Shown here one piece after another: positions 1-64,000 of a stretch of 64,000 bases of DNA. The notes below the pieces were generated by a model. That model was not told the origin of the DNA. It ran no database searches and was given only the letters and a program-made list of their open reading frames with translations. Made by a program: the position numbers and the translations under genes. Positions within the stretch are counted from its first letter, which is position 1; every line of letters begins with the position of its first letter. Origin of the DNA: Jiangella sp. DSM 45060 (lineage in GTDB: Bacteria > Actinomycetota > Actinomycetes > Jiangellales > Jiangellaceae). The DNA lies in assembly GCF_900105175.1 (NCBI RefSeq), contig NZ_LT629771.1, forward strand, positions 3,410,001 to 3,474,000, given 5' to 3'.

Positions 1-3000
1 TCCGGGTGCATGCGGAACTGCATCTTCAGCTGGCCAAGCCCCTGGGTCCGGTCGGAGAGCACCTCGGCGACCGTCGCATCGGACGTACCCGCGGTCGTCA
101 TGGGCTCGAACAGGCTCCGGAACAGGTTGAGTACCCCGAGCCGATCCTTCTTGGCGACGTAGTGCAGCTTGACCTTCGCCTCGTTCGAGTACTGGCTCAG
201 ACTCTCCAGGAAGTTCTCGACATCGTCGCTTCGATGTGCGCCCAACTGCCGGTGATCGCCGATCAGCGTCCACCGCATACCGAGCGTCAGCGGCACCAAG
301 AGCTCGGTCGGCCACGCCTTGGCCGCCTCCTCGACGATGACCCAGTCGAAGCTCTCGGTGATGTCGGTGGAGTCGGAAAGCGCGTCTGCCGCGACCGAGC
401 AGGTGGCCAGCACGACGCTGGCTCCGTTGCGAAGCCGTTCGGAAAGCTCGAGTTGGCCGGACCGCACGTTCTCCAGCCATTCCTGAGAAATCTGTTGCTC
501 GGCCTCAGTCAACCGGCGTCCGAATTCCCGATCGGGATCCCCCTTGGCGTGCTGCTTCAAGCGTGCCTGTAGCGACTTCACGACCTTGTCGTACGTACTC
601 CGGGAGAGATTGTCGAGCGTGTACGGCTGTACGGCGTCCGAGACCGAGTCTTCGCCGCGCCGACTCGTCTCGCGCAAGATGATGTTGGTCTCCGGTAGCA
701 GCTTGACGAGCCGCTCGGCGAGGTTGTCGAGTGCGTAGTTCGATTGCGCGCTCACGAGCACCTTAGCCCCGCGCTCGTTGGCCAGGAACAGCTTCAGCGC
801 GTTGGCGACCGCCGTGGTCTTCCCGCTTCCCGGCGGGCCCTGCAGGGCGTAGAACGGTAGCTGGGAGAGCATGGCGAGGATGACCTCAGGGCTGTTTCCG
901 TGGAGCTTTCCCTCGGGATCCACGTCCCAGTCCTGTTGGCCGATCTCGATCGACCGTGGGTGACGTAGCTCGCTGATCAAGGTGGGCTGGCCCTCGAGCG
1001 CCTGGCGCGCCCGCAACTGCCGGCTCAGTTGCGGCCGCGACCCGCTGTCCTCGGCCGGCCGCACCCAGCCCCGGTCTGGTACGTTCACACCGGGTTTGGC
1101 CCGGACTGTGACAGTGTTCTCGTCGAGGCGCCGGGAGTACTGCACCGTGTTCGAGCTACCGCTGAAACCCGGGGACGTCAGCCGCCCGTCCAGCGAGAGG
1201 TCGGTCCAACCTTTGCCTTCGTCCAACCCGGCCAGGAAGTCACCCAGCGGCGGGCGCCGTCGAGGATCCCTGGCGTAGGCAGTCATCAACCCGTCGCCGC
1301 GTTGCCGCCAGCCGTCGTCCCGTGACTCGTCGAGCCGCAGGTCGACCAGCGCGCCTCGCCGGTCCTGGACAACGTAGGGATAGGTCCGGGCGTCGAGGAC
1401 GGCGCGCTGGTAATCCAGCAGGAAGTCCACCGACTGCAGGAACCTCTCGTTCTCGGGGTCGCGCAGGTGGCTGCGATCCACGCTCGTGGCCAGCGGTTCC
1501 CACGACGGCCGGTCGACTCGCTTGTCGCTGATCGACTGCTGGGGGAAGAAGGCGACCAGGTCGATCGCGGGCACCTTCCGGCGCGGCTGCGCGGTGTAGA
1601 TCTCCCTCGCATAGATGTGCTCGCGCAGGTATTTGATGACTAGGGTGTCCTTGAGCGTCTCCCGGATGGAGCCGTCCAGCCCTTTGTCCTGCAGGTAGGC
1701 GCAGAACCACACGGCACGCTGGCCGATCAGCACCCATTCCGCCTCATGGAGGACATCCGAGGGACCGGTGGCATAGCCCTCCGCACCCGTCAAGGAGTGC
1801 ACGAGGTAGGCGTCCTGGAGTTCCTGCTCGTAGAAGGCCTTGAGCTCGTCCCGGCCGGCCGCATCGCGCGGGCTACGTGAGATCCAGCCTCGTTCCTTGT
1901 AGATGGTGTCCGCGGACTCGTCCGGCATGAAGGCGACCAGGTAGGGCCGGCTGGCCCTGCCCTCCCAGGCACTGCGGATGACGTCCCAGGACCGCTCGAT
2001 CATGATCGCGAGGTCGTAGGACGACTCCCGGCCGTCCGGTTCTGCCGCGAGCATGTTGGCGAGCACCGCTTTGAGTTCGGCCGGGACGTCCGGCGAATCG
2101 CGCAACTTCCGGCGCATGGCCGCGTGCAGGTCGGCCAAGGCTCGGATCCGCTGGCCTGGTCGGGCGGCCGCGACAGCGGACAGTTCGTCCGGTAACTGTT
2201 GCGGGATCCCGCCACAGAACAGCTCCCATCCGAAGACGCCGAGGCCGAAGAGGTCGGTGCTCTCCCAGTCGCGGCGGCTCCGGTGGTTCTCGTCGAACAG
2301 AAAGGGATGGATCTCCGGTGCCAGGTAGGCGAGATGCCGTGCGCCGGCCTCCGAGTCGAGTGCGGCGTGATGGGCTGGGTCGAGGTAGAGCTTGCGCGTC
2401 ACCCACCGGATCTCACCGGTGTCACCGGTCACGACGCGACGGATGAGGTTGCTGATCAGAGCACTCATCTCGAACCGGCTCAGCGACAACTGCGGCCCGG
2501 CGACGCCGTCATTCCGCCACCGGAGCGCCGTTGGAAGCATTAGGCGGTGCATCACACGCGCGCCGTGTAGCCGCTTGAGCGCATCGAGCAGCAGGCTGAA
2601 CTGTTCGAACGCCTCGAGTGGTCTGTCCGCCGCCCAGTTCACGGCCTCGTTCAAGTCCAGTAGGCCGCCGAGCGATCGAGTGATGGTGAAGGCGATGCCC
2701 TCACCTGGTCGTTGCTTCGAGGCTTCGATGACCGGCAGGGCCGGATGATCAAGAGCCCGGAGCCGTAGCAGCGTATGGGCCGATCGTTCCCAGAGTTCGC
2801 CGGCGAAGCCCTCGACGCGATCGAAGATCGTGACGTCGTACTGCGCCGAGTGACGCTCCAACCGGGCGCGCGCCAGCACTCCACCCACGAGGACCTCGAC
2901 GGGCGCCACCCGTTCGAATCCTGGGAAGGGCGAGGTCTCGTCGTGACAGAAGAGACGCTCGACGAGTTCGGTGTAGTCGCGAGTGTGCCCGACCGGCGTC

Positions 3001-3002
3001 AT
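1..3002 (-). CDS. Pseudokinase-SF1 (Upf1-like) helicase fusion, partial
   Basis: About 1000 residues are visible; the C-terminus lies beyond base 1. The ATG at 3002 is 7 nt after the upstream stop and gives one uninterrupted frame. Residues about 20-260 follow a protein-kinase layout: an N-lobe, a helix containing LKRLHGARVMHRL in the catalytic-loop position, and an intact YLAPE at 226-230, then the C-lobe. The HRD aspartate is replaced (HRL, 152-154), the DFG position reads RFE (176-178), and the beta3 lysine motif appears to be VTIF, so it should be catalytically dead. After a middle region of unknown fold comes an SF1 helicase: Walker A GPPGSGKTT at 722-730, EEAA in motif II near 891-894, then LIGDHRQLGA (motif III) and FRMHP. 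I infer that the pseudokinase senses or regulates and the helicase acts on nucleic acid. It is the last visible gene of an operon with a caspase-NTPase and a lipase-like hydrolase. Confidence 0.85.
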   Translation of the reverse strand, partial: MTPVGHTRDYTELVERLFCHDETSPFPGFERVAPVEVLVGGVLARARLERHSAQYDVTIFDRVEGFAGELWERSAHTLLRLRALDHPALPVIEASKQRPGEGIAFTITRSLGGLLDLNEAVNWAADRPLEAFEQFSLLLDALKRLHGARVMHRLMLPTALRWRNDGVAGPQLSLSRFEMSALISNLIRRVVTGDTGEIRWVTRKLYLDPAHHAALDSEAGARHLAYLAPEIHPFLFDENHRSRRDWESTDLFGLGVFGWELFCGGIPQQLPDELSAVAAARPGQRIRALADLHAAMRRKLRDSPDVPAELKAVLANMLAAEPDGRESSYDLAIMIERSWDVIRSAWEGRASRPYLVAFMPDESADTIYKERGWISRSPRDAAGRDELKAFYEQELQDAYLVHSLTGAEGYATGPSDVLHEAEWVLIGQRAVWFCAYLQDKGLDGSIRETLKDTLVIKYLREHIYAREIYTAQPRRKVPAIDLVAFFPQQSISDKRVDRPSWEPLATSVDRSHLRDPENERFLQSVDFLLDYQRAVLDARTYPYVVQDRRGALVDLRLDESRDDGWRQRGDGLMTAYARDPRRRPPLGDFLAGLDEGKGWTDLSLDGRLTSPGFSGSSNTVQYSRRLDENTVTVRAKPGVNVPDRGWVRPAEDSGSRPQLSRQLRARQALEGQPTLISELRHPRSIEIGQQDWDVDPEGKLHGNSPEVILAMLSQLPFYALQGPPGSGKTTAVANALKLFLANERGAKVLVSAQSNYALDNLAERLVKLLPETNIILRETSRRGEDSVSDAVQPYTLDNLSRSTYDKVVKSLQARLKQHAKGDPDREFGRRLTEAEQQISQEWLENVRSGQLELSERLRNGASVVLATCSVAADALSDSTDITESFDWVIVEEAAKAWPTELLVPLTLGMRWTLIGDHRQLGAHRSDDVENFLESLSQYSNEAKVKLHYVAKKDRLGVLNLFRSLFEPMTTAGTSDATVAEVLSDRTQGLGQLKMQFRMHP

Positions 3003-3009
3003 CGACGGT

Positions 3010-6000
3010 TCACGTGGCTGGTTGCCCGGACTGCCCACGTGGGTTCCCTCCCTTCGATCCGTAAAGGACGTCGTCCTCCATCTCGATCTCGATCGTCCCG
3101 CCGTCGAGCACCACGACGAACCGTCGGAGGTTTTCGGCCGGCGTCAAGCCCCGGATCGCACCGCCGAGGTGCAGCTGGTGCCGGATGCCACCCGACCATG
3201 GGTCCCAGAGGCAGATCAGGCCGTCGTCACCCCCGCTCACCAGAACGGCGTGGCCTTCGTCGAGCTGTAGCGTGAGCAGCGCACGGACCCAGTCCCGGTG
3301 CTGCCGCAACGGCGGCCCAGCCGCCTCACCGGTGTCGGCCCGCCAGGTGTGGATGTCGTTCGAACTGCTGGTGGCGATGGTCACCGCGCTCTCGCCGGTG
3401 ATGACGGCGGCGCAGCGTAGCTTGTCCGCCTTCAGCGGCAGATCCGTGGCCGTGTTGGTCTCCAACCGGCACCTGAGCAGGCCGGAAGGGGCTCGCATGA
3501 GAGTGACCGCGCGACCATCGGACGTGGTGAGGTCCCAGCGCGCGGGAGATTCGCGGTGGTTAGCGCTGCCCGGCTGCCGTGCCGATGCGGGCTGAGCCAC
3601 GACGACGGTCGTCCAGATCTTGACCTGCCCGTCGCGCGAACCGCTGGCCACCAGCGGTGCGCCGTCCGGTGAGCGAAGGGCGACCAGATCGGTGACGACG
3701 TCGTCGTGGCCCGTGAGATCCGGGCCCACGGATGCCCAGGTTGCGCCGTCCCAGAGGCGCACACGACGGTCGGCGCCGCCGCTGGCGACGATGATCCGAC
3801 CGGCGTCGTCGGACAGCAGCGCCAGGGCACGGACCGGTCCGTCGTGAGCGGCGAACGACTCGACCACATCGAGGTCGGCATGGTTCCAGACCGTCACCAC
3901 GCCAAGGGCGTCACCGGTCAGGATCAGCCCGGCCCTCTCGATCACCGCCACTGACCACAGCGGCGTGGACCAGATCTCCTTCTTGCGGCGCCGGCCATGC
4001 GGGAGACTCCACCGTCGGAGCGAGCCGTCGACACTGACGGAGACGAGCTCCCGTTCGCCACCGGCGTCGAACATGGCCAGACCGGTGATGCGCGCCGCAT
4101 GCCCGGTGAGCGGCATTGGTTGCTGACCGGTGGCCCGATCAGGATTCACCAGCCGCAACCGGCCGCTGGTGGTGCCGATCGCGAGTAGTGACGTGCCATC
4201 GGCAGTCGGGCAGGCCTCGACCGCACAGCGGGTGCCGCCATCGCGCCCGCGTAGCTCGGACGCCTCGCCCTCGCCATCAAGTGGCCACAGCCTGGTCGGC
4301 TGTCTCGTGCCGACCGACGCGAGACTTGTCCCGTGGGATCCGCTCAGTGTGGCCAGGCCAAGGATCTCACCGCCCGTGCCGGTGGTGACGTCGGTCGTGC
4401 TGCCTTGCCAGGGGTTCCACAGCCGTATCTGACCGTGGTCATTGCCGTAGGCGACGACGACTGTGCCGTCGGCCGCCGCGCAGACGGCGAGGGAGTTGAC
4501 CGGGATGGGTGGACTCGGCAAGTCCGTCTGGTACGACGGGTCGCGGACGATCTGGGCTGCGGCGACCTGCCAGGCGGCACCGGCCACCGGTTCGATGGTG
4601 GGCAGATAGTGACCGGCTGCCCTGGCCGCGCCCAGTTGCCTGTATCCGCATCGGTCGCCGTCCGTGCCGTCCAACGCGAGATGTGCGGTCCTGCGGACGT
4701 CCAGAACCGACGGGGGAAGGTCGGCCGCCGGTGATCGCCAGCTGTCCGCCACGAGCGTGGCCAGGTCCAGCCGGTCGAGTACCTCCGGTGCGCCCTCGAG
4801 GACGGACCACCCGTGGCGCCCGAGCGCGGCGGCGTGCCCGGAGAGGTGACGGCGCAGATAGGGTGGAGAATCAGGTGCCTCCAGCGTCAACCGGACGAGG
4901 GCCTCCAGCACGGCCGTCCGCGTCTGCCGGTCCAGCCGAGCCAGCAACTCCTCGGTGAAGGTCCGGTGAGCAAGACGGAAAACGCTGCGGCCGGCCTCGG
5001 CGTCCAGCATGACGTAGGGCCCCGCGACTCGGAGCACCTGGTCGATGTCGGCCTCGGTGAAGGTCTGACCCGGAGCGAGGACGCTCGCCACGGTGGCCCA
5101 GATCCGGTCGGCTCGCGGGAGCCCACGGCCCTGCGCGCAGGCGAGGGCGAGTAGGAGGGGCTCCACCTGCGGATGCGCGCCAGCCAGACGCTGCATGGCC
5201 CGGCGGAAGAGCGCGGACCGGCCGAGCGCCATCGTCCGGCGGCGCTCGGCGGTGAAGGCGCCGGTGAACAGTGCGGGCGTGGCCAGCAGTTCAGTTACCA
5301 GGAGCCGAACGTGAAGGAAGTCCCAGCCGGCGTCAGCGTCCGCGTCGGCCCCGCCCGCCAGCCGTTCGCTGAGATCCGCGAGCACGTCGCCCAGGTCTTC
5401 CTCAGCGGCGGCCAGACCGGCGGAGCGCAGCTGTGCCACAGCGAACTCCAGGGCCGCGGCCCGGTCGTCCTGGAGCGCCAGGACCGTGACGTCGAGACCG
5501 GAACCGAGCCCTGGGCCTTGCAATAGCTCAAGGAGCCCGGCGCCGTTGGGACCAGACCGCGGCCGGGTGGCCAGCACGATCCGCACCCCCGTGAGTTCGG
5601 CGAGCTGCCCCAGAAGTGCCGCGATGTCGGCGGGGTCGCGCGCCTCGTCCAGGGCGTCCGCGAACAAGGTCAGGGGCGCCTCCCGCTCGGCCAGCAGTCG
5701 CACGAGCTCCGTCACCTGCTCCGATGGAGGTCGATCGGCCGGCAGTTCGATCTCCGCGATGCGGGCGAGGCGGGTCACGACATCCGCGGTCGCCGCCCCC
5801 GTCAGGAGCAATGCTCCGTCGACGGGCGGGAGAAGACGCCCGCCGGCCCAGTCGTCAATCAACTGCGGAGCGTGCTCGAGCGCTCGGCGCAGAGACGGGA
5901 CGGCGTGCAGCATGAGGTGCGCCAAGAGCGCCGACTTGCCGCTCCCCGGCCCGCCGGTCAGCACGAACATCCCCGTGCGGTGGGTCGCCAACCAGGTGGC

Positions 6001-6861
6001 GATGGCCGAGCGTTCGGCGACCCGCCCGAAGAGGCGGCCGCCGATCTCCAGCAGATCGGACCCGAGGCCTTTGCGGGCGAGCTGTACGAGCGTGGACTCG
6101 GGCAACTTGGTGAGAACGTCTCTGACGTTGGGATAGATGTCGACCGCCGTGGTCAGTGTCGGGGTCAGGTCGCGGCGCGGAGTCAGCGTGGACCGGCCGG
6201 ATAGTCCCATCGCTCGCACGAAGCCAGGCTGGAGAACGTCCTCGAACCGGTTGGCGAGGTCCCTGATGCTGATCAGCTTGTCGTTCGACCAGTAGGCCGC
6301 GCAGATCTCCTCGAGCGCCCGCCGGAACGTCCCGAGGTAGCCCTCACCGCGATCCTCGCCGGAGCCGATCAGGAGCACGCCGTTTCGCACCCGGCGCCGA
6401 GCGAGCTCCGACTCCATCATCTCGGCGAATCGGATCCCGCCACATGCTTCGACCACGACGATCACCCAGTCGGGCTCGTCCCGCAGCCGGTGTTCGTCGG
6501 CGACGTACTTGGCCAGCTTCGCAGGTTCCAGGCCTACGTCGGTCGCACCGGCGGGCACGTGGAGCTCGACGTCATCCTCATTGCTGGAACCGTGACCGAT
6601 CCACAGCAAGAGGGAACTGCGCGAGACGGCCGGCTGCGACCACGACTCCAGCCGTGCGAGTGCGGTCCCGACGTCCCGCTCGAGGGCGTCCACGTCCCAG
6701 GGGCGCAGGTCGCCGCCCCAAGGAGACAGGATGGCGGCCACGCGCTCGGCCTCGTCGTCCGCTGTCGGTAGATCGGGGTGGTTGTTGTAGTGGCTGATGA
6801 CGATCGGGACGACGTCGAAGGCGTTCACAGAGGGCCTGGGCCCAGCACCGATCTCGCTCAT
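3010..6861 (-). CDS. Caspase-like peptidase / STAND-type NTPase / WD40 protein
   Basis: A 1283-residue three-part protein. Residues 1-230 have a caspase/metacaspase (peptidase C14) fold: the His motif LLLWIGHGSS gives His90 and VVVEACGG gives Cys140, so the dyad looks intact. A P-loop NTPase follows, with Walker A GGPGSGKSA at about 303-311 and a Walker B-like LTLFADALDEA near 397-407, then a helical region typical of NACHT/STAND proteins. From about 800 to the end there are at least seven WD40-type repeats, recognisable by GxxDGxIRLW-like blade ends. In known relatives the repeat domain senses, the NTPase oligomerises and the protease executes; that role is inferred here. The ATG at 6861 overlaps the stop of the upstream hydrolase gene (ATGA), indicating translational coupling. 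Likely cytoplasmic, with no signal peptide. Confidence 0.9.
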   Translation of the reverse strand: MSEIGAGPRPSVNAFDVVPIVISHYNNHPDLPTADDEAERVAAILSPWGGDLRPWDVDALERDVGTALARLESWSQPAVSRSSLLLWIGHGSSNEDDVELHVPAGATDVGLEPAKLAKYVADEHRLRDEPDWVIVVVEACGGIRFAEMMESELARRRVRNGVLLIGSGEDRGEGYLGTFRRALEEICAAYWSNDKLISIRDLANRFEDVLQPGFVRAMGLSGRSTLTPRRDLTPTLTTAVDIYPNVRDVLTKLPESTLVQLARKGLGSDLLEIGGRLFGRVAERSAIATWLATHRTGMFVLTGGPGSGKSALLAHLMLHAVPSLRRALEHAPQLIDDWAGGRLLPPVDGALLLTGAATADVVTRLARIAEIELPADRPPSEQVTELVRLLAEREAPLTLFADALDEARDPADIAALLGQLAELTGVRIVLATRPRSGPNGAGLLELLQGPGLGSGLDVTVLALQDDRAAALEFAVAQLRSAGLAAAEEDLGDVLADLSERLAGGADADADAGWDFLHVRLLVTELLATPALFTGAFTAERRRTMALGRSALFRRAMQRLAGAHPQVEPLLLALACAQGRGLPRADRIWATVASVLAPGQTFTEADIDQVLRVAGPYVMLDAEAGRSVFRLAHRTFTEELLARLDRQTRTAVLEALVRLTLEAPDSPPYLRRHLSGHAAALGRHGWSVLEGAPEVLDRLDLATLVADSWRSPAADLPPSVLDVRRTAHLALDGTDGDRCGYRQLGAARAAGHYLPTIEPVAGAAWQVAAAQIVRDPSYQTDLPSPPIPVNSLAVCAAADGTVVVAYGNDHGQIRLWNPWQGSTTDVTTGTGGEILGLATLSGSHGTSLASVGTRQPTRLWPLDGEGEASELRGRDGGTRCAVEACPTADGTSLLAIGTTSGRLRLVNPDRATGQQPMPLTGHAARITGLAMFDAGGERELVSVSVDGSLRRWSLPHGRRRKKEIWSTPLWSVAVIERAGLILTGDALGVVTVWNHADLDVVESFAAHDGPVRALALLSDDAGRIIVASGGADRRVRLWDGATWASVGPDLTGHDDVVTDLVALRSPDGAPLVASGSRDGQVKIWTTVVVAQPASARQPGSANHRESPARWDLTTSDGRAVTLMRAPSGLLRCRLETNTATDLPLKADKLRCAAVITGESAVTIATSSSNDIHTWRADTGEAAGPPLRQHRDWVRALLTLQLDEGHAVLVSGGDDGLICLWDPWSGGIRHQLHLGGAIRGLTPAENLRRFVVVLDGGTIEIEMEDDVLYGSKGGNPRGQSGQPAT

Positions 6862-8327
6862 CTGTCGCCGATGGGGTCGGCGCCGACCAGGACGAGCTTG
6901 GTGACCTCGGCGTTGCCGGCGGAGACCCGGACGCGGTACAACCCTGCGACCTCCAGATCGGTACGCACGATGAAGGCGCCCTCATCGCGCCGGCCACGGA
7001 CGAGCGGGCGCCGGACCACGGCATCCCGCCGTGCGGTGTCCTCCACGGCACATGTGATGTCGGCCGGAGTGTGGTCGGAGCGAATCCGGATCTCCAGCGG
7101 TTGGTTCGGACGGATCTCGTCCTGGGTCTCAAGGCCGAGTGGTGTCTCGTTCAGGGCCTGCCCGAGCACGGTGTCCAGGTCCGTGGCGCCGGTGATCACC
7201 TTCTGCACGATGTGCAGAGACGCCCGGTTCACGGCGAGGGACTGGTGGTGCTGCGCCACCGGTATGCCTTCTGTGGCCGCCGTGCGGGCCGAGTACTGGA
7301 AGACCGTGCCGTCGCCGTCGAGGTTCTCGGCAACCAGCCGTCCGGACTCCCGGATCAGGTCGTCCTGGCTGTTCCGCCGGTATCCCCAGGCGTGGGTGAC
7401 GACGTCGCTCCCCCTGAATTCCAGGCTCTGGGGCGTCTTTTGCCCGATGCCGACCACAGCTCGATGACCCGGCAGTTCGCCGGAAGCCGTACGGGCTCGG
7501 CGTTCGAACGCTTCCCGCACGAGCTGCGGTGCGCCGCCAAGACCAACGACGTCCGACCGGCCGAGCGCCACCACGTCGTCGCCCCGCAGCAGGCAGCGGT
7601 ACCACGGCAGGAGGTCGTAGAGCCCGGGCATGGACCGGCAGGCCTGCCGCGTCGCGTCGGCGGGCATTCCACGCGGTCCGCCGTCGCCTGTCGCCAGCAT
7701 CCCGATCGTCTTCACCGATCCTGCGAACGGCGTGCCCAGGGTCACCACGGCCCGGGTGTCCGGTTGCTCGACGGCAAGTCCGGACATCGCCCTGACCAGC
7801 AACCCGCCCATCGAGTGGGCGACGAAGACGAGGCGGGGCTCGCGGTCGTCATTGCGGCGCGAACGCACCTCGCTCAGTCGCTCGTGATCCCGCCACCGCT
7901 TGAGATGGGCGCACGCATCCCGGGCGAGGATCCTGGCGTTGTGCTCGACATCCAGTCGCCAGTCATAGGCGAAGGGAAGGACGGCGTCCGGATGCAGGAC
8001 CGTTCGGGTGACGGCCTCGACCAGCCGTTTGTAAGGCTCCATGCCGCCAAATCCGGGCAGCCATTCCGGCAACATGAGCAGGCCCGTCGGCACCACCCTC
8101 CGGAGCTCGCCGCTCAACTCCGGATCCCGAACTCGAAGCGCGTCGATTCTCGACCCCGAACCGATCCGAGCAGCGTTCTTCAGTGCAGAAGAAATTCCCC
8201 AGATCTGACGGCCACCCGACTCGTGGACGAGACTCAGCGTACTTCCCATGATTCCCGGCACGATCACCACGGCGTCGAACACAGCGACGTTATCTGGCCG
8301 CCGATCAGATGAGCGAATCTCTCGCAT
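6858..8327 (-). CDS. LCAT/PGAP1-like alpha/beta hydrolase (lipase or esterase)
   Basis: A 489-residue alpha/beta hydrolase of the lecithin:cholesterol acyltransferase type. An early VIVPGIMGST (oxyanion region), PFAYDWR, and the nucleophile elbow AHSMGG with Ser172 are followed by LDGDGTV and an AQHHQSL segment that supply plausible Asp and His. The last 90 residues resemble an Ig-like beta sandwich. The ATG at 8327 is preferred over an in-frame start 81 nt upstream because AGGGGAACG stands directly before it. There is no signal peptide, so if it attacks lipid or ester bonds it does so from inside. It is the first gene of the operon with the caspase-NTPase and pseudokinase-helicase, which suggests an effector role (inference). 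A housekeeping lipase is the alternative. Confidence 0.85.
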   Translation of the reverse strand: MREIRSSDRRPDNVAVFDAVVIVPGIMGSTLSLVHESGGRQIWGISSALKNAARIGSGSRIDALRVRDPELSGELRRVVPTGLLMLPEWLPGFGGMEPYKRLVEAVTRTVLHPDAVLPFAYDWRLDVEHNARILARDACAHLKRWRDHERLSEVRSRRNDDREPRLVFVAHSMGGLLVRAMSGLAVEQPDTRAVVTLGTPFAGSVKTIGMLATGDGGPRGMPADATRQACRSMPGLYDLLPWYRCLLRGDDVVALGRSDVVGLGGAPQLVREAFERRARTASGELPGHRAVVGIGQKTPQSLEFRGSDVVTHAWGYRRNSQDDLIRESGRLVAENLDGDGTVFQYSARTAATEGIPVAQHHQSLAVNRASLHIVQKVITGATDLDTVLGQALNETPLGLETQDEIRPNQPLEIRIRSDHTPADITCAVEDTARRDAVVRRPLVRGRRDEGAFIVRTDLEVAGLYRVRVSAGNAEVTKLVLVGADPIGDR

Positions 8328-8787
8328 CGTTCCCCTGGGTGCTCGACGGACGATCTCGAGTCGGCGTGGGTACGTGGGTGTCAGCCAGCGTACCCAACTT
8401 CCACCCATTTGCGGATCTTCTGATCAAGTCAAACCGGACGTACTTCACGAGGGTTTGGCGCTCCAGAGCCAGGCGCGTCCGACGACGTGGAGACGGCATG
8501 CCTCGAGAAGCCCTCGGTGCTCCCATGCCACCGCGCGCGGCCGCCGCCTGTCGCCGATGGCAATCGCCCATTCGGGGTTCTGACCCGTCACGATTCGGGG
8601 CCGGCGACAACCAGAAATGCTCTCACCCGTGTGGCGATACATGGGTGAGGGCCCGTCTCCTGGATCGCTGGAAGGTACGCATGCGGACGAACACGTCACG
8701 CTGGTCCTGGCGATGCCGCATCCAGCACTGAATTCACTGCTACGGCTACGTCGAGCACGCTCGGACCGGTCGCGGACTCTGGCGGCC
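8328..8787. other. Gene-free stretch; probable promoter of the hydrolase-caspase-helicase operon
   Basis: 460 bp between the hydrolase start and the end of the IclR gene. Short frames here have no convincing composition or start site. A minus-strand TTGACT at 8432-8427 is a candidate -35 element, but no good -10 follows at standard spacing. No hairpin terminator is obvious for the plus-ward neighbour. I see no gene. Confidence 0.4.
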
Positions 8788-9609
8788 TCAGCCCTCGTCG
8801 CGCTGGGCCGCCCGTGGATCGCTCATGAGCCGCTCGGCGGCGTAGGTCAGGGTCCTGGCGATCCTCGGGATGTCCTTGACGGGGAAGCGGCTGGCCGGGG
8901 CGCTCAGGCTCAGCGCGGCCGGGACCCGGGTGCCGGTGATGCCGACGGCGACGCAGCGGCCATCCTCCTCGTTCTCCTGGTCGTCGACGGCGCGGCCGCG
9001 CTGGCGGACCAGCTCGAGCTCCTCGAGGAACCGGTCGAGGGAGGTGATGGTGCTGGGGGTGCGCCGCGGCATCTCGACCTCGTGCAGCAGCTCGCGCACC
9101 CTGGCCTCGGGCAGCTGCGCCGCGATGGCCTTGCCCAGCGCGGTGCAGTAGAGCGGGTCGCGGGCGCCGGGCGCGCTCACCATGCGCACCTGACGCAGGC
9201 TCTCGGCGACCTCGACGTAGCGCACGGTGTTGCCGTCGAGGACGCCGAGGTTCACCGTCTCGCCGGTCTCGTCGCGCAGCTTCTCCAGCCACGGCCGGGC
9301 GCGCTCCTTCAGCATGTCCAGGTCGCGCGACTGCATGCCGACGAAGCCGAGGCCGAGGCGGTAGCGCCCGTGGGCGTCGCGCTCGACGTAGCGGTGCCGC
9401 TCCAGGGTCCACAGGTACCGGAAGGCCGTGGCCTTGGCCATGCCGATGGAGCGATGGACCTCGACCAGCGCCATCGGCTCCGGCGACTCCTGTAGCACGT
9501 TGAGCATCGAGACGACCCGCTCGACCGAACGGTTGTTGTACTTCCTGATCTGCTCCGGCGTCGCCGTCGCGGGATCGGGCGCGCCGGTGATGTCGATCTC
9601 GTCGCTCAT
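8788..9609 (-). CDS. IclR-family transcriptional regulator
   Basis: 273 residues, the usual IclR length. The N-terminal winged helix-turn-helix spans about residues 28-88 (RSVERVVSMLNVL, then SIGMAKATAFRYLWTLE), followed by the effector-binding domain (RPWLEKLRDETGETVNLGVLDG, ALGKAIAAQLP, DDQENEEDGRCVAVGI). A strong GGGGGAG site precedes ATG 9609. It is the last gene of the operon aminotransferase-M81-SDR-IclR, whose promoter carries a three-half-site operator, so feedback control by this protein is plausible. The family senses small organic acids; the ligand here is unknown. A second IclR gene lies at 14013-14795 and either could be the regulator of the locus. Confidence 0.93.
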   Translation of the reverse strand: MSDEIDITGAPDPATATPEQIRKYNNRSVERVVSMLNVLQESPEPMALVEVHRSIGMAKATAFRYLWTLERHRYVERDAHGRYRLGLGFVGMQSRDLDMLKERARPWLEKLRDETGETVNLGVLDGNTVRYVEVAESLRQVRMVSAPGARDPLYCTALGKAIAAQLPEARVRELLHEVEMPRRTPSTITSLDRFLEELELVRQRGRAVDDQENEEDGRCVAVGITGTRVPAALSLSAPASRFPVKDIPRIARTLTYAAERLMSDPRAAQRDEG

Positions 9610-9625
9610 GGTTCTCCCCCTGCCT

Positions 9626-10393
9626 TCATCGGAACACCCAGCCGCCGTCGACGGTGACGACCTGGCCGGTCACGAACGCGCTGTCGTCGCTGGCGAGATA
9701 GACGAAGGTCGGCGCGAGGTCGTCGGCGTAGCCGCGGCGGCGCAACGACTGCTGCGCCACCACCTCGTCGAAGAGCGCCCGCTCGTCCGCGAACAGCTCC
9801 GTCTCCTGCTCGGTCCGGATCGCTCCGGGCATGACGGCGTTGACGCGGATGCCGTCGGCCCCGAGCTCGCGGGCCAGCGCCCGGGTGATCCCGATGATGC
9901 CCGCCTTGCTCGCGGTGTAGTGCAGCGATCCGGGCTGCCCGGTCTCCGCCATGATGCTGGTGACGGTGACGATGGAGCCGTGCCCGGAGGCGGCCAGATC
10001 CGGATGCGCGGCCCGGGCCAGCAGCCACGTCGCGCGCAGGTTGACCGCCAGCACGTGGTCCCATTGCTCGACGGTGATGTCCTGCCAGTGCGCGTGCCCG
10101 CCGGCCGCGGCGTTCGCCACGACGATGTCGAGCGGACCCAGCGCGCGCCGCGCCTGTTCCACCAGGTCCGACGGCCCGCGCGGGTCGCCGAGGTCCGCCT
10201 CCGCCGTGACCACCCGCGCACCGCCGGCCGCGAGCTCGTCGGCCAGCTGGGCGGCCTCCGTCTTGCGGTCGACGCGTGGCTCGTGGGCCAGGACGACGGA
10301 CGCGCCCTCGGCGGCGAAGGCTCGGGCCGCCGCGGCGCCGATGCCGCGCGACGCGCCGGTGACCAGTGCGACCCGGCCGGCCAGGCGGCTCAT
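9626..10393 (-). CDS. Short-chain dehydrogenase/reductase (SDR)
   Basis: 255 residues, a classical SDR: the NAD(P)-binding TGASRGIG near the N-terminus, a VANAAAGG element, Ser in VTSIMAE and the catalytic HYTASKAG (Tyr-x3-Lys), ending in VTVDGGWVF. An acidic-plus-basic pattern after beta2 (HEPRVDRK) leaves cofactor choice open. The start overlaps the end of the M81 gene by 4 nt, so the two are cotranscribed. It presumably oxidises or reduces a hydroxy group on the substrate handled by this operon; the substrate is not readable from sequence. Confidence 0.9.
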   Translation of the reverse strand: MSRLAGRVALVTGASRGIGAAAARAFAAEGASVVLAHEPRVDRKTEAAQLADELAAGGARVVTAEADLGDPRGPSDLVEQARRALGPLDIVVANAAAGGHAHWQDITVEQWDHVLAVNLRATWLLARAAHPDLAASGHGSIVTVTSIMAETGQPGSLHYTASKAGIIGITRALARELGADGIRVNAVMPGAIRTEQETELFADERALFDEVVAQQSLRRRGYADDLAPTFVYLASDDSAFVTGQVVTVDGGWVFR

Positions 10394-11889
10394 CGGACCG
10401 TCTCCGGGTCGAACCGGGCCTCGGGCTCGAACGGGTACATCGGCCGGCGGCGTTGGTGGAAGCCGAACACGGAGAGGTCGGCGCTGGTGGAGCCGGGGGT
10501 GTCGGCCCAGATCAACTGGCTGGCGATGGGCTCGAACGCCGCCCGCGGGGCATGGACGCCCTTGGCGACGACGATCGGCACGCCGGCCGGGTCGATGCCG
10601 AGGGTGCTGAACTGCATCCGGCTCCAGGTGCCTTCGGGCCGCGAGTGCAGCGCCAGCAGATAGCCGTCATCGGTGCGCACCCCTGCCGAGGTGCCCAGGT
10701 CGAAGACGCGGGCGCCGCCGTGGGTGGCCGACGGGTCCTCGAACCGGCCGTCGGTGACGGCGATGACCTCGCCACGGATCGGGAACGGGCTGCCGTGCCG
10801 GTCGTCGACCTTGCCGCCGACCGTGAGCTCGACCCGGGCGCCGACGCCGGCGGCCGCGCACGACAGCGCCACCGCGGGGTCGTAGACGCACTGCGCCACA
10901 CCGGTGACGCCGAGCCGGCGGGCCGCGTGCAGCAGATGGGTGGAGTCGCCGGGGCTGCCGCCGCCGACGTTGTCGCCCATGTCGAGGACGACCACGGGGC
11001 CGCCGTCCGCGGCGCCGGCCTGCCGCATCGCCTCGTCCGTACCGGGCGCCGTTCCGACGAAGTCCGCGCGACGTTCCCAGGTCGCGGCCGCGACCGACCG
11101 GGCGGCGTCGGCGGCGAGCGCCGGGTCGCCGTCGGCGACGGCGACCACCGACATGCCCATCTCGGCGACGTCGGCGTACGGGAACCCCTCGACCAGGCTC
11201 ACCGAGAGCACCCCGGGACGGCGTTCCTGCTCGCGGGCGCCGGCGAGCAGCCCGCGCATGGGCTCCTGACCCGTGCCCATACGCAGGATGCCGGCCGCTA
11301 GGGGCAGCTCGGCCAGCGCCATGACCGGCCGGATCTCGCCGCGGATCGTCCGGCCCAGCAGCCGGGCACAGGCCAGGCCCTGCTCACGCGCGTCGACGTG
11401 CGGGTTGGTCTGGTAGACGGTGATGACGTCGGCGTGGTCGACCAGCCGCCGCGAGACGTTCGCGTGCAGGTCGAGCGTGACGCCGATCGGGACGTCCGGG
11501 CCGACGGCCGCGCGCACCCGCCGCAGGAACTCGCCGTCGGCGTCGGGGTGGCCGTCCGCGACGGCCGCGCCGTGCTGCGGCAGCAGGACGCCGTCCCACG
11601 GTCCCTGCTCGCGCAGCCGCGCCAGCACGAGACCGGTCAGGTGCTCGAACGCCTCGGCCGTGCTGGCGCCGGTGGGCGTGATCCAGCTGTACACCAGCGG
11701 GACGACCTCGACGTCAGGTTCCTCGGCCGCGTAGGCGAAGTAGCCGGCGAGGATCGACTCCGACCGCTCGTGACGCTGCCGGATCGCCTCGCCCTCGAGG
11801 ATGCCGGCCCGCTGCCACGCCGCCAGCGTCGCCGTCGACGGGGCGAACGTGTTCGCCTCGTGACCGAAGCCTGCCATCGCCAGACGCAT
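10390..11889 (-). CDS. M81 family (MlrC-like) metallohydrolase
   Basis: 499 residues, matching the M81/microcystinase-C family in length and motifs: GFGHEANTFAP at the N-terminus, LDLHANVS with metal-ligand Asp140 and His142, TNPHVD with His164, and the C-domain DNVGGGSPGDST. The ATG at 11889 shares one base with the stop of the aminotransferase gene (TGATG); a TTG one codon earlier is less likely. MlrC itself cleaves a small linear peptide, but most family members sit in catabolic operons with unknown substrates, as here between an aminotransferase and an SDR. Cytoplasmic. Confidence 0.88.
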   Translation of the reverse strand: MRLAMAGFGHEANTFAPSTATLAAWQRAGILEGEAIRQRHERSESILAGYFAYAAEEPDVEVVPLVYSWITPTGASTAEAFEHLTGLVLARLREQGPWDGVLLPQHGAAVADGHPDADGEFLRRVRAAVGPDVPIGVTLDLHANVSRRLVDHADVITVYQTNPHVDAREQGLACARLLGRTIRGEIRPVMALAELPLAAGILRMGTGQEPMRGLLAGAREQERRPGVLSVSLVEGFPYADVAEMGMSVVAVADGDPALAADAARSVAAATWERRADFVGTAPGTDEAMRQAGAADGGPVVVLDMGDNVGGGSPGDSTHLLHAARRLGVTGVAQCVYDPAVALSCAAAGVGARVELTVGGKVDDRHGSPFPIRGEVIAVTDGRFEDPSATHGGARVFDLGTSAGVRTDDGYLLALHSRPEGTWSRMQFSTLGIDPAGVPIVVAKGVHAPRAAFEPIASQLIWADTPGSTSADLSVFGFHQRRRPMYPFEPEARFDPETVR

Positions 11890-13151
11890 CAAGCGGACAC
11901 CTGTGCCGCGGCGGCGTCGAACCGCTCCAGCGTCGCCGCCATCTCCTTGTCCGCGTGCGCGGCCGAGACGTACCAGATGCCCCGGGCGGCGACCCAGACG
12001 CCGTGGTCGGCCAGCGTGTGCGAGAACGCCGCGTAGCGGTCGAGGTCGAGGCCGGCCAGGCCGGCGTAGTCGTGCACCGGCGCGGGGTCGCCGAAGGACA
12101 CGTGGAAGGCCATCGGCAGGCCCTGCGCACGCAGCGGCAGACCGTGGTCGCGGCCGATCTCGACGATCGCGTCCATCAGCGAGTCGCCGTACTCCTCCAG
12201 CCGCGCGTACGGCGGGTCCTCGCGCAGCGCCTTCAGGCTGGCGATGACGGCGGCGCAGGCCGGCACGGAGCCGTTGAAGGTGCCCGCGTGGACGACGCCG
12301 TCGGCGAACCGGTCCATCAGCGCGGCGGAGCCCGCGAGCGCCGACACCGGCCAGCCGCCGGCCATCGCCTTGCCGTAGACGGCGAGGTCGGGCCGCACCC
12401 CGAACCGCTCGGCGGCGCCGCCCAGCGCGACCCGGAACCCGGTGATGACCTCGTCGAAGATGAGCACGACGCCGTGCGCGTCGCAGAGCCGGCGCACCTG
12501 CGCCAGGAACCCCTCGGCCGGCGGGATGGCGCCGTTGTTGAACATGACCGGCTCCACGATCACCGCCGCGATGTCGTCGTGCTCGGCCAGCGTCGCCTCC
12601 AGGGCGGCGGCGTCGTTGAACGGCAGCACGTACGCCTCGGTGACGCTGTGCGACAGCTGGCCGGCGCTGCCTGGGGCAGGCTTGCCGTCGACCATGGAGA
12701 TCAGGACGTTGTCCAGCCAGCCGTGATACGTGCCGGCGAAGCGGACGAACCGGTTGCGGCCGGTGGCCGCGCGGGCCAGCCGCAGCGCCGCCTGGTCGGA
12801 CTCGGTGCCGGTGACGCCGAAGCGCACCCGCTCGGCCCAGCCGACGGTGTCGAGGAACAGCTCCCCCGCCTCGTTCTCGAGGACGTGGTTGGCGCCGAAC
12901 ACCGATCCGCGCCGCGCCTCGGCCGCCACCGCGTCGTTCACCCGTGCCGGCGCGTGACCGAGAAAGTTGGGGCCCTGCCCGAGCAGGTAGTCCACGTAGT
13001 CATTGCCGTCGGCGTCGTAGAGCCAGGCGCCCTCGCCCCGCTCGAAGAAGATCGACGGCGCGCTCAGACGGACATTCGAATGCACCCCACCCGGCGTGAG
13101 CTCGCGGGCACGGCTGGAGAACGCAGCGGAGCGCTCGAGAACGGTGGACAA
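11889..13151 (-). CDS. Class III aminotransferase, glutamate-1-semialdehyde-aminomutase-like
   Basis: About 420 residues. PLP-binding features are TYHGW, IFDEVITGFR (Asp233) and the Schiff-base lysine in VYGKAMAGGWP (Lys261). The TTG at 13151 is chosen because GGAGGCGAGG stands just before it; upstream in-frame codons lack a site and would overlap the operator region. HemL-like sequences outside haem operons commonly act on amino sugars, beta-amino acids or related amines, which would fit a nonulosonate or amino-sugar pathway (inference). It is the first gene of the four-gene operon behind the operator at 13208-13235. Confidence 0.88.
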   Translation of the reverse strand: MSTVLERSAAFSSRARELTPGGVHSNVRLSAPSIFFERGEGAWLYDADGNDYVDYLLGQGPNFLGHAPARVNDAVAAEARRGSVFGANHVLENEAGELFLDTVGWAERVRFGVTGTESDQAALRLARAATGRNRFVRFAGTYHGWLDNVLISMVDGKPAPGSAGQLSHSVTEAYVLPFNDAAALEATLAEHDDIAAVIVEPVMFNNGAIPPAEGFLAQVRRLCDAHGVVLIFDEVITGFRVALGGAAERFGVRPDLAVYGKAMAGGWPVSALAGSAALMDRFADGVVHAGTFNGSVPACAAVIASLKALREDPPYARLEEYGDSLMDAIVEIGRDHGLPLRAQGLPMAFHVSFGDPAPVHDYAGLAGLDLDRYAAFSHTLADHGVWVAARGIWYVSAAHADKEMAATLERFDAAAAQVSA

Positions 13152-13207
13152 CCTCGCCTCCCAGGCGGTGACGGGAAACCGAGCGGGCTGCCGGCGAATC
13201 GGCAGAT

Positions 13208-13272
13208 GTTCCACTGACTGGAACGCTCGGTTCTAACTGTTGAATCATACGGGACGAAAACGGTCCTGCCTA
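13208..13272 (-). promoter_or_regulatory. Promoter and three-half-site operator of the aminotransferase operon
   Basis: On the minus strand: -35 TAGGCA (13272-13267), 17-bp spacer, -10 TATGAT (13249-13244), then TAGAAC-N5-GTTCCA-N5-TGGAAC (13235-13208). The last two half-sites form a perfect inverted repeat, GTTCCA-GTCAG-TGGAAC. The operator begins 8 nt after the -10, over the likely transcription start. The -35 lies inside the upstream terminator hairpin. The same layout recurs at four other promoters in the window. Confidence 0.75.
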
Positions 13273-13302
13273 CCCGGCATCGCGGCGGGTGGGCAGGACC
13301 GT
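13256..13302 (-). terminator. Intrinsic terminator after the RraA gene
   Basis: A 17-bp stem with one wobble pair (arms 13260-13276 and 13286-13302), a 9-nt loop and, on the minus strand, a TTTT run at 13259-13256. It ends the 13-gene operon that starts at 26463. Confidence 0.85.
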
Positions 13303-13312
13303 CGTCAGTCAG

Positions 13313-13996
13313 CTACTCGTAGGCGGCGAGGAAGTCGCCGAATCTCTCGACGTCGAGTCGTCCCTGCCTGACGTGGCCGATGATCTCCCGCTCGGTCGTC
13401 TCCACCGCGTGCGCCGCCGCGGCGACCTCCCCGGCGATCGCGCGTGGCACCTCGACGACGCCGTGCGCGTCGCCGTGCAGCAGCGCGCCGGGCTCGACGA
13501 CCATCCCGCCGACCCGCACCGGCACCCCGACCTCGACCAGGTGCGCGTGGGCGTGCGACACCAGCACCGAGCTCGCGTAGAAGCGGAAGCCCAGGGAGCC
13601 GACCTCGTCGATGTCGCGGACGCCGCCGTTGGTGACGGCGCCGACGCAGCCGTGGGCGCGGTGGATGTACGCCATGACCTCGCCCCACAGCGCGCCGACC
13701 GGCCGCTCGTCGAGGTCCTCGACGACCACGACGCGCGGCTCCGGCAGCTCCGCGATGTGCCGCAGCAACTCGACCAGGGGCACGGCGTCGTCCGATCGCT
13801 GCGCCGACCGCATGCGCGCGGTGGCCGCGTACGCCGTCCACGGGCCCGGCCCGCCGGCGACGTGCCGCACGGTGGCGTCGAGGAAGCCTTCCGACCGCGG
13901 CCGGACGTCGAAGGTCTCGATCGCGTTGGCGATCGTCGGTGTCGAGTACCGCTCCATCTCGGCCAGCCAGCGCATCGGCACCGGTTCGACGCTCAT
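13313..13996 (-). CDS. RraA-like (4-hydroxy-4-methyl-2-oxoglutarate aldolase) family protein
   Basis: 227 residues with the family signatures GAVTNGGVRDIDEV (Arg and Asp of the metal/pyruvate site) and LLHGDAHGVVEVP. Family members are metal-dependent retro-aldolases or decarboxylases of oxoacids, or the RNase E regulator in proteobacteria; in this catabolic operon an aldolase-like role is more likely. Last gene before the terminator at 13256-13302, 16 bp after the IclR gene. The substrate is unknown. Confidence 0.85.
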   Translation of the reverse strand: MSVEPVPMRWLAEMERYSTPTIANAIETFDVRPRSEGFLDATVRHVAGGPGPWTAYAATARMRSAQRSDDAVPLVELLRHIAELPEPRVVVVEDLDERPVGALWGEVMAYIHRAHGCVGAVTNGGVRDIDEVGSLGFRFYASSVLVSHAHAHLVEVGVPVRVGGMVVEPGALLHGDAHGVVEVPRAIAGEVAAAAHAVETTEREIIGHVRQGRLDVERFGDFLAAYE

Positions 13997-14012
13997 CTGC
14001 CGTGTCCCTTCC

Positions 14013-14795
14013 CTAGGGCGTGTCTGCCTCGTCCGGCTCGGACTGGTCCCGCGGCCGGGTGGAGAGCGCCGAGAACTCGCGCGCCGCCTCCGTGAGCGCC
14101 TCGGCGACCAGCGGGACGTCGTCCATGCTGAGGCGGGACAGCGGCGCGGACAGGCTCATCGAGATCGGCAGCCGCAGGCCGTGCACCGGCACGGCCACGC
14201 AGCGGCTGTCCGGCTCGCCCTCGCGATCGTTGATGGCGTAGCCGCGCTCCCGGATCCGGGCCAGTTCGCGCAGGTAGTCCTCCGGATCGGTGATGGTGTG
14301 CTCGGTGTAGCGCGGCATGCCCTCGCGCTCCAGCAGGGCGCGCACCTCGCCGTCCGGGCGCCAGGCGGTGAACACCTTGCCGAACGCCGAGGCGTGGATC
14401 GGGTACCGCATGTTCGGCCGCTGCACCGTCCGGGTGGCCCGCTGGCTCTCGACGATCGCCAGGTAGTAGACGCCGCCGCGGTCGAACATGCCCAGGCTGA
14501 CGGTCTCACCGAACTCGTCGCGGAGTTTCTCCAGGTACGGGCGGACCCGCTGGGTGAGGACGTCGAGCCGCTCGGAGTTCAGCGCCAGCCCGACGAGGAA
14601 GCGGCCGTCCTCGCCGCGCTCGACGTAGCCGCGCGCCTCGAGCGCGGTGAGGTAGCGGAACGCCGAGCTCTTCGGCAGCTTGGTGGCCTTGGTGACGTCG
14701 ACCAGCGTCAGCCCGTCGGGCCGTTGCTGCACCAGGTCGAGGATGTCGCAGACGCGCTCGACAGCGCGGATCGGGTAGGAGGAGTCGTTGGTCAT
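14013..14795 (-). CDS. IclR-family transcriptional regulator (second)
   Basis: 260 residues: winged helix RAVERVCDILDLVQQ...LPKSSAFRYLTALEARGYVER at about 10-70 and an effector domain with VRPYLEKLRDEFGETVSLGMFD and NDREGEPDSRCVAVPV. Clearly related to the IclR at 8788 but divergent. ATG 14795 overlaps the stop of the deacylase gene by 4 nt. It sits inside the importer-aldolase operon, whose promoter carries the shared operator, which would give it feedback control if it binds there (inference). Confidence 0.93.
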   Translation of the reverse strand: MTNDSSYPIRAVERVCDILDLVQQRPDGLTLVDVTKATKLPKSSAFRYLTALEARGYVERGEDGRFLVGLALNSERLDVLTQRVRPYLEKLRDEFGETVSLGMFDRGGVYYLAIVESQRATRTVQRPNMRYPIHASAFGKVFTAWRPDGEVRALLEREGMPRYTEHTITDPEDYLRELARIRERGYAINDREGEPDSRCVAVPVHGLRLPISMSLSAPLSRLSMDDVPLVAEALTEAAREFSALSTRPRDQSEPDEADTP

Positions 14796-15772
14796 CTGAG
14801 TGCTCCAGACGGGACGAGCGCGTCGGACGGCAGTCCGAGCTGTGCCGGTCGGGCGGCGGCGATGCCGGCGACCGGGGTTCCGGGATGGACGTGCGCGGCA
14901 CGTCGCAGGGTGACGACGTGACCGGACGCGGCGGCGTGCACGTGCTCGAGCACCTGCGCGCGAGTGTCGACGACCGTCCCGACCAGCTGGCCGGCCTCGA
15001 CCCGGTCCATCAGTGCGACCTCCGCGTGGAACATCCCGCCGACGGCGACCTGAGAGAACATGTCGACGTCACCGTCGCCGTGCACCCATACCGGCACCGT
15101 AGCGCCCGGAGAGGTCTCATCGGGGAGCATCGCGAGATCGGCCAGTACCCGCCGCACACCGGACACGTACGCGTCGAGGTACCGCTCGTCGAGCACACCG
15201 CCCACCGGCGACTCCGCGTAGATCGCCGGGATGCCGAGCTCCTGGGCCACCGTCAGCGTGCGCCCGGGGCCCAGCGCGCCGTGCGTCCACACCACCGGCG
15301 CGCCGAACGCCAGCGCCAGCCGCACCGCGCGGTCCGCAGCGTCCGACCCGTCGTCGAGGCAGCCCGCGAAGAGCGGCATGTCCGTGTCGGGGCTGGACGT
15401 GTGCAGGTCGACCAGCACATCGGCGGTGCGCAGCAACTCCTCGGTCACCAGGTGCGCCAGCCGTTCCGTGGCCGACCCGCCGGCCCGCCCGGGGAACACC
15501 CGGGCCAGGTTGAGTCCGTCGCCGGGGCCCACCCGGGTGTCCGCCTCGTACGCCGCCTCGTGCGTGACGGGGACGACGCGCAACCGGCCGGCGCGCAGCG
15601 GCAGCGGCAGCCGGGTCAGCCGGGCCGCGGCCAGGATGCCGCCGACCTCGTTGCCGTGCACGCCGCCGAGGATCACGACGGCCGGCCCGGGTGCGCCGCT
15701 GTCCAGCTCGTGGACGTCGATCCCCGCTCCGCCCGGGCCCGTCAGCCGGTGCTCCCGCCACGCCGCGGTCAT
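14792..15772 (-). CDS. Succinylglutamate desuccinylase/aspartoacylase-like zinc hydrolase
   Basis: 326 residues, M14-like AstE/ASPA family. Zinc ligands are visible in GGVHGNEVGG (His39, Glu42) and VDLHTSS (His123), and a beta-rich C-terminal lobe follows. The family removes N-acyl groups or cleaves C-terminal residues from small amides. In this operon it could deacylate an imported N-acylated amino acid or sugar acid (inference). The ATG at 15772 overlaps the preceding stop (ATGA). No signal peptide. Confidence 0.85.
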   Translation of the reverse strand: MTAAWREHRLTGPGGAGIDVHELDSGAPGPAVVILGGVHGNEVGGILAAARLTRLPLPLRAGRLRVVPVTHEAAYEADTRVGPGDGLNLARVFPGRAGGSATERLAHLVTEELLRTADVLVDLHTSSPDTDMPLFAGCLDDGSDAADRAVRLALAFGAPVVWTHGALGPGRTLTVAQELGIPAIYAESPVGGVLDERYLDAYVSGVRRVLADLAMLPDETSPGATVPVWVHGDGDVDMFSQVAVGGMFHAEVALMDRVEAGQLVGTVVDTRAQVLEHVHAAASGHVVTLRRAAHVHPGTPVAGIAAARPAQLGLPSDALVPSGALR

Positions 15773-16854
15773 CGCGTCCGCCCGAGTAGCGCGTCGAGCC
15801 GGGCGGGAACGTCGCCGGCCGAGATCACCGGCGTGTCGTCGGCGGGGGCCATCCGCCGCAGCGCGTCGCGGTCCTTGTAGCCGGCGCCTGTGAGCACGAT
15901 CGCCACCCGGTCGTCGCGCCGCAGCCGCCCGGCGCGGGCGTCGGCGAACAGCCCTGCCAGCGCGGTGGCACCGGCCGGCTCGACCAGCAGGCCGCACCGG
16001 GCCAGCTCCTCCTGCGCCTGCCAGATCGCCTCGTCACCGACCTCGACGGCGTGCCCGCCGGACTCGCGCACCGCGCCGACAGCGCCGTCGGTGTCGTAGA
16101 GCGCCGCCATCTGCAGTCCCGACACCGTCGTCCGCACCGTCCCGGCGATGCCGCCGGGGAAGCCGTCGAGGGCGCGGCGCAGCGCCGCGGACCCGGACGG
16201 CTGGACGCCGACCAGACGCGGGACGCGGCCGAGGTCGCGGTAGCCGCGGTGCACGCCGGTGAGCAGGCCGCCGCCGCCGACCGGCAGGTACAGCGCCGTC
16301 AGCTCCGGCGCCTGCTCGGCCAGCTCGAAGGCGATCGTCGACACCCCCTGCATGGCCTCGGGCGCGTAGTGGAACGCGGTCAGCATCGGTGCGAACCCGC
16401 GCTGCTCCGCCTGCTCGGCGATGGCGTCGGCGACGGCGCGGGTGGACGCGGCGTCGTGCCCGACGCCGGCCACGCGGTGCACCGTCGCGCCCATGACCAG
16501 GATCTCCCGCAGCTTCACCGGCGCGGTGTCCGTGAGCGTGAAGAGGATGGCCCGCGACCCGGCCGCCGCGGCGTAGGCGGCGGCCGCCGCGCCGCCGTTC
16601 CCCGAGGACGTCCCGACCGTCCCGGCCAGGCCGCGCTCGTTCACCAGCGAGTACGCGACCGATGCGATGCGCGCCTTGAACGAGCCGGTCGGATTGCGGT
16701 CCTCCGCCTTCGCCAGCACCGACGCCACGCCGAGCCGGCGGCCGAGCGCCTCGGTGAGGTCCAGCACCGGAGTGCCGCCCTCGCCCAGGGTGACGATGCT
16801 CTTGGGCGCGACGGCCGGCAGACGGTCCGCGTAGCGCCACATTCCCTCGGTCAC
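15769..16854 (-). CDS. PLP-dependent lyase, threonine synthase / diaminopropionate-lyase-like fold type II
   Basis: 361 residues from a GTG at 16854 that overlaps the ATP-binding gene stop (GTGA). Fold type II features: the Schiff-base lysine in NPTGSFKAR (Lys60), the SSGNGG phosphate/substrate loop and the PVGGGGL PLP-phosphate loop. It resembles threonine synthase, threonine dehydratase and related lyases. Placed with an aminotransferase, a Rid protein and a deacylase, it probably eliminates an amino or hydroxy group from an amino acid; the product imine would suit the Rid protein at 26614. The exact reaction is unknown. Confidence 0.85.
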
Positions 16855-17876
16855 GTCGCCGTCCTCCCGGCCGGTCCGCTGGTCAGCTCCGCCTCGGCGG
16901 CGAAGTGGCAGGCCGTGCCCGCACCGCCGGGCGTCCGGATCTCCAGCACCGGCCGCTCCGCCCGGCACCGGTCCTCGGCCTTCCAGCACCTGGTGTGGAA
17001 CGGGCAGCCGGCCGGCGGGTCGGCCGGGCTCGGCAGGTCGCCGCTGAGCAGGATCCGGCGGTCGAGGTCGCGCAGCCGCGGGTCAGGCACCGGCACGGCG
17101 GACAGCAGCGCCTGGGTGTACGGGTGCGCCGGCCGGGTGAAGACGGTGCCGGCCTCGCCGTACTCGACGATGTGCCCGAGGTACATCACCGCCACCCGGT
17201 GCGCGAGGTGCTGGACCACGGCCAGGTCGTGCGCGATGAACAGGTACGCCACCCCGAGCTGACGCTGCAGCCGCGCCAGCAGGTTGATCACCTGGGCCTG
17301 GATCGACACGTCCAGCGCGGACACCGGCTCGTCCAGGATGAGCAGCCGCGGCTCCAGCGCCAGTGCGCGGGCGATGCCGACCCGCTGCCGCTGCCCGCCG
17401 GAGAACTCGTGCGGGTAGCGGTTGACGGAGTCGGCACCCAGGCCGACCAGCTCGAGCAGCTCGACGACCCGGGCCCGGCGCGACCGGCGGTCGCCCACCC
17501 CGTGGATCTCCAGCGGCTCGGCCAGGATGTCGCCGACCGGCATGCGGGCCGGCAGCGAGGCGAACGGGTCCTGGAAGACGAACTGGATGTCGCGGCGGAC
17601 GGCACGCAGCTCGCGCGCCTTCATCGCGGCGAGGTCGCGGCCGTCGAACCGGACGGTGCCGGCCGTGGGCGGGTGGAACCGCATGATCGTCTTGCCCACG
17701 GTCGACTTGCCGCAGCCGGACTCGCCGACCAGGGCCAGCGTCTCGCCCCTCCCGATCTCGAACGACACGCCGTCGACCGCGCGGACGGTGGCGACCTGGC
17801 GCTGCAGGACCCCGCCGCGCACGGGGAAGTGCTTCACCAGCCCGTCGACCGCCAGCAGCGGATCGTTGCCGCTCAT
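16851..17876 (-). CDS. Peptide/nickel-type ABC transporter ATP-binding protein (OppF-like)
   Basis: 341 residues. Walker [11 protein letters not shown]-loop FVFQDPF, signature FSGGQRQR, Walker B LLILDEP and the switch His in IAHD are all present. A C-terminal oligopeptide-transporter extension contains the [14 protein letters not shown] cysteine cluster typical of OppF/DppF and possibly binding Fe-S. ATG 17876 overlaps the OppD-like stop by 4 nt. It works with the adjacent OppD-like ATPase, two permeases and a lipoprotein receptor. Confidence 0.95.
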
Positions 17877-18865
17877 GCCACCTCCTCCGCCGCCAGCTCG
17901 CTGTGGAAGTGGCAGGCGCTGACGTGGCCGGCGGCGACCTCCGTCAGTGCCGGCTGGAACCCGCACTCCGCCCGTCCGCCGGACAGCTCGCAGCGCACCC
18001 GGAAGGCGCACCCGTCCGGCAGCCGGCGCGGGTCCGGCGGCTGCCCGCCGATGGCGGGCAGCTCGTCGCGCCGCTCCCCCAGCCGGGGCAGGCTGCGGAG
18101 CAGGCCCCGGGTGTACGGGTGCCGGGGACGATGGAAGATCGAGTCGACGTCGGCGGTCTCGACCACCCGGCCGGCGTACATGACCACCACCCGCTCGGTC
18201 ATCTCGGCGATCACGCCGAGATCGTGCGTGATCATCACCAGCGCGGCGTCGTGCTCGCGCTGGACCCGCCGGAGCAGGTCCAGGATCTGCGCCTGGATGG
18301 TGACGTCCAGCGCCGTCGTCGGCTCGTCGGCGATGATCAGCCGGGGACGGTTCGCCATGGCCATCGCGATCATCGCCCGCTGGCGCATGCCGCCGGAGAA
18401 CTGGTGCGGATACTGCCGCGCCCGCTCCTTCGGCGAGGGGATGCCGACCTCGGCGAGCAGCTCGGCCACCCGCGTGGCCGCCGCCCGCCGCGAGATCGGC
18501 GCGTGCCGGCGCAGGCTCTCGGCGATCTGCTCGCCGATGGTCATCACCGGGTTGAGCGCCGTCATCGGGTCCTGGAAGACCAGCCCGATGTCGCGGCCCC
18601 GGATCTGCTCGAGCTCGCGCTCGCGCAGCGCGAGCAGGTCGCGCCCGGCGAACCGGGCGGTCCCCGACACCACCCGGCCGGACGACGGCAGCAGGCCCAG
18701 CACGGACGCGACGGTCACGCTCTTGCCGGAGCCGGACTCCCCCACCACCCCGACGGTCTCGCCGGGCATGACCTGGTAGCCGGCGCCGTTGACGGCCGGG
18801 ACGGTGCCGCCCTCCACCCGGAACTCGGTGACGAGGTTCTCGATCGACAGCAGCGGCTCGGTCAT
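17873..18865 (-). CDS. Peptide/nickel-type ABC transporter ATP-binding protein (OppD-like)
   Basis: 330 residues. Walker [11 protein letters not shown]-loop [13 protein letters not shown], signature FSGGMRQR, Walker B LIIADEP, His-loop ITHD, and a C-terminal cysteine-bearing Opp extension (GCAFRVRC). ATG 18865 overlaps the DppC-like stop. It forms a heterodimeric ATPase with the OppF-like protein. The operon context suggests import of an oligosaccharide, glycopeptide or modified sugar acid rather than generic peptides (inference). Confidence 0.95.
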
Positions 18866-19761
18866 CGGGCCGCCCTCGGGTCGGCGGCGTCGCGCAGGCC
18901 GTCGCCGACGAAGTTCACGGCGAGGACGGTGAGCGCGATGGCGATGCCCGGCGGCAGCCAGAGCCACGGCATCGACTCCAGGATGGTCAGCGACTGTGCC
19001 TCGTTGAGCATGTTCCCCCAGCTCGCGGTCGGCGGCGGAACGCCGAGGCCGATGAACGACAGCGCCGCTTCCAGCAGGATGGCCTGCGCCACCTCCAGCG
19101 TCGCGACCACCGTGAGCGGCGCGACGACGGCGGGCACGACGTGCTTGCGCAGCACCCGCGCCGGTCCGGCGCCCAGCCCGGAGACCGCCTGGATGGAGTC
19201 CTGCTCGCGCAGCGACAGCGTCAGGCCGCGGACGATCCGGAACGCGACCGGCCAGTGGAACAGGCCGATGCCCAGGATCAGCGCCGTGACGCTGGGTCCG
19301 ACGAAGGCCACCACGACGATGACGATGATCAGCGTCGGGAACGACAGGACGACGTCGGTGATGCGACTGAGCACGGCGTCGACCCAGCCGCGGAAGTACC
19401 CGGCGACCGCGCCCAGCACCAGCCCGATGGTCGTCGTCAGGGCGGCCACGCTCAGCCCGACCAGCAGCGACACCCGGCCACCGGCGACCAGCCGGGCCAG
19501 CACGTCGCGTCCGGCCGAGTCGGTGCCGAGCAGGTGCCCGTCACCGGGCCCCTGCCGGATCGCCGTCGGGTCCACCGCGTTCGGGTCGTCCAGGAAGAAC
19601 GGCAGCACGATGGCGGCCAGGCCGAACAGGACCAGCACCACCAGCCCGGCCACCGCCACCTTGTGCCTCCGGAACCGCCGGACGGCCAGCTGTCCAGGCG
19701 ACAGCGAGCCCTGCCCCTCCGGCGGCCCGGCCGACGTCGTCATGGTGTCCAGTGCGGTCAT
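18862..19761 (-). CDS. ABC transporter permease, DppC/OppC-like
   Basis: 299 residues with an N-terminal helix after [12 protein letters not shown] and about five more membrane segments. The cytoplasmic coupling motif lies around [21 protein letters not shown], and the family feature [15 protein letters not shown] follows the first helix. ATG 19761 overlaps the DppB-like stop by 4 nt. It pairs with the DppB-like permease to form the channel. Confidence 0.93.
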
Positions 19762-20729
19762 GCGCGTGCTCCAGACAGTCGGATGCGTGGATCGATGATC
19801 GCGTAGGCGATGTCGGCGATCAGGTTGCACAGCAGCACCAGCACCGCGACCGCCATCACGAACCCGAGCAGGATCGGGTAGTCGCGGGCGCGCACGGCGT
19901 CCAGCGCCATGCGGCCCATCCCCGGCCAGGCGAAGATCTGCTCGATGATCACGGCGCCCGCGAACAGCGTCGGGATCTGCACCGCGACGACGGTGACCAG
20001 CGGGATCAGCGCGTTGTGCAACGCGTGCCGGCCGATCACCCGCCGTCGCGCCAGGCCCTTGGAACGGGCCGTCGTCAGGTAGTCCTGGCCGAGGACCTCC
20101 AGCATCGCCGCCCGTGCGTAGCGCACGTACGGCCCGGCCAGCGCGAGCCCGAGGATCGCGGCCGGCAGCACCAGGTGCCGGACGGAGTCGGCGAACCCGC
20201 CGCCGCCGGCGCTGTTGATGCCGGCGGTCGGCAGCCAGCCCAGCTTCAGGCCGAACACGTAGATCCCGATGAGCGCGACGAAGAAGCTCGGGATCGAGAT
20301 GGCGATGAGGCTGAGCACCGTCGCGCCGTAGTCGACGGCGGTGTTGCGCCGCATCGCCGCGAGAATGCCGACCGGGATGCCCACCAGCAGCGCGATGACC
20401 AGCCCGGTCCCCATCAGCCGGGCCGTCGGCCCGAACCGCTCCAGCATGATCTCGGTCACCGGCCGCTGGGTGCTGTAGGAGAAGCCGAGGTTGCCCTGGA
20501 CGAACTCCCCGATCCAGCGGATGTACTGCACGAACAGGGACTGGTCCAGGCCCAGCTCCTCGCGCCGCTGCTGGACGGCCGCCGCCCGGTCGCCGCTGAA
20601 GCTGAAGGGATCGACCATCATCTCCGCCGGGTCCCCCGGCATCAGCTGCAACAGCACGAACAGCAGCACGCTGATGCCGGCGAGGACCACGACGGAGATC
20701 GCCAGGCGGCGGACGATGAAGGCGAGCAC
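19758..20729 (-). CDS. ABC transporter permease, DppB/OppB-like
   Basis: 323 residues from a GTG at 20729, one base after the receptor gene's stop. Six predicted membrane helices, the periplasmic-loop start MPGDPAE, and the coupling motif around LTTARSKGLARRRVIGRHALHNA. The length is normal for the family. Channel subunit of the importer encoded at 16851-22362. Confidence 0.93.
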   Translation of the reverse strand: MLAFIVRRLAISVVVLAGISVLLFVLLQLMPGDPAEMMVDPFSFSGDRAAAVQQRREELGLDQSLFVQYIRWIGEFVQGNLGFSYSTQRPVTEIMLERFGPTARLMGTGLVIALLVGIPVGILAAMRRNTAVDYGATVLSLIAISIPSFFVALIGIYVFGLKLGWLPTAGINSAGGGGFADSVRHLVLPAAILGLALAGPYVRYARAAMLEVLGQDYLTTARSKGLARRRVIGRHALHNALIPLVTVVAVQIPTLFAGAVIIEQIFAWPGMGRMALDAVRARDYPILLGFVMAVAVLVLLCNLIADIAYAIIDPRIRLSGARA

Positions 20730-20730
20730 G

Positions 20731-22362
20731 TCAGCTGCTCACGGTCCAGTCGGCCGCGTTCCAGAAGGCGTCGACCACCGACGGGTTCAGCTCGAACCCC
20801 TGCAGCCGGTCGCTCGTGGCCGCGAGCGTGTTCGGCACGTAGAGCACGAAGATCGGCACCTCCTCGTTCACGATCTTCTGCGCCTGCGCGTAGATGGACT
20901 CGCGCTCGGCCTGGTCGGTGGTGGCGATGCCCTGCTGGAGCAGCGCGTCCAGCTCCTCGTTGCAGTACGCGGAGATGTTCGCGCCGCCGACCTGGGCGCA
21001 CATCAGCCGGGCGTTCATCGACGCCGGGTCGATGGTGAACAGACCGTAGCCGGAGATGAGCAGGTCGAAATCGCGGTTGCCGATCGACTCGGACAGCTGT
21101 GCGGCCTCGTATGGCTGCACCTGGGCGTTGATGCCGACCTCCTGCAGCTGGGCGGCGACGATCGTCATCGTGGTGTCGCGGTCGCGCTGCCCGGGGACGA
21201 TCTCGAGGCGGACCTGCGTCGCCGGGTCCCAGCCGGCCTCGGCCAGCAGCTCGCGCGCCTTGTCCGGGTCGTACCCGTAGTGCGTGAGGTCGTCGGGCAT
21301 CGCCCACTCCGGCCCGTGCACCAGCGTGTCGACGACCTTGCCCTCACCGGCCAGCACCTCCTCGACCAGCGCCTCGCGGTCGATGGCGTACATGATCGCC
21401 TGGCGGACGCGGGGGTCGGCGAGCTTGCCGGAGTCCATGGCGGTGTGCAGCGCCAGCACGCCGGGGCCGTCGGCGCGGTGCAGCGTGACGCCGTCGAGTC
21501 CCTCGATCCGGGCAACGTCGGGCGCCGCCACCTGGGCGTAGTCGATCTCGCCGGTCTCCAGCTGGGCCGTCGCGACATCCGTGGTCACGTACTGCGTGAA
21601 GACGCGGTCCAGGCCCAGCTCGTCGCGGTACTCCGGGTTGGCCGCGAACTCGACCTGGTCGTCGGTGACCCAGCGCTGGAACACGTACGGCCCGAGGCCC
21701 ACGGTGGGCTCGCGGAAGAACGGGTTGTCCGCGAGGCCCTCCAGCGGCAGCTCGCCGACCACGTGCTGCGGCAGGATGAACAGGATCGGCTGCACCAGTT
21801 CGTCCAGCAGCGCCACGTTCGGCGCGTCGAGCTGGATCACGAAGGTGTGCTCGTCCGGCGCCTGGAAGCCGGCGACGGCGTCGGCCGTGCCGTCGGCCAG
21901 CGCGGCGGCGCCGTTGACGGTGCTGAACTTGCCCGCGTAGGCGCTGCCGGTGGCCGGGTTGGCGTACACGTTGTAGGTGAACAGCACGTCCTCGGAGGTG
22001 AACGGCTCGCCGTCACTCCACAGCACGTCGTCGCGCAGGTGGAAGGTCCAGGTCGTGCCGTCTGGCGAGACCTCCCAGCTCTCGGCCAGGCGCGGGCCGT
22101 ACTCGCCGTCGGCGGTCGCCGACACCAGCGAGTCCCAGTGCAGCTGCTCCATCAGGTGGTCCGGGCCGATCGACGCGAGCAGCGGACTGAACCCGCGCGG
22201 CGCCTGGTAGAGCTGGACCGTCACCTCGCGGTCGCCGGCGGGCGCGCCGGACTCACCGCCGGTCGAACCGGTGTCCTCGTCGGGACCGGAGCAGGCGGCC
22301 GCCGCCAGCAGGGCCAGGCCGGCCAGTGCTGCGGCGACCGACCGATTACGTCGTCCAATCAC
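20731..22362 (-). CDS. ABC transporter substrate-binding lipoprotein (family 5)
   Basis: 543 residues. The GTG at 22362 has GGAGGGG upstream and gives a lipoprotein signal peptide ending LAAAAC-SG, then a family 5 (DppA/OppA-like) receptor body: YGPRLAESWEVSPDGTTWTFHLRDDVLWSDGEPFTSEDVLFTYN-type pattern, VRQAIMYAID and a conserved C-lobe. Expected outside the membrane, delivering solute to the DppBC-like permeases. The gene follows a secreted sialidase-like gene by 32 bp, so receptor and extracellular enzyme are made together. Confidence 0.93.
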   Translation of the reverse strand: MIGRRNRSVAAALAGLALLAAAACSGPDEDTGSTGGESGAPAGDREVTVQLYQAPRGFSPLLASIGPDHLMEQLHWDSLVSATADGEYGPRLAESWEVSPDGTTWTFHLRDDVLWSDGEPFTSEDVLFTYNVYANPATGSAYAGKFSTVNGAAALADGTADAVAGFQAPDEHTFVIQLDAPNVALLDELVQPILFILPQHVVGELPLEGLADNPFFREPTVGLGPYVFQRWVTDDQVEFAANPEYRDELGLDRVFTQYVTTDVATAQLETGEIDYAQVAAPDVARIEGLDGVTLHRADGPGVLALHTAMDSGKLADPRVRQAIMYAIDREALVEEVLAGEGKVVDTLVHGPEWAMPDDLTHYGYDPDKARELLAEAGWDPATQVRLEIVPGQRDRDTTMTIVAAQLQEVGINAQVQPYEAAQLSESIGNRDFDLLISGYGLFTIDPASMNARLMCAQVGGANISAYCNEELDALLQQGIATTDQAERESIYAQAQKIVNEEVPIFVLYVPNTLAATSDRLQGFELNPSVVDAFWNAADWTVSS

Positions 22363-22394
22363 GGTAGTGCCCCTCCAATGTCGAGCCGGGCGCC

Positions 22395-24383
22395 TCAACG
22401 GCGCCGGCTGGCGAACTCCACGTTGACGTCAGCGCGCGCGTCGGCCAGCACGAAGCTGTACGACGTGGTCGTGTGCGGCTGATGGATCTTCAGGTAGCGG
22501 TCGGTCACCGCGAGGCCGTCGAACCGGTGCACCACCCGGCCGTCCTCCACGCGGGAGCTGAACGACCAGCCGGTGATCTCGGTGTAGGTCTCGTTGTCCG
22601 GGCTGCTGTACAGCCGGTAGTCCGCGCCGGTGAGCCGGGTCGCGGCATCCCGGTCGCGCAGTTCGACGGCGCTGATGCCGTGGGCGGCCGGGATGCGCAC
22701 GTCCAGGCCGAGCGAGCGGGCCCGGTAGTCCAGCGCCAGTGACGCCGGCGCGCAGGCCCGGTCCCAGCCGTAGACGTGCCGGGTCTGCGGCGCGGTGTCC
22801 AGTTCGGCGAAGCCGACCCGCCACGGCCGGCTCGGCGGCGGCCCGCTCAGTCGCAGCACCGATCCGTGGCCGACCCCGGCCGCGGCCAGGGTGTCCGACC
22901 GGTCCAGGATCCGGCCGTCCAGGGTCAGCCGGAGGCCGGGGCCGGCGCAGGACAGCAGGCCGGCGTCCGCGTCGATCACCTCACCGACGGTGGTCGTCGC
23001 CGGGTGGTTGAGCTTGCGGCTGGCGAACGGCCAGGCCCACTGGTCGCGGTCCGCTCGGTCGACGAAGAACGTGGGTGACGTCTGCGCCGTCGCGGCCGCG
23101 GCGTCGGCCTGTGCCTGGCAGGTCGCGGCGTCCGAGGCGTCCTCGACGACGTTGGCGACGACCTTCGACGGCTGCCCGGGCAGGAAGACCTGGAACAGCA
23201 CCAGCAGCCGGTCGTCGTCCAGACGCAGGAAGTCGGGCTCGCCGGTGGCGGCGCCCAGGTTCGCCGCACCGGACGGGTCGCGCAGCCGCACCTTGCCGGT
23301 CCACGTCACGCCGCCGTCGAAGGAGACGTGCAGGGCGGCCTGGCCGATCCGGGTGCCCGCGGCGTCGAGCTCGCGGTGACCCATGATCAGCTTGGCCTGG
23401 CCCTCGGCCAACCGGTCGGTGCACGGCGCGTACGTCAGCGACAGCGCCTCCGCCTGCTGGCCGGTGGCCACCGGGTCCGTCCAGGTCGCGCCGGCGTCGG
23501 CGGAGTAGGACAGGTACACCTGCGCCCGGTTCGGCCCGACCCCGGTGGCGTAGCGGATCACCGCGACGATGCGGCCGTCCGGCAGCTCGTGCAGGGCCAG
23601 CTCGTTCGCGCCGCTGGTGTACTTGGCGCTGTGGAACGGCGGGAACTGCGGCGGGTTGTTGGGGTCGTAGGCGATGGTCCGGTAGTCGGACCAGGTCTGA
23701 CCGCCGTCGAACGAGCGCAGCACGCCGGAGCGCCAGCGCATCGGGTCGGTCTCCCAGCCGTCGACCAGCTCGAGCGCGCCCCAGATCGGCAGCAGCAGGG
23801 TGCCGTCCTCCAGCTCGAGGATCCGGCCGCCGCCGACGTGCGCCTCGCGGATCGGGATCGGCAGCTCGACCGGCTCGTCGCGCCCGGTCCAGGTCTGCCC
23901 GCTGTCGGTGGACCGGGCCACGAACAGCACCGACTCGCGGTTGTTGTAGTTCGTGTGGTTCACCGCGTCGTTGTACGGCAGCAGGATGGTGCCGTCGGAC
24001 AGCGTGGCCATGCCGCGGGTGGCCGCGATGCTGCCGCGGTCGCCGAAGAGCCTCGGCTCGGCCACGACCTCCGACGGTCCCCACGTCCGGCCCTCGTCGG
24101 CAGACCTGATCATCCGCAGCTGACCGCCCGGGTGCGCGTCGCCGGAGGTGTTGAACGCGGCCAGCAGGTCGCCGTTGGGCGCGCGGGTGAGCGCCGGACG
24201 CTGGGCCGGCAGCGTCGCCTCGCCGGGGAAGGTCTCCGGGCCGGTCACGTTCCAGGCGTCGACGACGCGCAGCGCCGGGTCGGGCGCCTCGGCGGCGCCG
24301 GCGGCGATCGGAGCGGGCGCGACGCCGACGAGCGCGAGCGCCACGCCGGTCGCCAGAGCGAGGAGAGCGGGCGAACGCGTCAT
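22395..24383 (-). CDS. Secreted sialidase-like propeller with ubiquitin-like and discoidin-like domains
   Basis: 662 residues. A signal peptide covers about 1-32. The BNR/Asp-box sialidase-like propeller (about 45-425) has Asp-boxes SADEGRTW, STDSGQTW, SFDGGQTW, SADAGATW and SFDGGVTW, an early Arg in QRPALTRAPNG at the FRIP position and a Glu in ANELALHELPDGR. Residues about 437-513 form a beta-grasp/ubiquitin-like domain (TTVGEVID... LDGRILDRSDTLAAAGVGHGSVLRL), and about 520-660 a discoidin-like module. It lacks the N-terminal module of the plus-strand paralogues. ATG 24383 overlaps the neighbouring stop. Probably removes a terminal acidic sugar outside the cell; sialidase specificity is unproven. 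Confidence 0.88.
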   Translation of the reverse strand: MTRSPALLALATGVALALVGVAPAPIAAGAAEAPDPALRVVDAWNVTGPETFPGEATLPAQRPALTRAPNGDLLAAFNTSGDAHPGGQLRMIRSADEGRTWGPSEVVAEPRLFGDRGSIAATRGMATLSDGTILLPYNDAVNHTNYNNRESVLFVARSTDSGQTWTGRDEPVELPIPIREAHVGGGRILELEDGTLLLPIWGALELVDGWETDPMRWRSGVLRSFDGGQTWSDYRTIAYDPNNPPQFPPFHSAKYTSGANELALHELPDGRIVAVIRYATGVGPNRAQVYLSYSADAGATWTDPVATGQQAEALSLTYAPCTDRLAEGQAKLIMGHRELDAAGTRIGQAALHVSFDGGVTWTGKVRLRDPSGAANLGAATGEPDFLRLDDDRLLVLFQVFLPGQPSKVVANVVEDASDAATCQAQADAAAATAQTSPTFFVDRADRDQWAWPFASRKLNHPATTTVGEVIDADAGLLSCAGPGLRLTLDGRILDRSDTLAAAGVGHGSVLRLSGPPPSRPWRVGFAELDTAPQTRHVYGWDRACAPASLALDYRARSLGLDVRIPAAHGISAVELRDRDAATRLTGADYRLYSSPDNETYTEITGWSFSSRVEDGRVVHRFDGLAVTDRYLKIHQPHTTTSYSFVLADARADVNVEFASRRR

Positions 24384-25540
24384 CGGGTTCCTCCCGGGTT
24401 CAGGGTGTTCCAGGCCAGGAACCGGCCTCGGCCGGGTGCGTAGCTGTAGAAGACGGTGAGCACGGAGCCGTCGGCGAGGTCGGCCATCGCCGGGTAGCCG
24501 CACTGGTACTCCGCGGTGTGCTGGTAGCCGTGCGGGTCGCGCAGCGGCAGCGGCGCGGACCAGGAACCGCCGCCGTCCTGACTGACCCGCACCTCCACGC
24601 CCGGCGGCGTCGGACCGCCCTCGGGCGCGAACCGGCGGGTGGCCAGCAGGATCGAGCCGTCCGCCGCGCGGTGCAGCAGCGGCGACATGCCGGCGAAGCC
24701 GATCAGCTCCGGCGTCGTCCAGGTGGCGCCGTCGTCGGCCGACTCCGAGCGGAACAGCTGCATGGTCTCGTCGCCCTCGACGCCCTGCTGGCGCAGCACG
24801 GCCAGCATCCGGCCGTCGCCGGTGGGGACGACCGTGGTCTCGGTGAACCCGTCGATCGGGCTGTGCGGGCGGAAGTCGGGGTCGGCCGTGCGTGCGACGT
24901 CCGGGTTCCCGTCGTCGCCGAGACCGCCCTCGGCCGGCGTCGCGTACGCGCCGGCCAGCCGGGCGTCCGGGTCGTAGCCGATGGTCGGGCCGACGGACCA
25001 GGCGTGGCCGCCGTCGGCGGACTCCAGCAGCGCCGACCGCCACCGCTCGTCGGCGCTGCGCTGACCCCAGACGGGCCAGAGCAGCCGGCCGCCGGGCAGC
25101 TCGATCAGCCGTCCGTAGACGCACGGCCCGTGGAAGCCGAGGTCGATCGGCGCGCCGCCGGTCCAGGTCCGGCCGCCGTCGGCCGAGCGCAGCAGGTGCA
25201 GGCTGATGACCCGGCCGCCCACGCCCGCGCCCGGCGTCCAGCGCACGCCGTTGTACGGCAGCAGGACGGTGCCGTCGCTCAGGGTCGTCATGCCGACGGC
25301 GTTGAGCACGGCGTCGAGGCCGCCGACCGGCTCCGCGACGGTGTGCGGCGCCGACCAGCTGCGGCCGCCGTCACCGGACCGGACGACGCCGACGGTGCCG
25401 CCCGGCCAGCCGTCGGGCACCGTGGAGTAGCTCGCCAGCAGCTCGTCGCCGGCCCAGGTGAGGCCCGGGAACATGGCCGGCACGGCGTCGACGACCACAC
25501 CGCTCCCGGTGACCGCCCAGGCGGTGGTCAGCGTCGTCAT
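24380..25540 (-). CDS. Intracellular sialidase-like (BNR/Asp-box) protein
   Basis: 386 residues with no signal peptide, so apparently cytoplasmic. It is a bare propeller with five Asp-boxes (SGDGGRSW, SADGGRTW, SADGGHAW, SADDGATW, SQDGGGSW), FTETTVVPTGDGRML in the catalytic-Glu region and GMTTLSDGTVLLPYNG as in the secreted paralogues. ATG 25540 shares a base with the stop of the aldolase gene. A cytoplasmic propeller next to an importer and a NanA-type lyase suggests it processes an imported oligosaccharide. It may be a glycosidase of a sialidase-related family rather than a true sialidase. Confidence 0.85.
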   Translation of the reverse strand: MTTLTTAWAVTGSGVVVDAVPAMFPGLTWAGDELLASYSTVPDGWPGGTVGVVRSGDGGRSWSAPHTVAEPVGGLDAVLNAVGMTTLSDGTVLLPYNGVRWTPGAGVGGRVISLHLLRSADGGRTWTGGAPIDLGFHGPCVYGRLIELPGGRLLWPVWGQRSADERWRSALLESADGGHAWSVGPTIGYDPDARLAGAYATPAEGGLGDDGNPDVARTADPDFRPHSPIDGFTETTVVPTGDGRMLAVLRQQGVEGDETMQLFRSESADDGATWTTPELIGFAGMSPLLHRAADGSILLATRRFAPEGGPTPPGVEVRVSQDGGGSWSAPLPLRDPHGYQHTAEYQCGYPAMADLADGSVLTVFYSYAPGRGRFLAWNTLNPGGTR

Positions 25541-26463
25541 CAATTCGTCCGCGACTGCTGGACGATGTCCGTCACCGCGGCCACGAACACGGCGTCGGGC
25601 TGCGTGAACGGCGCCGTCGTGCCGGGCGCCGGCAGGTCCAGGACGACCGCGGCGGCCACCTTGATCGCGGCGATCGCCCGGGCCGAGAACCCGGCGCCGT
25701 CCAGCGGCACGTCGAGGATGTCCAGCAGCCGCTGGTACGTGCGCTGGGCCTCGGCGGCGCGGGACGGGTCACCCGAGCGCGCGGCGTCGAACACCGCGAC
25801 CGCGGACCCGGGCAGGATGTTCGCCAGCCCCGGCACGATGCCGTCGAAGCCGAGGTACGCCGCCAGGTCGAGGGTGATCTCCGACCCGAGGTAGGTGGCG
25901 AAGCCGTCGACGTGCTCGGTGGCCGCGCACAGCTGCCGGCCCGCCGTCAGGTTGCCCGACGAGTCCTTCAGGCCGCGCAGCACGCCCTCCTCGGCGAGTT
26001 CGCGCACGAGCGGCACCGGCAGCTTGCGCGGCGCCCGCGCCGGCACGTCGTAGGCCAGCACCGGAATGCCGATGGCCGCGGCGATCGTGCGGAAGTGCTC
26101 GGCCATCTCGGCGTCGCTGGTGTCGAAGAACAGCGGCGGCAGCACCAGTGCGGCGTCGGCGCCGTCGGCTTCGGCCTCCCGCGCGGCCGTCACGGCGTCG
26201 GCGGTGCCGAGCCCGGCGACCCCGGCCCAGACCGGCACCCGGCCGGCCGCCGTCTCGACCACGACGCGCAGCACGGCGGACCGCTCGGCCGGGGCCAGGT
26301 TGCCCAGCTCCCCGGTCGAGCCGTTGACCAGCAGGCCGCGGACGCCCGCCGCGATCTGGTGCTCGACCAGGGCCTTGGTGGCGGCGCGGTCCGGTGCGCC
26401 GTCCTCGGTGCGGAACACCACCAGCGGAGTCACGACGCCGGTCGGTAGGGCACGGTCGGTCAT
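25540..26463 (-). CDS. DapA/NanA superfamily aldolase
   Basis: 307 residues, a class I TIM-barrel lyase. NGSTGE is the carboxylate-binding motif, LAYDVP carries Tyr138 and GLKDSSGN carries the Schiff-base Lys166. The family includes dihydrodipicolinate synthase, N-acetylneuraminate lyase and sugar-acid aldolases. Beside sialidase-like genes a retro-aldol cleavage of a 2-keto-3-deoxy acid to pyruvate is likely. No NanE, NanK or NagB partner is visible, so the substrate may not be Neu5Ac. ATG 26463 has GGAGAG four bases upstream. It heads the 13-gene operon ending at 13313. Confidence 0.88.
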   Translation of the reverse strand: MTDRALPTGVVTPLVVFRTEDGAPDRAATKALVEHQIAAGVRGLLVNGSTGELGNLAPAERSAVLRVVVETAAGRVPVWAGVAGLGTADAVTAAREAEADGADAALVLPPLFFDTSDAEMAEHFRTIAAAIGIPVLAYDVPARAPRKLPVPLVRELAEEGVLRGLKDSSGNLTAGRQLCAATEHVDGFATYLGSEITLDLAAYLGFDGIVPGLANILPGSAVAVFDAARSGDPSRAAEAQRTYQRLLDILDVPLDGAGFSARAIAAIKVAAAVVLDLPAPGTTAPFTQPDAVFVAAVTDIVQQSRTN

Positions 26464-26528
26464 GTATCTCTCCACACGAAGATTCGGTCGGACGGGGACA
26501 CTTCAGGTCTTGCGAAACCGACACCTGC

Positions 26529-26586
26529 GTTCCACCAATCAGAACGCGCTGTTTCAGTAGTCTGTCGACCCGGGCTCTGGTGTCAA
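26529..26586 (-). promoter_or_regulatory. Promoter and operator of the aldolase-sialidase-importer operon
   Basis: On the minus strand TTGACA (26586-26581) is followed, after 17 bp, by a poor -10 (AGACTA, 26563-26558) and at once by TGAAAC-N5-GTTCTG-N5-TGGAAC (26556-26529). Two of three half-sites match the consensus fully. An extra half-site-like CGAAAC lies at 26513-26518, and a GTTTCG-N5-TGGAAC pair at 26618-26634 overlaps the end of the Rid gene. Confidence 0.65.
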
Positions 26587-26613
26587 GAGTTCCGGGCGCA
26601 CGAAATTGGACCG

Positions 26614-27003
26614 TTACGTTTCGCTTACTGGAACCTCGTCGTCACCGACGTACGCGACGCACTCCAGCTCGACCTGGAGGAAGTCGAATCCCATCGACGA
26701 CGTCGTCCGCGCCGGCCGCGGGTGCTTGAACGTCTCGCGGTACAGCTCGTTGTAGCGGGGCAGGCTCGCCTCGTCGCGGACGAAGGCCGCGATCTTCACG
26801 ATCTGGTCCTCCCTCCCGCCGGCCTGCGCCAGCACGCGGCGCAGATTCTCCACGCTGCGCATGAACTCCTCCTCGAAGGTGCCCGGGATGAACGCACCGG
26901 TCTCCGGATCGGTCGACGCCTGGCCGGAGATGAACAGCCAGCCGCCCGCCCGTACCGCCGGCGAGTACGACGCGTCGGGATCCGGCGCGAAATGCTCAAT
27001 CAA
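26614..27003 (-). CDS. Rid/YjgF/UK114 family protein
   Basis: 129 residues, starting at a TTG (27003) that overlaps the upstream stop (TTGA). Family traits: GWLFISGQASTDPETG, VLAQAGGREDQIVKIAAFVRD and VELECVAYVGD. Rid proteins hydrolyse reactive enamine/imine intermediates released by PLP enzymes, which fits the PLP lyase and aminotransferase of this locus. The conserved Arg of RidA near the C-terminus (R in RPARTTS) appears present, supporting deaminase activity. Confidence 0.88.
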   Translation of the reverse strand: MIEHFAPDPDASYSPAVRAGGWLFISGQASTDPETGAFIPGTFEEEFMRSVENLRRVLAQAGGREDQIVKIAAFVRDEASLPRYNELYRETFKHPRPARTTSSMGFDFLQVELECVAYVGDDEVPVSET

Positions 27004-28091
27004 GGTGGTCCATCCTCTCTCGTGGGTGGCGAGACGTTCGCCACCGGACTCGGTGCCCTCCCGGTGTCCACCCGGGCCGGCGCGCCGCTGGCCAGCGAGC
27101 GGTAGACGGCGTCGATGGTCGCCACCGCGATCGCCGCGTCGGCGCAGTCGTAGCCGAGCCGGCGCCCGGTGAGGATGCCGGCCAGCAGGTCGTCCAGGAC
27201 CGCCACGACGGGCGGCCGGTCGATCGGGATCGGCTCGGCGCCGGAGCCGGAGTACAGCCGCACGGCCGGCTCGCCGACGTCGACCTCGGCGTGGCCGTGC
27301 GAGCCGATCACCCGCAGGGTGTACGTGCCCGGCCCCGGACCCGGCGCCACGGGCACCCGGCCCACCACGATCGACGCGGCCAGGCCGTGGGTGAACCGCG
27401 CCGAGACGACGGCGACGTCCTCCACGCCGTGCGACCGGTGCGTGTCCCAGAACAGCGACCCGGCCTCGGCGAACACCTCGACCGGCTCACAGCCGGTGAC
27501 GGCGCGGATGTCGTCGACGGGGTAGCCGAGGACGTTCATCACCTCGCCGCCGCCGGACAACCGCGGGTCGGTCAGCAGTTCGGGCCGCTCGACCGAGGCG
27601 GAGAAGTGCGTCCCGCTGGACAGGAACTCGGCGTCGACGCTGCGCGGCAACCCGAGCCGGCCATCGTCGACCCAGGCGCGCAGCCGGCGCACGGGCGGCG
27701 CCAGCGCGCGGGTCACCACGGCGCAGTGGCGTCCGGCCGCGCGGGCCGCCTCGACCACGCGCCGGGCCGCGGCGACGTCGGTGGCCAGCGGTTTGTCAAC
27801 GAGGACGTGCAGGCCGAGCCCGAGCATCCGTTCGGCCAGGACGGCGTGCCGCGTGGGTTCGGAGCAGATCACCGCGACGTCGGCGTGATCCGCCCCGACG
27901 TCCTCCAGCCGCCACAGCGGCACCGACGTCGCGGTGGCGAGGGCCCGGGCGTCGGCCAGCGCGTCCGCACCGGCGTCGTCGCTCTCCGCGACGCCGGCGA
28001 GGGCGTAGCCGGGATGGGAGGCCAGCAGCTCGGCGTAGCCGGCGGCGTGCCGGACCGCGCTCACCAGCACGGTCCGCAGCGGTTCAGGCAT
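27000..28091 (-). CDS. Gfo/Idh/MocA-family oxidoreductase
   Basis: 363 residues from ATG 28091, which overlaps the end of the upstream dehydrogenase gene by 8 nt. The N-terminal Rossmann region has a weak glycine motif. HVLVDKPLATDVAAARRVVEAA carries the family (E/D)KP motif and is followed by VVTRALAPPVRRLRAWV, then the C-terminal alpha/beta substrate domain. It probably acts on a sugar or cyclitol with NAD(P). One of three Gfo/Idh paralogues within 4 kb, suggesting successive oxidation/reduction steps or epimerisation. Substrate unknown. Confidence 0.85.
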   Translation of the reverse strand: MPEPLRTVLVSAVRHAAGYAELLASHPGYALAGVAESDDAGADALADARALATATSVPLWRLEDVGADHADVAVICSEPTRHAVLAERMLGLGLHVLVDKPLATDVAAARRVVEAARAAGRHCAVVTRALAPPVRRLRAWVDDGRLGLPRSVDAEFLSSGTHFSASVERPELLTDPRLSGGGEVMNVLGYPVDDIRAVTGCEPVEVFAEAGSLFWDTHRSHGVEDVAVVSARFTHGLAASIVVGRVPVAPGPGPGTYTLRVIGSHGHAEVDVGEPAVRLYSGSGAEPIPIDRPPVVAVLDDLLAGILTGRRLGYDCADAAIAVATIDAVYRSLASGAPARVDTGRAPSPVANVSPPTREDGPP

Positions 28092-29112
28092 CGAGGTCGC
28101 CTCCCCCGGGCTCGACGTCGACCGGCCACCCGGTCTCCAGCGACCGCTGGGCCGCGATCGCCGCCGCCAACGCCCACCGGGAGTGCCGCAGGGCGACGAT
28201 CGGCTCGGCGTGCCCGGCGACGACGGCGGCCGCGTGCTCGGCCTGGCGCTGGACGGCGTCCCCGACCGAGGCGAGCGGAACCGGCGGCCCGCCACCCGAC
28301 GGCGCGGCGTCGTCGGCGGTGTGGTGGGCCAGCGTGCCCTCGGTGCCGCAGAGCACCATCCGGCGCAGCACGTCGCCGGGCTCGCGCAGCCCGTAGGAGA
28401 CCTCGATCATGGCCAGGCCGCCGCCGGCGAAGCGGACGGTCAGGTGGAAGCTGTCCGGCGTCGGCAGGTCGGGAGCGTGGGTGCACCAGCCGCGGGTGAA
28501 GACCCGCTCCGGCCGGGTCCCGAGCAGCCAGATCGCCAGGTCCAGCGGGTGCATGCCGTTGTGGACGAGGTGCCCGCCGGACTGCCGCGGGTCCAGCTGC
28601 CAGCTGCGCCACGCGCCCGGCCAGACGTGCCCGACGTACCAGTTCAGGTGCAGCAGCCGCGGGTCGCCGACGCGCCCGGACCGGCTGGCCGCCTCCAGCG
28701 TCGCGACGACCGGCTGGAACCGGACCGTCTGCCCGACCATCAGCCGGACGCCGGCCGACCGGGCGGCCCGCACCATGGCGTCGAAGTCGGCGACGTCGCG
28801 GGCCGGCGGCTTCTCCACGACGACGTGCTTGCCCGCAGCGACGGCGGCCAGCGTGCGGCCGGGATGGTCCTCGGTCCGCCCGCACACGTACACGCCGTGG
28901 GTGTCCGGGTCGGCCAGGACGTCGTCCAGCACGGTGGCGGCGCGGGCGCCGGGCGCCAGCGCAGCGACCTCGGCCGCGCGGGCCGGGTCGGAGCCGAGCA
29001 CGTGGGTGACGCGTACCCCCGGCACACGGCCGAGCGCGGCGACGTGCGCGCGGGCGATGCCGCCCGACCCGAGCACCGCGATCCCGGCCGGCCCCGGGTC
29101 CGGCCCGGTCAC
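28084..29112 (-). CDS. Gfo/Idh/MocA-family oxidoreductase
   Basis: 342-343 residues from a GTG at 29112 that overlaps the SDR stop (GTGA). AVLGSGGIARAHV is the nucleotide-binding glycine motif, VVVEKPPARDVADFDAMV the EKP motif with catalytic Lys, and GGHLVHNGMHPLDLAIWLLG supplies the conserved His of the active site. Typical dehydrogenase of sugars or their acids. Second gene of the SDR-Gfo-Gfo-Rid unit. Confidence 0.88.
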   Translation of the reverse strand: MTGPDPGPAGIAVLGSGGIARAHVAALGRVPGVRVTHVLGSDPARAAEVAALAPGARAATVLDDVLADPDTHGVYVCGRTEDHPGRTLAAVAAGKHVVVEKPPARDVADFDAMVRAARSAGVRLMVGQTVRFQPVVATLEAASRSGRVGDPRLLHLNWYVGHVWPGAWRSWQLDPRQSGGHLVHNGMHPLDLAIWLLGTRPERVFTRGWCTHAPDLPTPDSFHLTVRFAGGGLAMIEVSYGLREPGDVLRRMVLCGTEGTLAHHTADDAAPSGGGPPVPLASVGDAVQRQAEHAAAVVAGHAEPIVALRHSRWALAAAIAAQRSLETGWPVDVEPGGGDLDA

Positions 29113-29888
29113 CGGGCCGTCCAACCGCCGTCGACCGGCAGCGTCACCCCGGTGACGTAGGCCGACGCGTCGGACGCCAGGAACACCAGCGCGCCGGTGA
29201 CGTCGTCCTCGGCGGCCATCCGGCCCAGCGGGACACGGGCGGAGTAGGCGTCGACGAAGGCCTGGCCCTGCCCGCTGTACAGCCCGCCCGGGCACAGGCA
29301 GTTGACCCGCACCCCGGACCGGCCGAGCGCCGAGGCGAGGTACCGGGTCAGGCCGACCATGCCGGCCTTGTCGTAGGCGTAGAACAGCGGCGAGGTGATC
29401 TCGGTGCCCTCGTACATCGGGAAGTCCGGGCCCACCAGTCCGTAGATGGAGCCGATGTTGACGATGGACCCGGAGCGCCGGGCGGCCATCGTCTCGGCGA
29501 CCGCCTGAGTCAGCAGGAACAGCCCGCGCGAGTTGACCGCGGAGGTCGCGTCCCAGTCCGCCGCCGTCGTGCCGGCCAGATCGCCGCCGGCGCGGTGCAC
29601 GGCGTTGTTGACCAGCACGTCGATCCGGCCGTGCACGTCGACGACGCGGCGGTGGAACGCCTCGACGGAGGCGGGGTCGGCGAGGTCCAGGGGCAGGCCG
29701 CTGGCCGACCAGCCGCGGTCGCGCAGGTCACCGGCCGTCTTCTCGGCGGTCTCGGCCTGCCGCGACGTCACGACCACGTGCGCGCCGGCCTCGGCCAGCG
29801 CGGCGGCGAAGGGCTGCCCGTAGAGTCCGGACCCACCGGTCACCACGGCGACCCTGCCCGTCAGCCGGAACCGCTCCAGCACGCTCAT
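29109..29888 (-). CDS. Short-chain dehydrogenase/reductase (SDR)
   Basis: 259 residues from ATG 29888 (AGAGGTGGAC upstream). TGGSGLYGQPF replaces the usual TGxxxGIG cofactor loop in a pattern seen in some sugar-acid SDRs. INIGSIYGLVG-like Ser region, then a Tyr and Lys in LFYAYDKAGM, and a VTLPVDGGW end. First gene of the minus-strand unit, divergent from the Gfo/Idh gene at 29990, with shared control DNA between them. Confidence 0.88.
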   Translation of the reverse strand: MSVLERFRLTGRVAVVTGGSGLYGQPFAAALAEAGAHVVVTSRQAETAEKTAGDLRDRGWSASGLPLDLADPASVEAFHRRVVDVHGRIDVLVNNAVHRAGGDLAGTTAADWDATSAVNSRGLFLLTQAVAETMAARRSGSIVNIGSIYGLVGPDFPMYEGTEITSPLFYAYDKAGMVGLTRYLASALGRSGVRVNCLCPGGLYSGQGQAFVDAYSARVPLGRMAAEDDVTGALVFLASDASAYVTGVTLPVDGGWTAR

Positions 29889-29905
29889 CCGCCGTCCACC
29901 TCTCG

Positions 29906-29976
29906 TTGACGTGGCAATGGCGGGATGGTAGCAGTGAGTTCCAACAGTCAGTATGGATGGTTTCATTCGCTGGAAC
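29906..29976 (+). promoter_or_regulatory. Operator-promoter between divergent SDR and Gfo/Idh genes
   Basis: In the 101-bp divergent region, plus-strand TTGACG (29906-29911), 17 bp, TAGCAG (29929-29934, weak), then half-sites at 11-bp steps: GTTCCA 29938, a degenerate CAGTAT 29949, GTTTCA 29960 and TGGAAC 29971-29976. The last pair keeps the GTTYCA-N5-TGGAAC form seen at the other operators. It may serve both genes. Confidence 0.55.
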
Positions 29977-29989
29977 TTGGAGGCGGCAG

Positions 29990-30982
29990 ATGCCGGTGGC
30001 ACGGGTGGCGGTCAGCGGGCTTGGATCCATCGGACGGCAGCACGTCGACGTTCTCCTGGCACGCCCCGGCGTCCGGGTCGTCGCCTTCGACCCCGACCCT
30101 GAGCTGCGCGAACGCGCGAACGACCGGGGCGTCGAGCGCACCGTCGACGACTTCGGCGCGCTGCTCGACCTGCGCCCGGACGCGCTGGTCATCGCCGCGC
30201 CGGACCGCTTCCACCTCCCCCAGCTCGAGACGGCCACCGGCCGCGGCATCCCCACCCTGGTGGAGAAGCCACTGGCGCCGCGCGCGGCCGAGGCCGCCGC
30301 CGCGGCGGAGCGCATCCGCGCGACCGGGACACCGGTGCTCGTCGGCTACGTCCTGCGGCACCGGCCGGTCGTGCGGGCGGTGCGGGCGGCGCTGGACGAC
30401 GGCCTGGTCGGCACGCCGACGTCGTTCCAGGTCATGCTCGGCGCCTACACGACGATCACCGCCGCGGTCTCGCGGTTCGCGACCCCGGAGCCGGACCGCC
30501 TGTACCGCGACTACTCGCACGAGTGGGACTACCTGCGCTGGTTCTTCGGCCCGGTCGCACGCTGTCTCGCCGTCGCCCGCACCGTGACCGGCGTGCCGCA
30601 CGTCGAGGAGCCGAACGTCGTCGACGGCCTGCTGGTCCACGCCGCCGGCGTGACGGGAGCGTTCCACCTCGACTACGTCGAACCGCGGGGCACCCGGACG
30701 ATCCACGTCCTGGGCACCGGCGGATCGCTGCTGGCCGACGTGGGCCGCGGCACCCTGACGCTGCGCCGCGCCGGCGACGACTTCGACCGGCGGCAGAGCT
30801 TCACCGAACCGCCCGCCGCCGCGCTGGGCCGCCAGCTCGACCACCTGCTCGAGGTGGCCGCCGGCACCGCCACACCCGTCGTCGGACTGGACGACGGCGT
30901 GGCCGCGCTCGCCGTGTCCGACGCCCTCCGTCGGTCGGCGGCGACCGGCGACTGGACCACCGTGGAGCCGGACCGGAGCTGA
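29990..30982 (+). CDS. Gfo/Idh/MocA-family oxidoreductase
   Basis: 330 residues from ATG 29990 (GGAGGCGGCAG directly upstream). VAVSGLGSIGRQHVDVL is the Rossmann motif and PTLVEKPLAPRAAEAAAAAERI the EKP motif. RDYSHEWDYLRWFFG gives the conserved His (SHEWDYLR) of the C-terminal domain. Third Gfo/Idh paralogue of the locus and the first plus-strand gene, apparently monocistronic. Probably an NAD(P)-dependent sugar or sugar-acid dehydrogenase. Confidence 0.88.
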   Translation: MPVARVAVSGLGSIGRQHVDVLLARPGVRVVAFDPDPELRERANDRGVERTVDDFGALLDLRPDALVIAAPDRFHLPQLETATGRGIPTLVEKPLAPRAAEAAAAAERIRATGTPVLVGYVLRHRPVVRAVRAALDDGLVGTPTSFQVMLGAYTTITAAVSRFATPEPDRLYRDYSHEWDYLRWFFGPVARCLAVARTVTGVPHVEEPNVVDGLLVHAAGVTGAFHLDYVEPRGTRTIHVLGTGGSLLADVGRGTLTLRRAGDDFDRRQSFTEPPAAALGRQLDHLLEVAAGTATPVVGLDDGVAALAVSDALRRSAATGDWTTVEPDRS

Positions 30983-31388
30983 CGGCGCGGGAGCAGCGCG
31001 GCGGCTGCCGCCGATCCCCACATCCCGACGATGGCGCCGACGCGCTTCGACCACTTTCGGCGGCGTCCACAGACAGTCCCACACGCATGGTCGACCGTCT
31101 CGCGACAGGACCCACGGGTCCAACCGGAGCCTTGACAATCCTCGTGGTTCCGTCCATGCTCACCCACAGTGAAACACCTAGTTCCACTGTATGGAACTCA
31201 GCTCAGTCGGGTGAGAACGGCCTACAAGCGTCTGACACCTTGACGGCCTCTGGCCCCCATCGGCACATCGCGTTCACGCAGTGCGGCGGCGCTACGCACG
31301 CCCTACCGGATTGACGAACGCGACAAGCACTGGCGAACACAGGCGATCTTGTTCCAGTCCATGAACCCGGGCGACGCGCGGAGGTCTG
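30983..31388. other. 406-bp control region before the exported enzyme genes
   Basis: No gene is seen. It holds a GC-rich weak hairpin just after the Gfo/Idh stop, the promoter and operator listed separately (31132-31197), and a long leader of about 200 nt. A further partial pair, GTTCCA-N5-TGAACC at 31351-31367, precedes the ribosome site. The leader has no obvious riboswitch fold. Confidence 0.6.
31132..31197 (+). promoter_or_regulatory. Promoter and three-half-site operator upstream of the tandem sialidase-like genes
   Basis: TTGACA (31132-31137), 17-bp spacer, CATGCT (31155-31160), then TGAAAC-N5-GTTCCA-N5-TGGAAC at 31170-31197, an exact match to the consensus. It starts 9 nt after the -10. 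This is the cleanest copy in the window. Confidence 0.8.
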
Positions 31389-32006
31389 ATGTTTCTGTCT
31401 CGGATGCGATGGTGGAGAAGTGGTCGGCGCATCGCCGGCGGCGGTGTCGCACTCGCCGCATCGGCGGCCCTGACACTCACAGCGCTGGCAGGACTACCGA
31501 GCGCCGCAGCACAAGACGACCCCACCGACGAAGAACGCCTCACCACCATGGTCGGCTGGCTCGGCGCCGACACCGACCCCGCCACCGGCCCACTCGCCCA
31601 GATCGGCGGCACCGGCGGCTTCGCCCTCGACCGCGACCGCCGCAGCGTCGGCGCCTTCCTCGCCACACCCGCCCGGATCAACCGCCTGGAACTGACCGCA
31701 TCCGGCAGCACCAGCACCCGACTGGCCGAACAGGACTACACCCTGTGGACCAGCGACGACAACATCACCTACCAACAACTCACCGGATGGTCCTTCCAGG
31801 CGTCAACAACCGACGGCCACCCCGTCCACACCTTCACCAACCTCGACACCACCACCCGCTACATCAAAATCAACACCCGATACACCGACACCGCACACAC
31901 CTTCGTCATGACCAACCGCGCCGCCGACCTCGCCGTCTACGGCACCCCCGACGACCCCTCCCAACCCGACGAAGGCCTCACCGTCACCGACAGAGGCGTC
32001 GCCTAC
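31380..32006 (+). repeat. Long direct repeat, 5' copy (signal peptide plus first module)
   Basis: Near-identical to 34144-34770 (offset 2764). The encoded residues 1-204 of the two proteins are identical, and the DNA even matches in silent positions; one difference is seen before the start (C/T at 31386/34150). Divergence begins abruptly at 32002. Confidence 0.9.
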
Positions 32007-34094
32007 GCGGACCCCGCGGGGGCGGCGTACCGGCCGGCGATCACCCGCGCGCCCAACGGCGACATCCTGGCCACCTTCAACACGACCAGCGATGTCAATC
32101 CGGGCGGGACGATCAACCTCATCCGGTCCACGGACGACGGCAGGACATGGGGTCCGGCGGTCGTCCTCAAGGAGGCGTCGGAGTGGGAGAACGGTTCGAT
32201 CTACTCCAGCCGCGGTATGACCACGCTCTCAGACGGCACGATCCTGTTGCCGTTCAACGAGGGCGTGAACCACTCGCCGTTCAACAACCGTGAGAGCAAG
32301 TTGTTCGTGGCCCGTTCCACGGACTCCGGGCACACGTGGGAAGGGCTCGACACGCCGATCGAGATGCCGGTGGAGACCCGTGAGCATTGGGCGTGCTGCT
32401 CCCGCATCCTGGAGCTGGACGATGGTTCGCTCCTGCTGCCTCTCTGGGGGACCAAGGACCTCGTTCCCGACTGGGAAGCCGACCCGCAGCGATGGCGCGC
32501 CGCACTGGTCAAGTCGTACGACGGCGGCCGCACCTGGACCGACTACTCCACCATCGCCTACGACCCCAACAACCCGGCGCGCGCCAACGGCGCATGGCCC
32601 GACGGATTCAACGAACCGAGCATCGCGCAGCTGCCCGACGGGCGATTGGTCGCGATGTTGCGCTACGAGTCGATCACCCCGGACCTCAGCTCGCCCGACC
32701 GGTTCCGGGTGTACGTCTCGCATTCCTCGGATCGTGGAGCGACCTGGTCACCGGTCAAGGTGACGTCACTGCTGGGCGCCACCCCGTCGGTGGCCATCGC
32801 GCCGTGCACGAATGAGCTCGGTGGTGAAGGGACCAAGCTCGTCTTCGGCTATCGGGACCGGTCCACGATTCCCGGCACGTCGACGCTGCTCAATGCTCCG
32901 GCGGTGAGCGTGTCCTTCGACGAGGGACTCACGTGGACCGGGCACATGCTGCTCCAGCCGCCCGACGGCGGCGCACCGGAGAGCTCGTTGGGCAGCGAGA
33001 TGGACTTCCTCCCGCTCGACGGCTCGCGGCTGTTGACGCTGTTCCAGTACCGGTCCGCCGACGGTGGCGCGTACAAGCTGGGCTACAACGTGCTCCAGGA
33101 CGCGACCGGCGGCGAGTGTCGAACCCAGCTCGAGCAGGCGCGCGAGACGGCCGAGAAGAACCTGACGCTCTTCGTCGAGCGCGGCGACCGCGACGACTGG
33201 CCGATGCGCCTCGCGGTCGGGCAGCTGACGTTCCCCCCATCGACGCTGGTCGGCGAGGTCGTGTCGGCGGCGGCGGATGCGGTGTCCTGCTCGTCGAGGG
33301 ACGGAGCGTACGTCGTCGACGAGGAGGGCCGGCGACTGGACGCGACCACCTCGTTGACCGATGCGGGAGTGGGCCACGGCGACGTCCTGACGGTGTACTC
33401 GGATGATCAGGCGAACTCGCACCTCACCGCGGGCCACGCCGAGCAGGACGGGTTTCCGCAGACGCGGCATGTGTACGCATGGAGCGACACCTGTGACTAC
33501 CGGCTCCCGCTGGACTCCGCATCGCGCAGCCTCGGCCTGCACGTCGAGATACCCGACGGCCAAGCCATCAGATCGGTGAGCCTGCGCGACACCGACGACA
33601 CCTCACGCCTCACCAGCGACAACTACACCCTGTGGGCCAGCCAGGACAACGACGACTACCACCAGATCACCGACTGGTCCCTGACCACCGACGTCATCGA
33701 CGGCCGACTGGTACACACCTTCACCGGACTGTCCGTGTCCGAGCCCTACCTGAAGATCCACCAATCCCACGCCACCGGCACCGAGACCTTCGTCATCGAC
33801 AGCATGCGCGACGACGTCGACGTCAGCTTCGACGCCTGCCCCGACGGACACTCCACGGAAACCACCATCGCCTTCGGCGCCGCCGACTCCGGCGTCCCCA
33901 ACTACGACCAAGGCGACGGCTGCACCTTCCTCGACCAACTCTGGGCCCAAGCACCATTCGCCGACCACGCCACCTTCGTCCGCGCCGTGCGCGACCTCAC
34001 CGTGACCTGGCGAACCGACGACCTCCTCACCCGCTACGAGACCGCCCAGGTACTCGCAGCAGCCGCCCGATCCGGCACACCCCCACAGCATTAG
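31389..34094 (+). CDS. Secreted sialidase-like multidomain protein
   Basis: 901 residues. ATG 31389 follows GGAGGTCTG. Signal peptide about 1-41 ending AAAQDD; discoidin-like module 1 about 50-187; sialidase-like propeller about 205-590 with Arg in YRPAITRAPNG, SSRGMTTLSDG, Glu in FNEPSIAQLPDGR and Asp-boxes STDDGRTW, STDSGHTW, SYDGGRTW, SSDRGATW, SFDEGLTW; ubiquitin-like domain about 594-671; module 2 about 690-815; and a helical C-terminal tail (GDGCTFLDQLWAQAPF...) of about 80 residues also seen in actinobacterial exported hydrolases. Transcribed with the next gene, 58 bp on. Presumed extracellular exo-glycosidase, with the modules binding glycan. Confidence 0.88.
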   Translation: MFLSRMRWWRSGRRIAGGGVALAASAALTLTALAGLPSAAAQDDPTDEERLTTMVGWLGADTDPATGPLAQIGGTGGFALDRDRRSVGAFLATPARINRLELTASGSTSTRLAEQDYTLWTSDDNITYQQLTGWSFQASTTDGHPVHTFTNLDTTTRYIKINTRYTDTAHTFVMTNRAADLAVYGTPDDPSQPDEGLTVTDRGVAYADPAGAAYRPAITRAPNGDILATFNTTSDVNPGGTINLIRSTDDGRTWGPAVVLKEASEWENGSIYSSRGMTTLSDGTILLPFNEGVNHSPFNNRESKLFVARSTDSGHTWEGLDTPIEMPVETREHWACCSRILELDDGSLLLPLWGTKDLVPDWEADPQRWRAALVKSYDGGRTWTDYSTIAYDPNNPARANGAWPDGFNEPSIAQLPDGRLVAMLRYESITPDLSSPDRFRVYVSHSSDRGATWSPVKVTSLLGATPSVAIAPCTNELGGEGTKLVFGYRDRSTIPGTSTLLNAPAVSVSFDEGLTWTGHMLLQPPDGGAPESSLGSEMDFLPLDGSRLLTLFQYRSADGGAYKLGYNVLQDATGGECRTQLEQARETAEKNLTLFVERGDRDDWPMRLAVGQLTFPPSTLVGEVVSAAADAVSCSSRDGAYVVDEEGRRLDATTSLTDAGVGHGDVLTVYSDDQANSHLTAGHAEQDGFPQTRHVYAWSDTCDYRLPLDSASRSLGLHVEIPDGQAIRSVSLRDTDDTSRLTSDNYTLWASQDNDDYHQITDWSLTTDVIDGRLVHTFTGLSVSEPYLKIHQSHATGTETFVIDSMRDDVDVSFDACPDGHSTETTIAFGAADSGVPNYDQGDGCTFLDQLWAQAPFADHATFVRAVRDLTVTWRTDDLLTRYETAQVLAAAARSGTPPQH
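33452..34070 (+). repeat. Long direct repeat, first copy (second module plus tail)
   Basis: Near-identical to 36255-36873 (offset 2803), covering the second discoidin-like module and helical tail. A few substitutions are seen (for example near 33909 and 34041). The intervening propeller and ubiquitin-like segments of the two genes are much more diverged. Confidence 0.88.
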
Positions 34095-34143
34095 CCCACC
34101 CCGAAGCACCGATGTCCTGGTCCGGTCCCGCCCCGAACCCCAT

Positions 34144-34770
34144 GGAGGTTTGATGTTTCTGTCTCGGATGCGATGGTGGAGAAGTGGTCGGCGCATCGCC
34201 GGCGGCGGTGTCGCACTCGCCGCATCGGCGGCCCTGACACTCACAGCGCTGGCAGGACTACCGAGCGCCGCAGCACAAGACGACCCCACCGACGAAGAAC
34301 GCCTCACCACCATGGTCGGCTGGCTCGGCGCCGACACCGACCCCGCCACCGGCCCACTCGCCCAGATCGGCGGCACCGGCGGCTTCGCCCTCGACCGCGA
34401 CCGCCGCAGCGTCGGCGCCTTCCTCGCCACACCCGCCCGGATCAACCGCCTGGAACTGACCGCATCCGGCAGCACCAGCACCCGACTGGCCGAACAGGAC
34501 TACACCCTGTGGACCAGCGACGACAACATCACCTACCAACAACTCACCGGATGGTCCTTCCAGGCGTCAACAACCGACGGCCACCCCGTCCACACCTTCA
34601 CCAACCTCGACACCACCACCCGCTACATCAAAATCAACACCCGATACACCGACACCGCACACACCTTCGTCATGACCAACCGCGCCGCCGACCTCGCCGT
34701 CTACGGCACCCCCGACGACCCCTCCCAACCCGACGAAGGCCTCACCGTCACCGACAGAGGCGTCGTCTAC
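34144..34770 (+). repeat. Long direct repeat, 3' partner of 31380-32006
   Basis: Second copy of the start-site, signal-peptide and first-module DNA. The segment is strikingly C-rich on the plus strand, with codons ending in C, unlike the propeller part that follows. Confidence 0.9.
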
Positions 34771-36924
34771 GACGCGAGTGATTCGGGCACCGACACCGCG
34801 TTCTCGCCGGCGATCACCCGTGCGCCCAACGGCGACATCCTGGTCGCTTTCAAGACCACTGGCGACGTGCAGCCAGACGGTGTGATCAAGCTGGTCCGCT
34901 CGACCGACGGCGGGCAGACCTGGAGCCCGCCGGAAACGCTGGTGGAGCCGCAGATCTTCGACGGCGGCGCCATGTACGTCAGCGGTGGCAACCTCGTCAC
35001 GCTGCGCGACGGCACGATCCTGCTCGTCTTCAACGAGGGCGTGAACTATTCGCCTTACAACAACCGAGACAGCAAGATGTTCGTGGCGAGGTCGACCGAC
35101 AACGGCCACACCTGGGTCGGCCTCGACGAGCCGGTCCAGCTTCCCGCCGAGATCCAGCGCGAGCACTGGGCCTGCTGTTCACGCGTCAGCGAGCTCGACG
35201 ACGGCACGCTCATGATGAGCCTGTGGGGGACCCTGGAACTGGCCGACGACTGGGAGCTCGACCCGCAGCGGTGGCGCGCCGCACTGGTCAAGTCGTACGA
35301 CGGCGGCCGCACCTGGACCGACTACTCCACCATCGCCTACGACCCGCACATCCCTGCCGGCAACAGGGGCAACGGGTCCCGCGGTGGCGGTGTCAACGAG
35401 TCCAGTGTGGTTCAGCTGCGCGACGGACGGCTCATGGCCGTCATTCGATACGAGGGCCCGGTCGCGCTGCGCCCCGGAGCAGACCCGTTCTGGCTCTACG
35501 TGTCGTACTCCGAGGACGTGGGGCGGACCTGGTCGGAGCCGGTCGTCAGCGAGATCCGCGGCCAGGCCATCCTCATGGGCGAGGCGCCTTGCAGCGCGTC
35601 GTTGCCCGAGGACCAGACCAAGGTGATGCTGGGCCACCGCATCATGAGCTCGGCGGGACGCAGTCCTACGCCGGACGAGCCCTATGCCGACCTCGCCGGC
35701 GTCAGCGTCTCGTTCGACGGCGGCGCCACCTGGCCCAACCGCGTCGTGCTTCAGCATCCCGCGGGCCTCGCACCGGGCGAGTACCGAGCCGCCCAGACCG
35801 ATTTCCTCCAGCTCGACGGCAACCGCGTGCTCACCGTGTTCCAGTACCAGGACCAGAAGGTCGGGCCCTACAGCCTGGCGTTCAACGTGCTGCAGGACGG
35901 AACCGGCGACGAGTGTGTGCAGGAATGGCAGAACGCCCAGGAGGACAGCCAGTCCACGCTCAGCCTGCACGTCCAGCGGATCGGCCTCGCCGACTGGCCC
36001 TACCCGCTCGCCCGCATCCACGTTCGCCTCGACCCGTCGACGCCCGTGGACACACTGCTCGAGCAGGCGGCCGGCCTCATGACCTGCCGGCAGGAGCAGG
36101 CCCGGCTGACGGTCCGCCGCAACGGGGAGGACCAGCCGATCGCCTCCGGCCAGACGTTGGAACAGGCCGGGCTGCGGACCGGCGACGTGATCACCGTGAA
36201 CGGCACCGAGCAGGCCGACGGTCCACTGGTCACCGGCCATGTCGAGTACGACCTGTTTCCGCAGACGCGGCATGTGTACGCATGGAGCGACACCTGTGAC
36301 TACCGGCTCCCGCTGGACTCCGCATCGCGCAGCCTCGGCCTGCACGTCGAGATACCCGACGGCCAAGCCATCAGATCGGTGAGCCTGCGCGACACCGACG
36401 ACACCTCACGCCTCACCAGCGACAACTACACCCTGTGGGCCAGCCAGGACAACGACGACTACCACCAGATCACCGACTGGTCCCTGACCACCGACGTCAT
36501 CGACGGCCGACTGGTACACACCTTCACCGGACTGTCCGTGTCCGAGCCCTACCTGAAGATCCACCAATCCCACGCCACCGGCACCGAGACCTTCGTCATC
36601 GACAGCATGCGCGACGACGTCGACGTCAGCTTCGACGCCTGCCCCGACGGACACTCCACGGAAACCACCATCGCCTTCGGCGCCGCCGACTCCGGCGTCC
36701 CCAACTACGACCGAGGCGACGGCTGCACCTTCCTCGACCAACTCTGGGCCCAAGCACCATTCGCCGACCACGCCACCTTCGTCCGCGCCGTGCGCGACCT
36801 CACCGTGACCTGGCGAACCGACGACCTCCTCACCCGCTACGAGGCCGCCCAGGTACTCGCAGCGGCCGCCCAGTCCGACATCACACACGCCCCCTCAGCA
36901 CAGCAGGAAGCCGTACCGCGGTAG
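34153..36924 (+). CDS. Secreted sialidase-like multidomain protein, likely catalytically impaired
   Basis: 923 residues from ATG 34153 (GGAGG upstream). Same architecture as the preceding gene and identical to it over the first 204 and nearly identical over the last 200 residues. The propeller has Asp-boxes STDGGQTW, STDNGHTW, SYDGGRTW, SEDVGRTW and SFDGGATW and keeps Glu in VNESSVVQLRDGR. The Arg present in all paralogues at the FRIP-like site is Ser here (FSPAITRAPNG), and the conserved SRGMTTL reads VSGGNLVTL. It may bind rather than cleave, or use a different substrate. The ubiquitin-like domain (PVDTLLEQAAG...GQTLEQAGLRTGDVITV) is present. Confidence 0.87.
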   Translation: MFLSRMRWWRSGRRIAGGGVALAASAALTLTALAGLPSAAAQDDPTDEERLTTMVGWLGADTDPATGPLAQIGGTGGFALDRDRRSVGAFLATPARINRLELTASGSTSTRLAEQDYTLWTSDDNITYQQLTGWSFQASTTDGHPVHTFTNLDTTTRYIKINTRYTDTAHTFVMTNRAADLAVYGTPDDPSQPDEGLTVTDRGVVYDASDSGTDTAFSPAITRAPNGDILVAFKTTGDVQPDGVIKLVRSTDGGQTWSPPETLVEPQIFDGGAMYVSGGNLVTLRDGTILLVFNEGVNYSPYNNRDSKMFVARSTDNGHTWVGLDEPVQLPAEIQREHWACCSRVSELDDGTLMMSLWGTLELADDWELDPQRWRAALVKSYDGGRTWTDYSTIAYDPHIPAGNRGNGSRGGGVNESSVVQLRDGRLMAVIRYEGPVALRPGADPFWLYVSYSEDVGRTWSEPVVSEIRGQAILMGEAPCSASLPEDQTKVMLGHRIMSSAGRSPTPDEPYADLAGVSVSFDGGATWPNRVVLQHPAGLAPGEYRAAQTDFLQLDGNRVLTVFQYQDQKVGPYSLAFNVLQDGTGDECVQEWQNAQEDSQSTLSLHVQRIGLADWPYPLARIHVRLDPSTPVDTLLEQAAGLMTCRQEQARLTVRRNGEDQPIASGQTLEQAGLRTGDVITVNGTEQADGPLVTGHVEYDLFPQTRHVYAWSDTCDYRLPLDSASRSLGLHVEIPDGQAIRSVSLRDTDDTSRLTSDNYTLWASQDNDDYHQITDWSLTTDVIDGRLVHTFTGLSVSEPYLKIHQSHATGTETFVIDSMRDDVDVSFDACPDGHSTETTIAFGAADSGVPNYDRGDGCTFLDQLWAQAPFADHATFVRAVRDLTVTWRTDDLLTRYEAAQVLAAAAQSDITHAPSAQQEAVPR
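36255..36873 (+). repeat. Long direct repeat, second copy (second module plus tail)
   Basis: Partner of 33452-34070. The boundary is sharp at GTTTCCGCAGACGCGG, which is shared by both genes and encodes FPQTR at the edge of the module. Confidence 0.88.
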
Positions 36925-36947
36925 CGCATCGAGGGCGACGCGAACCA

Positions 36948-36985
36948 CCGGCGGGTGCCGCCGATCCTTCGGCGGCACCCGCCGG
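36948..36985 (+). terminator. Strong hairpin terminator after the tandem sialidase-like genes
   Basis: A perfect 17-bp stem (36948-36964 with 36969-36985) around a TCCT loop, 23 bp after the stop codon. No T-run follows, as is common for actinobacterial terminators. Confidence 0.75.
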
Positions 36986-37058
36986 ATCAACGCCCCACAC
37001 GCAGGGCGGACGCCACCGCAAGTTGCAGCAGACACCCCTCGAGGGAAGGAGACACCAC

Positions 37059-38030
37059 ATGGCTACTCCTGCACACCCGCATGGTCTCGCCGCTCGTGCT
37101 CCGGCTCTGAGCCGAACACGCCGCGCGGCGTCGATCGGCATCGTCGGGGCGACGCTGGCGTTGGCGCTGGCCCCGGCGCCGCCGGTCCGGGCGGGCACGT
37201 TTCCCGGCGTCAACGGCCCGATCGCGTTCCAGACGGACCGCGACGGCGACTACGAGATCTACGTCATGAACCCGGACGGCACCGGCCAGACCAACCTGAC
37301 CAACGATGCGGCCATCGACGCATGGCCGAGTTGGTCACCCGACGGCAGCAAGATCGCGTTCTACACCTTGCGCGATGGCGACTACGAGATCTACGTCATG
37401 AACTCCGATGGCAGCGGGCCGGCCAATCTCACCAACACCCCAGGAGCGAACGACGGCTATCCGAGCTGGTCGGCGGACGGCAGCAAGATCGCATTCGGCT
37501 CCAACCGGGACGGCAATTTCGAGATCTACACGATGAACGCCGACGGTTCCGGGCAACTCCGGCTGACCGACAACGCAGCGATCGACGCCTACCCCAGCTG
37601 GTCGTCCGACGGCAGCAAGATCGCCTTCGTGTCGGTGCGCGACGGCAACTACGAGATCTACGCCATGAATCCCGACGGTTCCGGCCAGACGAACCTGACC
37701 AACAGCGCGGCGATCGAGACCATACCGAACTGGTCTCCTGACGGCAGCAAGATCGCTTTCGTCACCAACCGCGACGGCAACAACGAGGTCTACGTCATGA
37801 ACGCTGACGGCACCGGGCAGGTCAACCTCACGAACCACGCGTCGAGCGACTCGTGGCCGAGCTGGTCTCCCGACGGCACCCAGATCGCGTTCCGCTCCAT
37901 GCGCGACGGCAACGGTGAGGCCTACGTCGTCGACAGCGACGGCACCGGGCTGACGCGACTGACCACCAACCCAGGCGATGACCTGAGCCTGGCCTGGGGA
38001 CCGCAGGACGTCAGCCGCTCTCGGCAATGA
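37059..38030 (+). CDS. Exported PD40/TolB-like beta-propeller protein
   Basis: 323 residues. ATG 37059 follows GGGAAGGAGACACC. A signal peptide to about residue 46 is followed by six tandem repeats of about 43 residues with the pattern FxSxRDGxxEIYVMNxDGSGxxxLTN...PSWSPDGSKIAF, as in TolB/DPP-type six-bladed propellers. No hydrolase domain is attached, so it is probably a binding or scaffold protein, perhaps for carbohydrate or another exported protein of the locus. It lies between two operator-controlled units, after a terminator; its own promoter is not clear. Confidence 0.88.
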   Translation: MATPAHPHGLAARAPALSRTRRAASIGIVGATLALALAPAPPVRAGTFPGVNGPIAFQTDRDGDYEIYVMNPDGTGQTNLTNDAAIDAWPSWSPDGSKIAFYTLRDGDYEIYVMNSDGSGPANLTNTPGANDGYPSWSADGSKIAFGSNRDGNFEIYTMNADGSGQLRLTDNAAIDAYPSWSSDGSKIAFVSVRDGNYEIYAMNPDGSGQTNLTNSAAIETIPNWSPDGSKIAFVTNRDGNNEVYVMNADGTGQVNLTNHASSDSWPSWSPDGTQIAFRSMRDGNGEAYVVDSDGTGLTRLTTNPGDDLSLAWGPQDVSRSRQ

Positions 38031-38103
38031 CGATGTGCGCGTCGGTGGGGCGTGCGGGCGACCGGCGGCCAGACCGCCGCCTGGCGCCGGATCCCCACGG
38101 ATC

Positions 38104-38173
38104 TTGACAACTCGGCACGCCGCATCCCATTCTCGTCCCCACACGTGAAACCTCCTGTTCCAGTGACTGAAAC
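38104..38173 (+). promoter_or_regulatory. Promoter and three-half-site operator of the nine-gene secreted-enzyme operon
   Basis: TTGACA (38104-38109), 18 bp, CATTCT (38128-38133), then TGAAAC-N5-GTTCCA-N5-TGAAAC at 38146-38173, ending 27 nt before the chosen start codon. A promoter very like that at 31132. The operator lies in the leader, so a bound repressor would block initiation or early elongation. Confidence 0.78.
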
Positions 38174-38200
38174 ATGGCTGTCCGACAGAGAGGGAACCAG

Positions 38201-41119
38201 ATGATCTCGCCCGTTCGGCGCGTTGTCGCCGCAGGGACGGCAGCGGCCCTTCTCTGGGGTGCCGCCGCCGTCGCCATGTCCGTCGCGGCGGCGGAGCCCG
38301 CCGTCCAGGTCGCCGACGAAGCAGAACGCCTCGATTCCGGGGGCGGCCTGCTCAACGCCGACTCCGACCCGGCGACCGGCAGAGTCCCCGCCTTCGGCGG
38401 CAGCGGATCGGTGGCGCTGGACTACCAGCGCCGCAGCGTCGCCGCCGACACCGCGGCTCAGCACCGGATCGAGGGCGCGGAACTCGTCCTGAGCGCCTCA
38501 GGCAGCGCCCCGATCCGGCTGTCGGCGGCTGACTACACGCTGTGGATCAGCGACGACAACATCACCTACCAGCCGGTCCTCGGATGGTCCTTCGAGTCCC
38601 GATCCGAGGACGGCCGGACCATCCACGCCTTCGACGGCTTCGAGGCGACCGGGCGATACCTCAAGATCAACACGCGCTACCAGGACACGGCGTTCACGGC
38701 GGTGCTCCGGAACCTCAGCGCGGACGTTCGCGTCTTCGGCCTGTCCGAGCCGCCGCCCGAGGTGGTGAACGACACCGGCTTGGAGGTCGTGGACCGCGGC
38801 GTGGCCTACGCCGACGACAGCGAGTCCGCGTTCCGGCCGGCGGCGGTGCGCGCCCCCAACGGCGACATCCTCGCCGTCTTCAACACCACCGGAGACGTTC
38901 AGGCCGGCGGGCTGATCCGGCTGATCCGGTCCACGGACGACGGGAGGACGTGGGGCGATCCCGTCACGCTGAAGGCGCCGAGCCTCTTCGAGAACGGGTC
39001 CGTGTGGTCGAGCCGCGGAATGACCACTCTGAGCGACGGGACGATCCTGCTGCCCTTCAACGAGGGCGTGAACTACTCGCCGTACAACAACCGGGACAGC
39101 GTGCTGTACGTGGCCAGGTCGACCGACTCGGGGCAGACCTGGGACGGGCTTGACGAGCCTGTCGAGCTCCCAGCACAGACCAGGGAGCACTGGGCCTGCT
39201 GCTCGCGCGTCCTGGAGCTCGACGACGGCTCGCTGCTCATGTCGATGTGGGGAACCGAGCGTCTCGTCGAGGACTGGCAGACCGACCCCATGCGCTGGCG
39301 GGCGGCCGTCATGCGCTCGCACGACGGCGGTCGCACCTGGACCGACTACTCGACCATCGCCTACGACCCGCACACGCCACCCGGCCCCCTCGGCAACGGC
39401 TCTCGCGGGGGCGGTGTCAACGAGGTGGCGATGACGCAGCTGCCGGACGGGCGCCTGATGGCCGTGATCCGGTACGACCTGACGGGGGTACAGTCGCCGA
39501 ACCCCTTCTGGATGTACCTGTCGTACTCCGAGGACCTCGGACGCACCTGGTCCGACCCCGTCGCCACCCCCGTCATGGCGACGACGCCGTCGCTGGCGGC
39601 CGCGCCGTGCACCGCCGAGCTCCCGCCGGGCGAGACCAAGCTCATGTTCGGCTACCGCACGCACAGCGAGAACGGCCGGAACCCCACACCGCTCGAGCCG
39701 CATCCGGACCTGGCCGCCGTGAGCGTCACCTTCGACGCCGGGGCGACCTGGCGGCACCGCCTGCTGCTGGAGTCGCCCACCGGCGAGTCGTTCCAGGACT
39801 TCCGATCGGCCGAGCCGGAGTTCGTGCGACTCGACGACGGCAGCATCCTCACGCTGTTCCAGTACCAGCCCGGCAAGACCGGCACGTACCGGATCGGGTA
39901 CAACGTCGTCGAGGATCTGACCGGCGACGAGTGCGCCGCGGAGTGGGAGGCCGCGCAGGCGGCCGCCGGCGACGCCGTGAGCGTCCACGTGCAGCGCGGC
40001 AACGCGGGCGAGTGGCCCTACCCGTTCGCCCGCCATCAGCTGACGGTCGACCCGGCCACCACGATCGAGGAGCTGGCGGCCGCGGCCGCGCCGACGGTGA
40101 CCTGCGCCGCCGGAGGCGCCCGGCTGTCGCACGACGGCCGGGTGCTCCCCGCACGCGCCACGGTGGACGACCTCGGCCTGCACGACGGCGATGTCCTGAC
40201 CGTCTCCGGGCCGCCCGGCCGGCGACCGGCCGACGGCGTCCGCGTCGGGCACGTGGAGTTCGACCAGGCCCCGCAGACGCGGCCCGTCTACGGCTGGACC
40301 GGTGACTGCGACTACGGTCTGGCCTGGGACATCCGGGCACAGAGCCTGGGGCTGGACTTCGGGCCCTGGCCGGGACGACAGGTGCGGGCCGTGAGCGTGC
40401 GCGACACCGACGGCGACACCGCGCGAACGGCCGCGTCGTACAGCATCTGGGCCAGCGACGACAACGACACCTTCCGGGAGGTCACCGGCTGGTCCTTCGA
40501 GGAGAGCACCGACGCACAGGGCCGGGTGGTCCATCGGTTCGGCGACCTCGCCGTCACCGAGCGCTACCTCAAGATCCAGCAGGACTCGGCCACGATCCCG
40601 GAAACCGGCGCGACGTTCACGATCGACAGCATGATCGACGACGTCGACGTCGAATTCGCCGGCCGTGCCTGCGACACCACGGTCAGCGGCCCGGCGTTCG
40701 GACCGCTGACGGCGGGAGCCGGCGTCACCTGCCTGGACGGAGCGACTCTCTACGGCTCGATGACCGTGCGGAACGGCGCCGTCCTGCTCGTGCGGGACTC
40801 CACGGTGGCCGGGCCGCTGCTGTCCGAGGGCGCGGCAGCGGTCGCCGTCTGCGACGCCCGGATCGCCGGCCCTGTGACCATCACCGGGACCACCGGCACC
40901 GTGCTGATCGGCGCGGGCGGTGACCCGGACGGCACCGACTGCGGTGGCAACGCCGTGACCGGCCCGGTGCAGCTCGCCGGGAACACAGGAGGCGTCTGGA
41001 TCGGCGGCAACGTCGTCCGCGGCTCCCTCGACTGCACGGAGAACGACCCCGCGCCGCGGAACACCGGCACCCGCAACGTGGTCACCGCCCCGGTGCCGGG
41101 CCAGTGCGCCGGCCTGTGA
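38201..41119 (+). CDS. Secreted sialidase-like multidomain protein with C-terminal beta-helix
   Basis: 972 residues from ATG 38201 (GAGAGGGAACC upstream; an earlier ATG at 38174 abuts the operator). Signal peptide about 1-31; module 1 about 48-180; propeller about 205-590 with FRPAAVRAPNG, SSRGMTTLSDG, Glu408 in VNEVAMTQLPDGR and Asp-boxes at 244-251, 307-314, 373-380, 443-450 and 510-517; ubiquitin-like domain about 594-670 (TIEELAAAAA...ATVDDLGLHDGDVLTV); module 2 about 680-820; and a repeat-rich, probably right-handed beta-helix 824-972 ending GQCAGL. First gene of an operon reaching at least 59258. Probably an extracellular exo-acting glycosidase. Confidence 0.88.
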   Translation: MISPVRRVVAAGTAAALLWGAAAVAMSVAAAEPAVQVADEAERLDSGGGLLNADSDPATGRVPAFGGSGSVALDYQRRSVAADTAAQHRIEGAELVLSASGSAPIRLSAADYTLWISDDNITYQPVLGWSFESRSEDGRTIHAFDGFEATGRYLKINTRYQDTAFTAVLRNLSADVRVFGLSEPPPEVVNDTGLEVVDRGVAYADDSESAFRPAAVRAPNGDILAVFNTTGDVQAGGLIRLIRSTDDGRTWGDPVTLKAPSLFENGSVWSSRGMTTLSDGTILLPFNEGVNYSPYNNRDSVLYVARSTDSGQTWDGLDEPVELPAQTREHWACCSRVLELDDGSLLMSMWGTERLVEDWQTDPMRWRAAVMRSHDGGRTWTDYSTIAYDPHTPPGPLGNGSRGGGVNEVAMTQLPDGRLMAVIRYDLTGVQSPNPFWMYLSYSEDLGRTWSDPVATPVMATTPSLAAAPCTAELPPGETKLMFGYRTHSENGRNPTPLEPHPDLAAVSVTFDAGATWRHRLLLESPTGESFQDFRSAEPEFVRLDDGSILTLFQYQPGKTGTYRIGYNVVEDLTGDECAAEWEAAQAAAGDAVSVHVQRGNAGEWPYPFARHQLTVDPATTIEELAAAAAPTVTCAAGGARLSHDGRVLPARATVDDLGLHDGDVLTVSGPPGRRPADGVRVGHVEFDQAPQTRPVYGWTGDCDYGLAWDIRAQSLGLDFGPWPGRQVRAVSVRDTDGDTARTAASYSIWASDDNDTFREVTGWSFEESTDAQGRVVHRFGDLAVTERYLKIQQDSATIPETGATFTIDSMIDDVDVEFAGRACDTTVSGPAFGPLTAGAGVTCLDGATLYGSMTVRNGAVLLVRDSTVAGPLLSEGAAAVAVCDARIAGPVTITGTTGTVLIGAGGDPDGTDCGGNAVTGPVQLAGNTGGVWIGGNVVRGSLDCTENDPAPRNTGTRNVVTAPVPGQCAGL

Positions 41120-41163
41120 CAGCTCGGCCGATCATCCGTCGCCCACCTCGACGAGGAGCCCGC

Positions 41164-44040
41164 ATGCCGCAACGGACCCGCCCGCTCCCCCGCCGCCGGC
41201 TCGCCGCCGTCCTGGCCGCCGCCGCGATGGCACTGGCCTGCCTGGCGCCGGCCGCCGGCGCCGAGCCCGAAACGAGCACCGCCGAGACCGCCGATCCGGT
41301 GCCGGCCGCCGACCCGGCCATCCCGTCGGCCGCCGGACTGCTGGCCTCGGACCCCACCCCCGCCACCGGTGCCGTGCCCGGCTTCGGCGCCTCCGGCTCG
41401 GTCGCCCTCGACTACCGCCGGCGCAGCGTCGGTGCCGACCTGTTCGGGCCGGCGACCGTCCGCCGGATCGAGCTGGTCGACAGCGACGCGACCACTCGCC
41501 TGCTGGCGTCCGACTACACGCTGTGGACCAGCGACGACAACGTCACCTACGAACCGCTGACCGGCTGGACGATGACCGCCGGCACCGAGGGCGGGCGCCT
41601 CGTGCACACCTTCGCCGGCTTCGAGGTGACGACACGCTACGTCAAGATCAACACGCGGTACGACGACACCGCCTTCACGTTCGTTCTGAGCAACCTCACG
41701 GCCGACGTCCGTCTCTACGGGGACCCGCCCGCGTCCGGGCAGGACAACCACACGGGACTGACGGTCGTGGACAGCGGCACGGTGTACGCCGACGCCGTGA
41801 CGCCCTCGTACCGGCCGGCCATCACCAGGGCTCCGAACGGCGACCTGCTGGTCGCCTTCAACACCAGCAGCGACCTGCGTCCCGGCGGCGAGATCCAGTT
41901 GGTGCGGTCCACGGACGGCGGCGCGACCTGGGGCGAGCCGGTCACGGTGGCGTCGCCCCGGTACTTCGAGAACGGCGCGATCCACGCCAGCCGCGGCATG
42001 ACGACCCTCAGCGACGGCACCGTCCTGCTGCCGTTCAACGACGGCGTGAACTACGCGCCGTTCAACCACCGAGACAGCGTGCTGTTCGTCGCGCGCTCGG
42101 ACGACTCGGGTCTGACCTGGGACGGCGTCGACGAGCCGGTGCAGCTGCCGGTGGAGACGCAGGAACACTGGGCCGGTTCCCGAATCCTGGAGCTGGACGA
42201 CGGCTCGCTGATCATGGGCCTGTGGGGCACGCTCGACCTGGTCGACGACTGGGAGACCGACCCGATGCGCTGGCGGGCGGCCACCGTCAGGTCGTACGAC
42301 GGCGGGCGCACCTGGACCGACTACGCGACCATCGGGTACGACCCGAACACGCCGCCGGACTTCCCCCGTCCGGGGACACTGCAGCCCTACGGCATCAACG
42401 AACAGAGCCTGGTCGAGCTCGGGAACGGCCGGCTCATGGCGATCATGCGGTTCAACGGTTCGCTGCGTCAGCCCGAGCCGTTCCGCACCTACGTGTCGTA
42501 CTCCGGCGACGGCGGCCGCACCTGGTCCGACCCGGTATCCGTGCCGCTCGAGGTGGAGACGCCGTCGCTGACGGCCGCCCCCTGCACAACCCACCTGGGG
42601 GACGGGCGGAGCAAGCTGCTGTACGGCTACCGCGACCGCGCGGACTACCCGTCCGGTATAGCGGCGGCGAGCGTGTCGTTCGACAACGGCACGACCTGGG
42701 AGGGCCAGCTCGTCTTCGAGGACCCCAGCGGCCGCCCGCCCGGCGTGTTCACGTCGGCCGAGCCGGACTTCCTGCAGCTCGACGGCGACCGCATGCTGGT
42801 GGTCTTCCAGTCCAGGGTGGCGCCGGCGCCGTTCGGCCTGGCGTTCAACATCGTCCAGGACGAGAGCCCCGACGAGTGCCGCGAGCACGCCGAGCGGGCC
42901 CAGGCGGCGACCGAGGCCGCGCCGGCCCTACAGGTCGAGCGCGCGGACCGGGCCGGCTGGCCGTTCGGCTACGGGGTGACGCAGCGCGCGTACGACGCCG
43001 GCACGCCGATCGGGGAGGTCGCCACGGATGCCGCACAGTCCGTGTGGTGCTCCGCCGACGAGCCCGTGCTGTACGCCGGTGACCGCCCGCTCGACCCGGA
43101 GGCGACGCTGGCCGAGGCCGGCGTCCGCAATGGCGACGTCGTGCGGGTGCGCTCCGCCCGGCCGGATCACCGATGGTGGCGGGTCGGGTTCGCCGACCTC
43201 GACGTCTTCCCCGAGACCCGGCACCTGTACGCCTGGGACGACGCGTGCCCGCACCGGCCGCTCACGCTGGACCATCAGTCGCGCAGCCTCGGCCTGAGCA
43301 TCAGCATCCCCGCGGGTCAGCAGGTCGGCGCCGTCGAACTGGCCGACGACGACGCCGGCTCACGCCTGACCGCGTCCGACTACCGGCTGTTCGCCGGCCC
43401 GGACAACGAGACCTTCCGGGAGCTGACCGGCTGGACGCTGTCGACACGGGTCGACGACGGGCGTCTGGTGCACCGGTTCGACGGCCTGGCCATGACCGAC
43501 CGCTACCTGAAGATCCACCAGGTCCGCGACGACGACGCCGGCACCTTCGTGCTGGCAGACCCGTCCGGCGACGACGTCTCGATCGAGCTGAGCCCGCGGG
43601 ACTGCGACACCACGATCACCGGCACCCGGAACGGACCGCTGACCGTCGACGACGGCCTGACCTGCCTGGTGGACGCCACCCAGGTCGGCGCGGTGACGGT
43701 CTCCGCCGGAGCGCAGCTGGCGGTCCGCGATTCCTCGATCATCGGCCCGGTGCTGTCCACGCGGGCCGCGGGCCTGACCCTCTGTGACACCCGGGTGGTG
43801 GGCACGGTCGCCGTCACCGGGACGACAACCCTCGCGCTCGTCGGCGACGCCGGCATGGGCTGCGAGCCGAACACCGTCATCGGCGCGGTGTCGTTCACCG
43901 GCAACACCGGCGGCGTCCGGGTGGGCGGCAACGAGGTGACCGGACGGCTGTGGTGCGACGGGAACGATCCGGCACCGGTGAACGGCGGCGTTCCCAACGT
44001 GGTGTCCGGGTCGCGGGCGGGACAGTGCGCCGGGCTGTGA
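41164..44040 (+). CDS. Secreted sialidase-like multidomain protein with C-terminal beta-helix
   Basis: 958 residues; ATG 41164 with GAGGAG seven bases upstream gives a good signal peptide (about 1-33). Module 1 about 55-187; propeller about 210-585 with YRPAITRAPNG, ASRGMTTLSDG, Glu in INEQSLVELGNGR and Asp-boxes STDGGATW, SDDSGLTW, SYDGGRTW, SGDGGRTW and SFDNGTTW; ubiquitin-like domain about 588-665 (PIGEVATDAA...ATLAEAGVRNGDVVRV); module 2 about 672-810; beta-helix-like tail ending GQCAGL. It lacks the CC pair seen in EHWACCSR of three paralogues (EHWAGSR here), so details of the active site differ. Confidence 0.88.
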   Translation: MPQRTRPLPRRRLAAVLAAAAMALACLAPAAGAEPETSTAETADPVPAADPAIPSAAGLLASDPTPATGAVPGFGASGSVALDYRRRSVGADLFGPATVRRIELVDSDATTRLLASDYTLWTSDDNVTYEPLTGWTMTAGTEGGRLVHTFAGFEVTTRYVKINTRYDDTAFTFVLSNLTADVRLYGDPPASGQDNHTGLTVVDSGTVYADAVTPSYRPAITRAPNGDLLVAFNTSSDLRPGGEIQLVRSTDGGATWGEPVTVASPRYFENGAIHASRGMTTLSDGTVLLPFNDGVNYAPFNHRDSVLFVARSDDSGLTWDGVDEPVQLPVETQEHWAGSRILELDDGSLIMGLWGTLDLVDDWETDPMRWRAATVRSYDGGRTWTDYATIGYDPNTPPDFPRPGTLQPYGINEQSLVELGNGRLMAIMRFNGSLRQPEPFRTYVSYSGDGGRTWSDPVSVPLEVETPSLTAAPCTTHLGDGRSKLLYGYRDRADYPSGIAAASVSFDNGTTWEGQLVFEDPSGRPPGVFTSAEPDFLQLDGDRMLVVFQSRVAPAPFGLAFNIVQDESPDECREHAERAQAATEAAPALQVERADRAGWPFGYGVTQRAYDAGTPIGEVATDAAQSVWCSADEPVLYAGDRPLDPEATLAEAGVRNGDVVRVRSARPDHRWWRVGFADLDVFPETRHLYAWDDACPHRPLTLDHQSRSLGLSISIPAGQQVGAVELADDDAGSRLTASDYRLFAGPDNETFRELTGWTLSTRVDDGRLVHRFDGLAMTDRYLKIHQVRDDDAGTFVLADPSGDDVSIELSPRDCDTTITGTRNGPLTVDDGLTCLVDATQVGAVTVSAGAQLAVRDSSIIGPVLSTRAAGLTLCDTRVVGTVAVTGTTTLALVGDAGMGCEPNTVIGAVSFTGNTGGVRVGGNEVTGRLWCDGNDPAPVNGGVPNVVSGSRAGQCAGL

Positions 44041-46247
44041 AGGCGGTGGCCGTCGCCGTGGCGGTGGTGCTCGTCACCACCGCCACGGCGCACGGCGGTG
44101 CCGCTCCGGCCGCCTCGACCACGTCGGTCTCGGGGTCGTCCCCGGTGGCCGGCCTGCTCACCGACGACACCGACCCGGCCACCGGCTCGGTCACGTCCTG
44201 GGGCGGAACCGGCGGAGTCGCGGTCGACTACCTGCGACGCAGCGTGGCCCTGGACTTCTCCGCCCCGCAGCGGCTGCGCTCGGTCGTGCTGCGTGACCGT
44301 GACGCCACGTCCAGGGCCGGCGCCGACGACTACACGCTCTGGTACAGCGACGACAACGTCACGTACCAGCAACTCACGGGCTGGCACCTCGACGAGGCCG
44401 TCGTCGACGGCCGGCTGACCCACACCTTCATCGGTTTCGACGTCACCGCTCGCTACCTCAAGATCAACACCGGGTTCACCGACACCGCTTACACCTTCTC
44501 CCTGCTCGGTCTCCAGGCCGATCTGGTCTCGGCGCCCTTCACGGCGCCCGACTTCGGGGTGATGCTCCATTCGGACGGCGACCGGCTGTTCCCGCCGGGC
44601 GATCTGAACTGCGTGGAGAACTCGACGCCGTGCGGCGTCGACGCCCTCTCGGCTCGCGACACGATCCAGTCCGAGGTCGACGCCATCGCGGCTGCCGGGT
44701 TCGGGACGCTCAAGATCGGGCTGGGCACCGACGTCCTGAACTGGGACTCACAGGTGGGCAGCGGGCGGGACTGGCGCCTCGACGATCCGGACTGGGCGCT
44801 GCCCGCCGGCGCCTGGGCCACGTACAAGGACCTGCGGGGCCGCGCGCACACGGCGCGGAACCTGTTCCAGGCGGGGGTCGACCCGGTCCCGGTGGCCGCC
44901 GAACGGGCCAGGGCCCTGGGCCTGAAGGTCTTCCTCTCCTACCGCGTGGCCGACACCCACTTCACGGCGAATCCGGCCGGCTACCCGTTGACCAGCGAGT
45001 TCTACCTCACCAGTGAGGCGAGCGCGGATCCGGCCGACCAGGTGGCCATCAGCCATTCCGGCGCCTCACCGGTCCCCGGCTACCCACGGTTCGACCGGCT
45101 GATGAATCTGAACCGGCCGCGGGTACGGCAGGACCGCCTCGCCGTCATCGAGGAGGCTCTGGGCCGCTACGACGACGTCATCGACGGCTTCGAGGCCGAT
45201 TTCAGCCGGTCCGTGGCGCTGTTCCCGCTGAACCAGGGCAGTGCGAACACGGCCGTGGTGACACAGTTCCTGCAGGACGTGCGGACCGCGGCCGGTCCGC
45301 TGCCGCTGTCGATCCGCGTCCCGGGCAGCCAGGACGTTGCCGTCCAGCAAGGCCTGGACGTCACCGAGCTGATCCGCAGCCGGACGGTGGACGTCGTCGT
45401 CCCGACGAACGTCATGACCGTCGCCCACGACATGGACATCCGGCCGTGGCTGGCCGCGGCCGTGCCCACCGGCGCCGGCGACCAGGGCGTCGCCGTCCAT
45501 GCGGGCCTTCCCGCCAGGAAGCCCAGCGGCTGGAGCTTCCCCGAGACCTACACCGACCCGGGCACCTACGCGCTCAGCACCAGCGCCGAGAACGAGCAAC
45601 TCCTGGGAGCGACGCTCGGCTACAGGTCGATGGGCGCGGCGGGTGTGGAGCTGTACAACTTCGCCGGGCTGGTCGCCAGCCCGGCAGGCAGGACGAGACT
45701 GGCGTGGCTGGTGGCACATCTCGCCGCCGGCGCGTCCATCGACGGCCTCGACCGGGTCTTCGCCGTCACACCGATGTACGCCAAGCCGTACGAGGGCCGC
45801 TTCGAGCACGTCAAGTCGCTGCCCGCACAGTTCCACCAAAACGGGTCCGCGTGGAGCAACTCCACCGACGGCGCGTGGGCCGCTCTGCCCGGCAACGTGC
45901 ACAGCTCATCGATCCACGTCGATGGCCGTGCGGACGCGGCGACCGAGACCTGGCTGCTCAGAATCGGCATCCGGGCGATCGCCGGGCAGCCGCTGGACCT
46001 GACGGCGCTCAGCCTGCGCATCACCGTCAACGGGACCGGCGTCCTGTGGGACGGCCCGGTCCAGGTGAGCCCGCCCGCGGGTCTCACCGCGCCGGCGCCC
46101 GCTCCCACCCACTACGTCACCATCCCGATCGCGCCGGGAGCGCCCTTGGCCGACGGCGTCAACGACATCGAGATCCGGCAGAACCCGACGCCGGCCGGGC
46201 TGTTCGGCGTCGCCGTCCAGGAGATCCAGATCGGCGTGTTCGCGTAA
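44025..46247 (+). CDS. Secreted discoidin-like module plus TIM-barrel protein, putative glycosidase
   Basis: 740 residues if the GTG at 44025 is used (arginine-bearing signal peptide; GGGCGGGA just upstream); a GTG at 44037 giving a GTGA overlap is the alternative. After the signal peptide a discoidin-like module spans about residues 38-165 (DYTLWYSDDNVTYQ, ARYLKINTGFTDTAYTF). From about 175 on, the pattern of HSDGDRLFP, AAGFGTLKIGLG, ALGLKVFLSYRV, DGFEADFSRS, LPLSIRVPG, VDVVVPTNVM and MGAAGVELYNF is that of a beta/alpha barrel, with acidic residues in DGFEADF as candidate catalysts. The last 150 residues form a beta domain. I do not recognise the family. Cotranscribed with the propeller genes. 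Confidence 0.75.
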   Translation: MRRAVKAVAVAVAVVLVTTATAHGGAAPAASTTSVSGSSPVAGLLTDDTDPATGSVTSWGGTGGVAVDYLRRSVALDFSAPQRLRSVVLRDRDATSRAGADDYTLWYSDDNVTYQQLTGWHLDEAVVDGRLTHTFIGFDVTARYLKINTGFTDTAYTFSLLGLQADLVSAPFTAPDFGVMLHSDGDRLFPPGDLNCVENSTPCGVDALSARDTIQSEVDAIAAAGFGTLKIGLGTDVLNWDSQVGSGRDWRLDDPDWALPAGAWATYKDLRGRAHTARNLFQAGVDPVPVAAERARALGLKVFLSYRVADTHFTANPAGYPLTSEFYLTSEASADPADQVAISHSGASPVPGYPRFDRLMNLNRPRVRQDRLAVIEEALGRYDDVIDGFEADFSRSVALFPLNQGSANTAVVTQFLQDVRTAAGPLPLSIRVPGSQDVAVQQGLDVTELIRSRTVDVVVPTNVMTVAHDMDIRPWLAAAVPTGAGDQGVAVHAGLPARKPSGWSFPETYTDPGTYALSTSAENEQLLGATLGYRSMGAAGVELYNFAGLVASPAGRTRLAWLVAHLAAGASIDGLDRVFAVTPMYAKPYEGRFEHVKSLPAQFHQNGSAWSNSTDGAWAALPGNVHSSSIHVDGRADAATETWLLRIGIRAIAGQPLDLTALSLRITVNGTGVLWDGPVQVSPPAGLTAPAPAPTHYVTIPIAPGAPLADGVNDIEIRQNPTPAGLFGVAVQEIQIGVFA

Positions 46248-46286
46248 GGCCGGCCACAGCGTCAACCGACCGAATCGAGGGGCACC

Positions 46287-49200
46287 ATGGCACAGTCGTC
46301 GCATCAGCTCAGCCGCCGCACGTTCCTGGCGCTCTCCGCGTCCGTCGGCGCGGGGACACTCCTGCCGGTGACCGGCGCCGCGGCCACTGGCGCGGGGTCG
46401 TCCGGAACCGCCACCGCGTTGGACGCCGTCATCGGGTTCGCCGAGGCCGACCACGCCGCTCCGTCGTCGCCGCTGGGCCGCTGGGGTGAGCACCTGAAGA
46501 TCGCGCTCGACCACAACCGGCGCAGCGTCGGAGCCGACCTGGGCTCCGTCCAGGATCTCAACGCCATCGAGCTCGCGAGGGACCTCGCCGGCGACGACAC
46601 CCGGCTGCCGGCCGCGATCGGCGTGCTCACCAACGACGCCGCACCGGCGACCGGGGCCTTCGCCAACTTCGCCGTGACCACCGCAGCCGCGCTGGACTTC
46701 CAGCGGCGCAGCCTCGGGGTGGACACCTTCGGCGCGGCCACCATCCGGCGCGTCGAGCTGGTCGCCAGGGACGCCACCACCCGGCTGGCCGAGGCCGACT
46801 ACACCCTGTGGACCAGCCAGGACAACGTCACCTACCAGCAACTGACCGGCTGGACCTTCGCCGCGAGCAGCGAGGGCGGACGTGTCGTGCACACCTTCGG
46901 CGGGTTCGAGGTGCAGGCCCGCTACCTCAAGGTGAACACGCGCTTCGCCGACTCCGCGTTCACCTTCGTGCTGCAGGACCCGCGCGCCGACGTCCGGGTC
47001 CACGTCGCCGCCGCTCCCCCGGCGCCCGGCCCGGCGCACCGCCTCGGCAGCCGCGACCTGTCGGTCTACGTCAGCGACGACAACGCGACCTGGACGAAGG
47101 TCGGCGGCGTCGAGCTGGTCGACGCCGGCGCCGCCCTCTGGCTGTACGGCTTCCGGGCTCGTGGCCGCTACGTCAAGGTGCACTGCCACCGCGCCGAGGT
47201 CACCGGCTGGACCTTCACCCTGACCGACCTGCAGACCGCCGTGCGGGTGCACCATCTCCCGGCGCACACCTTCGTCGGCGCCGGCGGCGGCGCCTGGAGC
47301 CACCGCACGCAGATCCTCATCCGCAACCCGCACCACCGGGCGCTGCGCGACCGTGCCGCTCACGTCAGCTTCGCCGACCTCGGCACCGAGGCGCTGATCG
47401 CGGCCGGACGGCTCCAGCCGGACCTGCGCGACCTCCGCTTCGCCACCCGCGACGGCGCCGAGCTGCACGCCTACGCCGACGCCACGGGCGTCCACATCCG
47501 GGTGCCGGAGATCAGCGCCCGGCGCACCGTGCTGGTCTACGCCTACAGCGGCAACCCGGCGGCCGCCAACCGGGTGATCCACGACGGCGGCGCGCTGCAG
47601 GTCGAGTACGGGCGGCGGACCCTGCTGGAACAGCAGGGCATCACCCACCCGGACGGCCCGGCCTGGGGCGAGGGCGTCAAGGTCGTGCGGCTGCCGAACG
47701 GCACCATGATGGCGGCGGCCGCGGCCGGGTCCGCCCTGAGCATCCACGCCCGCTTCAGCACCGACGGCGGCTGGACGTGGTCGGAGCTGGAACGCGTCCT
47801 GCCGGCGCCCGACGTGCCCAAGGCTCGGCTGGCCGGTCCCGGCGGCTTCATCGTCGACCCGCGGACCGGCGTGCTCAGCTTCTTCTTCCTGGTCGCCACC
47901 GCGTACACCCCGACCGGCGACTTCATGGACCCGGAACAGAACGAGGTCCAGCAATGGATCGCCCAGGCGGAGACTTACACCGGCGACGGCCGCCCCGTCT
48001 TCGGCGCGCCCCGCCGCATCCCACTGCGCACCGTCGGCACCGACCAGCCGGTGAGCTGGGGGCTGTCCTACGCCAACGGCATCGTCACGCGCGCGGGCAG
48101 CCACCTGTACCCGATGTCTTACATGATCCGCTCCGACGGGACGTTCGCCAGCAACGTCATCCGCTCCACCGACGGTGGCCGCTCCTGGGCGCAGAGCACC
48201 AGCGAGCTGACTCTGCCGGACACGTTCGGCTTCGAGAAGGGCGTCACCGAGGTCGCGATCAGCGAGCTCGGCGACGGCCGGATCCTGCTGCTCGCCCGGC
48301 AGCAGGCGCCGCAGCGGCACTACCTGACCGCCAGCTGGTCCGCCGACGACGGGCGGACGTGGACGCCGGTCACCGACAGCGCGATCCTGTCCAGCAACAC
48401 CGCGGCGGGGCTCTTCCCCGACTCCCGCGGCGGCCAGGTGCTCACCTGGTCCGGGCACAACGCCTTCGGGCAGACCAGCTACTACCGGAACAACCTCACC
48501 GCCGCCTACACCGACGACGACGGCGCGAACTGGCACGGCTACCAGGACCTGCTGGCCGGATCGGCGCTGTCCACGCCGGGATGGGCGCACATCAGCGAGG
48601 TCCGCACCGCCGTCAACGCGGACTCCTGGGCCGCCGCCGGGACCGACCGGGTGTTCGCCTGGACCCGCCCCTCGAAGCCGGCCCAGCTCATGCTGATCGA
48701 GGACTTCGACGCCTTCGTGCGCGACACCCACGGTGCGCTGGACGTCATCGCGCACGGCGACACCGCCGGCGCCGCCAACGGCACCGAGCTGGCCGCGCAC
48801 CGGTGGTGGCGCACCACCCGGACCGGGACGCTGGATCTTGCCGCCGGCGCCCGTGCGCACCGCCAGGCCATCCGGCTGCGGGCCGCGCCGCAGGGCGAGG
48901 CCGCGGCGTCCCGGCTGTTCCCGGCGGTGCGGCAGGCCCGCATCAGCTTCGGGCTGCGCAGCTCGCAGCTGGCCGGGGGGCTGCACCTGTGCCTGCAGGA
49001 GGGGTTCGCCGCGCACCACAACGCCCGCGGCACGGTGCTGTCGCTGCTGCTCGGGCCGGACGGCGAGCTGCAGGCCACCACCGACGACGTCTTCGGGACG
49101 TTCCCCGACATCGGGCACGCCAATCTCGACACCGACCCGGCCGCCGGCAACCTGACCGCGCTGGGGTTGCACCAGCTCGTCGCGATGGACTTCCAGAACC

Positions 49201-49805
49201 GCAGCGTCGGCGCGGACCTGTTCGAGGTCCGCGAGATCACCGGCGTCCAGCTGGTCGACAACGACCTGATCGGCACGGGTGCCGGGAACCGGGTGCGGCC
49301 GGAGGATCTGAGCGTCTGGACCTCCGACACCAACCGCGGCGACTGGCAGCGGGTCGCGGGCTGGACCGGCCGCAAGGACGGCGCCGTCATCACCCTCTCC
49401 GGCCCGGCCGTGCACGCCCGCTACGTGAAGGTCGCGCACCCGTACGCGGACAACGCCTTCACCCTCGCCAACGACGAGCAGCGCATCATGCGCGTGCTCC
49501 CGGACGGCAACGACGAGCAGGTCTTCCGGCCGCTGGAGGTCCCGACCCGGCTCACCCCCGGCGAGTGGCACGGCGTCGTCATCGATCTCGACCTGCCGGC
49601 CGGCACCGTCACCGTCGAGGTCGACGGCAGCCGCCGGGCCCGGCTGCCCCGCCTGCACGCCGCCGAGGTCGTCACCCATCTGCTGCTCAGCACCGGCGCC
49701 GCGGCGGCCGGCGAGATCAGGCTGGACGAACTGATCGTCCAGGACACCGCCCTCGGCCTGCCCGAGCCGGCCGGCGTCGGCGCCACCACGCCCATCCCCC
49801 GTTGA
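46287..49805 (+). CDS. Tat-exported DUF2341-like/sialidase-like multidomain protein with nested module
   Basis: 1172 residues. A Tat signal LSRRTFLALSA lies near the N-terminus. A discoidin-like module (about 60-320) is interrupted by a second complete module (residues about 105-251), then a DUF2341-like beta sandwich (about 325-430: WSHRTQILI...VLVYAYSGNPAA), an Asp-box propeller (about 455-820: STDGGWTW, STDGGRSW, SADDGRTW) with Glu in KGVTEVAISELGDGR, a segment about 880-990 with a lectin-like LHLCLQEG, a further discoidin-like module (MDFQNRSVGADL...ARYVKVAHPYADNAFTLA) and a beta-rich end. Paralogue of the gene at 52125. Probably folds with a cofactor or disulphides before export. Its substrate is likely a polysaccharide. 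Confidence 0.83.
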   Translation: MAQSSHQLSRRTFLALSASVGAGTLLPVTGAAATGAGSSGTATALDAVIGFAEADHAAPSSPLGRWGEHLKIALDHNRRSVGADLGSVQDLNAIELARDLAGDDTRLPAAIGVLTNDAAPATGAFANFAVTTAAALDFQRRSLGVDTFGAATIRRVELVARDATTRLAEADYTLWTSQDNVTYQQLTGWTFAASSEGGRVVHTFGGFEVQARYLKVNTRFADSAFTFVLQDPRADVRVHVAAAPPAPGPAHRLGSRDLSVYVSDDNATWTKVGGVELVDAGAALWLYGFRARGRYVKVHCHRAEVTGWTFTLTDLQTAVRVHHLPAHTFVGAGGGAWSHRTQILIRNPHHRALRDRAAHVSFADLGTEALIAAGRLQPDLRDLRFATRDGAELHAYADATGVHIRVPEISARRTVLVYAYSGNPAAANRVIHDGGALQVEYGRRTLLEQQGITHPDGPAWGEGVKVVRLPNGTMMAAAAAGSALSIHARFSTDGGWTWSELERVLPAPDVPKARLAGPGGFIVDPRTGVLSFFFLVATAYTPTGDFMDPEQNEVQQWIAQAETYTGDGRPVFGAPRRIPLRTVGTDQPVSWGLSYANGIVTRAGSHLYPMSYMIRSDGTFASNVIRSTDGGRSWAQSTSELTLPDTFGFEKGVTEVAISELGDGRILLLARQQAPQRHYLTASWSADDGRTWTPVTDSAILSSNTAAGLFPDSRGGQVLTWSGHNAFGQTSYYRNNLTAAYTDDDGANWHGYQDLLAGSALSTPGWAHISEVRTAVNADSWAAAGTDRVFAWTRPSKPAQLMLIEDFDAFVRDTHGALDVIAHGDTAGAANGTELAAHRWWRTTRTGTLDLAAGARAHRQAIRLRAAPQGEAAASRLFPAVRQARISFGLRSSQLAGGLHLCLQEGFAAHHNARGTVLSLLLGPDGELQATTDDVFGTFPDIGHANLDTDPAAGNLTALGLHQLVAMDFQNRSVGADLFEVREITGVQLVDNDLIGTGAGNRVRPEDLSVWTSDTNRGDWQRVAGWTGRKDGAVITLSGPAVHARYVKVAHPYADNAFTLANDEQRIMRVLPDGNDEQVFRPLEVPTRLTPGEWHGVVIDLDLPAGTVTVEVDGSRRARLPRLHAAEVVTHLLLSTGAAAAGEIRLDELIVQDTALGLPEPAGVGATTPIPR
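46599..47039 (+). repeat. Discoidin-like module inserted inside another discoidin-like module
   Basis: This 441-bp segment encodes a complete module (PATGAFANF...DVRVHV). It interrupts a host module that is contiguous in the paralogue at 52125 (SRLNSRDLALYVSDDN there, TRL-insert-RLGSRDLSVYVSDDN here). The TRL/RL repetition marks the joints, and the length difference between the two proteins (161 residues) is close to one module. Confidence 0.75.
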
Positions 49806-49833
49806 GATCCCGCACTACCGATCGGAGGAACCC

Positions 49834-52101
49834 ATGACCGACGTCTCCCGCCGCGGACTGCTGCGGGCGGCCGGCGCGCTCGGCGCCGGCGCCGTGCTCC
49901 CCGTCACGGCCGCCGGCACCGCAGCCGCCGCCGTCTCGGCGAATCCGGCGACGGCCACGCACCGCGGCCCCGGACGCGCCGGCCGCCCGGCCGACCTCGG
50001 CGACCGGCTGGAGCTCATGGCCGGCACCGCCGTCGTCGAGCACCTGGACGGAGCCGCGTTCCGGCTGCACCAGCCGGTGCGCCGGGAGGTGGTGATGACC
50101 ACCGACCGGCCGTGGGAGGGCAGCGCCTGCCACTACCGGCACGTCTTCCGCGACGGCGACACCTACCGGATGTACTACACCGCGCTCGACTACGACGTGC
50201 GCGGCGGCAAGGTCGAGATCCCGCACCCCGGGCGCATCGCGCTGGCGCAGAGCGCCGACGGCATCACCTGGACGCGGCCCAGCCTGGGCCTGGTGGACTT
50301 CGACGGCAGCACGGACAACAACCTCGTCGCCGGCGCCGGCGAGTCGCACACCTTCGTGTTCAAGGACACCAACCCCGCCGCGCCGGCGGACGCGAGGTAC
50401 AAGGCCATCGAGCTGGCCGACAACGCCACCGCGATCTACCCGCTGAAGTCCGCCGACGGTCTCACCTTCAGCCGCATCAGCGACACCCCGATGATGGTCT
50501 GGGGACCGAAGACCGGGCACGGCCTGGTGAACATGGCCTTCGACACCCTCAACGTGGCGTTCTGGGACCCGGCGATCGAACGGTACCGCCTGTACATCCG
50601 GTACTGGCCCGACCTCGACGACGGCGGCACGTACCGCGCGATCATGGTGTCGACGTCGGCCGACTTCCTCACCTGGTCCGTCCCCGAACTGCTCGAGTAC
50701 CCCGGCTCGCCGGTGCCGGAGGAGAACCTCTACACGAACAACGTCGTCCGCTACCACCGGGCGCCGCACACCCTGCTCGGCTTCCCGATGCGCTACGTCC
50801 AGCCGGCCGGTTGGATGGTGTCGCACCTGCATCTCCCCAACGTCGAGCACCGGCAGGAGCGGTCGCGGGCCAGCGAGCGCTACGGCACCGCCATGACCGA
50901 CACGCTGTTCATGAGCAGCCGCGACGGCACCGTCTTCGACCGCTGGGACGAGGCCTACATCGCGCCCGGGCCCGGCGCCGAGAACTGGAAGTACGCCGAC
51001 AACAGCGTCGGCTGCGGGATCGTCGTGACCCCGTCGCAGGTCGGCGGAGCGCCGGACGAGCTGTCCATCTACGCGACCGAGGGCTACTGGACCGGCGACG
51101 AGCTCGACGTCGTCCGCTACTCCATGCGCGTCGACGGGTTCGTCTCGCTGCACGCGCCCCGCTCCGGTGGCGAGGCGATCACCGCGCCGATCCGCGTCAG
51201 CGGTGAGCACCTCGTGCTCAACCTGGCGACGTCCGCCGCCGGGCGGGTGCGGGTGGAGGTCCAGAACCCGGCCGGCCGGCCGATCGACGGCTTCAGCCTC
51301 GAGGAGGCCGATCCGCTGTTCGGCGACGACCTCGCCCGGGTGGTCACCTGGCGCCGCGGCGACCCCGACCTCGGCTCCCTCATGGGCCGGCCGGTCCGGC
51401 TGCGGTTCGTCCTCGACGACGCCGACGTCTACTCGCTGCGGTTCCGGGCCGCCATCACGTTCGACGGCACCGAGGCGATGATCGAGGGCTATCACGACGA
51501 CGGCACGCTGACGGCCGCCCAGCGGCAGGCGATGCTGGCCGAGCTGGCGGCGGCCCGGACCGCGGCCGCCGAAGGCCGCACCGACGACGCCGCGGCCGCG
51601 CTGGACCGGTTCCTCGCCGCCGCCGGCGCCGTGTCCGGCGACGACGCCCGCGACACCCTGCGCGAGGCGGGCGAGGAGCTGACGCGGCAGGTCGCCGATC
51701 CGTGGCCCACCCTCTACGGCTGGCTGGGCGGCGACGTCGAGCCGGAGACCGGGAACCTGGAGAACCTCGGGCTCTCCAGCGCGCTGGTCGCGCTGGACTA
51801 CCGGAACCGGAGCGTCGGCGCGGCGTTCTGGGAGCCGGTGACCATCACCGGGCTGACGCTGCGCGACGCCGACGGCACCACCCGGCTCACCCCGGGCGAC
51901 CTCTCGGTCTACGTCAGCGACACCAACGACGGCGACTGGCGCCGCGTCGAGGGCGTCCAGGTCGCCCGCGTCGCCAACGGCTTCACCTTCACCGGGCTCG
52001 ACGTGACCGCCCGCTACGTCAAGGTCGTGCAGCCGTACTCCGACGACGCGTTCACCTTCACCCACCAGCTCTCCACGATGCTCGAGGTCACCACCGCCTA
52101 G
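49834..52101 (+). CDS. Tat-exported five-bladed-propeller glycoside-hydrolase-like protein with discoidin-like module
   Basis: 755 residues; ATG 49834 after GGAGGAACCC. Tat signal VSRRGLLRAAG. Residues about 50-440 resemble GH32/GH43-type five-bladed propellers (HYRHVFRDGDTYRMYYTA, ALAQSADGITWTRPSLGLVDFDGS, AFWDPAIERYRLYIRYW, ENLYTNNVVRY), without a family I can name. A beta domain to about 550 is followed by a helical segment rich in Ala/Glu (QRQAMLAELAAARTAAAEG, about 560-625) and a C-terminal discoidin-like module (about 628-750: VALDYRNRSVGAAF...ARYVKVVQPYSDDAF). Fifth gene of its operon. Probably a glycan hydrolase acting outside the cell. Confidence 0.78.
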   Translation: MTDVSRRGLLRAAGALGAGAVLPVTAAGTAAAAVSANPATATHRGPGRAGRPADLGDRLELMAGTAVVEHLDGAAFRLHQPVRREVVMTTDRPWEGSACHYRHVFRDGDTYRMYYTALDYDVRGGKVEIPHPGRIALAQSADGITWTRPSLGLVDFDGSTDNNLVAGAGESHTFVFKDTNPAAPADARYKAIELADNATAIYPLKSADGLTFSRISDTPMMVWGPKTGHGLVNMAFDTLNVAFWDPAIERYRLYIRYWPDLDDGGTYRAIMVSTSADFLTWSVPELLEYPGSPVPEENLYTNNVVRYHRAPHTLLGFPMRYVQPAGWMVSHLHLPNVEHRQERSRASERYGTAMTDTLFMSSRDGTVFDRWDEAYIAPGPGAENWKYADNSVGCGIVVTPSQVGGAPDELSIYATEGYWTGDELDVVRYSMRVDGFVSLHAPRSGGEAITAPIRVSGEHLVLNLATSAAGRVRVEVQNPAGRPIDGFSLEEADPLFGDDLARVVTWRRGDPDLGSLMGRPVRLRFVLDDADVYSLRFRAAITFDGTEAMIEGYHDDGTLTAAQRQAMLAELAAARTAAAEGRTDDAAAALDRFLAAAGAVSGDDARDTLREAGEELTRQVADPWPTLYGWLGGDVEPETGNLENLGLSSALVALDYRNRSVGAAFWEPVTITGLTLRDADGTTRLTPGDLSVYVSDTNDGDWRRVEGVQVARVANGFTFTGLDVTARYVKVVQPYSDDAFTFTHQLSTMLEVTTA

Positions 52102-52124
52102 ACGCCGCCGAAACGAGGTGGACC

Positions 52125-55100
52125 ATGTCCGAGCCGATCCCCCGGCGCACCTTCCTCGCCCTGTCCGCCACCACGATGGCCACGGTGGCGCTGCCCGCCG
52201 TCGCCCCCGGCCGAGCCGCCGCCGCACCCACGGCGCTGGCCAGCAGCAACGGCTGGACCGCCGCTGACGCGAGCCCGTTCGCGTCGGCGCTGACCGACCT
52301 GGGCCGCACCACCCCGCTGGCCCTGGACTACGACTACCGCAGCGTCGGCGCCGACCTCGGCGGCGTCCGGTCGTTCACCGCCGTCGAGATCGTCCAGGCG
52401 AGCAGTCTCTCCCGGCTGAACAGCCGCGACCTCGCGCTCTACGTCAGCGACGACAACGCCGCCTGGCAACGGGTCGACGACGCCGAGCACGTCGAGCTCG
52501 GCAGCACGACGTGGCTCTACCTCGGCGCGGGCCGGAACGCGCGCTATGTGAAGGTCCACTCGCACCGCGGCGACACCTCGGGCTACACCTGCGTGATCAA
52601 CAACCTGGCCGCCGACCTGCGCGTGTACGACTTCGGCCCGCACGAGTTCGTCGGCGGCAACGGCGGCGGCTGGGCGTACCGCACCCCCGTCGTCATCACG
52701 AACGCGAACGCCGTGACGCTGCGCGACCGGGCCGCCTTCCTGTCCTTCCAGACGCTCGGCACGGCCGCGCTGATCGCCGCCGGCAAGCTCGCGCCGGACC
52801 TGCGGGACCTGCGCCTCGCCGACGCCTCCGGGCGCGAGCTGCACGCCTACTCGAACTCGTACGGGGTGTACGTCCGGGTCCCGCAGATCGCCGCGAGCTC
52901 CTCGATCACCGTCTACGCGTACTCCGGCAACCCCGGCGCCACCAACCGGATCGACCGGGACACCGGCGCCCTGCAGGTGCAGTACGGACACCGGGTCCTC
53001 CGGCGGCTGCCGGCCTCGGCCGACGCGATCAAGGTCGCCCAGCTCCCCGGCGGCCGGATGATCACGGTCTCGACCGCCCCGAGCCTCGGCGGGATCAACG
53101 CCCGGTACAGCGCTGACGGCGGCCGGAGCTGGGGCGCGCTGGAGACGTTCAAGGCGTTCACCGGGGTGCCCGGCGCGAAGGGCGAAGGGCCGGAAGGGCT
53201 GCTCTGGGACCCGGTCCGCGGCGTGCTCACCTTCTTCTTCCGGATCTCCTTCGCCTATACCGAGGACGGCGACTTCACCGACCCGGCGCAGAACAACATC
53301 CTGACCTACGTCATCCAGGCCGGCTCGTTCACCGCGACCGGCCGCCCGGTCTGGGACGCCGCCGGCCCGCGGCACGTGCCGCTGACCAACCGCACCACCG
53401 GGAACCCGGCCTCGTGGGCGCTGTCCCACACCAACCCGATCCGCACCTCGTCCGGCGCGTACCTGCACGTGATGTCCTACATCGTCCGACCGGACGGGAC
53501 CTTCGTCAGCAGCGTCATCCGGTCCACCGACGGCGGGCTCACCTGGACCCAGAGCATGGACGAGCTGACGCTGCCCGGCCAGTTCGGCTTCGAGAAGGGC
53601 ATCACCGAGGCGGGCATCGCCGAGCTCGGCGACGGCTCGATCGCGATCCTGGCCCGCCAGCAGCTCGGACAGAAGACCTTCCTGGCGGCCAGCCGCTCCA
53701 CCGACGACGGCGTCACCTGGTCCGCGGCCACCGACAGCACCGTGCTGTCCAGCAACACGCAACCGGCGATGTTCCCCGGCGCCGCACCGGGCAGCCTGAT
53801 GCTCACCTGGTCCGGGCACAACGGCTTCAGCCAGACCAGCTACTACCGCAACAACCTCACCGCGGCGTACAGCGACGACGACGGCGGCAGCTGGCACGGC
53901 TACCAGGACCTGCTCGGCGCCACCGAGCTGTCCGCTCCCGGCTGGGCGACCGTCACCGACCTGCGCCAGGCGCAGAACGCGGACTCCGCGCCGTCAGGCA
54001 CCGGCGACCGGCTGTTCGGCTGGATCACGCCCGGCGACACCCCGAAGACCCTGCTCGTGGAGCAGTTCGACCGCTACGTCCGCGACAGCCAGGGCGCGCT
54101 GGACACCGTCAACTTCCGCAAGGCCGCCGGCACCGCCAACGGCACCGAACTGGCCGACTGGCGCTGGTGGCGCTCCAGCCGCACCGGCACCCTGGACTTC
54201 ATCACCGGGCAGCGCGCCACCCGCCGCGCGGTCCGGCTGCGGTCGTCGGCCGACGCCGGCGCGAGCGCGTCCCGGCTGTTCCCGGCGATCCGCCGCGGCT
54301 ACGTCAGGGCCGCCGTCCGGCTGACGGCCACCGGCGGCGGCCTGCGGCTGTGCCTGCAGGAGGGTTTCTCCGACTCGTACAACGCACCCGGCACGGCGCT
54401 GTCGCTGCTGGTCACGCCGTCCGGCGAGGTCCGCGCCACGACGTCGGACACGTTCGTCACCACCGCGGACATCGGGCACCAGAACGACGACACCACGCCG
54501 GCCGACGGGCGGGTCATCGCCCTCGGCCAGTACGGCGCCGTCGGGTTCGACTACCAGAACCGCAGCCTGGGCGCGGACCTCTACACGACCCGGACGGTCT
54601 CGTCGATCGAGGTGGTCGACAACGACCTCGTCGGGCCGGCCGGGAACCGCCTCGATCCCGGCCAGCTGCGCCTCTGGCGGTCCTCGGACAACGCGGCCTG
54701 GACCGAGGTGACCGGCTGGACGGGCGTCGAGGCCGGCTCGGTGATCACGCTCTCCGGGCCGTCGTTCAGCGCACGCTACGTGAAGGTGTCGCAGCCGTAC
54801 GCCGACACCGCGTTCACCTTCGCCAACGACCGTCCACGCATCCTGCGGGTGCTGCCAGACCTCGGCAGCCCGCAGGTGTTCGCGCCGCTGAGCACCCCGA
54901 CCACCCTGACCACGGGCAGCTGGCACCAGCTGTTCGTCGACATCGACCTCCCGGGCGGCGCGATCGCCGTCTCCGTCGACGGCACCCCGCGGGCCACGCT
55001 CGCCCTCGTCCACGCCGCCCAGGTGGTCAGCCACCTGTTCCTCGCGTTCGACCCGGCGGCGACGGCCGGTGACGTGGCCGTCGACGAGCTGATCGTGCAG

Positions 55101-55160
55101 GACACCGCCGGCGGGATGCCCGCGGTCACCAGCGTCGGCACCACCGTCCCCGTCCCCTGA
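52125..55160 (+). CDS. Tat-exported DUF2341-like/sialidase-like multidomain protein
   Basis: 1011 residues from ATG 52125 (GAGGTGG upstream); a long frame open further upstream is not used. Tat signal PRRTFLALSA. An uninterrupted discoidin-like module (about 60-170), a DUF2341-like domain (about 180-285: WAYRTPVVI...ITVYAYSGNPGATN), an Asp-box propeller (about 300-660: SADGGRSW, STDGGLTW, STDDGVTW) with Glu in KGITEAGIAELGDGS, a lectin-like segment (LRLCLQEGF), another module (FDYQNRSLGADL...ARYVKVSQPYADTAF) and a beta-rich end closing with DELIVQDTAGG as in its paralogue at 46287. Extracellular carbohydrate-active enzyme by inference. Confidence 0.83.
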   Translation: MSEPIPRRTFLALSATTMATVALPAVAPGRAAAAPTALASSNGWTAADASPFASALTDLGRTTPLALDYDYRSVGADLGGVRSFTAVEIVQASSLSRLNSRDLALYVSDDNAAWQRVDDAEHVELGSTTWLYLGAGRNARYVKVHSHRGDTSGYTCVINNLAADLRVYDFGPHEFVGGNGGGWAYRTPVVITNANAVTLRDRAAFLSFQTLGTAALIAAGKLAPDLRDLRLADASGRELHAYSNSYGVYVRVPQIAASSSITVYAYSGNPGATNRIDRDTGALQVQYGHRVLRRLPASADAIKVAQLPGGRMITVSTAPSLGGINARYSADGGRSWGALETFKAFTGVPGAKGEGPEGLLWDPVRGVLTFFFRISFAYTEDGDFTDPAQNNILTYVIQAGSFTATGRPVWDAAGPRHVPLTNRTTGNPASWALSHTNPIRTSSGAYLHVMSYIVRPDGTFVSSVIRSTDGGLTWTQSMDELTLPGQFGFEKGITEAGIAELGDGSIAILARQQLGQKTFLAASRSTDDGVTWSAATDSTVLSSNTQPAMFPGAAPGSLMLTWSGHNGFSQTSYYRNNLTAAYSDDDGGSWHGYQDLLGATELSAPGWATVTDLRQAQNADSAPSGTGDRLFGWITPGDTPKTLLVEQFDRYVRDSQGALDTVNFRKAAGTANGTELADWRWWRSSRTGTLDFITGQRATRRAVRLRSSADAGASASRLFPAIRRGYVRAAVRLTATGGGLRLCLQEGFSDSYNAPGTALSLLVTPSGEVRATTSDTFVTTADIGHQNDDTTPADGRVIALGQYGAVGFDYQNRSLGADLYTTRTVSSIEVVDNDLVGPAGNRLDPGQLRLWRSSDNAAWTEVTGWTGVEAGSVITLSGPSFSARYVKVSQPYADTAFTFANDRPRILRVLPDLGSPQVFAPLSTPTTLTTGSWHQLFVDIDLPGGAIAVSVDGTPRATLALVHAAQVVSHLFLAFDPAATAGDVAVDELIVQDTAGGMPAVTSVGTTVPVP

Positions 55161-55180
55161 ACGGCAGGAGTGAGACACCC

Positions 55181-58144
55181 ATGACCACGCTCCTACGACC
55201 GCGCTCGATCACGGCGCTGCTCCTCGCCGCGCTCACCCTGCTGGCCGCCGTCGCCGTGACGGCCCCGGCGTCCGGTGCGGCCGGCGCCGAGGACGAGCGG
55301 CTGACGGCGAGCTTCGCCCTCCTCGGCCCGGACCCCTACCCCGCGACCGGCCGGGTCGGCGGCGCGTTCTCCACGACCGGCGCGGTCGCCCTGGACTACC
55401 TGCGGCGCAGCCTGGTGGCCGACCTGGGCACGGTCTCGGCGGTCGGCCGGGTCGAACTCGTCGACCGCGACGCCACCAGCCGCCTCACCGCGTCGGACTA
55501 CACGCTGTGGAGCAGCCGCGACAACCAGTCCTACCAGCGGCTGGACGACTGGACGCTGCGGACGCGGCAGCAGGACGGCCGGCTCGTGCACGAGTTCACC
55601 GGGTTGTCCGCCGAGGCCCGCTACGTCAAGATCACCACCCGGTACGACGACACCGCGTTCACCTTCGTCGTAGACAAGCCGGCCGAGGACGTCCGCCTCT
55701 TCGGCACGGCGGGTGAACCGGACCCCGGCGCGGCCCTGGACGTGGTCGACTCCTGGAAGGTGACCAGCGAGGCCACCTACCCGGACGTCGAGCGCCCGGA
55801 CACGATGTCGGCCTTCCGCCCGGCCATCACGGAGGCGCCCAACGGGGATTTCCTGATCATCTTCAACACCTCCACCGACGCCAACCCCGGCGGTGAGGTC
55901 CGGCTGATCCGCTCCACCGACCGAGGCCGCACCTGGGGACCGTCGGAGATCATCGCCGCACCGAGCGGCCGGTACGAGGGCGGCAGCATCGCGTCGTCGC
56001 GGGGCATGACCACGCTGCGCGACGGCACGATCGTCATGACCTACGGCGAGGCCGTCAACCACACCCGGTTCAACAACCGCGAGGGCGTGAAGTTCGTCGC
56101 CCGTTCCACCGACAACGGCCACACCTGGGAGGGCACCGATGAGCCGATCGACTTCCCGGTGCCGTTCCGCGAGCAGTTCGACGCCGGCGGCCGGATGATC
56201 GAGACCGCGGACGGCACGCTGCTGCTGCCGGTCTGGGGCACCCGGGAGCTCGCCGACGACTGGGAGACCAACCCGCGGCGCAGCGAGTCAGGGGTGCTGC
56301 GTTCCTTCGACGGCGGCAGGACCTGGCCGGAGTTCGAGGTCATCGGCTACGACCCGCACGACCCGGTGCACTCGCCGCCGTTCTACCCGTACGTGTTCGG
56401 GGCCAGCTCGACCGAGTTCGCCATGCAGCAGCTGCCGAGCGGCCGCATCGTCGCCGAGATCCGCTACGAGAACGTCGTGGACCCGGTGCGCTGGCAGCTC
56501 TACCGCTCCTACTCCGACGACGACGGCGCCACCTGGTCCACCCCGGAGCCGGTCGGCTACGTCGCACCGGCCTACTCGTTCGCGTTCGCGCCGTGCACCG
56601 ACGAGCTGGCCGGCGGGCAGAGCAAGCTGGTGCTCGGCGCCAGAGGCATCACCCAGCTCGGCAAGGCCATCATGGCGGTGTCCTTCGACGAGGGCGTGAC
56701 CTGGCAGGACCCGTTCCCCCTCGAGCACCCCGACGGCAACGACTTCTACGGCACCCTCGGCGGCGAGCCCGACTTCCTGCGGCTGGACGACCGCCGGGTG
56801 CTGGTGGTCTTCCAGGCCTCCGACGACGACCGGCCGTACATCCCGCCGGGCGACCCCGGCAAGCCGTGGCACATCATGGCCAACGTCCTCGAGGACGCCG
56901 CGCCCGACGAGTGCCGGGCCCAGGCCGCCGCGGCCGGCGAGCGGCAGGCGAGCACGCCGAACGTCTTCGTCCACCGGGCCGACCGCGCGGAATGGACCTG
57001 GGCGCTGTCCGCGAAGAACGCCGTGCACCCGGCCGGCACGACCGTCGGCGAGTTCGTCGCGACCCAGGCGCCGGCGTTGAGCTGCCGCGCCGACCAGCCG
57101 CTGCGGCTGCGCGACGAGGACGGCCGCGCCCTGGATCCCGGCGACACGCTGGCCGAGGCGGGCGTGCGCAACGGCGACTCCGTCGAGCTGAGCACCGCGC
57201 AACCCATGGCCCGGCCGTTCCGCATCGGCGCGGCCGAGCTGGACGTGTCACCGGCCACCCGGCACCTCGCGAACTGGGACGACGCCTGCGCGCCCACGCC
57301 GATCGCGCTGGACTACCGGTCCCGCGGCCTCGGCCTGGACGTGGCGGTCCCGGCCGGCGAAGTCCTGTCCGCGGTGCAGCTGCGCGACAGCGCGGGGAAC
57401 ACCCGGCTGAAGCAGTCCGACTACCGGCTGTGGACGAGCCCCGACAACGTGCACTTCACCGAGGTGACCGGCTGGTCGTTCGCGTCCGGCGTCGATGACG
57501 GCCGGATCGTGCACCGGTTCGGCGACCTCGCCGTCGCCGACCGATACCTCAAGGTGACGCACCCGTACACCGACGCGGCGTACACGTTCGTCCTGGACGA
57601 CCCGCGCGAGGACATCTCGCTCGAGTTCGCCGCGCGGGCCTGCGACAGCGTCGTCACCGGGCCCGTCACCGGGCCGCTCACCATCGACGGCGACGGCACC
57701 ACCTGCGTCACCGGCGCCACCATCGCCGGGCCGGTCACCGTCGAGGCCGGCGCGTCCGTGTCGGTGCGGGACAGCCGCATCACCGGTCCGCTGACCTCCA
57801 GCGGCGCCACCGCGATCTCCGTCTGCGACTCGACCCTGACCGGACGGGTCGCGGTGAGCGGCAGCACCGGCCCGGTGTTGATCGGCGAGGCCGACGGGCA
57901 CGACTGCGGGCCGAACACGATCACCGGCCCACTGAGCCTGGACGCGAACACGTCGACGATCCGGGTGGCGGGTAACCGGATCGCCGGAGCGGTCACGCTG
58001 ACCGCCAACACGTTCGCGTCCTCGGCCTACCTCGGCGGCAACCGGATCATCGGGCCGCTGCGCTGCACCGGCAACACACCGGAGATCGACGGCGGCGGCA
58101 ACGACGTCACCGGCCGTGTGAGTGGCCAGTGCGCCGGATTGTGA
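55181..58144 (+). CDS. Secreted sialidase-like multidomain protein with C-terminal beta-helix
   Basis: 987 residues. Signal peptide about 1-34; module 1 about 42-175; propeller about 205-590 with FRPAITEAPNG, SSRGMTTLRDG, Glu412 in STEFAMQQLPSGR and Asp-boxes STDRGRTW, STDNGHTW, SFDGGRTW, SDDDGATW and SFDEGVTW; ubiquitin-like domain about 597-672 (TVGEFVATQA...DTLAEAGVRNGDSVEL); module 2 about 680-815; longest beta-helix-like tail of the set (about 820-987), ending GQCAGL. Its central part is closest to the minus-strand paralogue at 22395. It follows the preceding gene by 20 bp and precedes a dehydrogenase gene by 7 bp. Confidence 0.88.
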   Translation: MTTLLRPRSITALLLAALTLLAAVAVTAPASGAAGAEDERLTASFALLGPDPYPATGRVGGAFSTTGAVALDYLRRSLVADLGTVSAVGRVELVDRDATSRLTASDYTLWSSRDNQSYQRLDDWTLRTRQQDGRLVHEFTGLSAEARYVKITTRYDDTAFTFVVDKPAEDVRLFGTAGEPDPGAALDVVDSWKVTSEATYPDVERPDTMSAFRPAITEAPNGDFLIIFNTSTDANPGGEVRLIRSTDRGRTWGPSEIIAAPSGRYEGGSIASSRGMTTLRDGTIVMTYGEAVNHTRFNNREGVKFVARSTDNGHTWEGTDEPIDFPVPFREQFDAGGRMIETADGTLLLPVWGTRELADDWETNPRRSESGVLRSFDGGRTWPEFEVIGYDPHDPVHSPPFYPYVFGASSTEFAMQQLPSGRIVAEIRYENVVDPVRWQLYRSYSDDDGATWSTPEPVGYVAPAYSFAFAPCTDELAGGQSKLVLGARGITQLGKAIMAVSFDEGVTWQDPFPLEHPDGNDFYGTLGGEPDFLRLDDRRVLVVFQASDDDRPYIPPGDPGKPWHIMANVLEDAAPDECRAQAAAAGERQASTPNVFVHRADRAEWTWALSAKNAVHPAGTTVGEFVATQAPALSCRADQPLRLRDEDGRALDPGDTLAEAGVRNGDSVELSTAQPMARPFRIGAAELDVSPATRHLANWDDACAPTPIALDYRSRGLGLDVAVPAGEVLSAVQLRDSAGNTRLKQSDYRLWTSPDNVHFTEVTGWSFASGVDDGRIVHRFGDLAVADRYLKVTHPYTDAAYTFVLDDPREDISLEFAARACDSVVTGPVTGPLTIDGDGTTCVTGATIAGPVTVEAGASVSVRDSRITGPLTSSGATAISVCDSTLTGRVAVSGSTGPVLIGEADGHDCGPNTITGPLSLDANTSTIRVAGNRIAGAVTLTANTFASSAYLGGNRIIGPLRCTGNTPEIDGGGNDVTGRVSGQCAGL

Positions 58145-58151
58145 GCCTGCG

Positions 58152-59258
58152 ATGAGGATCACGGGCGCCGTGCTGGAGGAGCCCGGTCGTGGGCGCCCCT
58201 ACGGGTCGACCCGGCCGCTGACCGTGGCCGGGCTCGACCTCGCCCCGCCCGGCCCGGGCGAGGTGCTGGTCGAGATCGAGGCCGCCGGAGTGTGCCACTC
58301 CGATCTGTCCGTGGTCGACGGCCAGCGTCCCCGCCCCACGCCGATGCTGCTCGGGCACGAGGCGGCCGGACGGGTCGTCGATGCCGGCGACGGCGTCGAC
58401 GACCTGGAGGCGGGCCGGCGGGTGGTGCTGGTGTTCCTGCCGGCCTGTGGCGGGTGTGCCGGATGCCGGTCCGGCGGGCGGATCCCGTGCGAGCCGGGGT
58501 CGGCCGCCAACGCGGCGGGGACGCTGATCGGCGGCGGCACGCGGCTGTCCCGGGGCGGCCGCCCCGTGCTCCACCACCTCGGCGTCTCGGCGTTCGCCAC
58601 GCACGCGGTGGTGGACCGCGGCTCGGTCGTCCCCGTCGACGATGACGTGCCGGCCCCGGTCGCCGCGCTCCTCGGCTGCGCGGTGCTGACCGGCGGCGGC
58701 GCGGTGGTCAACGCGGGCGCGATGCGTTCCGGCGAGAGCGTGGCCGTCGTCGGGCTCGGCGGAGTGGGGCTGGCCGCGGTGCTGGTCGCCGCCGCGGCCG
58801 GCGCCTCCCGCCTCGTCGCCGTCGACCCCGTCGAGCACAAGCGCGAGCTCGCGCTGCGGCTCGGCGCCACCGAGGCGATGACGCCCGATCAGGCAGCCGG
58901 CGCCGGCCGGCTCGCCGACCTGGTCGTCGACGCGACCGGGTCGGTGCCGGCGTTCGAGGCGGCGCTGGCGGCCACCGCCCCGGGCGGGCGCACGGTGACC
59001 GTCGGGCTGCCGCCGCCGGACCGGCAGGCCCGGATCTCCCCACTCGCCCTGGTGGCCGAGGCGCGCAGCGTGATCGGCAGCTATCTCGGCTCCTCCGTCC
59101 CGTCGCACGACGTCCCGATGTACGTCGACTGGTGGCGCGACGGCCGCCTGCCGGTCGAACGCCTCGCGACGTCGGAGCTCTCCCTCGACGACATCAACGA
59201 TGCGATGGACGCGCTCGCCGACGGCCAGGCCGTCCGTCAGGTGATCAGACCTTCGTGA
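58152..59258 (+). CDS. Zinc-dependent alcohol dehydrogenase (MDR family)
   Basis: 368 residues from ATG 58152, 7 bp after the preceding stop. Catalytic-zinc motifs GVCHSD and LLGHEAAGRV, a structural-zinc cluster CGGCAGCRSGGRIPC and the Rossmann motif GLGGVGLAAVL, in class III-like ADH order. Last clear member of the operon starting at 38201. A cytosolic dehydrogenase cotranscribed with exported glycosidases probably oxidises an alcohol or aldehyde released from the glycan or its aglycone (inference). Confidence 0.92.
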   Translation: MRITGAVLEEPGRGRPYGSTRPLTVAGLDLAPPGPGEVLVEIEAAGVCHSDLSVVDGQRPRPTPMLLGHEAAGRVVDAGDGVDDLEAGRRVVLVFLPACGGCAGCRSGGRIPCEPGSAANAAGTLIGGGTRLSRGGRPVLHHLGVSAFATHAVVDRGSVVPVDDDVPAPVAALLGCAVLTGGGAVVNAGAMRSGESVAVVGLGGVGLAAVLVAAAAGASRLVAVDPVEHKRELALRLGATEAMTPDQAAGAGRLADLVVDATGSVPAFEAALAATAPGGRTVTVGLPPPDRQARISPLALVAEARSVIGSYLGSSVPSHDVPMYVDWWRDGRLPVERLATSELSLDDINDAMDALADGQAVRQVIRPS

Positions 59259-59324
59259 CCAGCCGCACGACCACCCCGACGTTCCGCGACGCTAGGGTCG
59301 TCCCGACCGAGGGTGGGAGTGCGC

Positions 59325-60110
59325 ATGGGCGAGTTCACCGGGCGGGTTGCGCTGATCACCGGCGCCGGGTCGGGCATCGGCGCCCGGCTGGCGGAGCTGT
59401 TCGCCCATGAGGGCGCGACCGTCGTCGTCGCCGACCGCGACGCCGCGAGCGCCAGCCGAACCAGTGCGGCGCTGCCCGGCTCGGTCGCCCAGACGGTCGA
59501 CGTCACCGCCGCTGACCAGGTCACAGCGATGCTCGACAGCCTGCACGCACAGGGTCTGCGGCCCGACCTCGTCGTCAACAACGCGGCGGCGTGCACCGAC
59601 ACCCCGTTCGAGGAGCTGACCCCGGACGAGTGGCGGCGCGACCTCGACGTCACCCTCACCGGCGCCTTCCTCGTGTCCCAGGCGTGCTTCGCCGACCTCG
59701 CCCGCGCCGGCGGCACGGTCGTCAACATCGCCTCGGTGAACGCCGCGCGCTACTTCGGCAACGAGGCCTACAGCGCGGCCAAGGCCGGCCTCGTGTCCCT
59801 GACCGGAAGCCTCGCCGTCCGCTGGGCCCCGCACGGCATCCGGGTCAACGCCGTCCTGCCCGGCACCATCGCGACACCGATCTGGGCCGAGCGGCTCAGG
59901 CGCGACCCCGCCGCGCTCGACAAGGCCGCCGCCATGTACCCCCTCGGCCGCATCGGCCAGCCCGACGACGTCGCCCAGGCGGTGGCATTCCTCGCCTCCC
60001 CGCGCGCCTCCTGGATCACCGGCGCCGCCCTCCCCGTCGACGGCGGCCTCCTCGCCGCCGGATCGACCACCTTCGCCCACGACGCCGAACGCCCACCCGG
60101 CACGCCGTAG
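59325..60110 (+). CDS. Short-chain dehydrogenase/reductase (SDR)
   Basis: 261 residues. ATG 59325 with GGGAG seven bases upstream is preferred to a GTG 12 nt earlier. ALITGAGSGIGARL, VVNNAAACTD, Ser in NIASVN and EAYSAAKAG are all in place, with ALPVDGG near the end and an unusual 20-residue tail. Classical SDR with unknown substrate. A TAGGGT sequence at 59293-59298 could be its -10, so it may be transcribed separately from the operon to its left. Confidence 0.9.
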   Translation: MGEFTGRVALITGAGSGIGARLAELFAHEGATVVVADRDAASASRTSAALPGSVAQTVDVTAADQVTAMLDSLHAQGLRPDLVVNNAAACTDTPFEELTPDEWRRDLDVTLTGAFLVSQACFADLARAGGTVVNIASVNAARYFGNEAYSAAKAGLVSLTGSLAVRWAPHGIRVNAVLPGTIATPIWAERLRRDPAALDKAAAMYPLGRIGQPDDVAQAVAFLASPRASWITGAALPVDGGLLAAGSTTFAHDAERPPGTP

Positions 60111-60119
60111 GTTGCGTAC

Positions 60120-60302
60120 GTGGAGGAGGCCTTTCAGGTCGATCTGCGCGGAATCGTCGACCTGCTGAGCAACCATCTGTCCAGCAGCCCGCGGGTCTAC
60201 CTGCGGGAACTGCTGCAGATGCGCACGGCGGACGACGTGCTGAGCATCGCCGACGGCCGGCATCCGGAGGCCGCTGCCCTGGAGTCCCGCCTGACCGAAT
60301 AG
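60120..60302 (+). pseudogene. Remnant of an HSP90-family (HtpG-like) gene
   Basis: A 60-codon frame from a GTG. The first 33 residues (FQVDLRGIVDLLSNHLSSS, PRVYLRELLQ) closely match the start of actinobacterial HSP90-family proteins as I know them, up to just before the NAVDAI helix that binds ATP. The next 27 residues (MRTADDVLSIADGRHPEAAA...) do not continue that domain. I read it as an internally deleted gene; a real small protein reusing the segment is the alternative. Confidence 0.55.
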
Positions 60303-60316
60303 TCCCGGCCCAGCGC

Positions 60317-61051
60317 TCAGGCGGCGGCGCGGTCGATCTCGGCGACGATGGCGGTGTAGCCGCGGGCGGCGGCGAGGCGGCGCGGGGAGACGCCGTCGCG
60401 GTCGGGGATGGTGACGTCGGCGCCGGCGGCGATGAGCAGGCGCACCGTCTCGACGTGGCGGTCGGAGCCGTTGCCGAGGACGATCGCCTCGTGCAGGGCG
60501 GTCCAGCCGAGGTCGTTGACGTGGTCGACGGGGACGCCGGCCGCGATGAGGGTGCGGACGGTCTCGACGTGGGCGTGCTCGCTGGCCGGGATGAGCGCGG
60601 TGCCGCCGAAGCGGTTCGTGCTCGCGACGTCCGCGCCGTGGCGCAGCGTCGCCGCCAGGATCTCGTCCAGCCCTTCGGCGCCGGCATAGAGGAACGCGGA
60701 GTCCTGGAGGTCGTCCTTGGCGTTCGGGTCGGCGTCGGCCGCCAGCAGCGCCAGGGCGGCCTCGACGTGGTTCGCCTTCGTGGCGACGACGAGCGGCGTG
60801 CGCCCGGAGCCGTCGCGCGCCTCGAGGCCGGCGCCGTTGGCGACGGCGGTCGCGATGGCGCCGGTGTCGTTCGCGGCTGCGGCGTCCAGGAGCAGCACGG
60901 TGGCACCCTCTGCGGTCATGGCGGGCGGGGGCGTCGGCGTCGGCGAGGGGGTCGCCGCCGGCTGCCCCACCGGCTCGTCGGCGGGATCGGCGGCACACGC
61001 CGCGAGCACGGCGGCCGCCGACACCGCCACGACAATCCGGGACACACGCAT
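60317..61051 (-). CDS. Ankyrin-repeat lipoprotein
   Basis: 244 residues from ATG 61051. A lipoprotein signal with lipobox LAAC (AVLAAC-AADP) is followed by a Pro/Thr-rich linker and about five ankyrin repeats (LLDAAAANDTGAIATAVANGAG, RTPLVVATKANHVEAALALLAADAD, TALIPASEHAHVETVRTLIAAGV, TALHEAIVLGNGSDRHVETVRLLIAAGAD, SPRRLAAARGYTAI). Probably anchored outside the membrane and binding a protein. It shares its control region with the divergent GntR gene; a leaderless start is suggested by TATACC 8 nt before the ATG. Confidence 0.9.
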   Translation of the reverse strand: MRVSRIVVAVSAAAVLAACAADPADEPVGQPAATPSPTPTPPPAMTAEGATVLLLDAAAANDTGAIATAVANGAGLEARDGSGRTPLVVATKANHVEAALALLAADADPNAKDDLQDSAFLYAGAEGLDEILAATLRHGADVASTNRFGGTALIPASEHAHVETVRTLIAAGVPVDHVNDLGWTALHEAIVLGNGSDRHVETVRLLIAAGADVTIPDRDGVSPRRLAAARGYTAIVAEIDRAAA

Positions 61052-61058
61052 GCAGGTA

Positions 61059-61068
61059 TGGTATACCA
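61059..61068. promoter_or_regulatory. Palindromic operator with overlapping divergent -10 elements
   Basis: TGGTATACCA. It reads TATACC on both strands, 7 nt before the GntR ATG (61075) and 8 nt before the ankyrin ATG (61051), so both messages look leaderless. A GGGACA at 61039-61044 is a possible -35 for the GntR side. The same core recurs at 61727. Confidence 0.7.
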
Positions 61069-61074
61069 AAGCTC

Positions 61075-61722
61075 ATGACGGTGGACAGCAGCGCAGGCTC
61101 CGAGGTCGTCCGCGTGACGAAGCGGCTGCGCGACGACATCGTCGACGGCGTGCGGGCGCCGGGCAGCCGGCTGGTCGAGCGCGACCTCGCCGCCGAGCTC
61201 GGCGTGAGCCGGGTGCCGGTACGCGACGCGCTGCGCACGCTGGCCGGCGAGGGCCTGGTGACGATGCGGCCGCGAACCTGGGCCATCGTCCGCGAGTTCA
61301 CCCCGGGCGACGTCGCCGACCTGATCGAGGTGCGCTCGGCGTTCGAGGCGCTGACGTTCGTCCTCGCAGCCCAGCGGCGCACCAGCGCCGGCCTGGCGCG
61401 GCTGCGCACGGTGCTCGACGCCGAGCTGGCGGCCGCCGCCGGAGACGACGCCGTCACCGCCCGCCGCCGCGCCGCCGACTTCCACGAGACCGTCACGGAG
61501 CTGGCGGCGAACGACCTGCTCGGCGAGCTGGAGCTCACGCTGCGCAGCAGGATGCGGTGGCTGCTGTCCCAGCACGACGACCTGCTGCGCATCGCCCGCG
61601 AGCACGAGGCGCTCTACGACGCCATCGCCGACCGCGACGCCGCCGCCGTCGACGTGCTCGTCCGCACGCACGTGGAGACCAGCCGGGCCGCGGCAGCCTC
61701 CCGCCGCGCGTCGTCCAGCTGA
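61075..61722 (+). CDS. GntR-family (FCD/FadR type) transcriptional regulator
   Basis: 215 residues. N-terminal winged helix (KRLRDDIVDGVRAPGSRLVERDLAAELGVSRVPVRDALRTLAGEGLV, about 16-62) and an all-helical FCD ligand domain (DLIEVRSAFEALTFVLAA, ADFHETVTELAANDLL, HEALYDAIADRDAAAVDVLV). Metal-ligand-like Asp/His residues are present in the helices. No Shine-Dalgarno site; likely leaderless from TATACC inside its own operator, implying autoregulation. It probably also controls the ankyrin gene and the amidohydrolase downstream. Confidence 0.93.
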   Translation: MTVDSSAGSEVVRVTKRLRDDIVDGVRAPGSRLVERDLAAELGVSRVPVRDALRTLAGEGLVTMRPRTWAIVREFTPGDVADLIEVRSAFEALTFVLAAQRRTSAGLARLRTVLDAELAAAAGDDAVTARRRAADFHETVTELAANDLLGELELTLRSRMRWLLSQHDDLLRIAREHEALYDAIADRDAAAVDVLVRTHVETSRAAAASRRASSS

Positions 61723-61726
61723 GATT

Positions 61727-61736
61727 TGGTATACCG
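61727..61736 (+). promoter_or_regulatory. Second GntR-type operator over the amidohydrolase -10
   Basis: TGGTATACCG, differing at one end base from the operator at 61059. TATACC lies 8 nt before the ATG at 61744, again a leaderless arrangement. Shared core GGTATACC and shared geometry point to one regulator for both sites. Confidence 0.68.
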
Positions 61737-61743
61737 TCGTGCC

Positions 61744-62931
61744 ATGGCAATGAGACTGACGAACGTCCGGCCGTGGGGCGGCGCGGCCGCCGACGTCGTG
61801 ATGGCCGAGGACCAGATCGTCGACGTCGTCCCGGCCGGATCGGCGGCGAGCGACGGCGAGACGACCATCGACGGCGGCGGGCGGCTGGCCCTGCCCGGTC
61901 TGCTCAACGTCCACGCCCATGTCGACAAGAGCTGGTGGGGCCGGCCGTGGGTGCCGGCCGGCGGCGCGCCGGGGACCGCGGGCCGCATCGCCCACGAGCG
62001 GGCCGAACGCGACGCGCTGGGCATCCCGAGCGTCGAGTCCACCACCGCGGTGCTGCGCGAGTTCGTCCGGCACGGCACGACGGGGGTGCGCACGCACGTC
62101 GACGTCGATCTCGGCGTGGGCCTGCGCGGCATCGAGGTCGTCCGTGCGGCGGCGGCCGCGCTCGGCGACGCCGTCCAGGTCGACGTCGTGGCCTTCCCGC
62201 AGGACGGCGTCATGCGGCGGCCGGGCGTCCTCGACCTGCTCGACCAGGCGGCCGCGGCCGGCGCCACCCACGTCGGCGGCATCGACCCGGCGTCGATCGA
62301 CCGCGACCCGGTCCGTCAGCTCGACGGCCTGTTCGACATCGCCGAGCGGCACGGCGTCGGCATCGACCTCCATCTGCACGACGGCGGCGAGCTGGGCGCG
62401 TTCCAGCTCGAGCTGATCGCCGAGCGGACCGTCCGCGCCGGTCTGCACGGCCGCGTCACCATCTCGCACGGCTTCGCCATCGGTGAGCTGCCGCCGGGGC
62501 GCCAGACCGGCCTGCTCGACGTCCTCGCCGAGGCCGGCATCGGCTGGGCCACGGCCGCGCCGGTGCGCAGCGCGCCGCTGCCGTGGCGCGAGATGCGCGA
62601 GCGCGGCATGCCCATCGGCCTCGGCACCGACGGCATCCGCGACCTCTGGTCCCCCTTCGGCGACGGCGACCTACTGCGCATCGCCCTGGGGTTCGCCCGG
62701 CTGCACGCCCTGCGCACCGACCCCGACCTCGTCGACGTCGTGCGGCTGGCGACCTCGCACGCCGGCGGCTACCTCGGCCGTGCGGCCCACGACCTCTCCC
62801 CCGGCGCCCGCGCCGACGTCGTGCTGCTCGACGCCGAGAACGTCCCGGACGCGCTGGTCCGCTGCCCGCCCCGCGCCCTCGTCGTCGCCGGCGGCCGCCT
62901 GGTCCAGCGCGCCGGCGACGTCCTGGTCTAG
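61744..62931 (+). CDS. Amidohydrolase, cytosine-deaminase-like
   Basis: 395 residues from ATG 61744. Metal-site motifs in order: NVHAHVDKSW (His57, His59, then Asp-Lys), GVRTHVDVD, DLHLHDGGE, ISHGFAIG and GTDGIRD, the layout of CodA-like and related amidohydrolases. The family hydrolyses cyclic or exocyclic amidines and amides; the base or analogue used here is unknown. Paired with a GntR/FCD regulator through a shared operator and with an FAD oxidoreductase downstream, suggesting catabolism of a nitrogenous ring compound. Confidence 0.87.
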   Translation: MAMRLTNVRPWGGAAADVVMAEDQIVDVVPAGSAASDGETTIDGGGRLALPGLLNVHAHVDKSWWGRPWVPAGGAPGTAGRIAHERAERDALGIPSVESTTAVLREFVRHGTTGVRTHVDVDLGVGLRGIEVVRAAAAALGDAVQVDVVAFPQDGVMRRPGVLDLLDQAAAAGATHVGGIDPASIDRDPVRQLDGLFDIAERHGVGIDLHLHDGGELGAFQLELIAERTVRAGLHGRVTISHGFAIGELPPGRQTGLLDVLAEAGIGWATAAPVRSAPLPWREMRERGMPIGLGTDGIRDLWSPFGDGDLLRIALGFARLHALRTDPDLVDVVRLATSHAGGYLGRAAHDLSPGARADVVLLDAENVPDALVRCPPRALVVAGGRLVQRAGDVLV

Positions 62932-63026
62932 CATCGCCCGGGTCGCCCGCCGCTCCGGAAGTCACGCCACCTGGAGCACTCGGCGTGATGGTCCGTGAGC
63001 CTGAACCGGCCGCCAGGAGGCACGAC

Positions 63027-64000
63027 ATGACCGTCCCCGACCCGGCGACGAGCGGCGACGTCGTGGTGGTGGGCGCCGGGATCGTGGGCGCGTCGGTGGC
63101 CTACCACGCCGCCCGGGCCGGCGCCGCCGTGACGCTGGTCGACAGCGGCCGGCCGGGCGGCTGGGTGACGGCGGACTCGTTCGCCTGGATCGGATCGTCC
63201 GGCGTCCGCACCGGCCCGGCCGCCGCGCTGCGGATGACCGCGACGGAGGAGTACCGGCGGCTCGAGGCGGAGCTACCGGGGCTCCCGGTGACGTGGTCCG
63301 GCTCGCTGTCCTGGGGAACGACGGACGCGGCGCCGGAGGCCGGGCCCGGGCAGGAGATCGTCGACGCGGCCACGGTGTCGCGGCTCGAGCCCGCCCTGCG
63401 CAGGCCACCGGAGTGGGCCGTCTGGGCACCCGGTGACGGCGCCGTCGACCCGGTGGGCGTGGTCGAGCGGCTGGTCGCGGGCGCCCGCGACCACGGCGCG
63501 ACGGTCCGGACGGACACCCCGGTCACCGGCGTCCGCCGCGACGCCGCGGGCCGGGTCGCCGGGGTCGAGACCACCGCGGGGCCGGTCGCCGGTACGACGG
63601 TGGTGCTCGCGGCGGGCGTGGCCACGGCCGCGCTGGCCGCGCCGCTCGGGGTCCGCGTCCCGGTCGAACCGGCGCCGGCGACGCTGTTCCGGTTCCGCGC
63701 CCCGGCCGGCCTGGTCCGCACCGTGGTCAACACCCAGGACTTCGATCTCCGCCAGGTCGCCGCGGACCGGCTGGTCGCCGCCGCGGACTCGCCCGAACGG
63801 ACGCTCGCCGCCGTTCGGTCGACCTTCCGCGGCTCCGGGGACGTCGAGCTGCTCAGTGCCCGGGTCCGCCAACGCCCCATGCCGGCCGACGGCGAGCCGA
63901 TCGTCGGCCCGGTCGCCGGCGTGCCCGGCCTCTACGTGGCGGTGCTGCACGCCGCGGTCACGCTCGGCCCGGCCGTGGGCCGTCTGGTCGCACGGGAACT
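63027..64000 (+). CDS. FAD-dependent oxidoreductase (DAO family), partial
   Basis: 324 residues are visible before the window ends. ATG 63027 has AGGAGG nine bases upstream. VVVVGAGIVGASVAYHAARAG is the FAD-binding beta-alpha-beta motif with Glu/Asp in TLVDSG, and later PMPADGEPIVGPVAGVPGLYVAV is the conserved C-terminal FAD contact of glycine/D-amino-acid oxidase-like enzymes. Probably oxidises a secondary amine or amino acid. It lies 95 bp after the amidohydrolase and may share its transcript. Confidence 0.9.
   Translation, partial: MTVPDPATSGDVVVVGAGIVGASVAYHAARAGAAVTLVDSGRPGGWVTADSFAWIGSSGVRTGPAAALRMTATEEYRRLEAELPGLPVTWSGSLSWGTTDAAPEAGPGQEIVDAATVSRLEPALRRPPEWAVWAPGDGAVDPVGVVERLVAGARDHGATVRTDTPVTGVRRDAAGRVAGVETTAGPVAGTTVVLAAGVATAALAAPLGVRVPVEPAPATLFRFRAPAGLVRTVVNTQDFDLRQVAADRLVAAADSPERTLAAVRSTFRGSGDVELLSARVRQRPMPADGEPIVGPVAGVPGLYVAVLHAAVTLGPAVGRLVARE

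Follow-up and report, generated by a model that had tools for sequence, protein, structure and literature searches.

In a 64,000-nucleotide window of the Jiangella sp. DSM 45060 genome (7.49 Mb in a single contig, NZ_LT629771.1; the window is contig positions 3410001-3474000), six genes, which we name 22395, 31389, 34153, 38201, 41164 and 55181, encode sialidase-like proteins whose translations all contain the same domain of about 80 residues. The order of modules is identical along these six proteins and a seventh sialidase-like protein, whose copy of the domain lies at contig positions 3328768-3329064, about 80 kb outside the window: a sialidase-type propeller is followed by the ~80-residue domain, named Ubl here for its predicted ubiquitin-like fold, and then by an F5/8C-like module (Table 1). 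The original prediction had described a segment of about 78 residues after the propeller in all six genes, which translation and profile scores confirm, and had placed it at about residues 594-672 of the 38201 protein, which holds, as the Ubl occupies residues ~593-669 of 972. The 909-aa ORF at 22395, on the minus strand, is too long; judged by homology and by a start resembling a signal peptide, this gene likely begins at an ATG near 24383, giving 662 aa.

Scored against a profile of the remaining own-genome copies, each copy reached 85-109 bits, compared with at most 10.3 bits across 500 shuffles per copy, which shows that the resemblance does not arise by chance and led us to reject a chance motif. 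Between pairs of the seven copies, identity ranges over 24-45% in the Ubl, 44-61% in the propeller and 40-64% in the C-terminal module, where one pair reaches 97%, making the Ubl the most divergent of the domains compared. The motif first written for it fits best in 22395, 31389 and 55181; 34153 and 38201 differ from it in a number of places.

Table 1. Ubl copies, the proteins that carry them and modules of the 38201 protein (positions in the window)
Feature	Position	Strand	Evidence
Ubl + leading helix, 22395 gene	22836..23138	-	profile of other copies, YukD match
Ubl + leading helix, 31389 gene	33102..33407	+	profile of other copies, YukD match
Ubl + leading helix, 34153 gene	35899..36210	+	profile of other copies, YukD match
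Ubl + leading helix, 38201 gene, residues 573-672	39917..40216	+	modelled copy, Foldseek, Pfam ubiquitin cut-off passed alone
Ubl + leading helix, 41164 gene	42862..43161	+	profile of other copies, YukD match
Ubl + leading helix, 55181 gene	56897..57202	+	profile of other copies, YukD match
Propeller-Ubl-F5/8C protein, likely 662 aa, without N-terminal F5/8C module	22398..24383	-	translation, Pfam
Sialidase-like protein, F5/8C-like modules at N- and C-terminal ends	31389..34094	+	translation, Pfam
Tandem paralog of 31389, near-identical outside propeller + Ubl	34153..36924	+	translation, Pfam, DNA identity
Sialidase-like protein, 972 aa, modelled full length	38201..41119	+	Pfam, model, Foldseek
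Sialidase-like protein	41164..44040	+	translation, Pfam
Sialidase-like protein	55181..58144	+	translation, Pfam
Sialidase-type propeller of 38201 protein, with invariant Cys470	38780..39940	+	Foldseek, alignment, Cys conservation
C-terminal F5/8C-like module of 38201 protein, with invariant Cys703	40244..40666	+	Pfam, model, Cys conservation

Predicted fold, relatives and distribution of the Ubl

The AlphaFold model of the 38201 Ubl, built with 19 sequences (pLDDT 90.4), displays a leading helix and then the strand and helix order of ubiquitin, beta1-beta2-alpha1-beta3-beta4-beta5, as in ubiquitin-like beta-grasp domains. Using this model in Foldseek, we found 611 PDB matches at E<=0.001, with Caldiarchaeum (archaeal) ubiquitin and SUMO at the top and TM-scores, normalised to the target, of 0.7-0.8 for ubiquitin and SUMO. 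A profile of the seven copies, compared with PDB sequences, retrieved ubiquitin-like proteins almost exclusively (RAD23, redesigned ubiquitin, ubiquilin, SUMO and a bacterial Ubl). As securely as prediction allows, the segment is a ubiquitin-type beta-grasp; this fold had been proposed from the start, and structure prediction on the 38201 copy, named then as a check, duly returned it. The unit also includes two parts lying outside the motif noted at first. One is the leading helix (residues 575-591 in 38201); the other is a beta1-beta2 loop, long and conserved with the pattern RxDRxxWxWP, in which Arg608 and Trp614 (numbering of that conservation count) are kept in 18 of 19 Ubl family members.

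The nearest Pfam family of the Ubl is YukD (PF08817, gathering score 27 bits), which belongs to type VII secretion, the bacterial setting in which such domains are most familiar. Whole-protein scans of the six proteins gave YukD, ubiquitin, Rad60-SLD or TmoB at the Ubl, each below its curated cut-off; two of the seven copies exceeded the YukD threshold in the own-genome search, YukD was matched at E<=0.1 by 18 of 19 family members when the domains were scanned alone, and the 38201 Ubl scanned in this way surpassed the ubiquitin cut-off. Profile-profile comparison, the other check suggested originally, yielded probabilities of 97.5% with EccD-type Ubls, 96.9% with the Ubls of reading frames of ~1,500 aa and 0.1% with the control, where the two high values are not independent evidence because the EccD comparison set was recovered with the same Ubl profile. 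When we scanned seven of the weak matches elsewhere in the class, four were clear EccD proteins, one was a borderline EccD, and two were ~1,500-aa frames with a weak YukD match, probably FtsK/EssC-type proteins. Judged by sequence comparison, the Ubl is nearest to the YukD/EccD branch of the ubiquitin-type beta-grasp domains, and the kinship with YukD, EccD and ubiquitin put forward at the outset is thus upheld by Pfam, by the profile search of PDB sequences and by profile-profile comparison. The N-terminal Ubl of YukD/EccD has the same fold and shares with the sialidase Ubl, besides the profile-profile match, the C-terminal-half pattern L..dG..L....TL..aGv.dG.vL.l. In contrast to the cytosolic YukD/EccD domains, however, the sialidase Ubl is exported and internal, harbors a Cys-bearing leading helix, a Cys at the end of alpha1 and a long Trp-containing beta1-beta2 loop, and has no type VII genes beside it or detected in the genome.

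Strong matches to the Ubl were limited, among 395 genomes of the class, to Jiangella and a second Jiangellaceae genus. They were present in 4 of 12 Jiangella genomes, two of the genus having Ubl loci identical to loci on J. muralis and J. anatolica contigs, and in one genome of the second genus; a sample of 396 genomes of the phylum, at E<=1e-5, gave the own genome only. A full sialidase-like homolog with the Ubl is present in Virgibacillus subterraneus (Bacillota); in 161 genomes of its family, the domain was found in Virgibacillus itself and in none of the other 160, and the plasmid records searched gave no match. Among the matches listed from the genomes sampled, the Ubl is therefore confined to part of the Jiangellaceae and a single Virgibacillus, and the isolated Virgibacillus copy suggests horizontal transfer.

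Architecture and surroundings of the sialidase-like proteins

The full-length model of the 38201 protein (pLDDT 82.5, pTM 0.70) displays, in order, an N-terminal F5/8C-like module, the propeller (residues 195-571), the leading helix, the Ubl, a second F5/8C-like module and a C-terminal tail of short strands, bearing out the position between propeller and second module that had been proposed. The propeller-Ubl-F5/8C core is constant, and the N-terminal module and C-terminal tail are absent from some homologs. By Pfam, Foldseek and alignment, we found a GH33-type propeller fold and BNR (Asp-box) matches. Asp232, Glu408 and Arg424 of the 38201 protein align with GH33 catalytic residues, and we take their counterparts in NedA, the large sialidase of Micromonospora viridifaciens, to be Asp92, Glu260 and Arg276. 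At the position of the GH33 Tyr nucleophile (residue 538, 39812-39814 in 38201), a blade alignment anchored by hand places Glu in 15 of 17 homologs; of the other two, the 34153 protein has Gln and a distant homolog has Tyr. The standard sialidase mechanism is therefore not to be assumed.

Beside the 22395 gene lie genes for an Opp/Dpp-type ABC transporter, an aldolase of the DapA/N-acetylneuraminate-lyase type and Gfo/Idh/MocA oxidoreductases, and its J. muralis ortholog is likewise flanked by an aldolase and oxidoreductases, a setting that suggests acidic-sugar uptake. Directly adjoining the 22395 gene is a BNR_2 protein that lacks the Ubl (24380-25543). Two more large BNR_2 proteins without it, both with F5/8C-type modules, are encoded at 46287-49805 and 51825-55160, one of the pair having a TAT-type signal match and the other a DUF2341 match. 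The product of 49834-52101 harbors a FIMAH domain and a TAT-type signal match, and is otherwise without a Pfam family; that of 36435-38030 (likely start near 37059) contains repeated 'DGDYEIYVMNPDGTGQTNLT'-like units and resembles, by eye, a TolB-type propeller.

A proposed structural role for the Ubl and competing explanations

Four cysteines, and no others, are conserved without exception in the 17 homologs; in 38201 numbering, they are Cys470 in the propeller, Cys578 in the leading helix, Cys635 in the Ubl and Cys703 in the C-terminal module. The tandem genes 31389 and 34153 are mosaics: up to about codon 195, through the N-terminal module, their DNA is 100% identical; identity is 38-93% across the propeller and Ubl and returns to 97-100% at about codon 698, just after the Ubl, staying there almost until the end. 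The propeller and Ubl have diverged together in this pair, and thus behave as one cassette, flanked by segments that, to judge from these identities, are recent copies or have been homogenised.

Based on these data, we lean, with a confidence slightly above even, toward a model in which the Ubl is a rigid, disulfide-held structural spacer between the propeller and the C-terminal module. In this model, a stiff Ubl, stapled by putative disulfides (most simply Cys470-Cys578 and Cys635-Cys703), would fix the C-terminal module, of a glycan-binding type, in place with respect to the active face of the propeller, and would play the part that the immunoglobulin-like module has in the M. viridifaciens sialidase. 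We favor such a spacer over the hinge suggested at first because the four invariant cysteines span the propeller, the Ubl and the C-terminal module; the constant core, the shared divergence of propeller and Ubl, and the same three-part order in NedA also argue for it. Moreover, the strong divergence of the Ubl fits a conserved structure rather than a common binding surface, although low identity could also reflect diversifying binding instead of neutral drift, and the conserved Trp-rich loop could equally be a binding site.

These two reservations lead to a second explanation, possible although we do not expect it to prevail, in which the Ubl recognises a protein or glycan as a binding or docking module, with the Trp-containing beta1-beta2 loop as its contact surface. 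The conservation of that loop, including its nearly invariant Arg and Trp, and the marked differences in the Ubl among paralogs are compatible with this idea, and beta-grasp domains often act in binding (PMC1949818); however, this stretch may just as well lie packed on the propeller, the sequence beyond it is poorly conserved, and the Ubl is absent from non-sialidase proteins of the own genome. In an evolutionary variant, which we consider speculative and rather improbable, a YukD-type domain was captured from a type VII lineage and rebuilt, with the Trp loop and two cysteines, as an extracellular binding module; its differences among the seven paralogs would then tune each enzyme to its own glycans or partners. 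It is also unlikely that the Ubl is a folding aid, nucleating or closing the propeller as an intramolecular chaperone during export and having little role later: it joins the last blade directly via the helix and diverges jointly with the propeller, as such an aid might, but related propellers in other searched genomes lack it and presumably fold, and two of the four invariant cysteines suggest a connection to the C-terminal side.

The original prediction had also connected the domain to type VII secretion, and given that YukD/EccD is its nearest family, the Ubl could dock the enzymes to the EccC/EccD machine. This part of the prediction is not supported, and we regard such a role as very improbable. 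The Ubl proteins appear to be Sec-exported, since they display Sec-type N-terminal signals (by eye); in the own genome, we detected neither EccD nor, apart from the seven Ubl proteins, any YukD above threshold. The sole WXG100-like match of this genome, a lone 92-aa reading frame at contig positions 4753379-4753600, is below the cut-off. No type VII linkage (EccC, EccD or WXG100) was found, the neighbors being genes of the sugar-uptake type, and we rejected the proteins as type VII cargo. Finally, despite its ubiquitin-type fold, there is almost no chance that the Ubl is a covalent modifier, and we discarded this candidate, as in both translation and model the domain is internal to an exported protein, is followed by the F5/8C-like module and has no free C-terminal Gly-Gly for conjugation.

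Comparison with known exported sialidases

Our literature search on Ubls in sialidases and on Jiangella sialidases returned nothing specific to the propeller-Ubl-F5/8C architecture, and in the papers searched we found no earlier description of a YukD/ubiquitin-type middle module in an exported sialidase-like protein. The initial remark that such a domain is not known from exported glycosidases was too strong in general, given the beta-grasp of NanH discussed below. With these proteins, the modules of exported glycan-active proteins come to include a YukD/ubiquitin-type fold. As Pfam scores are mostly below cut-off, automatic annotation would leave about 80 residues per protein blank or invite a false type VII call, and the mosaic pair 31389/34153 offers a natural experiment on domains acting as a unit.

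A close parallel in architecture is NedA (1EUT), which displays the same order of propeller, small middle domain and galactose-binding-like C-terminal module; Foldseek pairs the full 38201 model with the Micromonospora sialidase, and the propeller matches. According to the title of Gaskell 1995, as cited in PMC9782813, the latter enzyme consists of a propeller, an immunoglobulin module and a galactose-binding jelly-roll. Its middle domain is immunoglobulin-like whereas that of the Jiangella proteins is ubiquitin-like, and its nucleophilic Tyr is not conserved in the Jiangella homologs, according to the hand-anchored alignment. A beta-grasp attached to an exported sialidase propeller has been described for Treponema denticola NanH, in which a four-stranded, InlB-like beta-grasp, N0471, precedes the propeller (2026 preprint, PMC12889680). 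N0471, however, is N-terminal and has a half-turn helix, whereas the Jiangella Ubl is C-terminal to the propeller and has the full ubiquitin helix. The B repeat of Listeria InlB is likewise an exported, beta-grasp-like module of a multidomain protein (PMC8900821), but unlike the Jiangella Ubl, it is without the canonical helix, belongs to another protein context and is flexibly linked to its neighbor.
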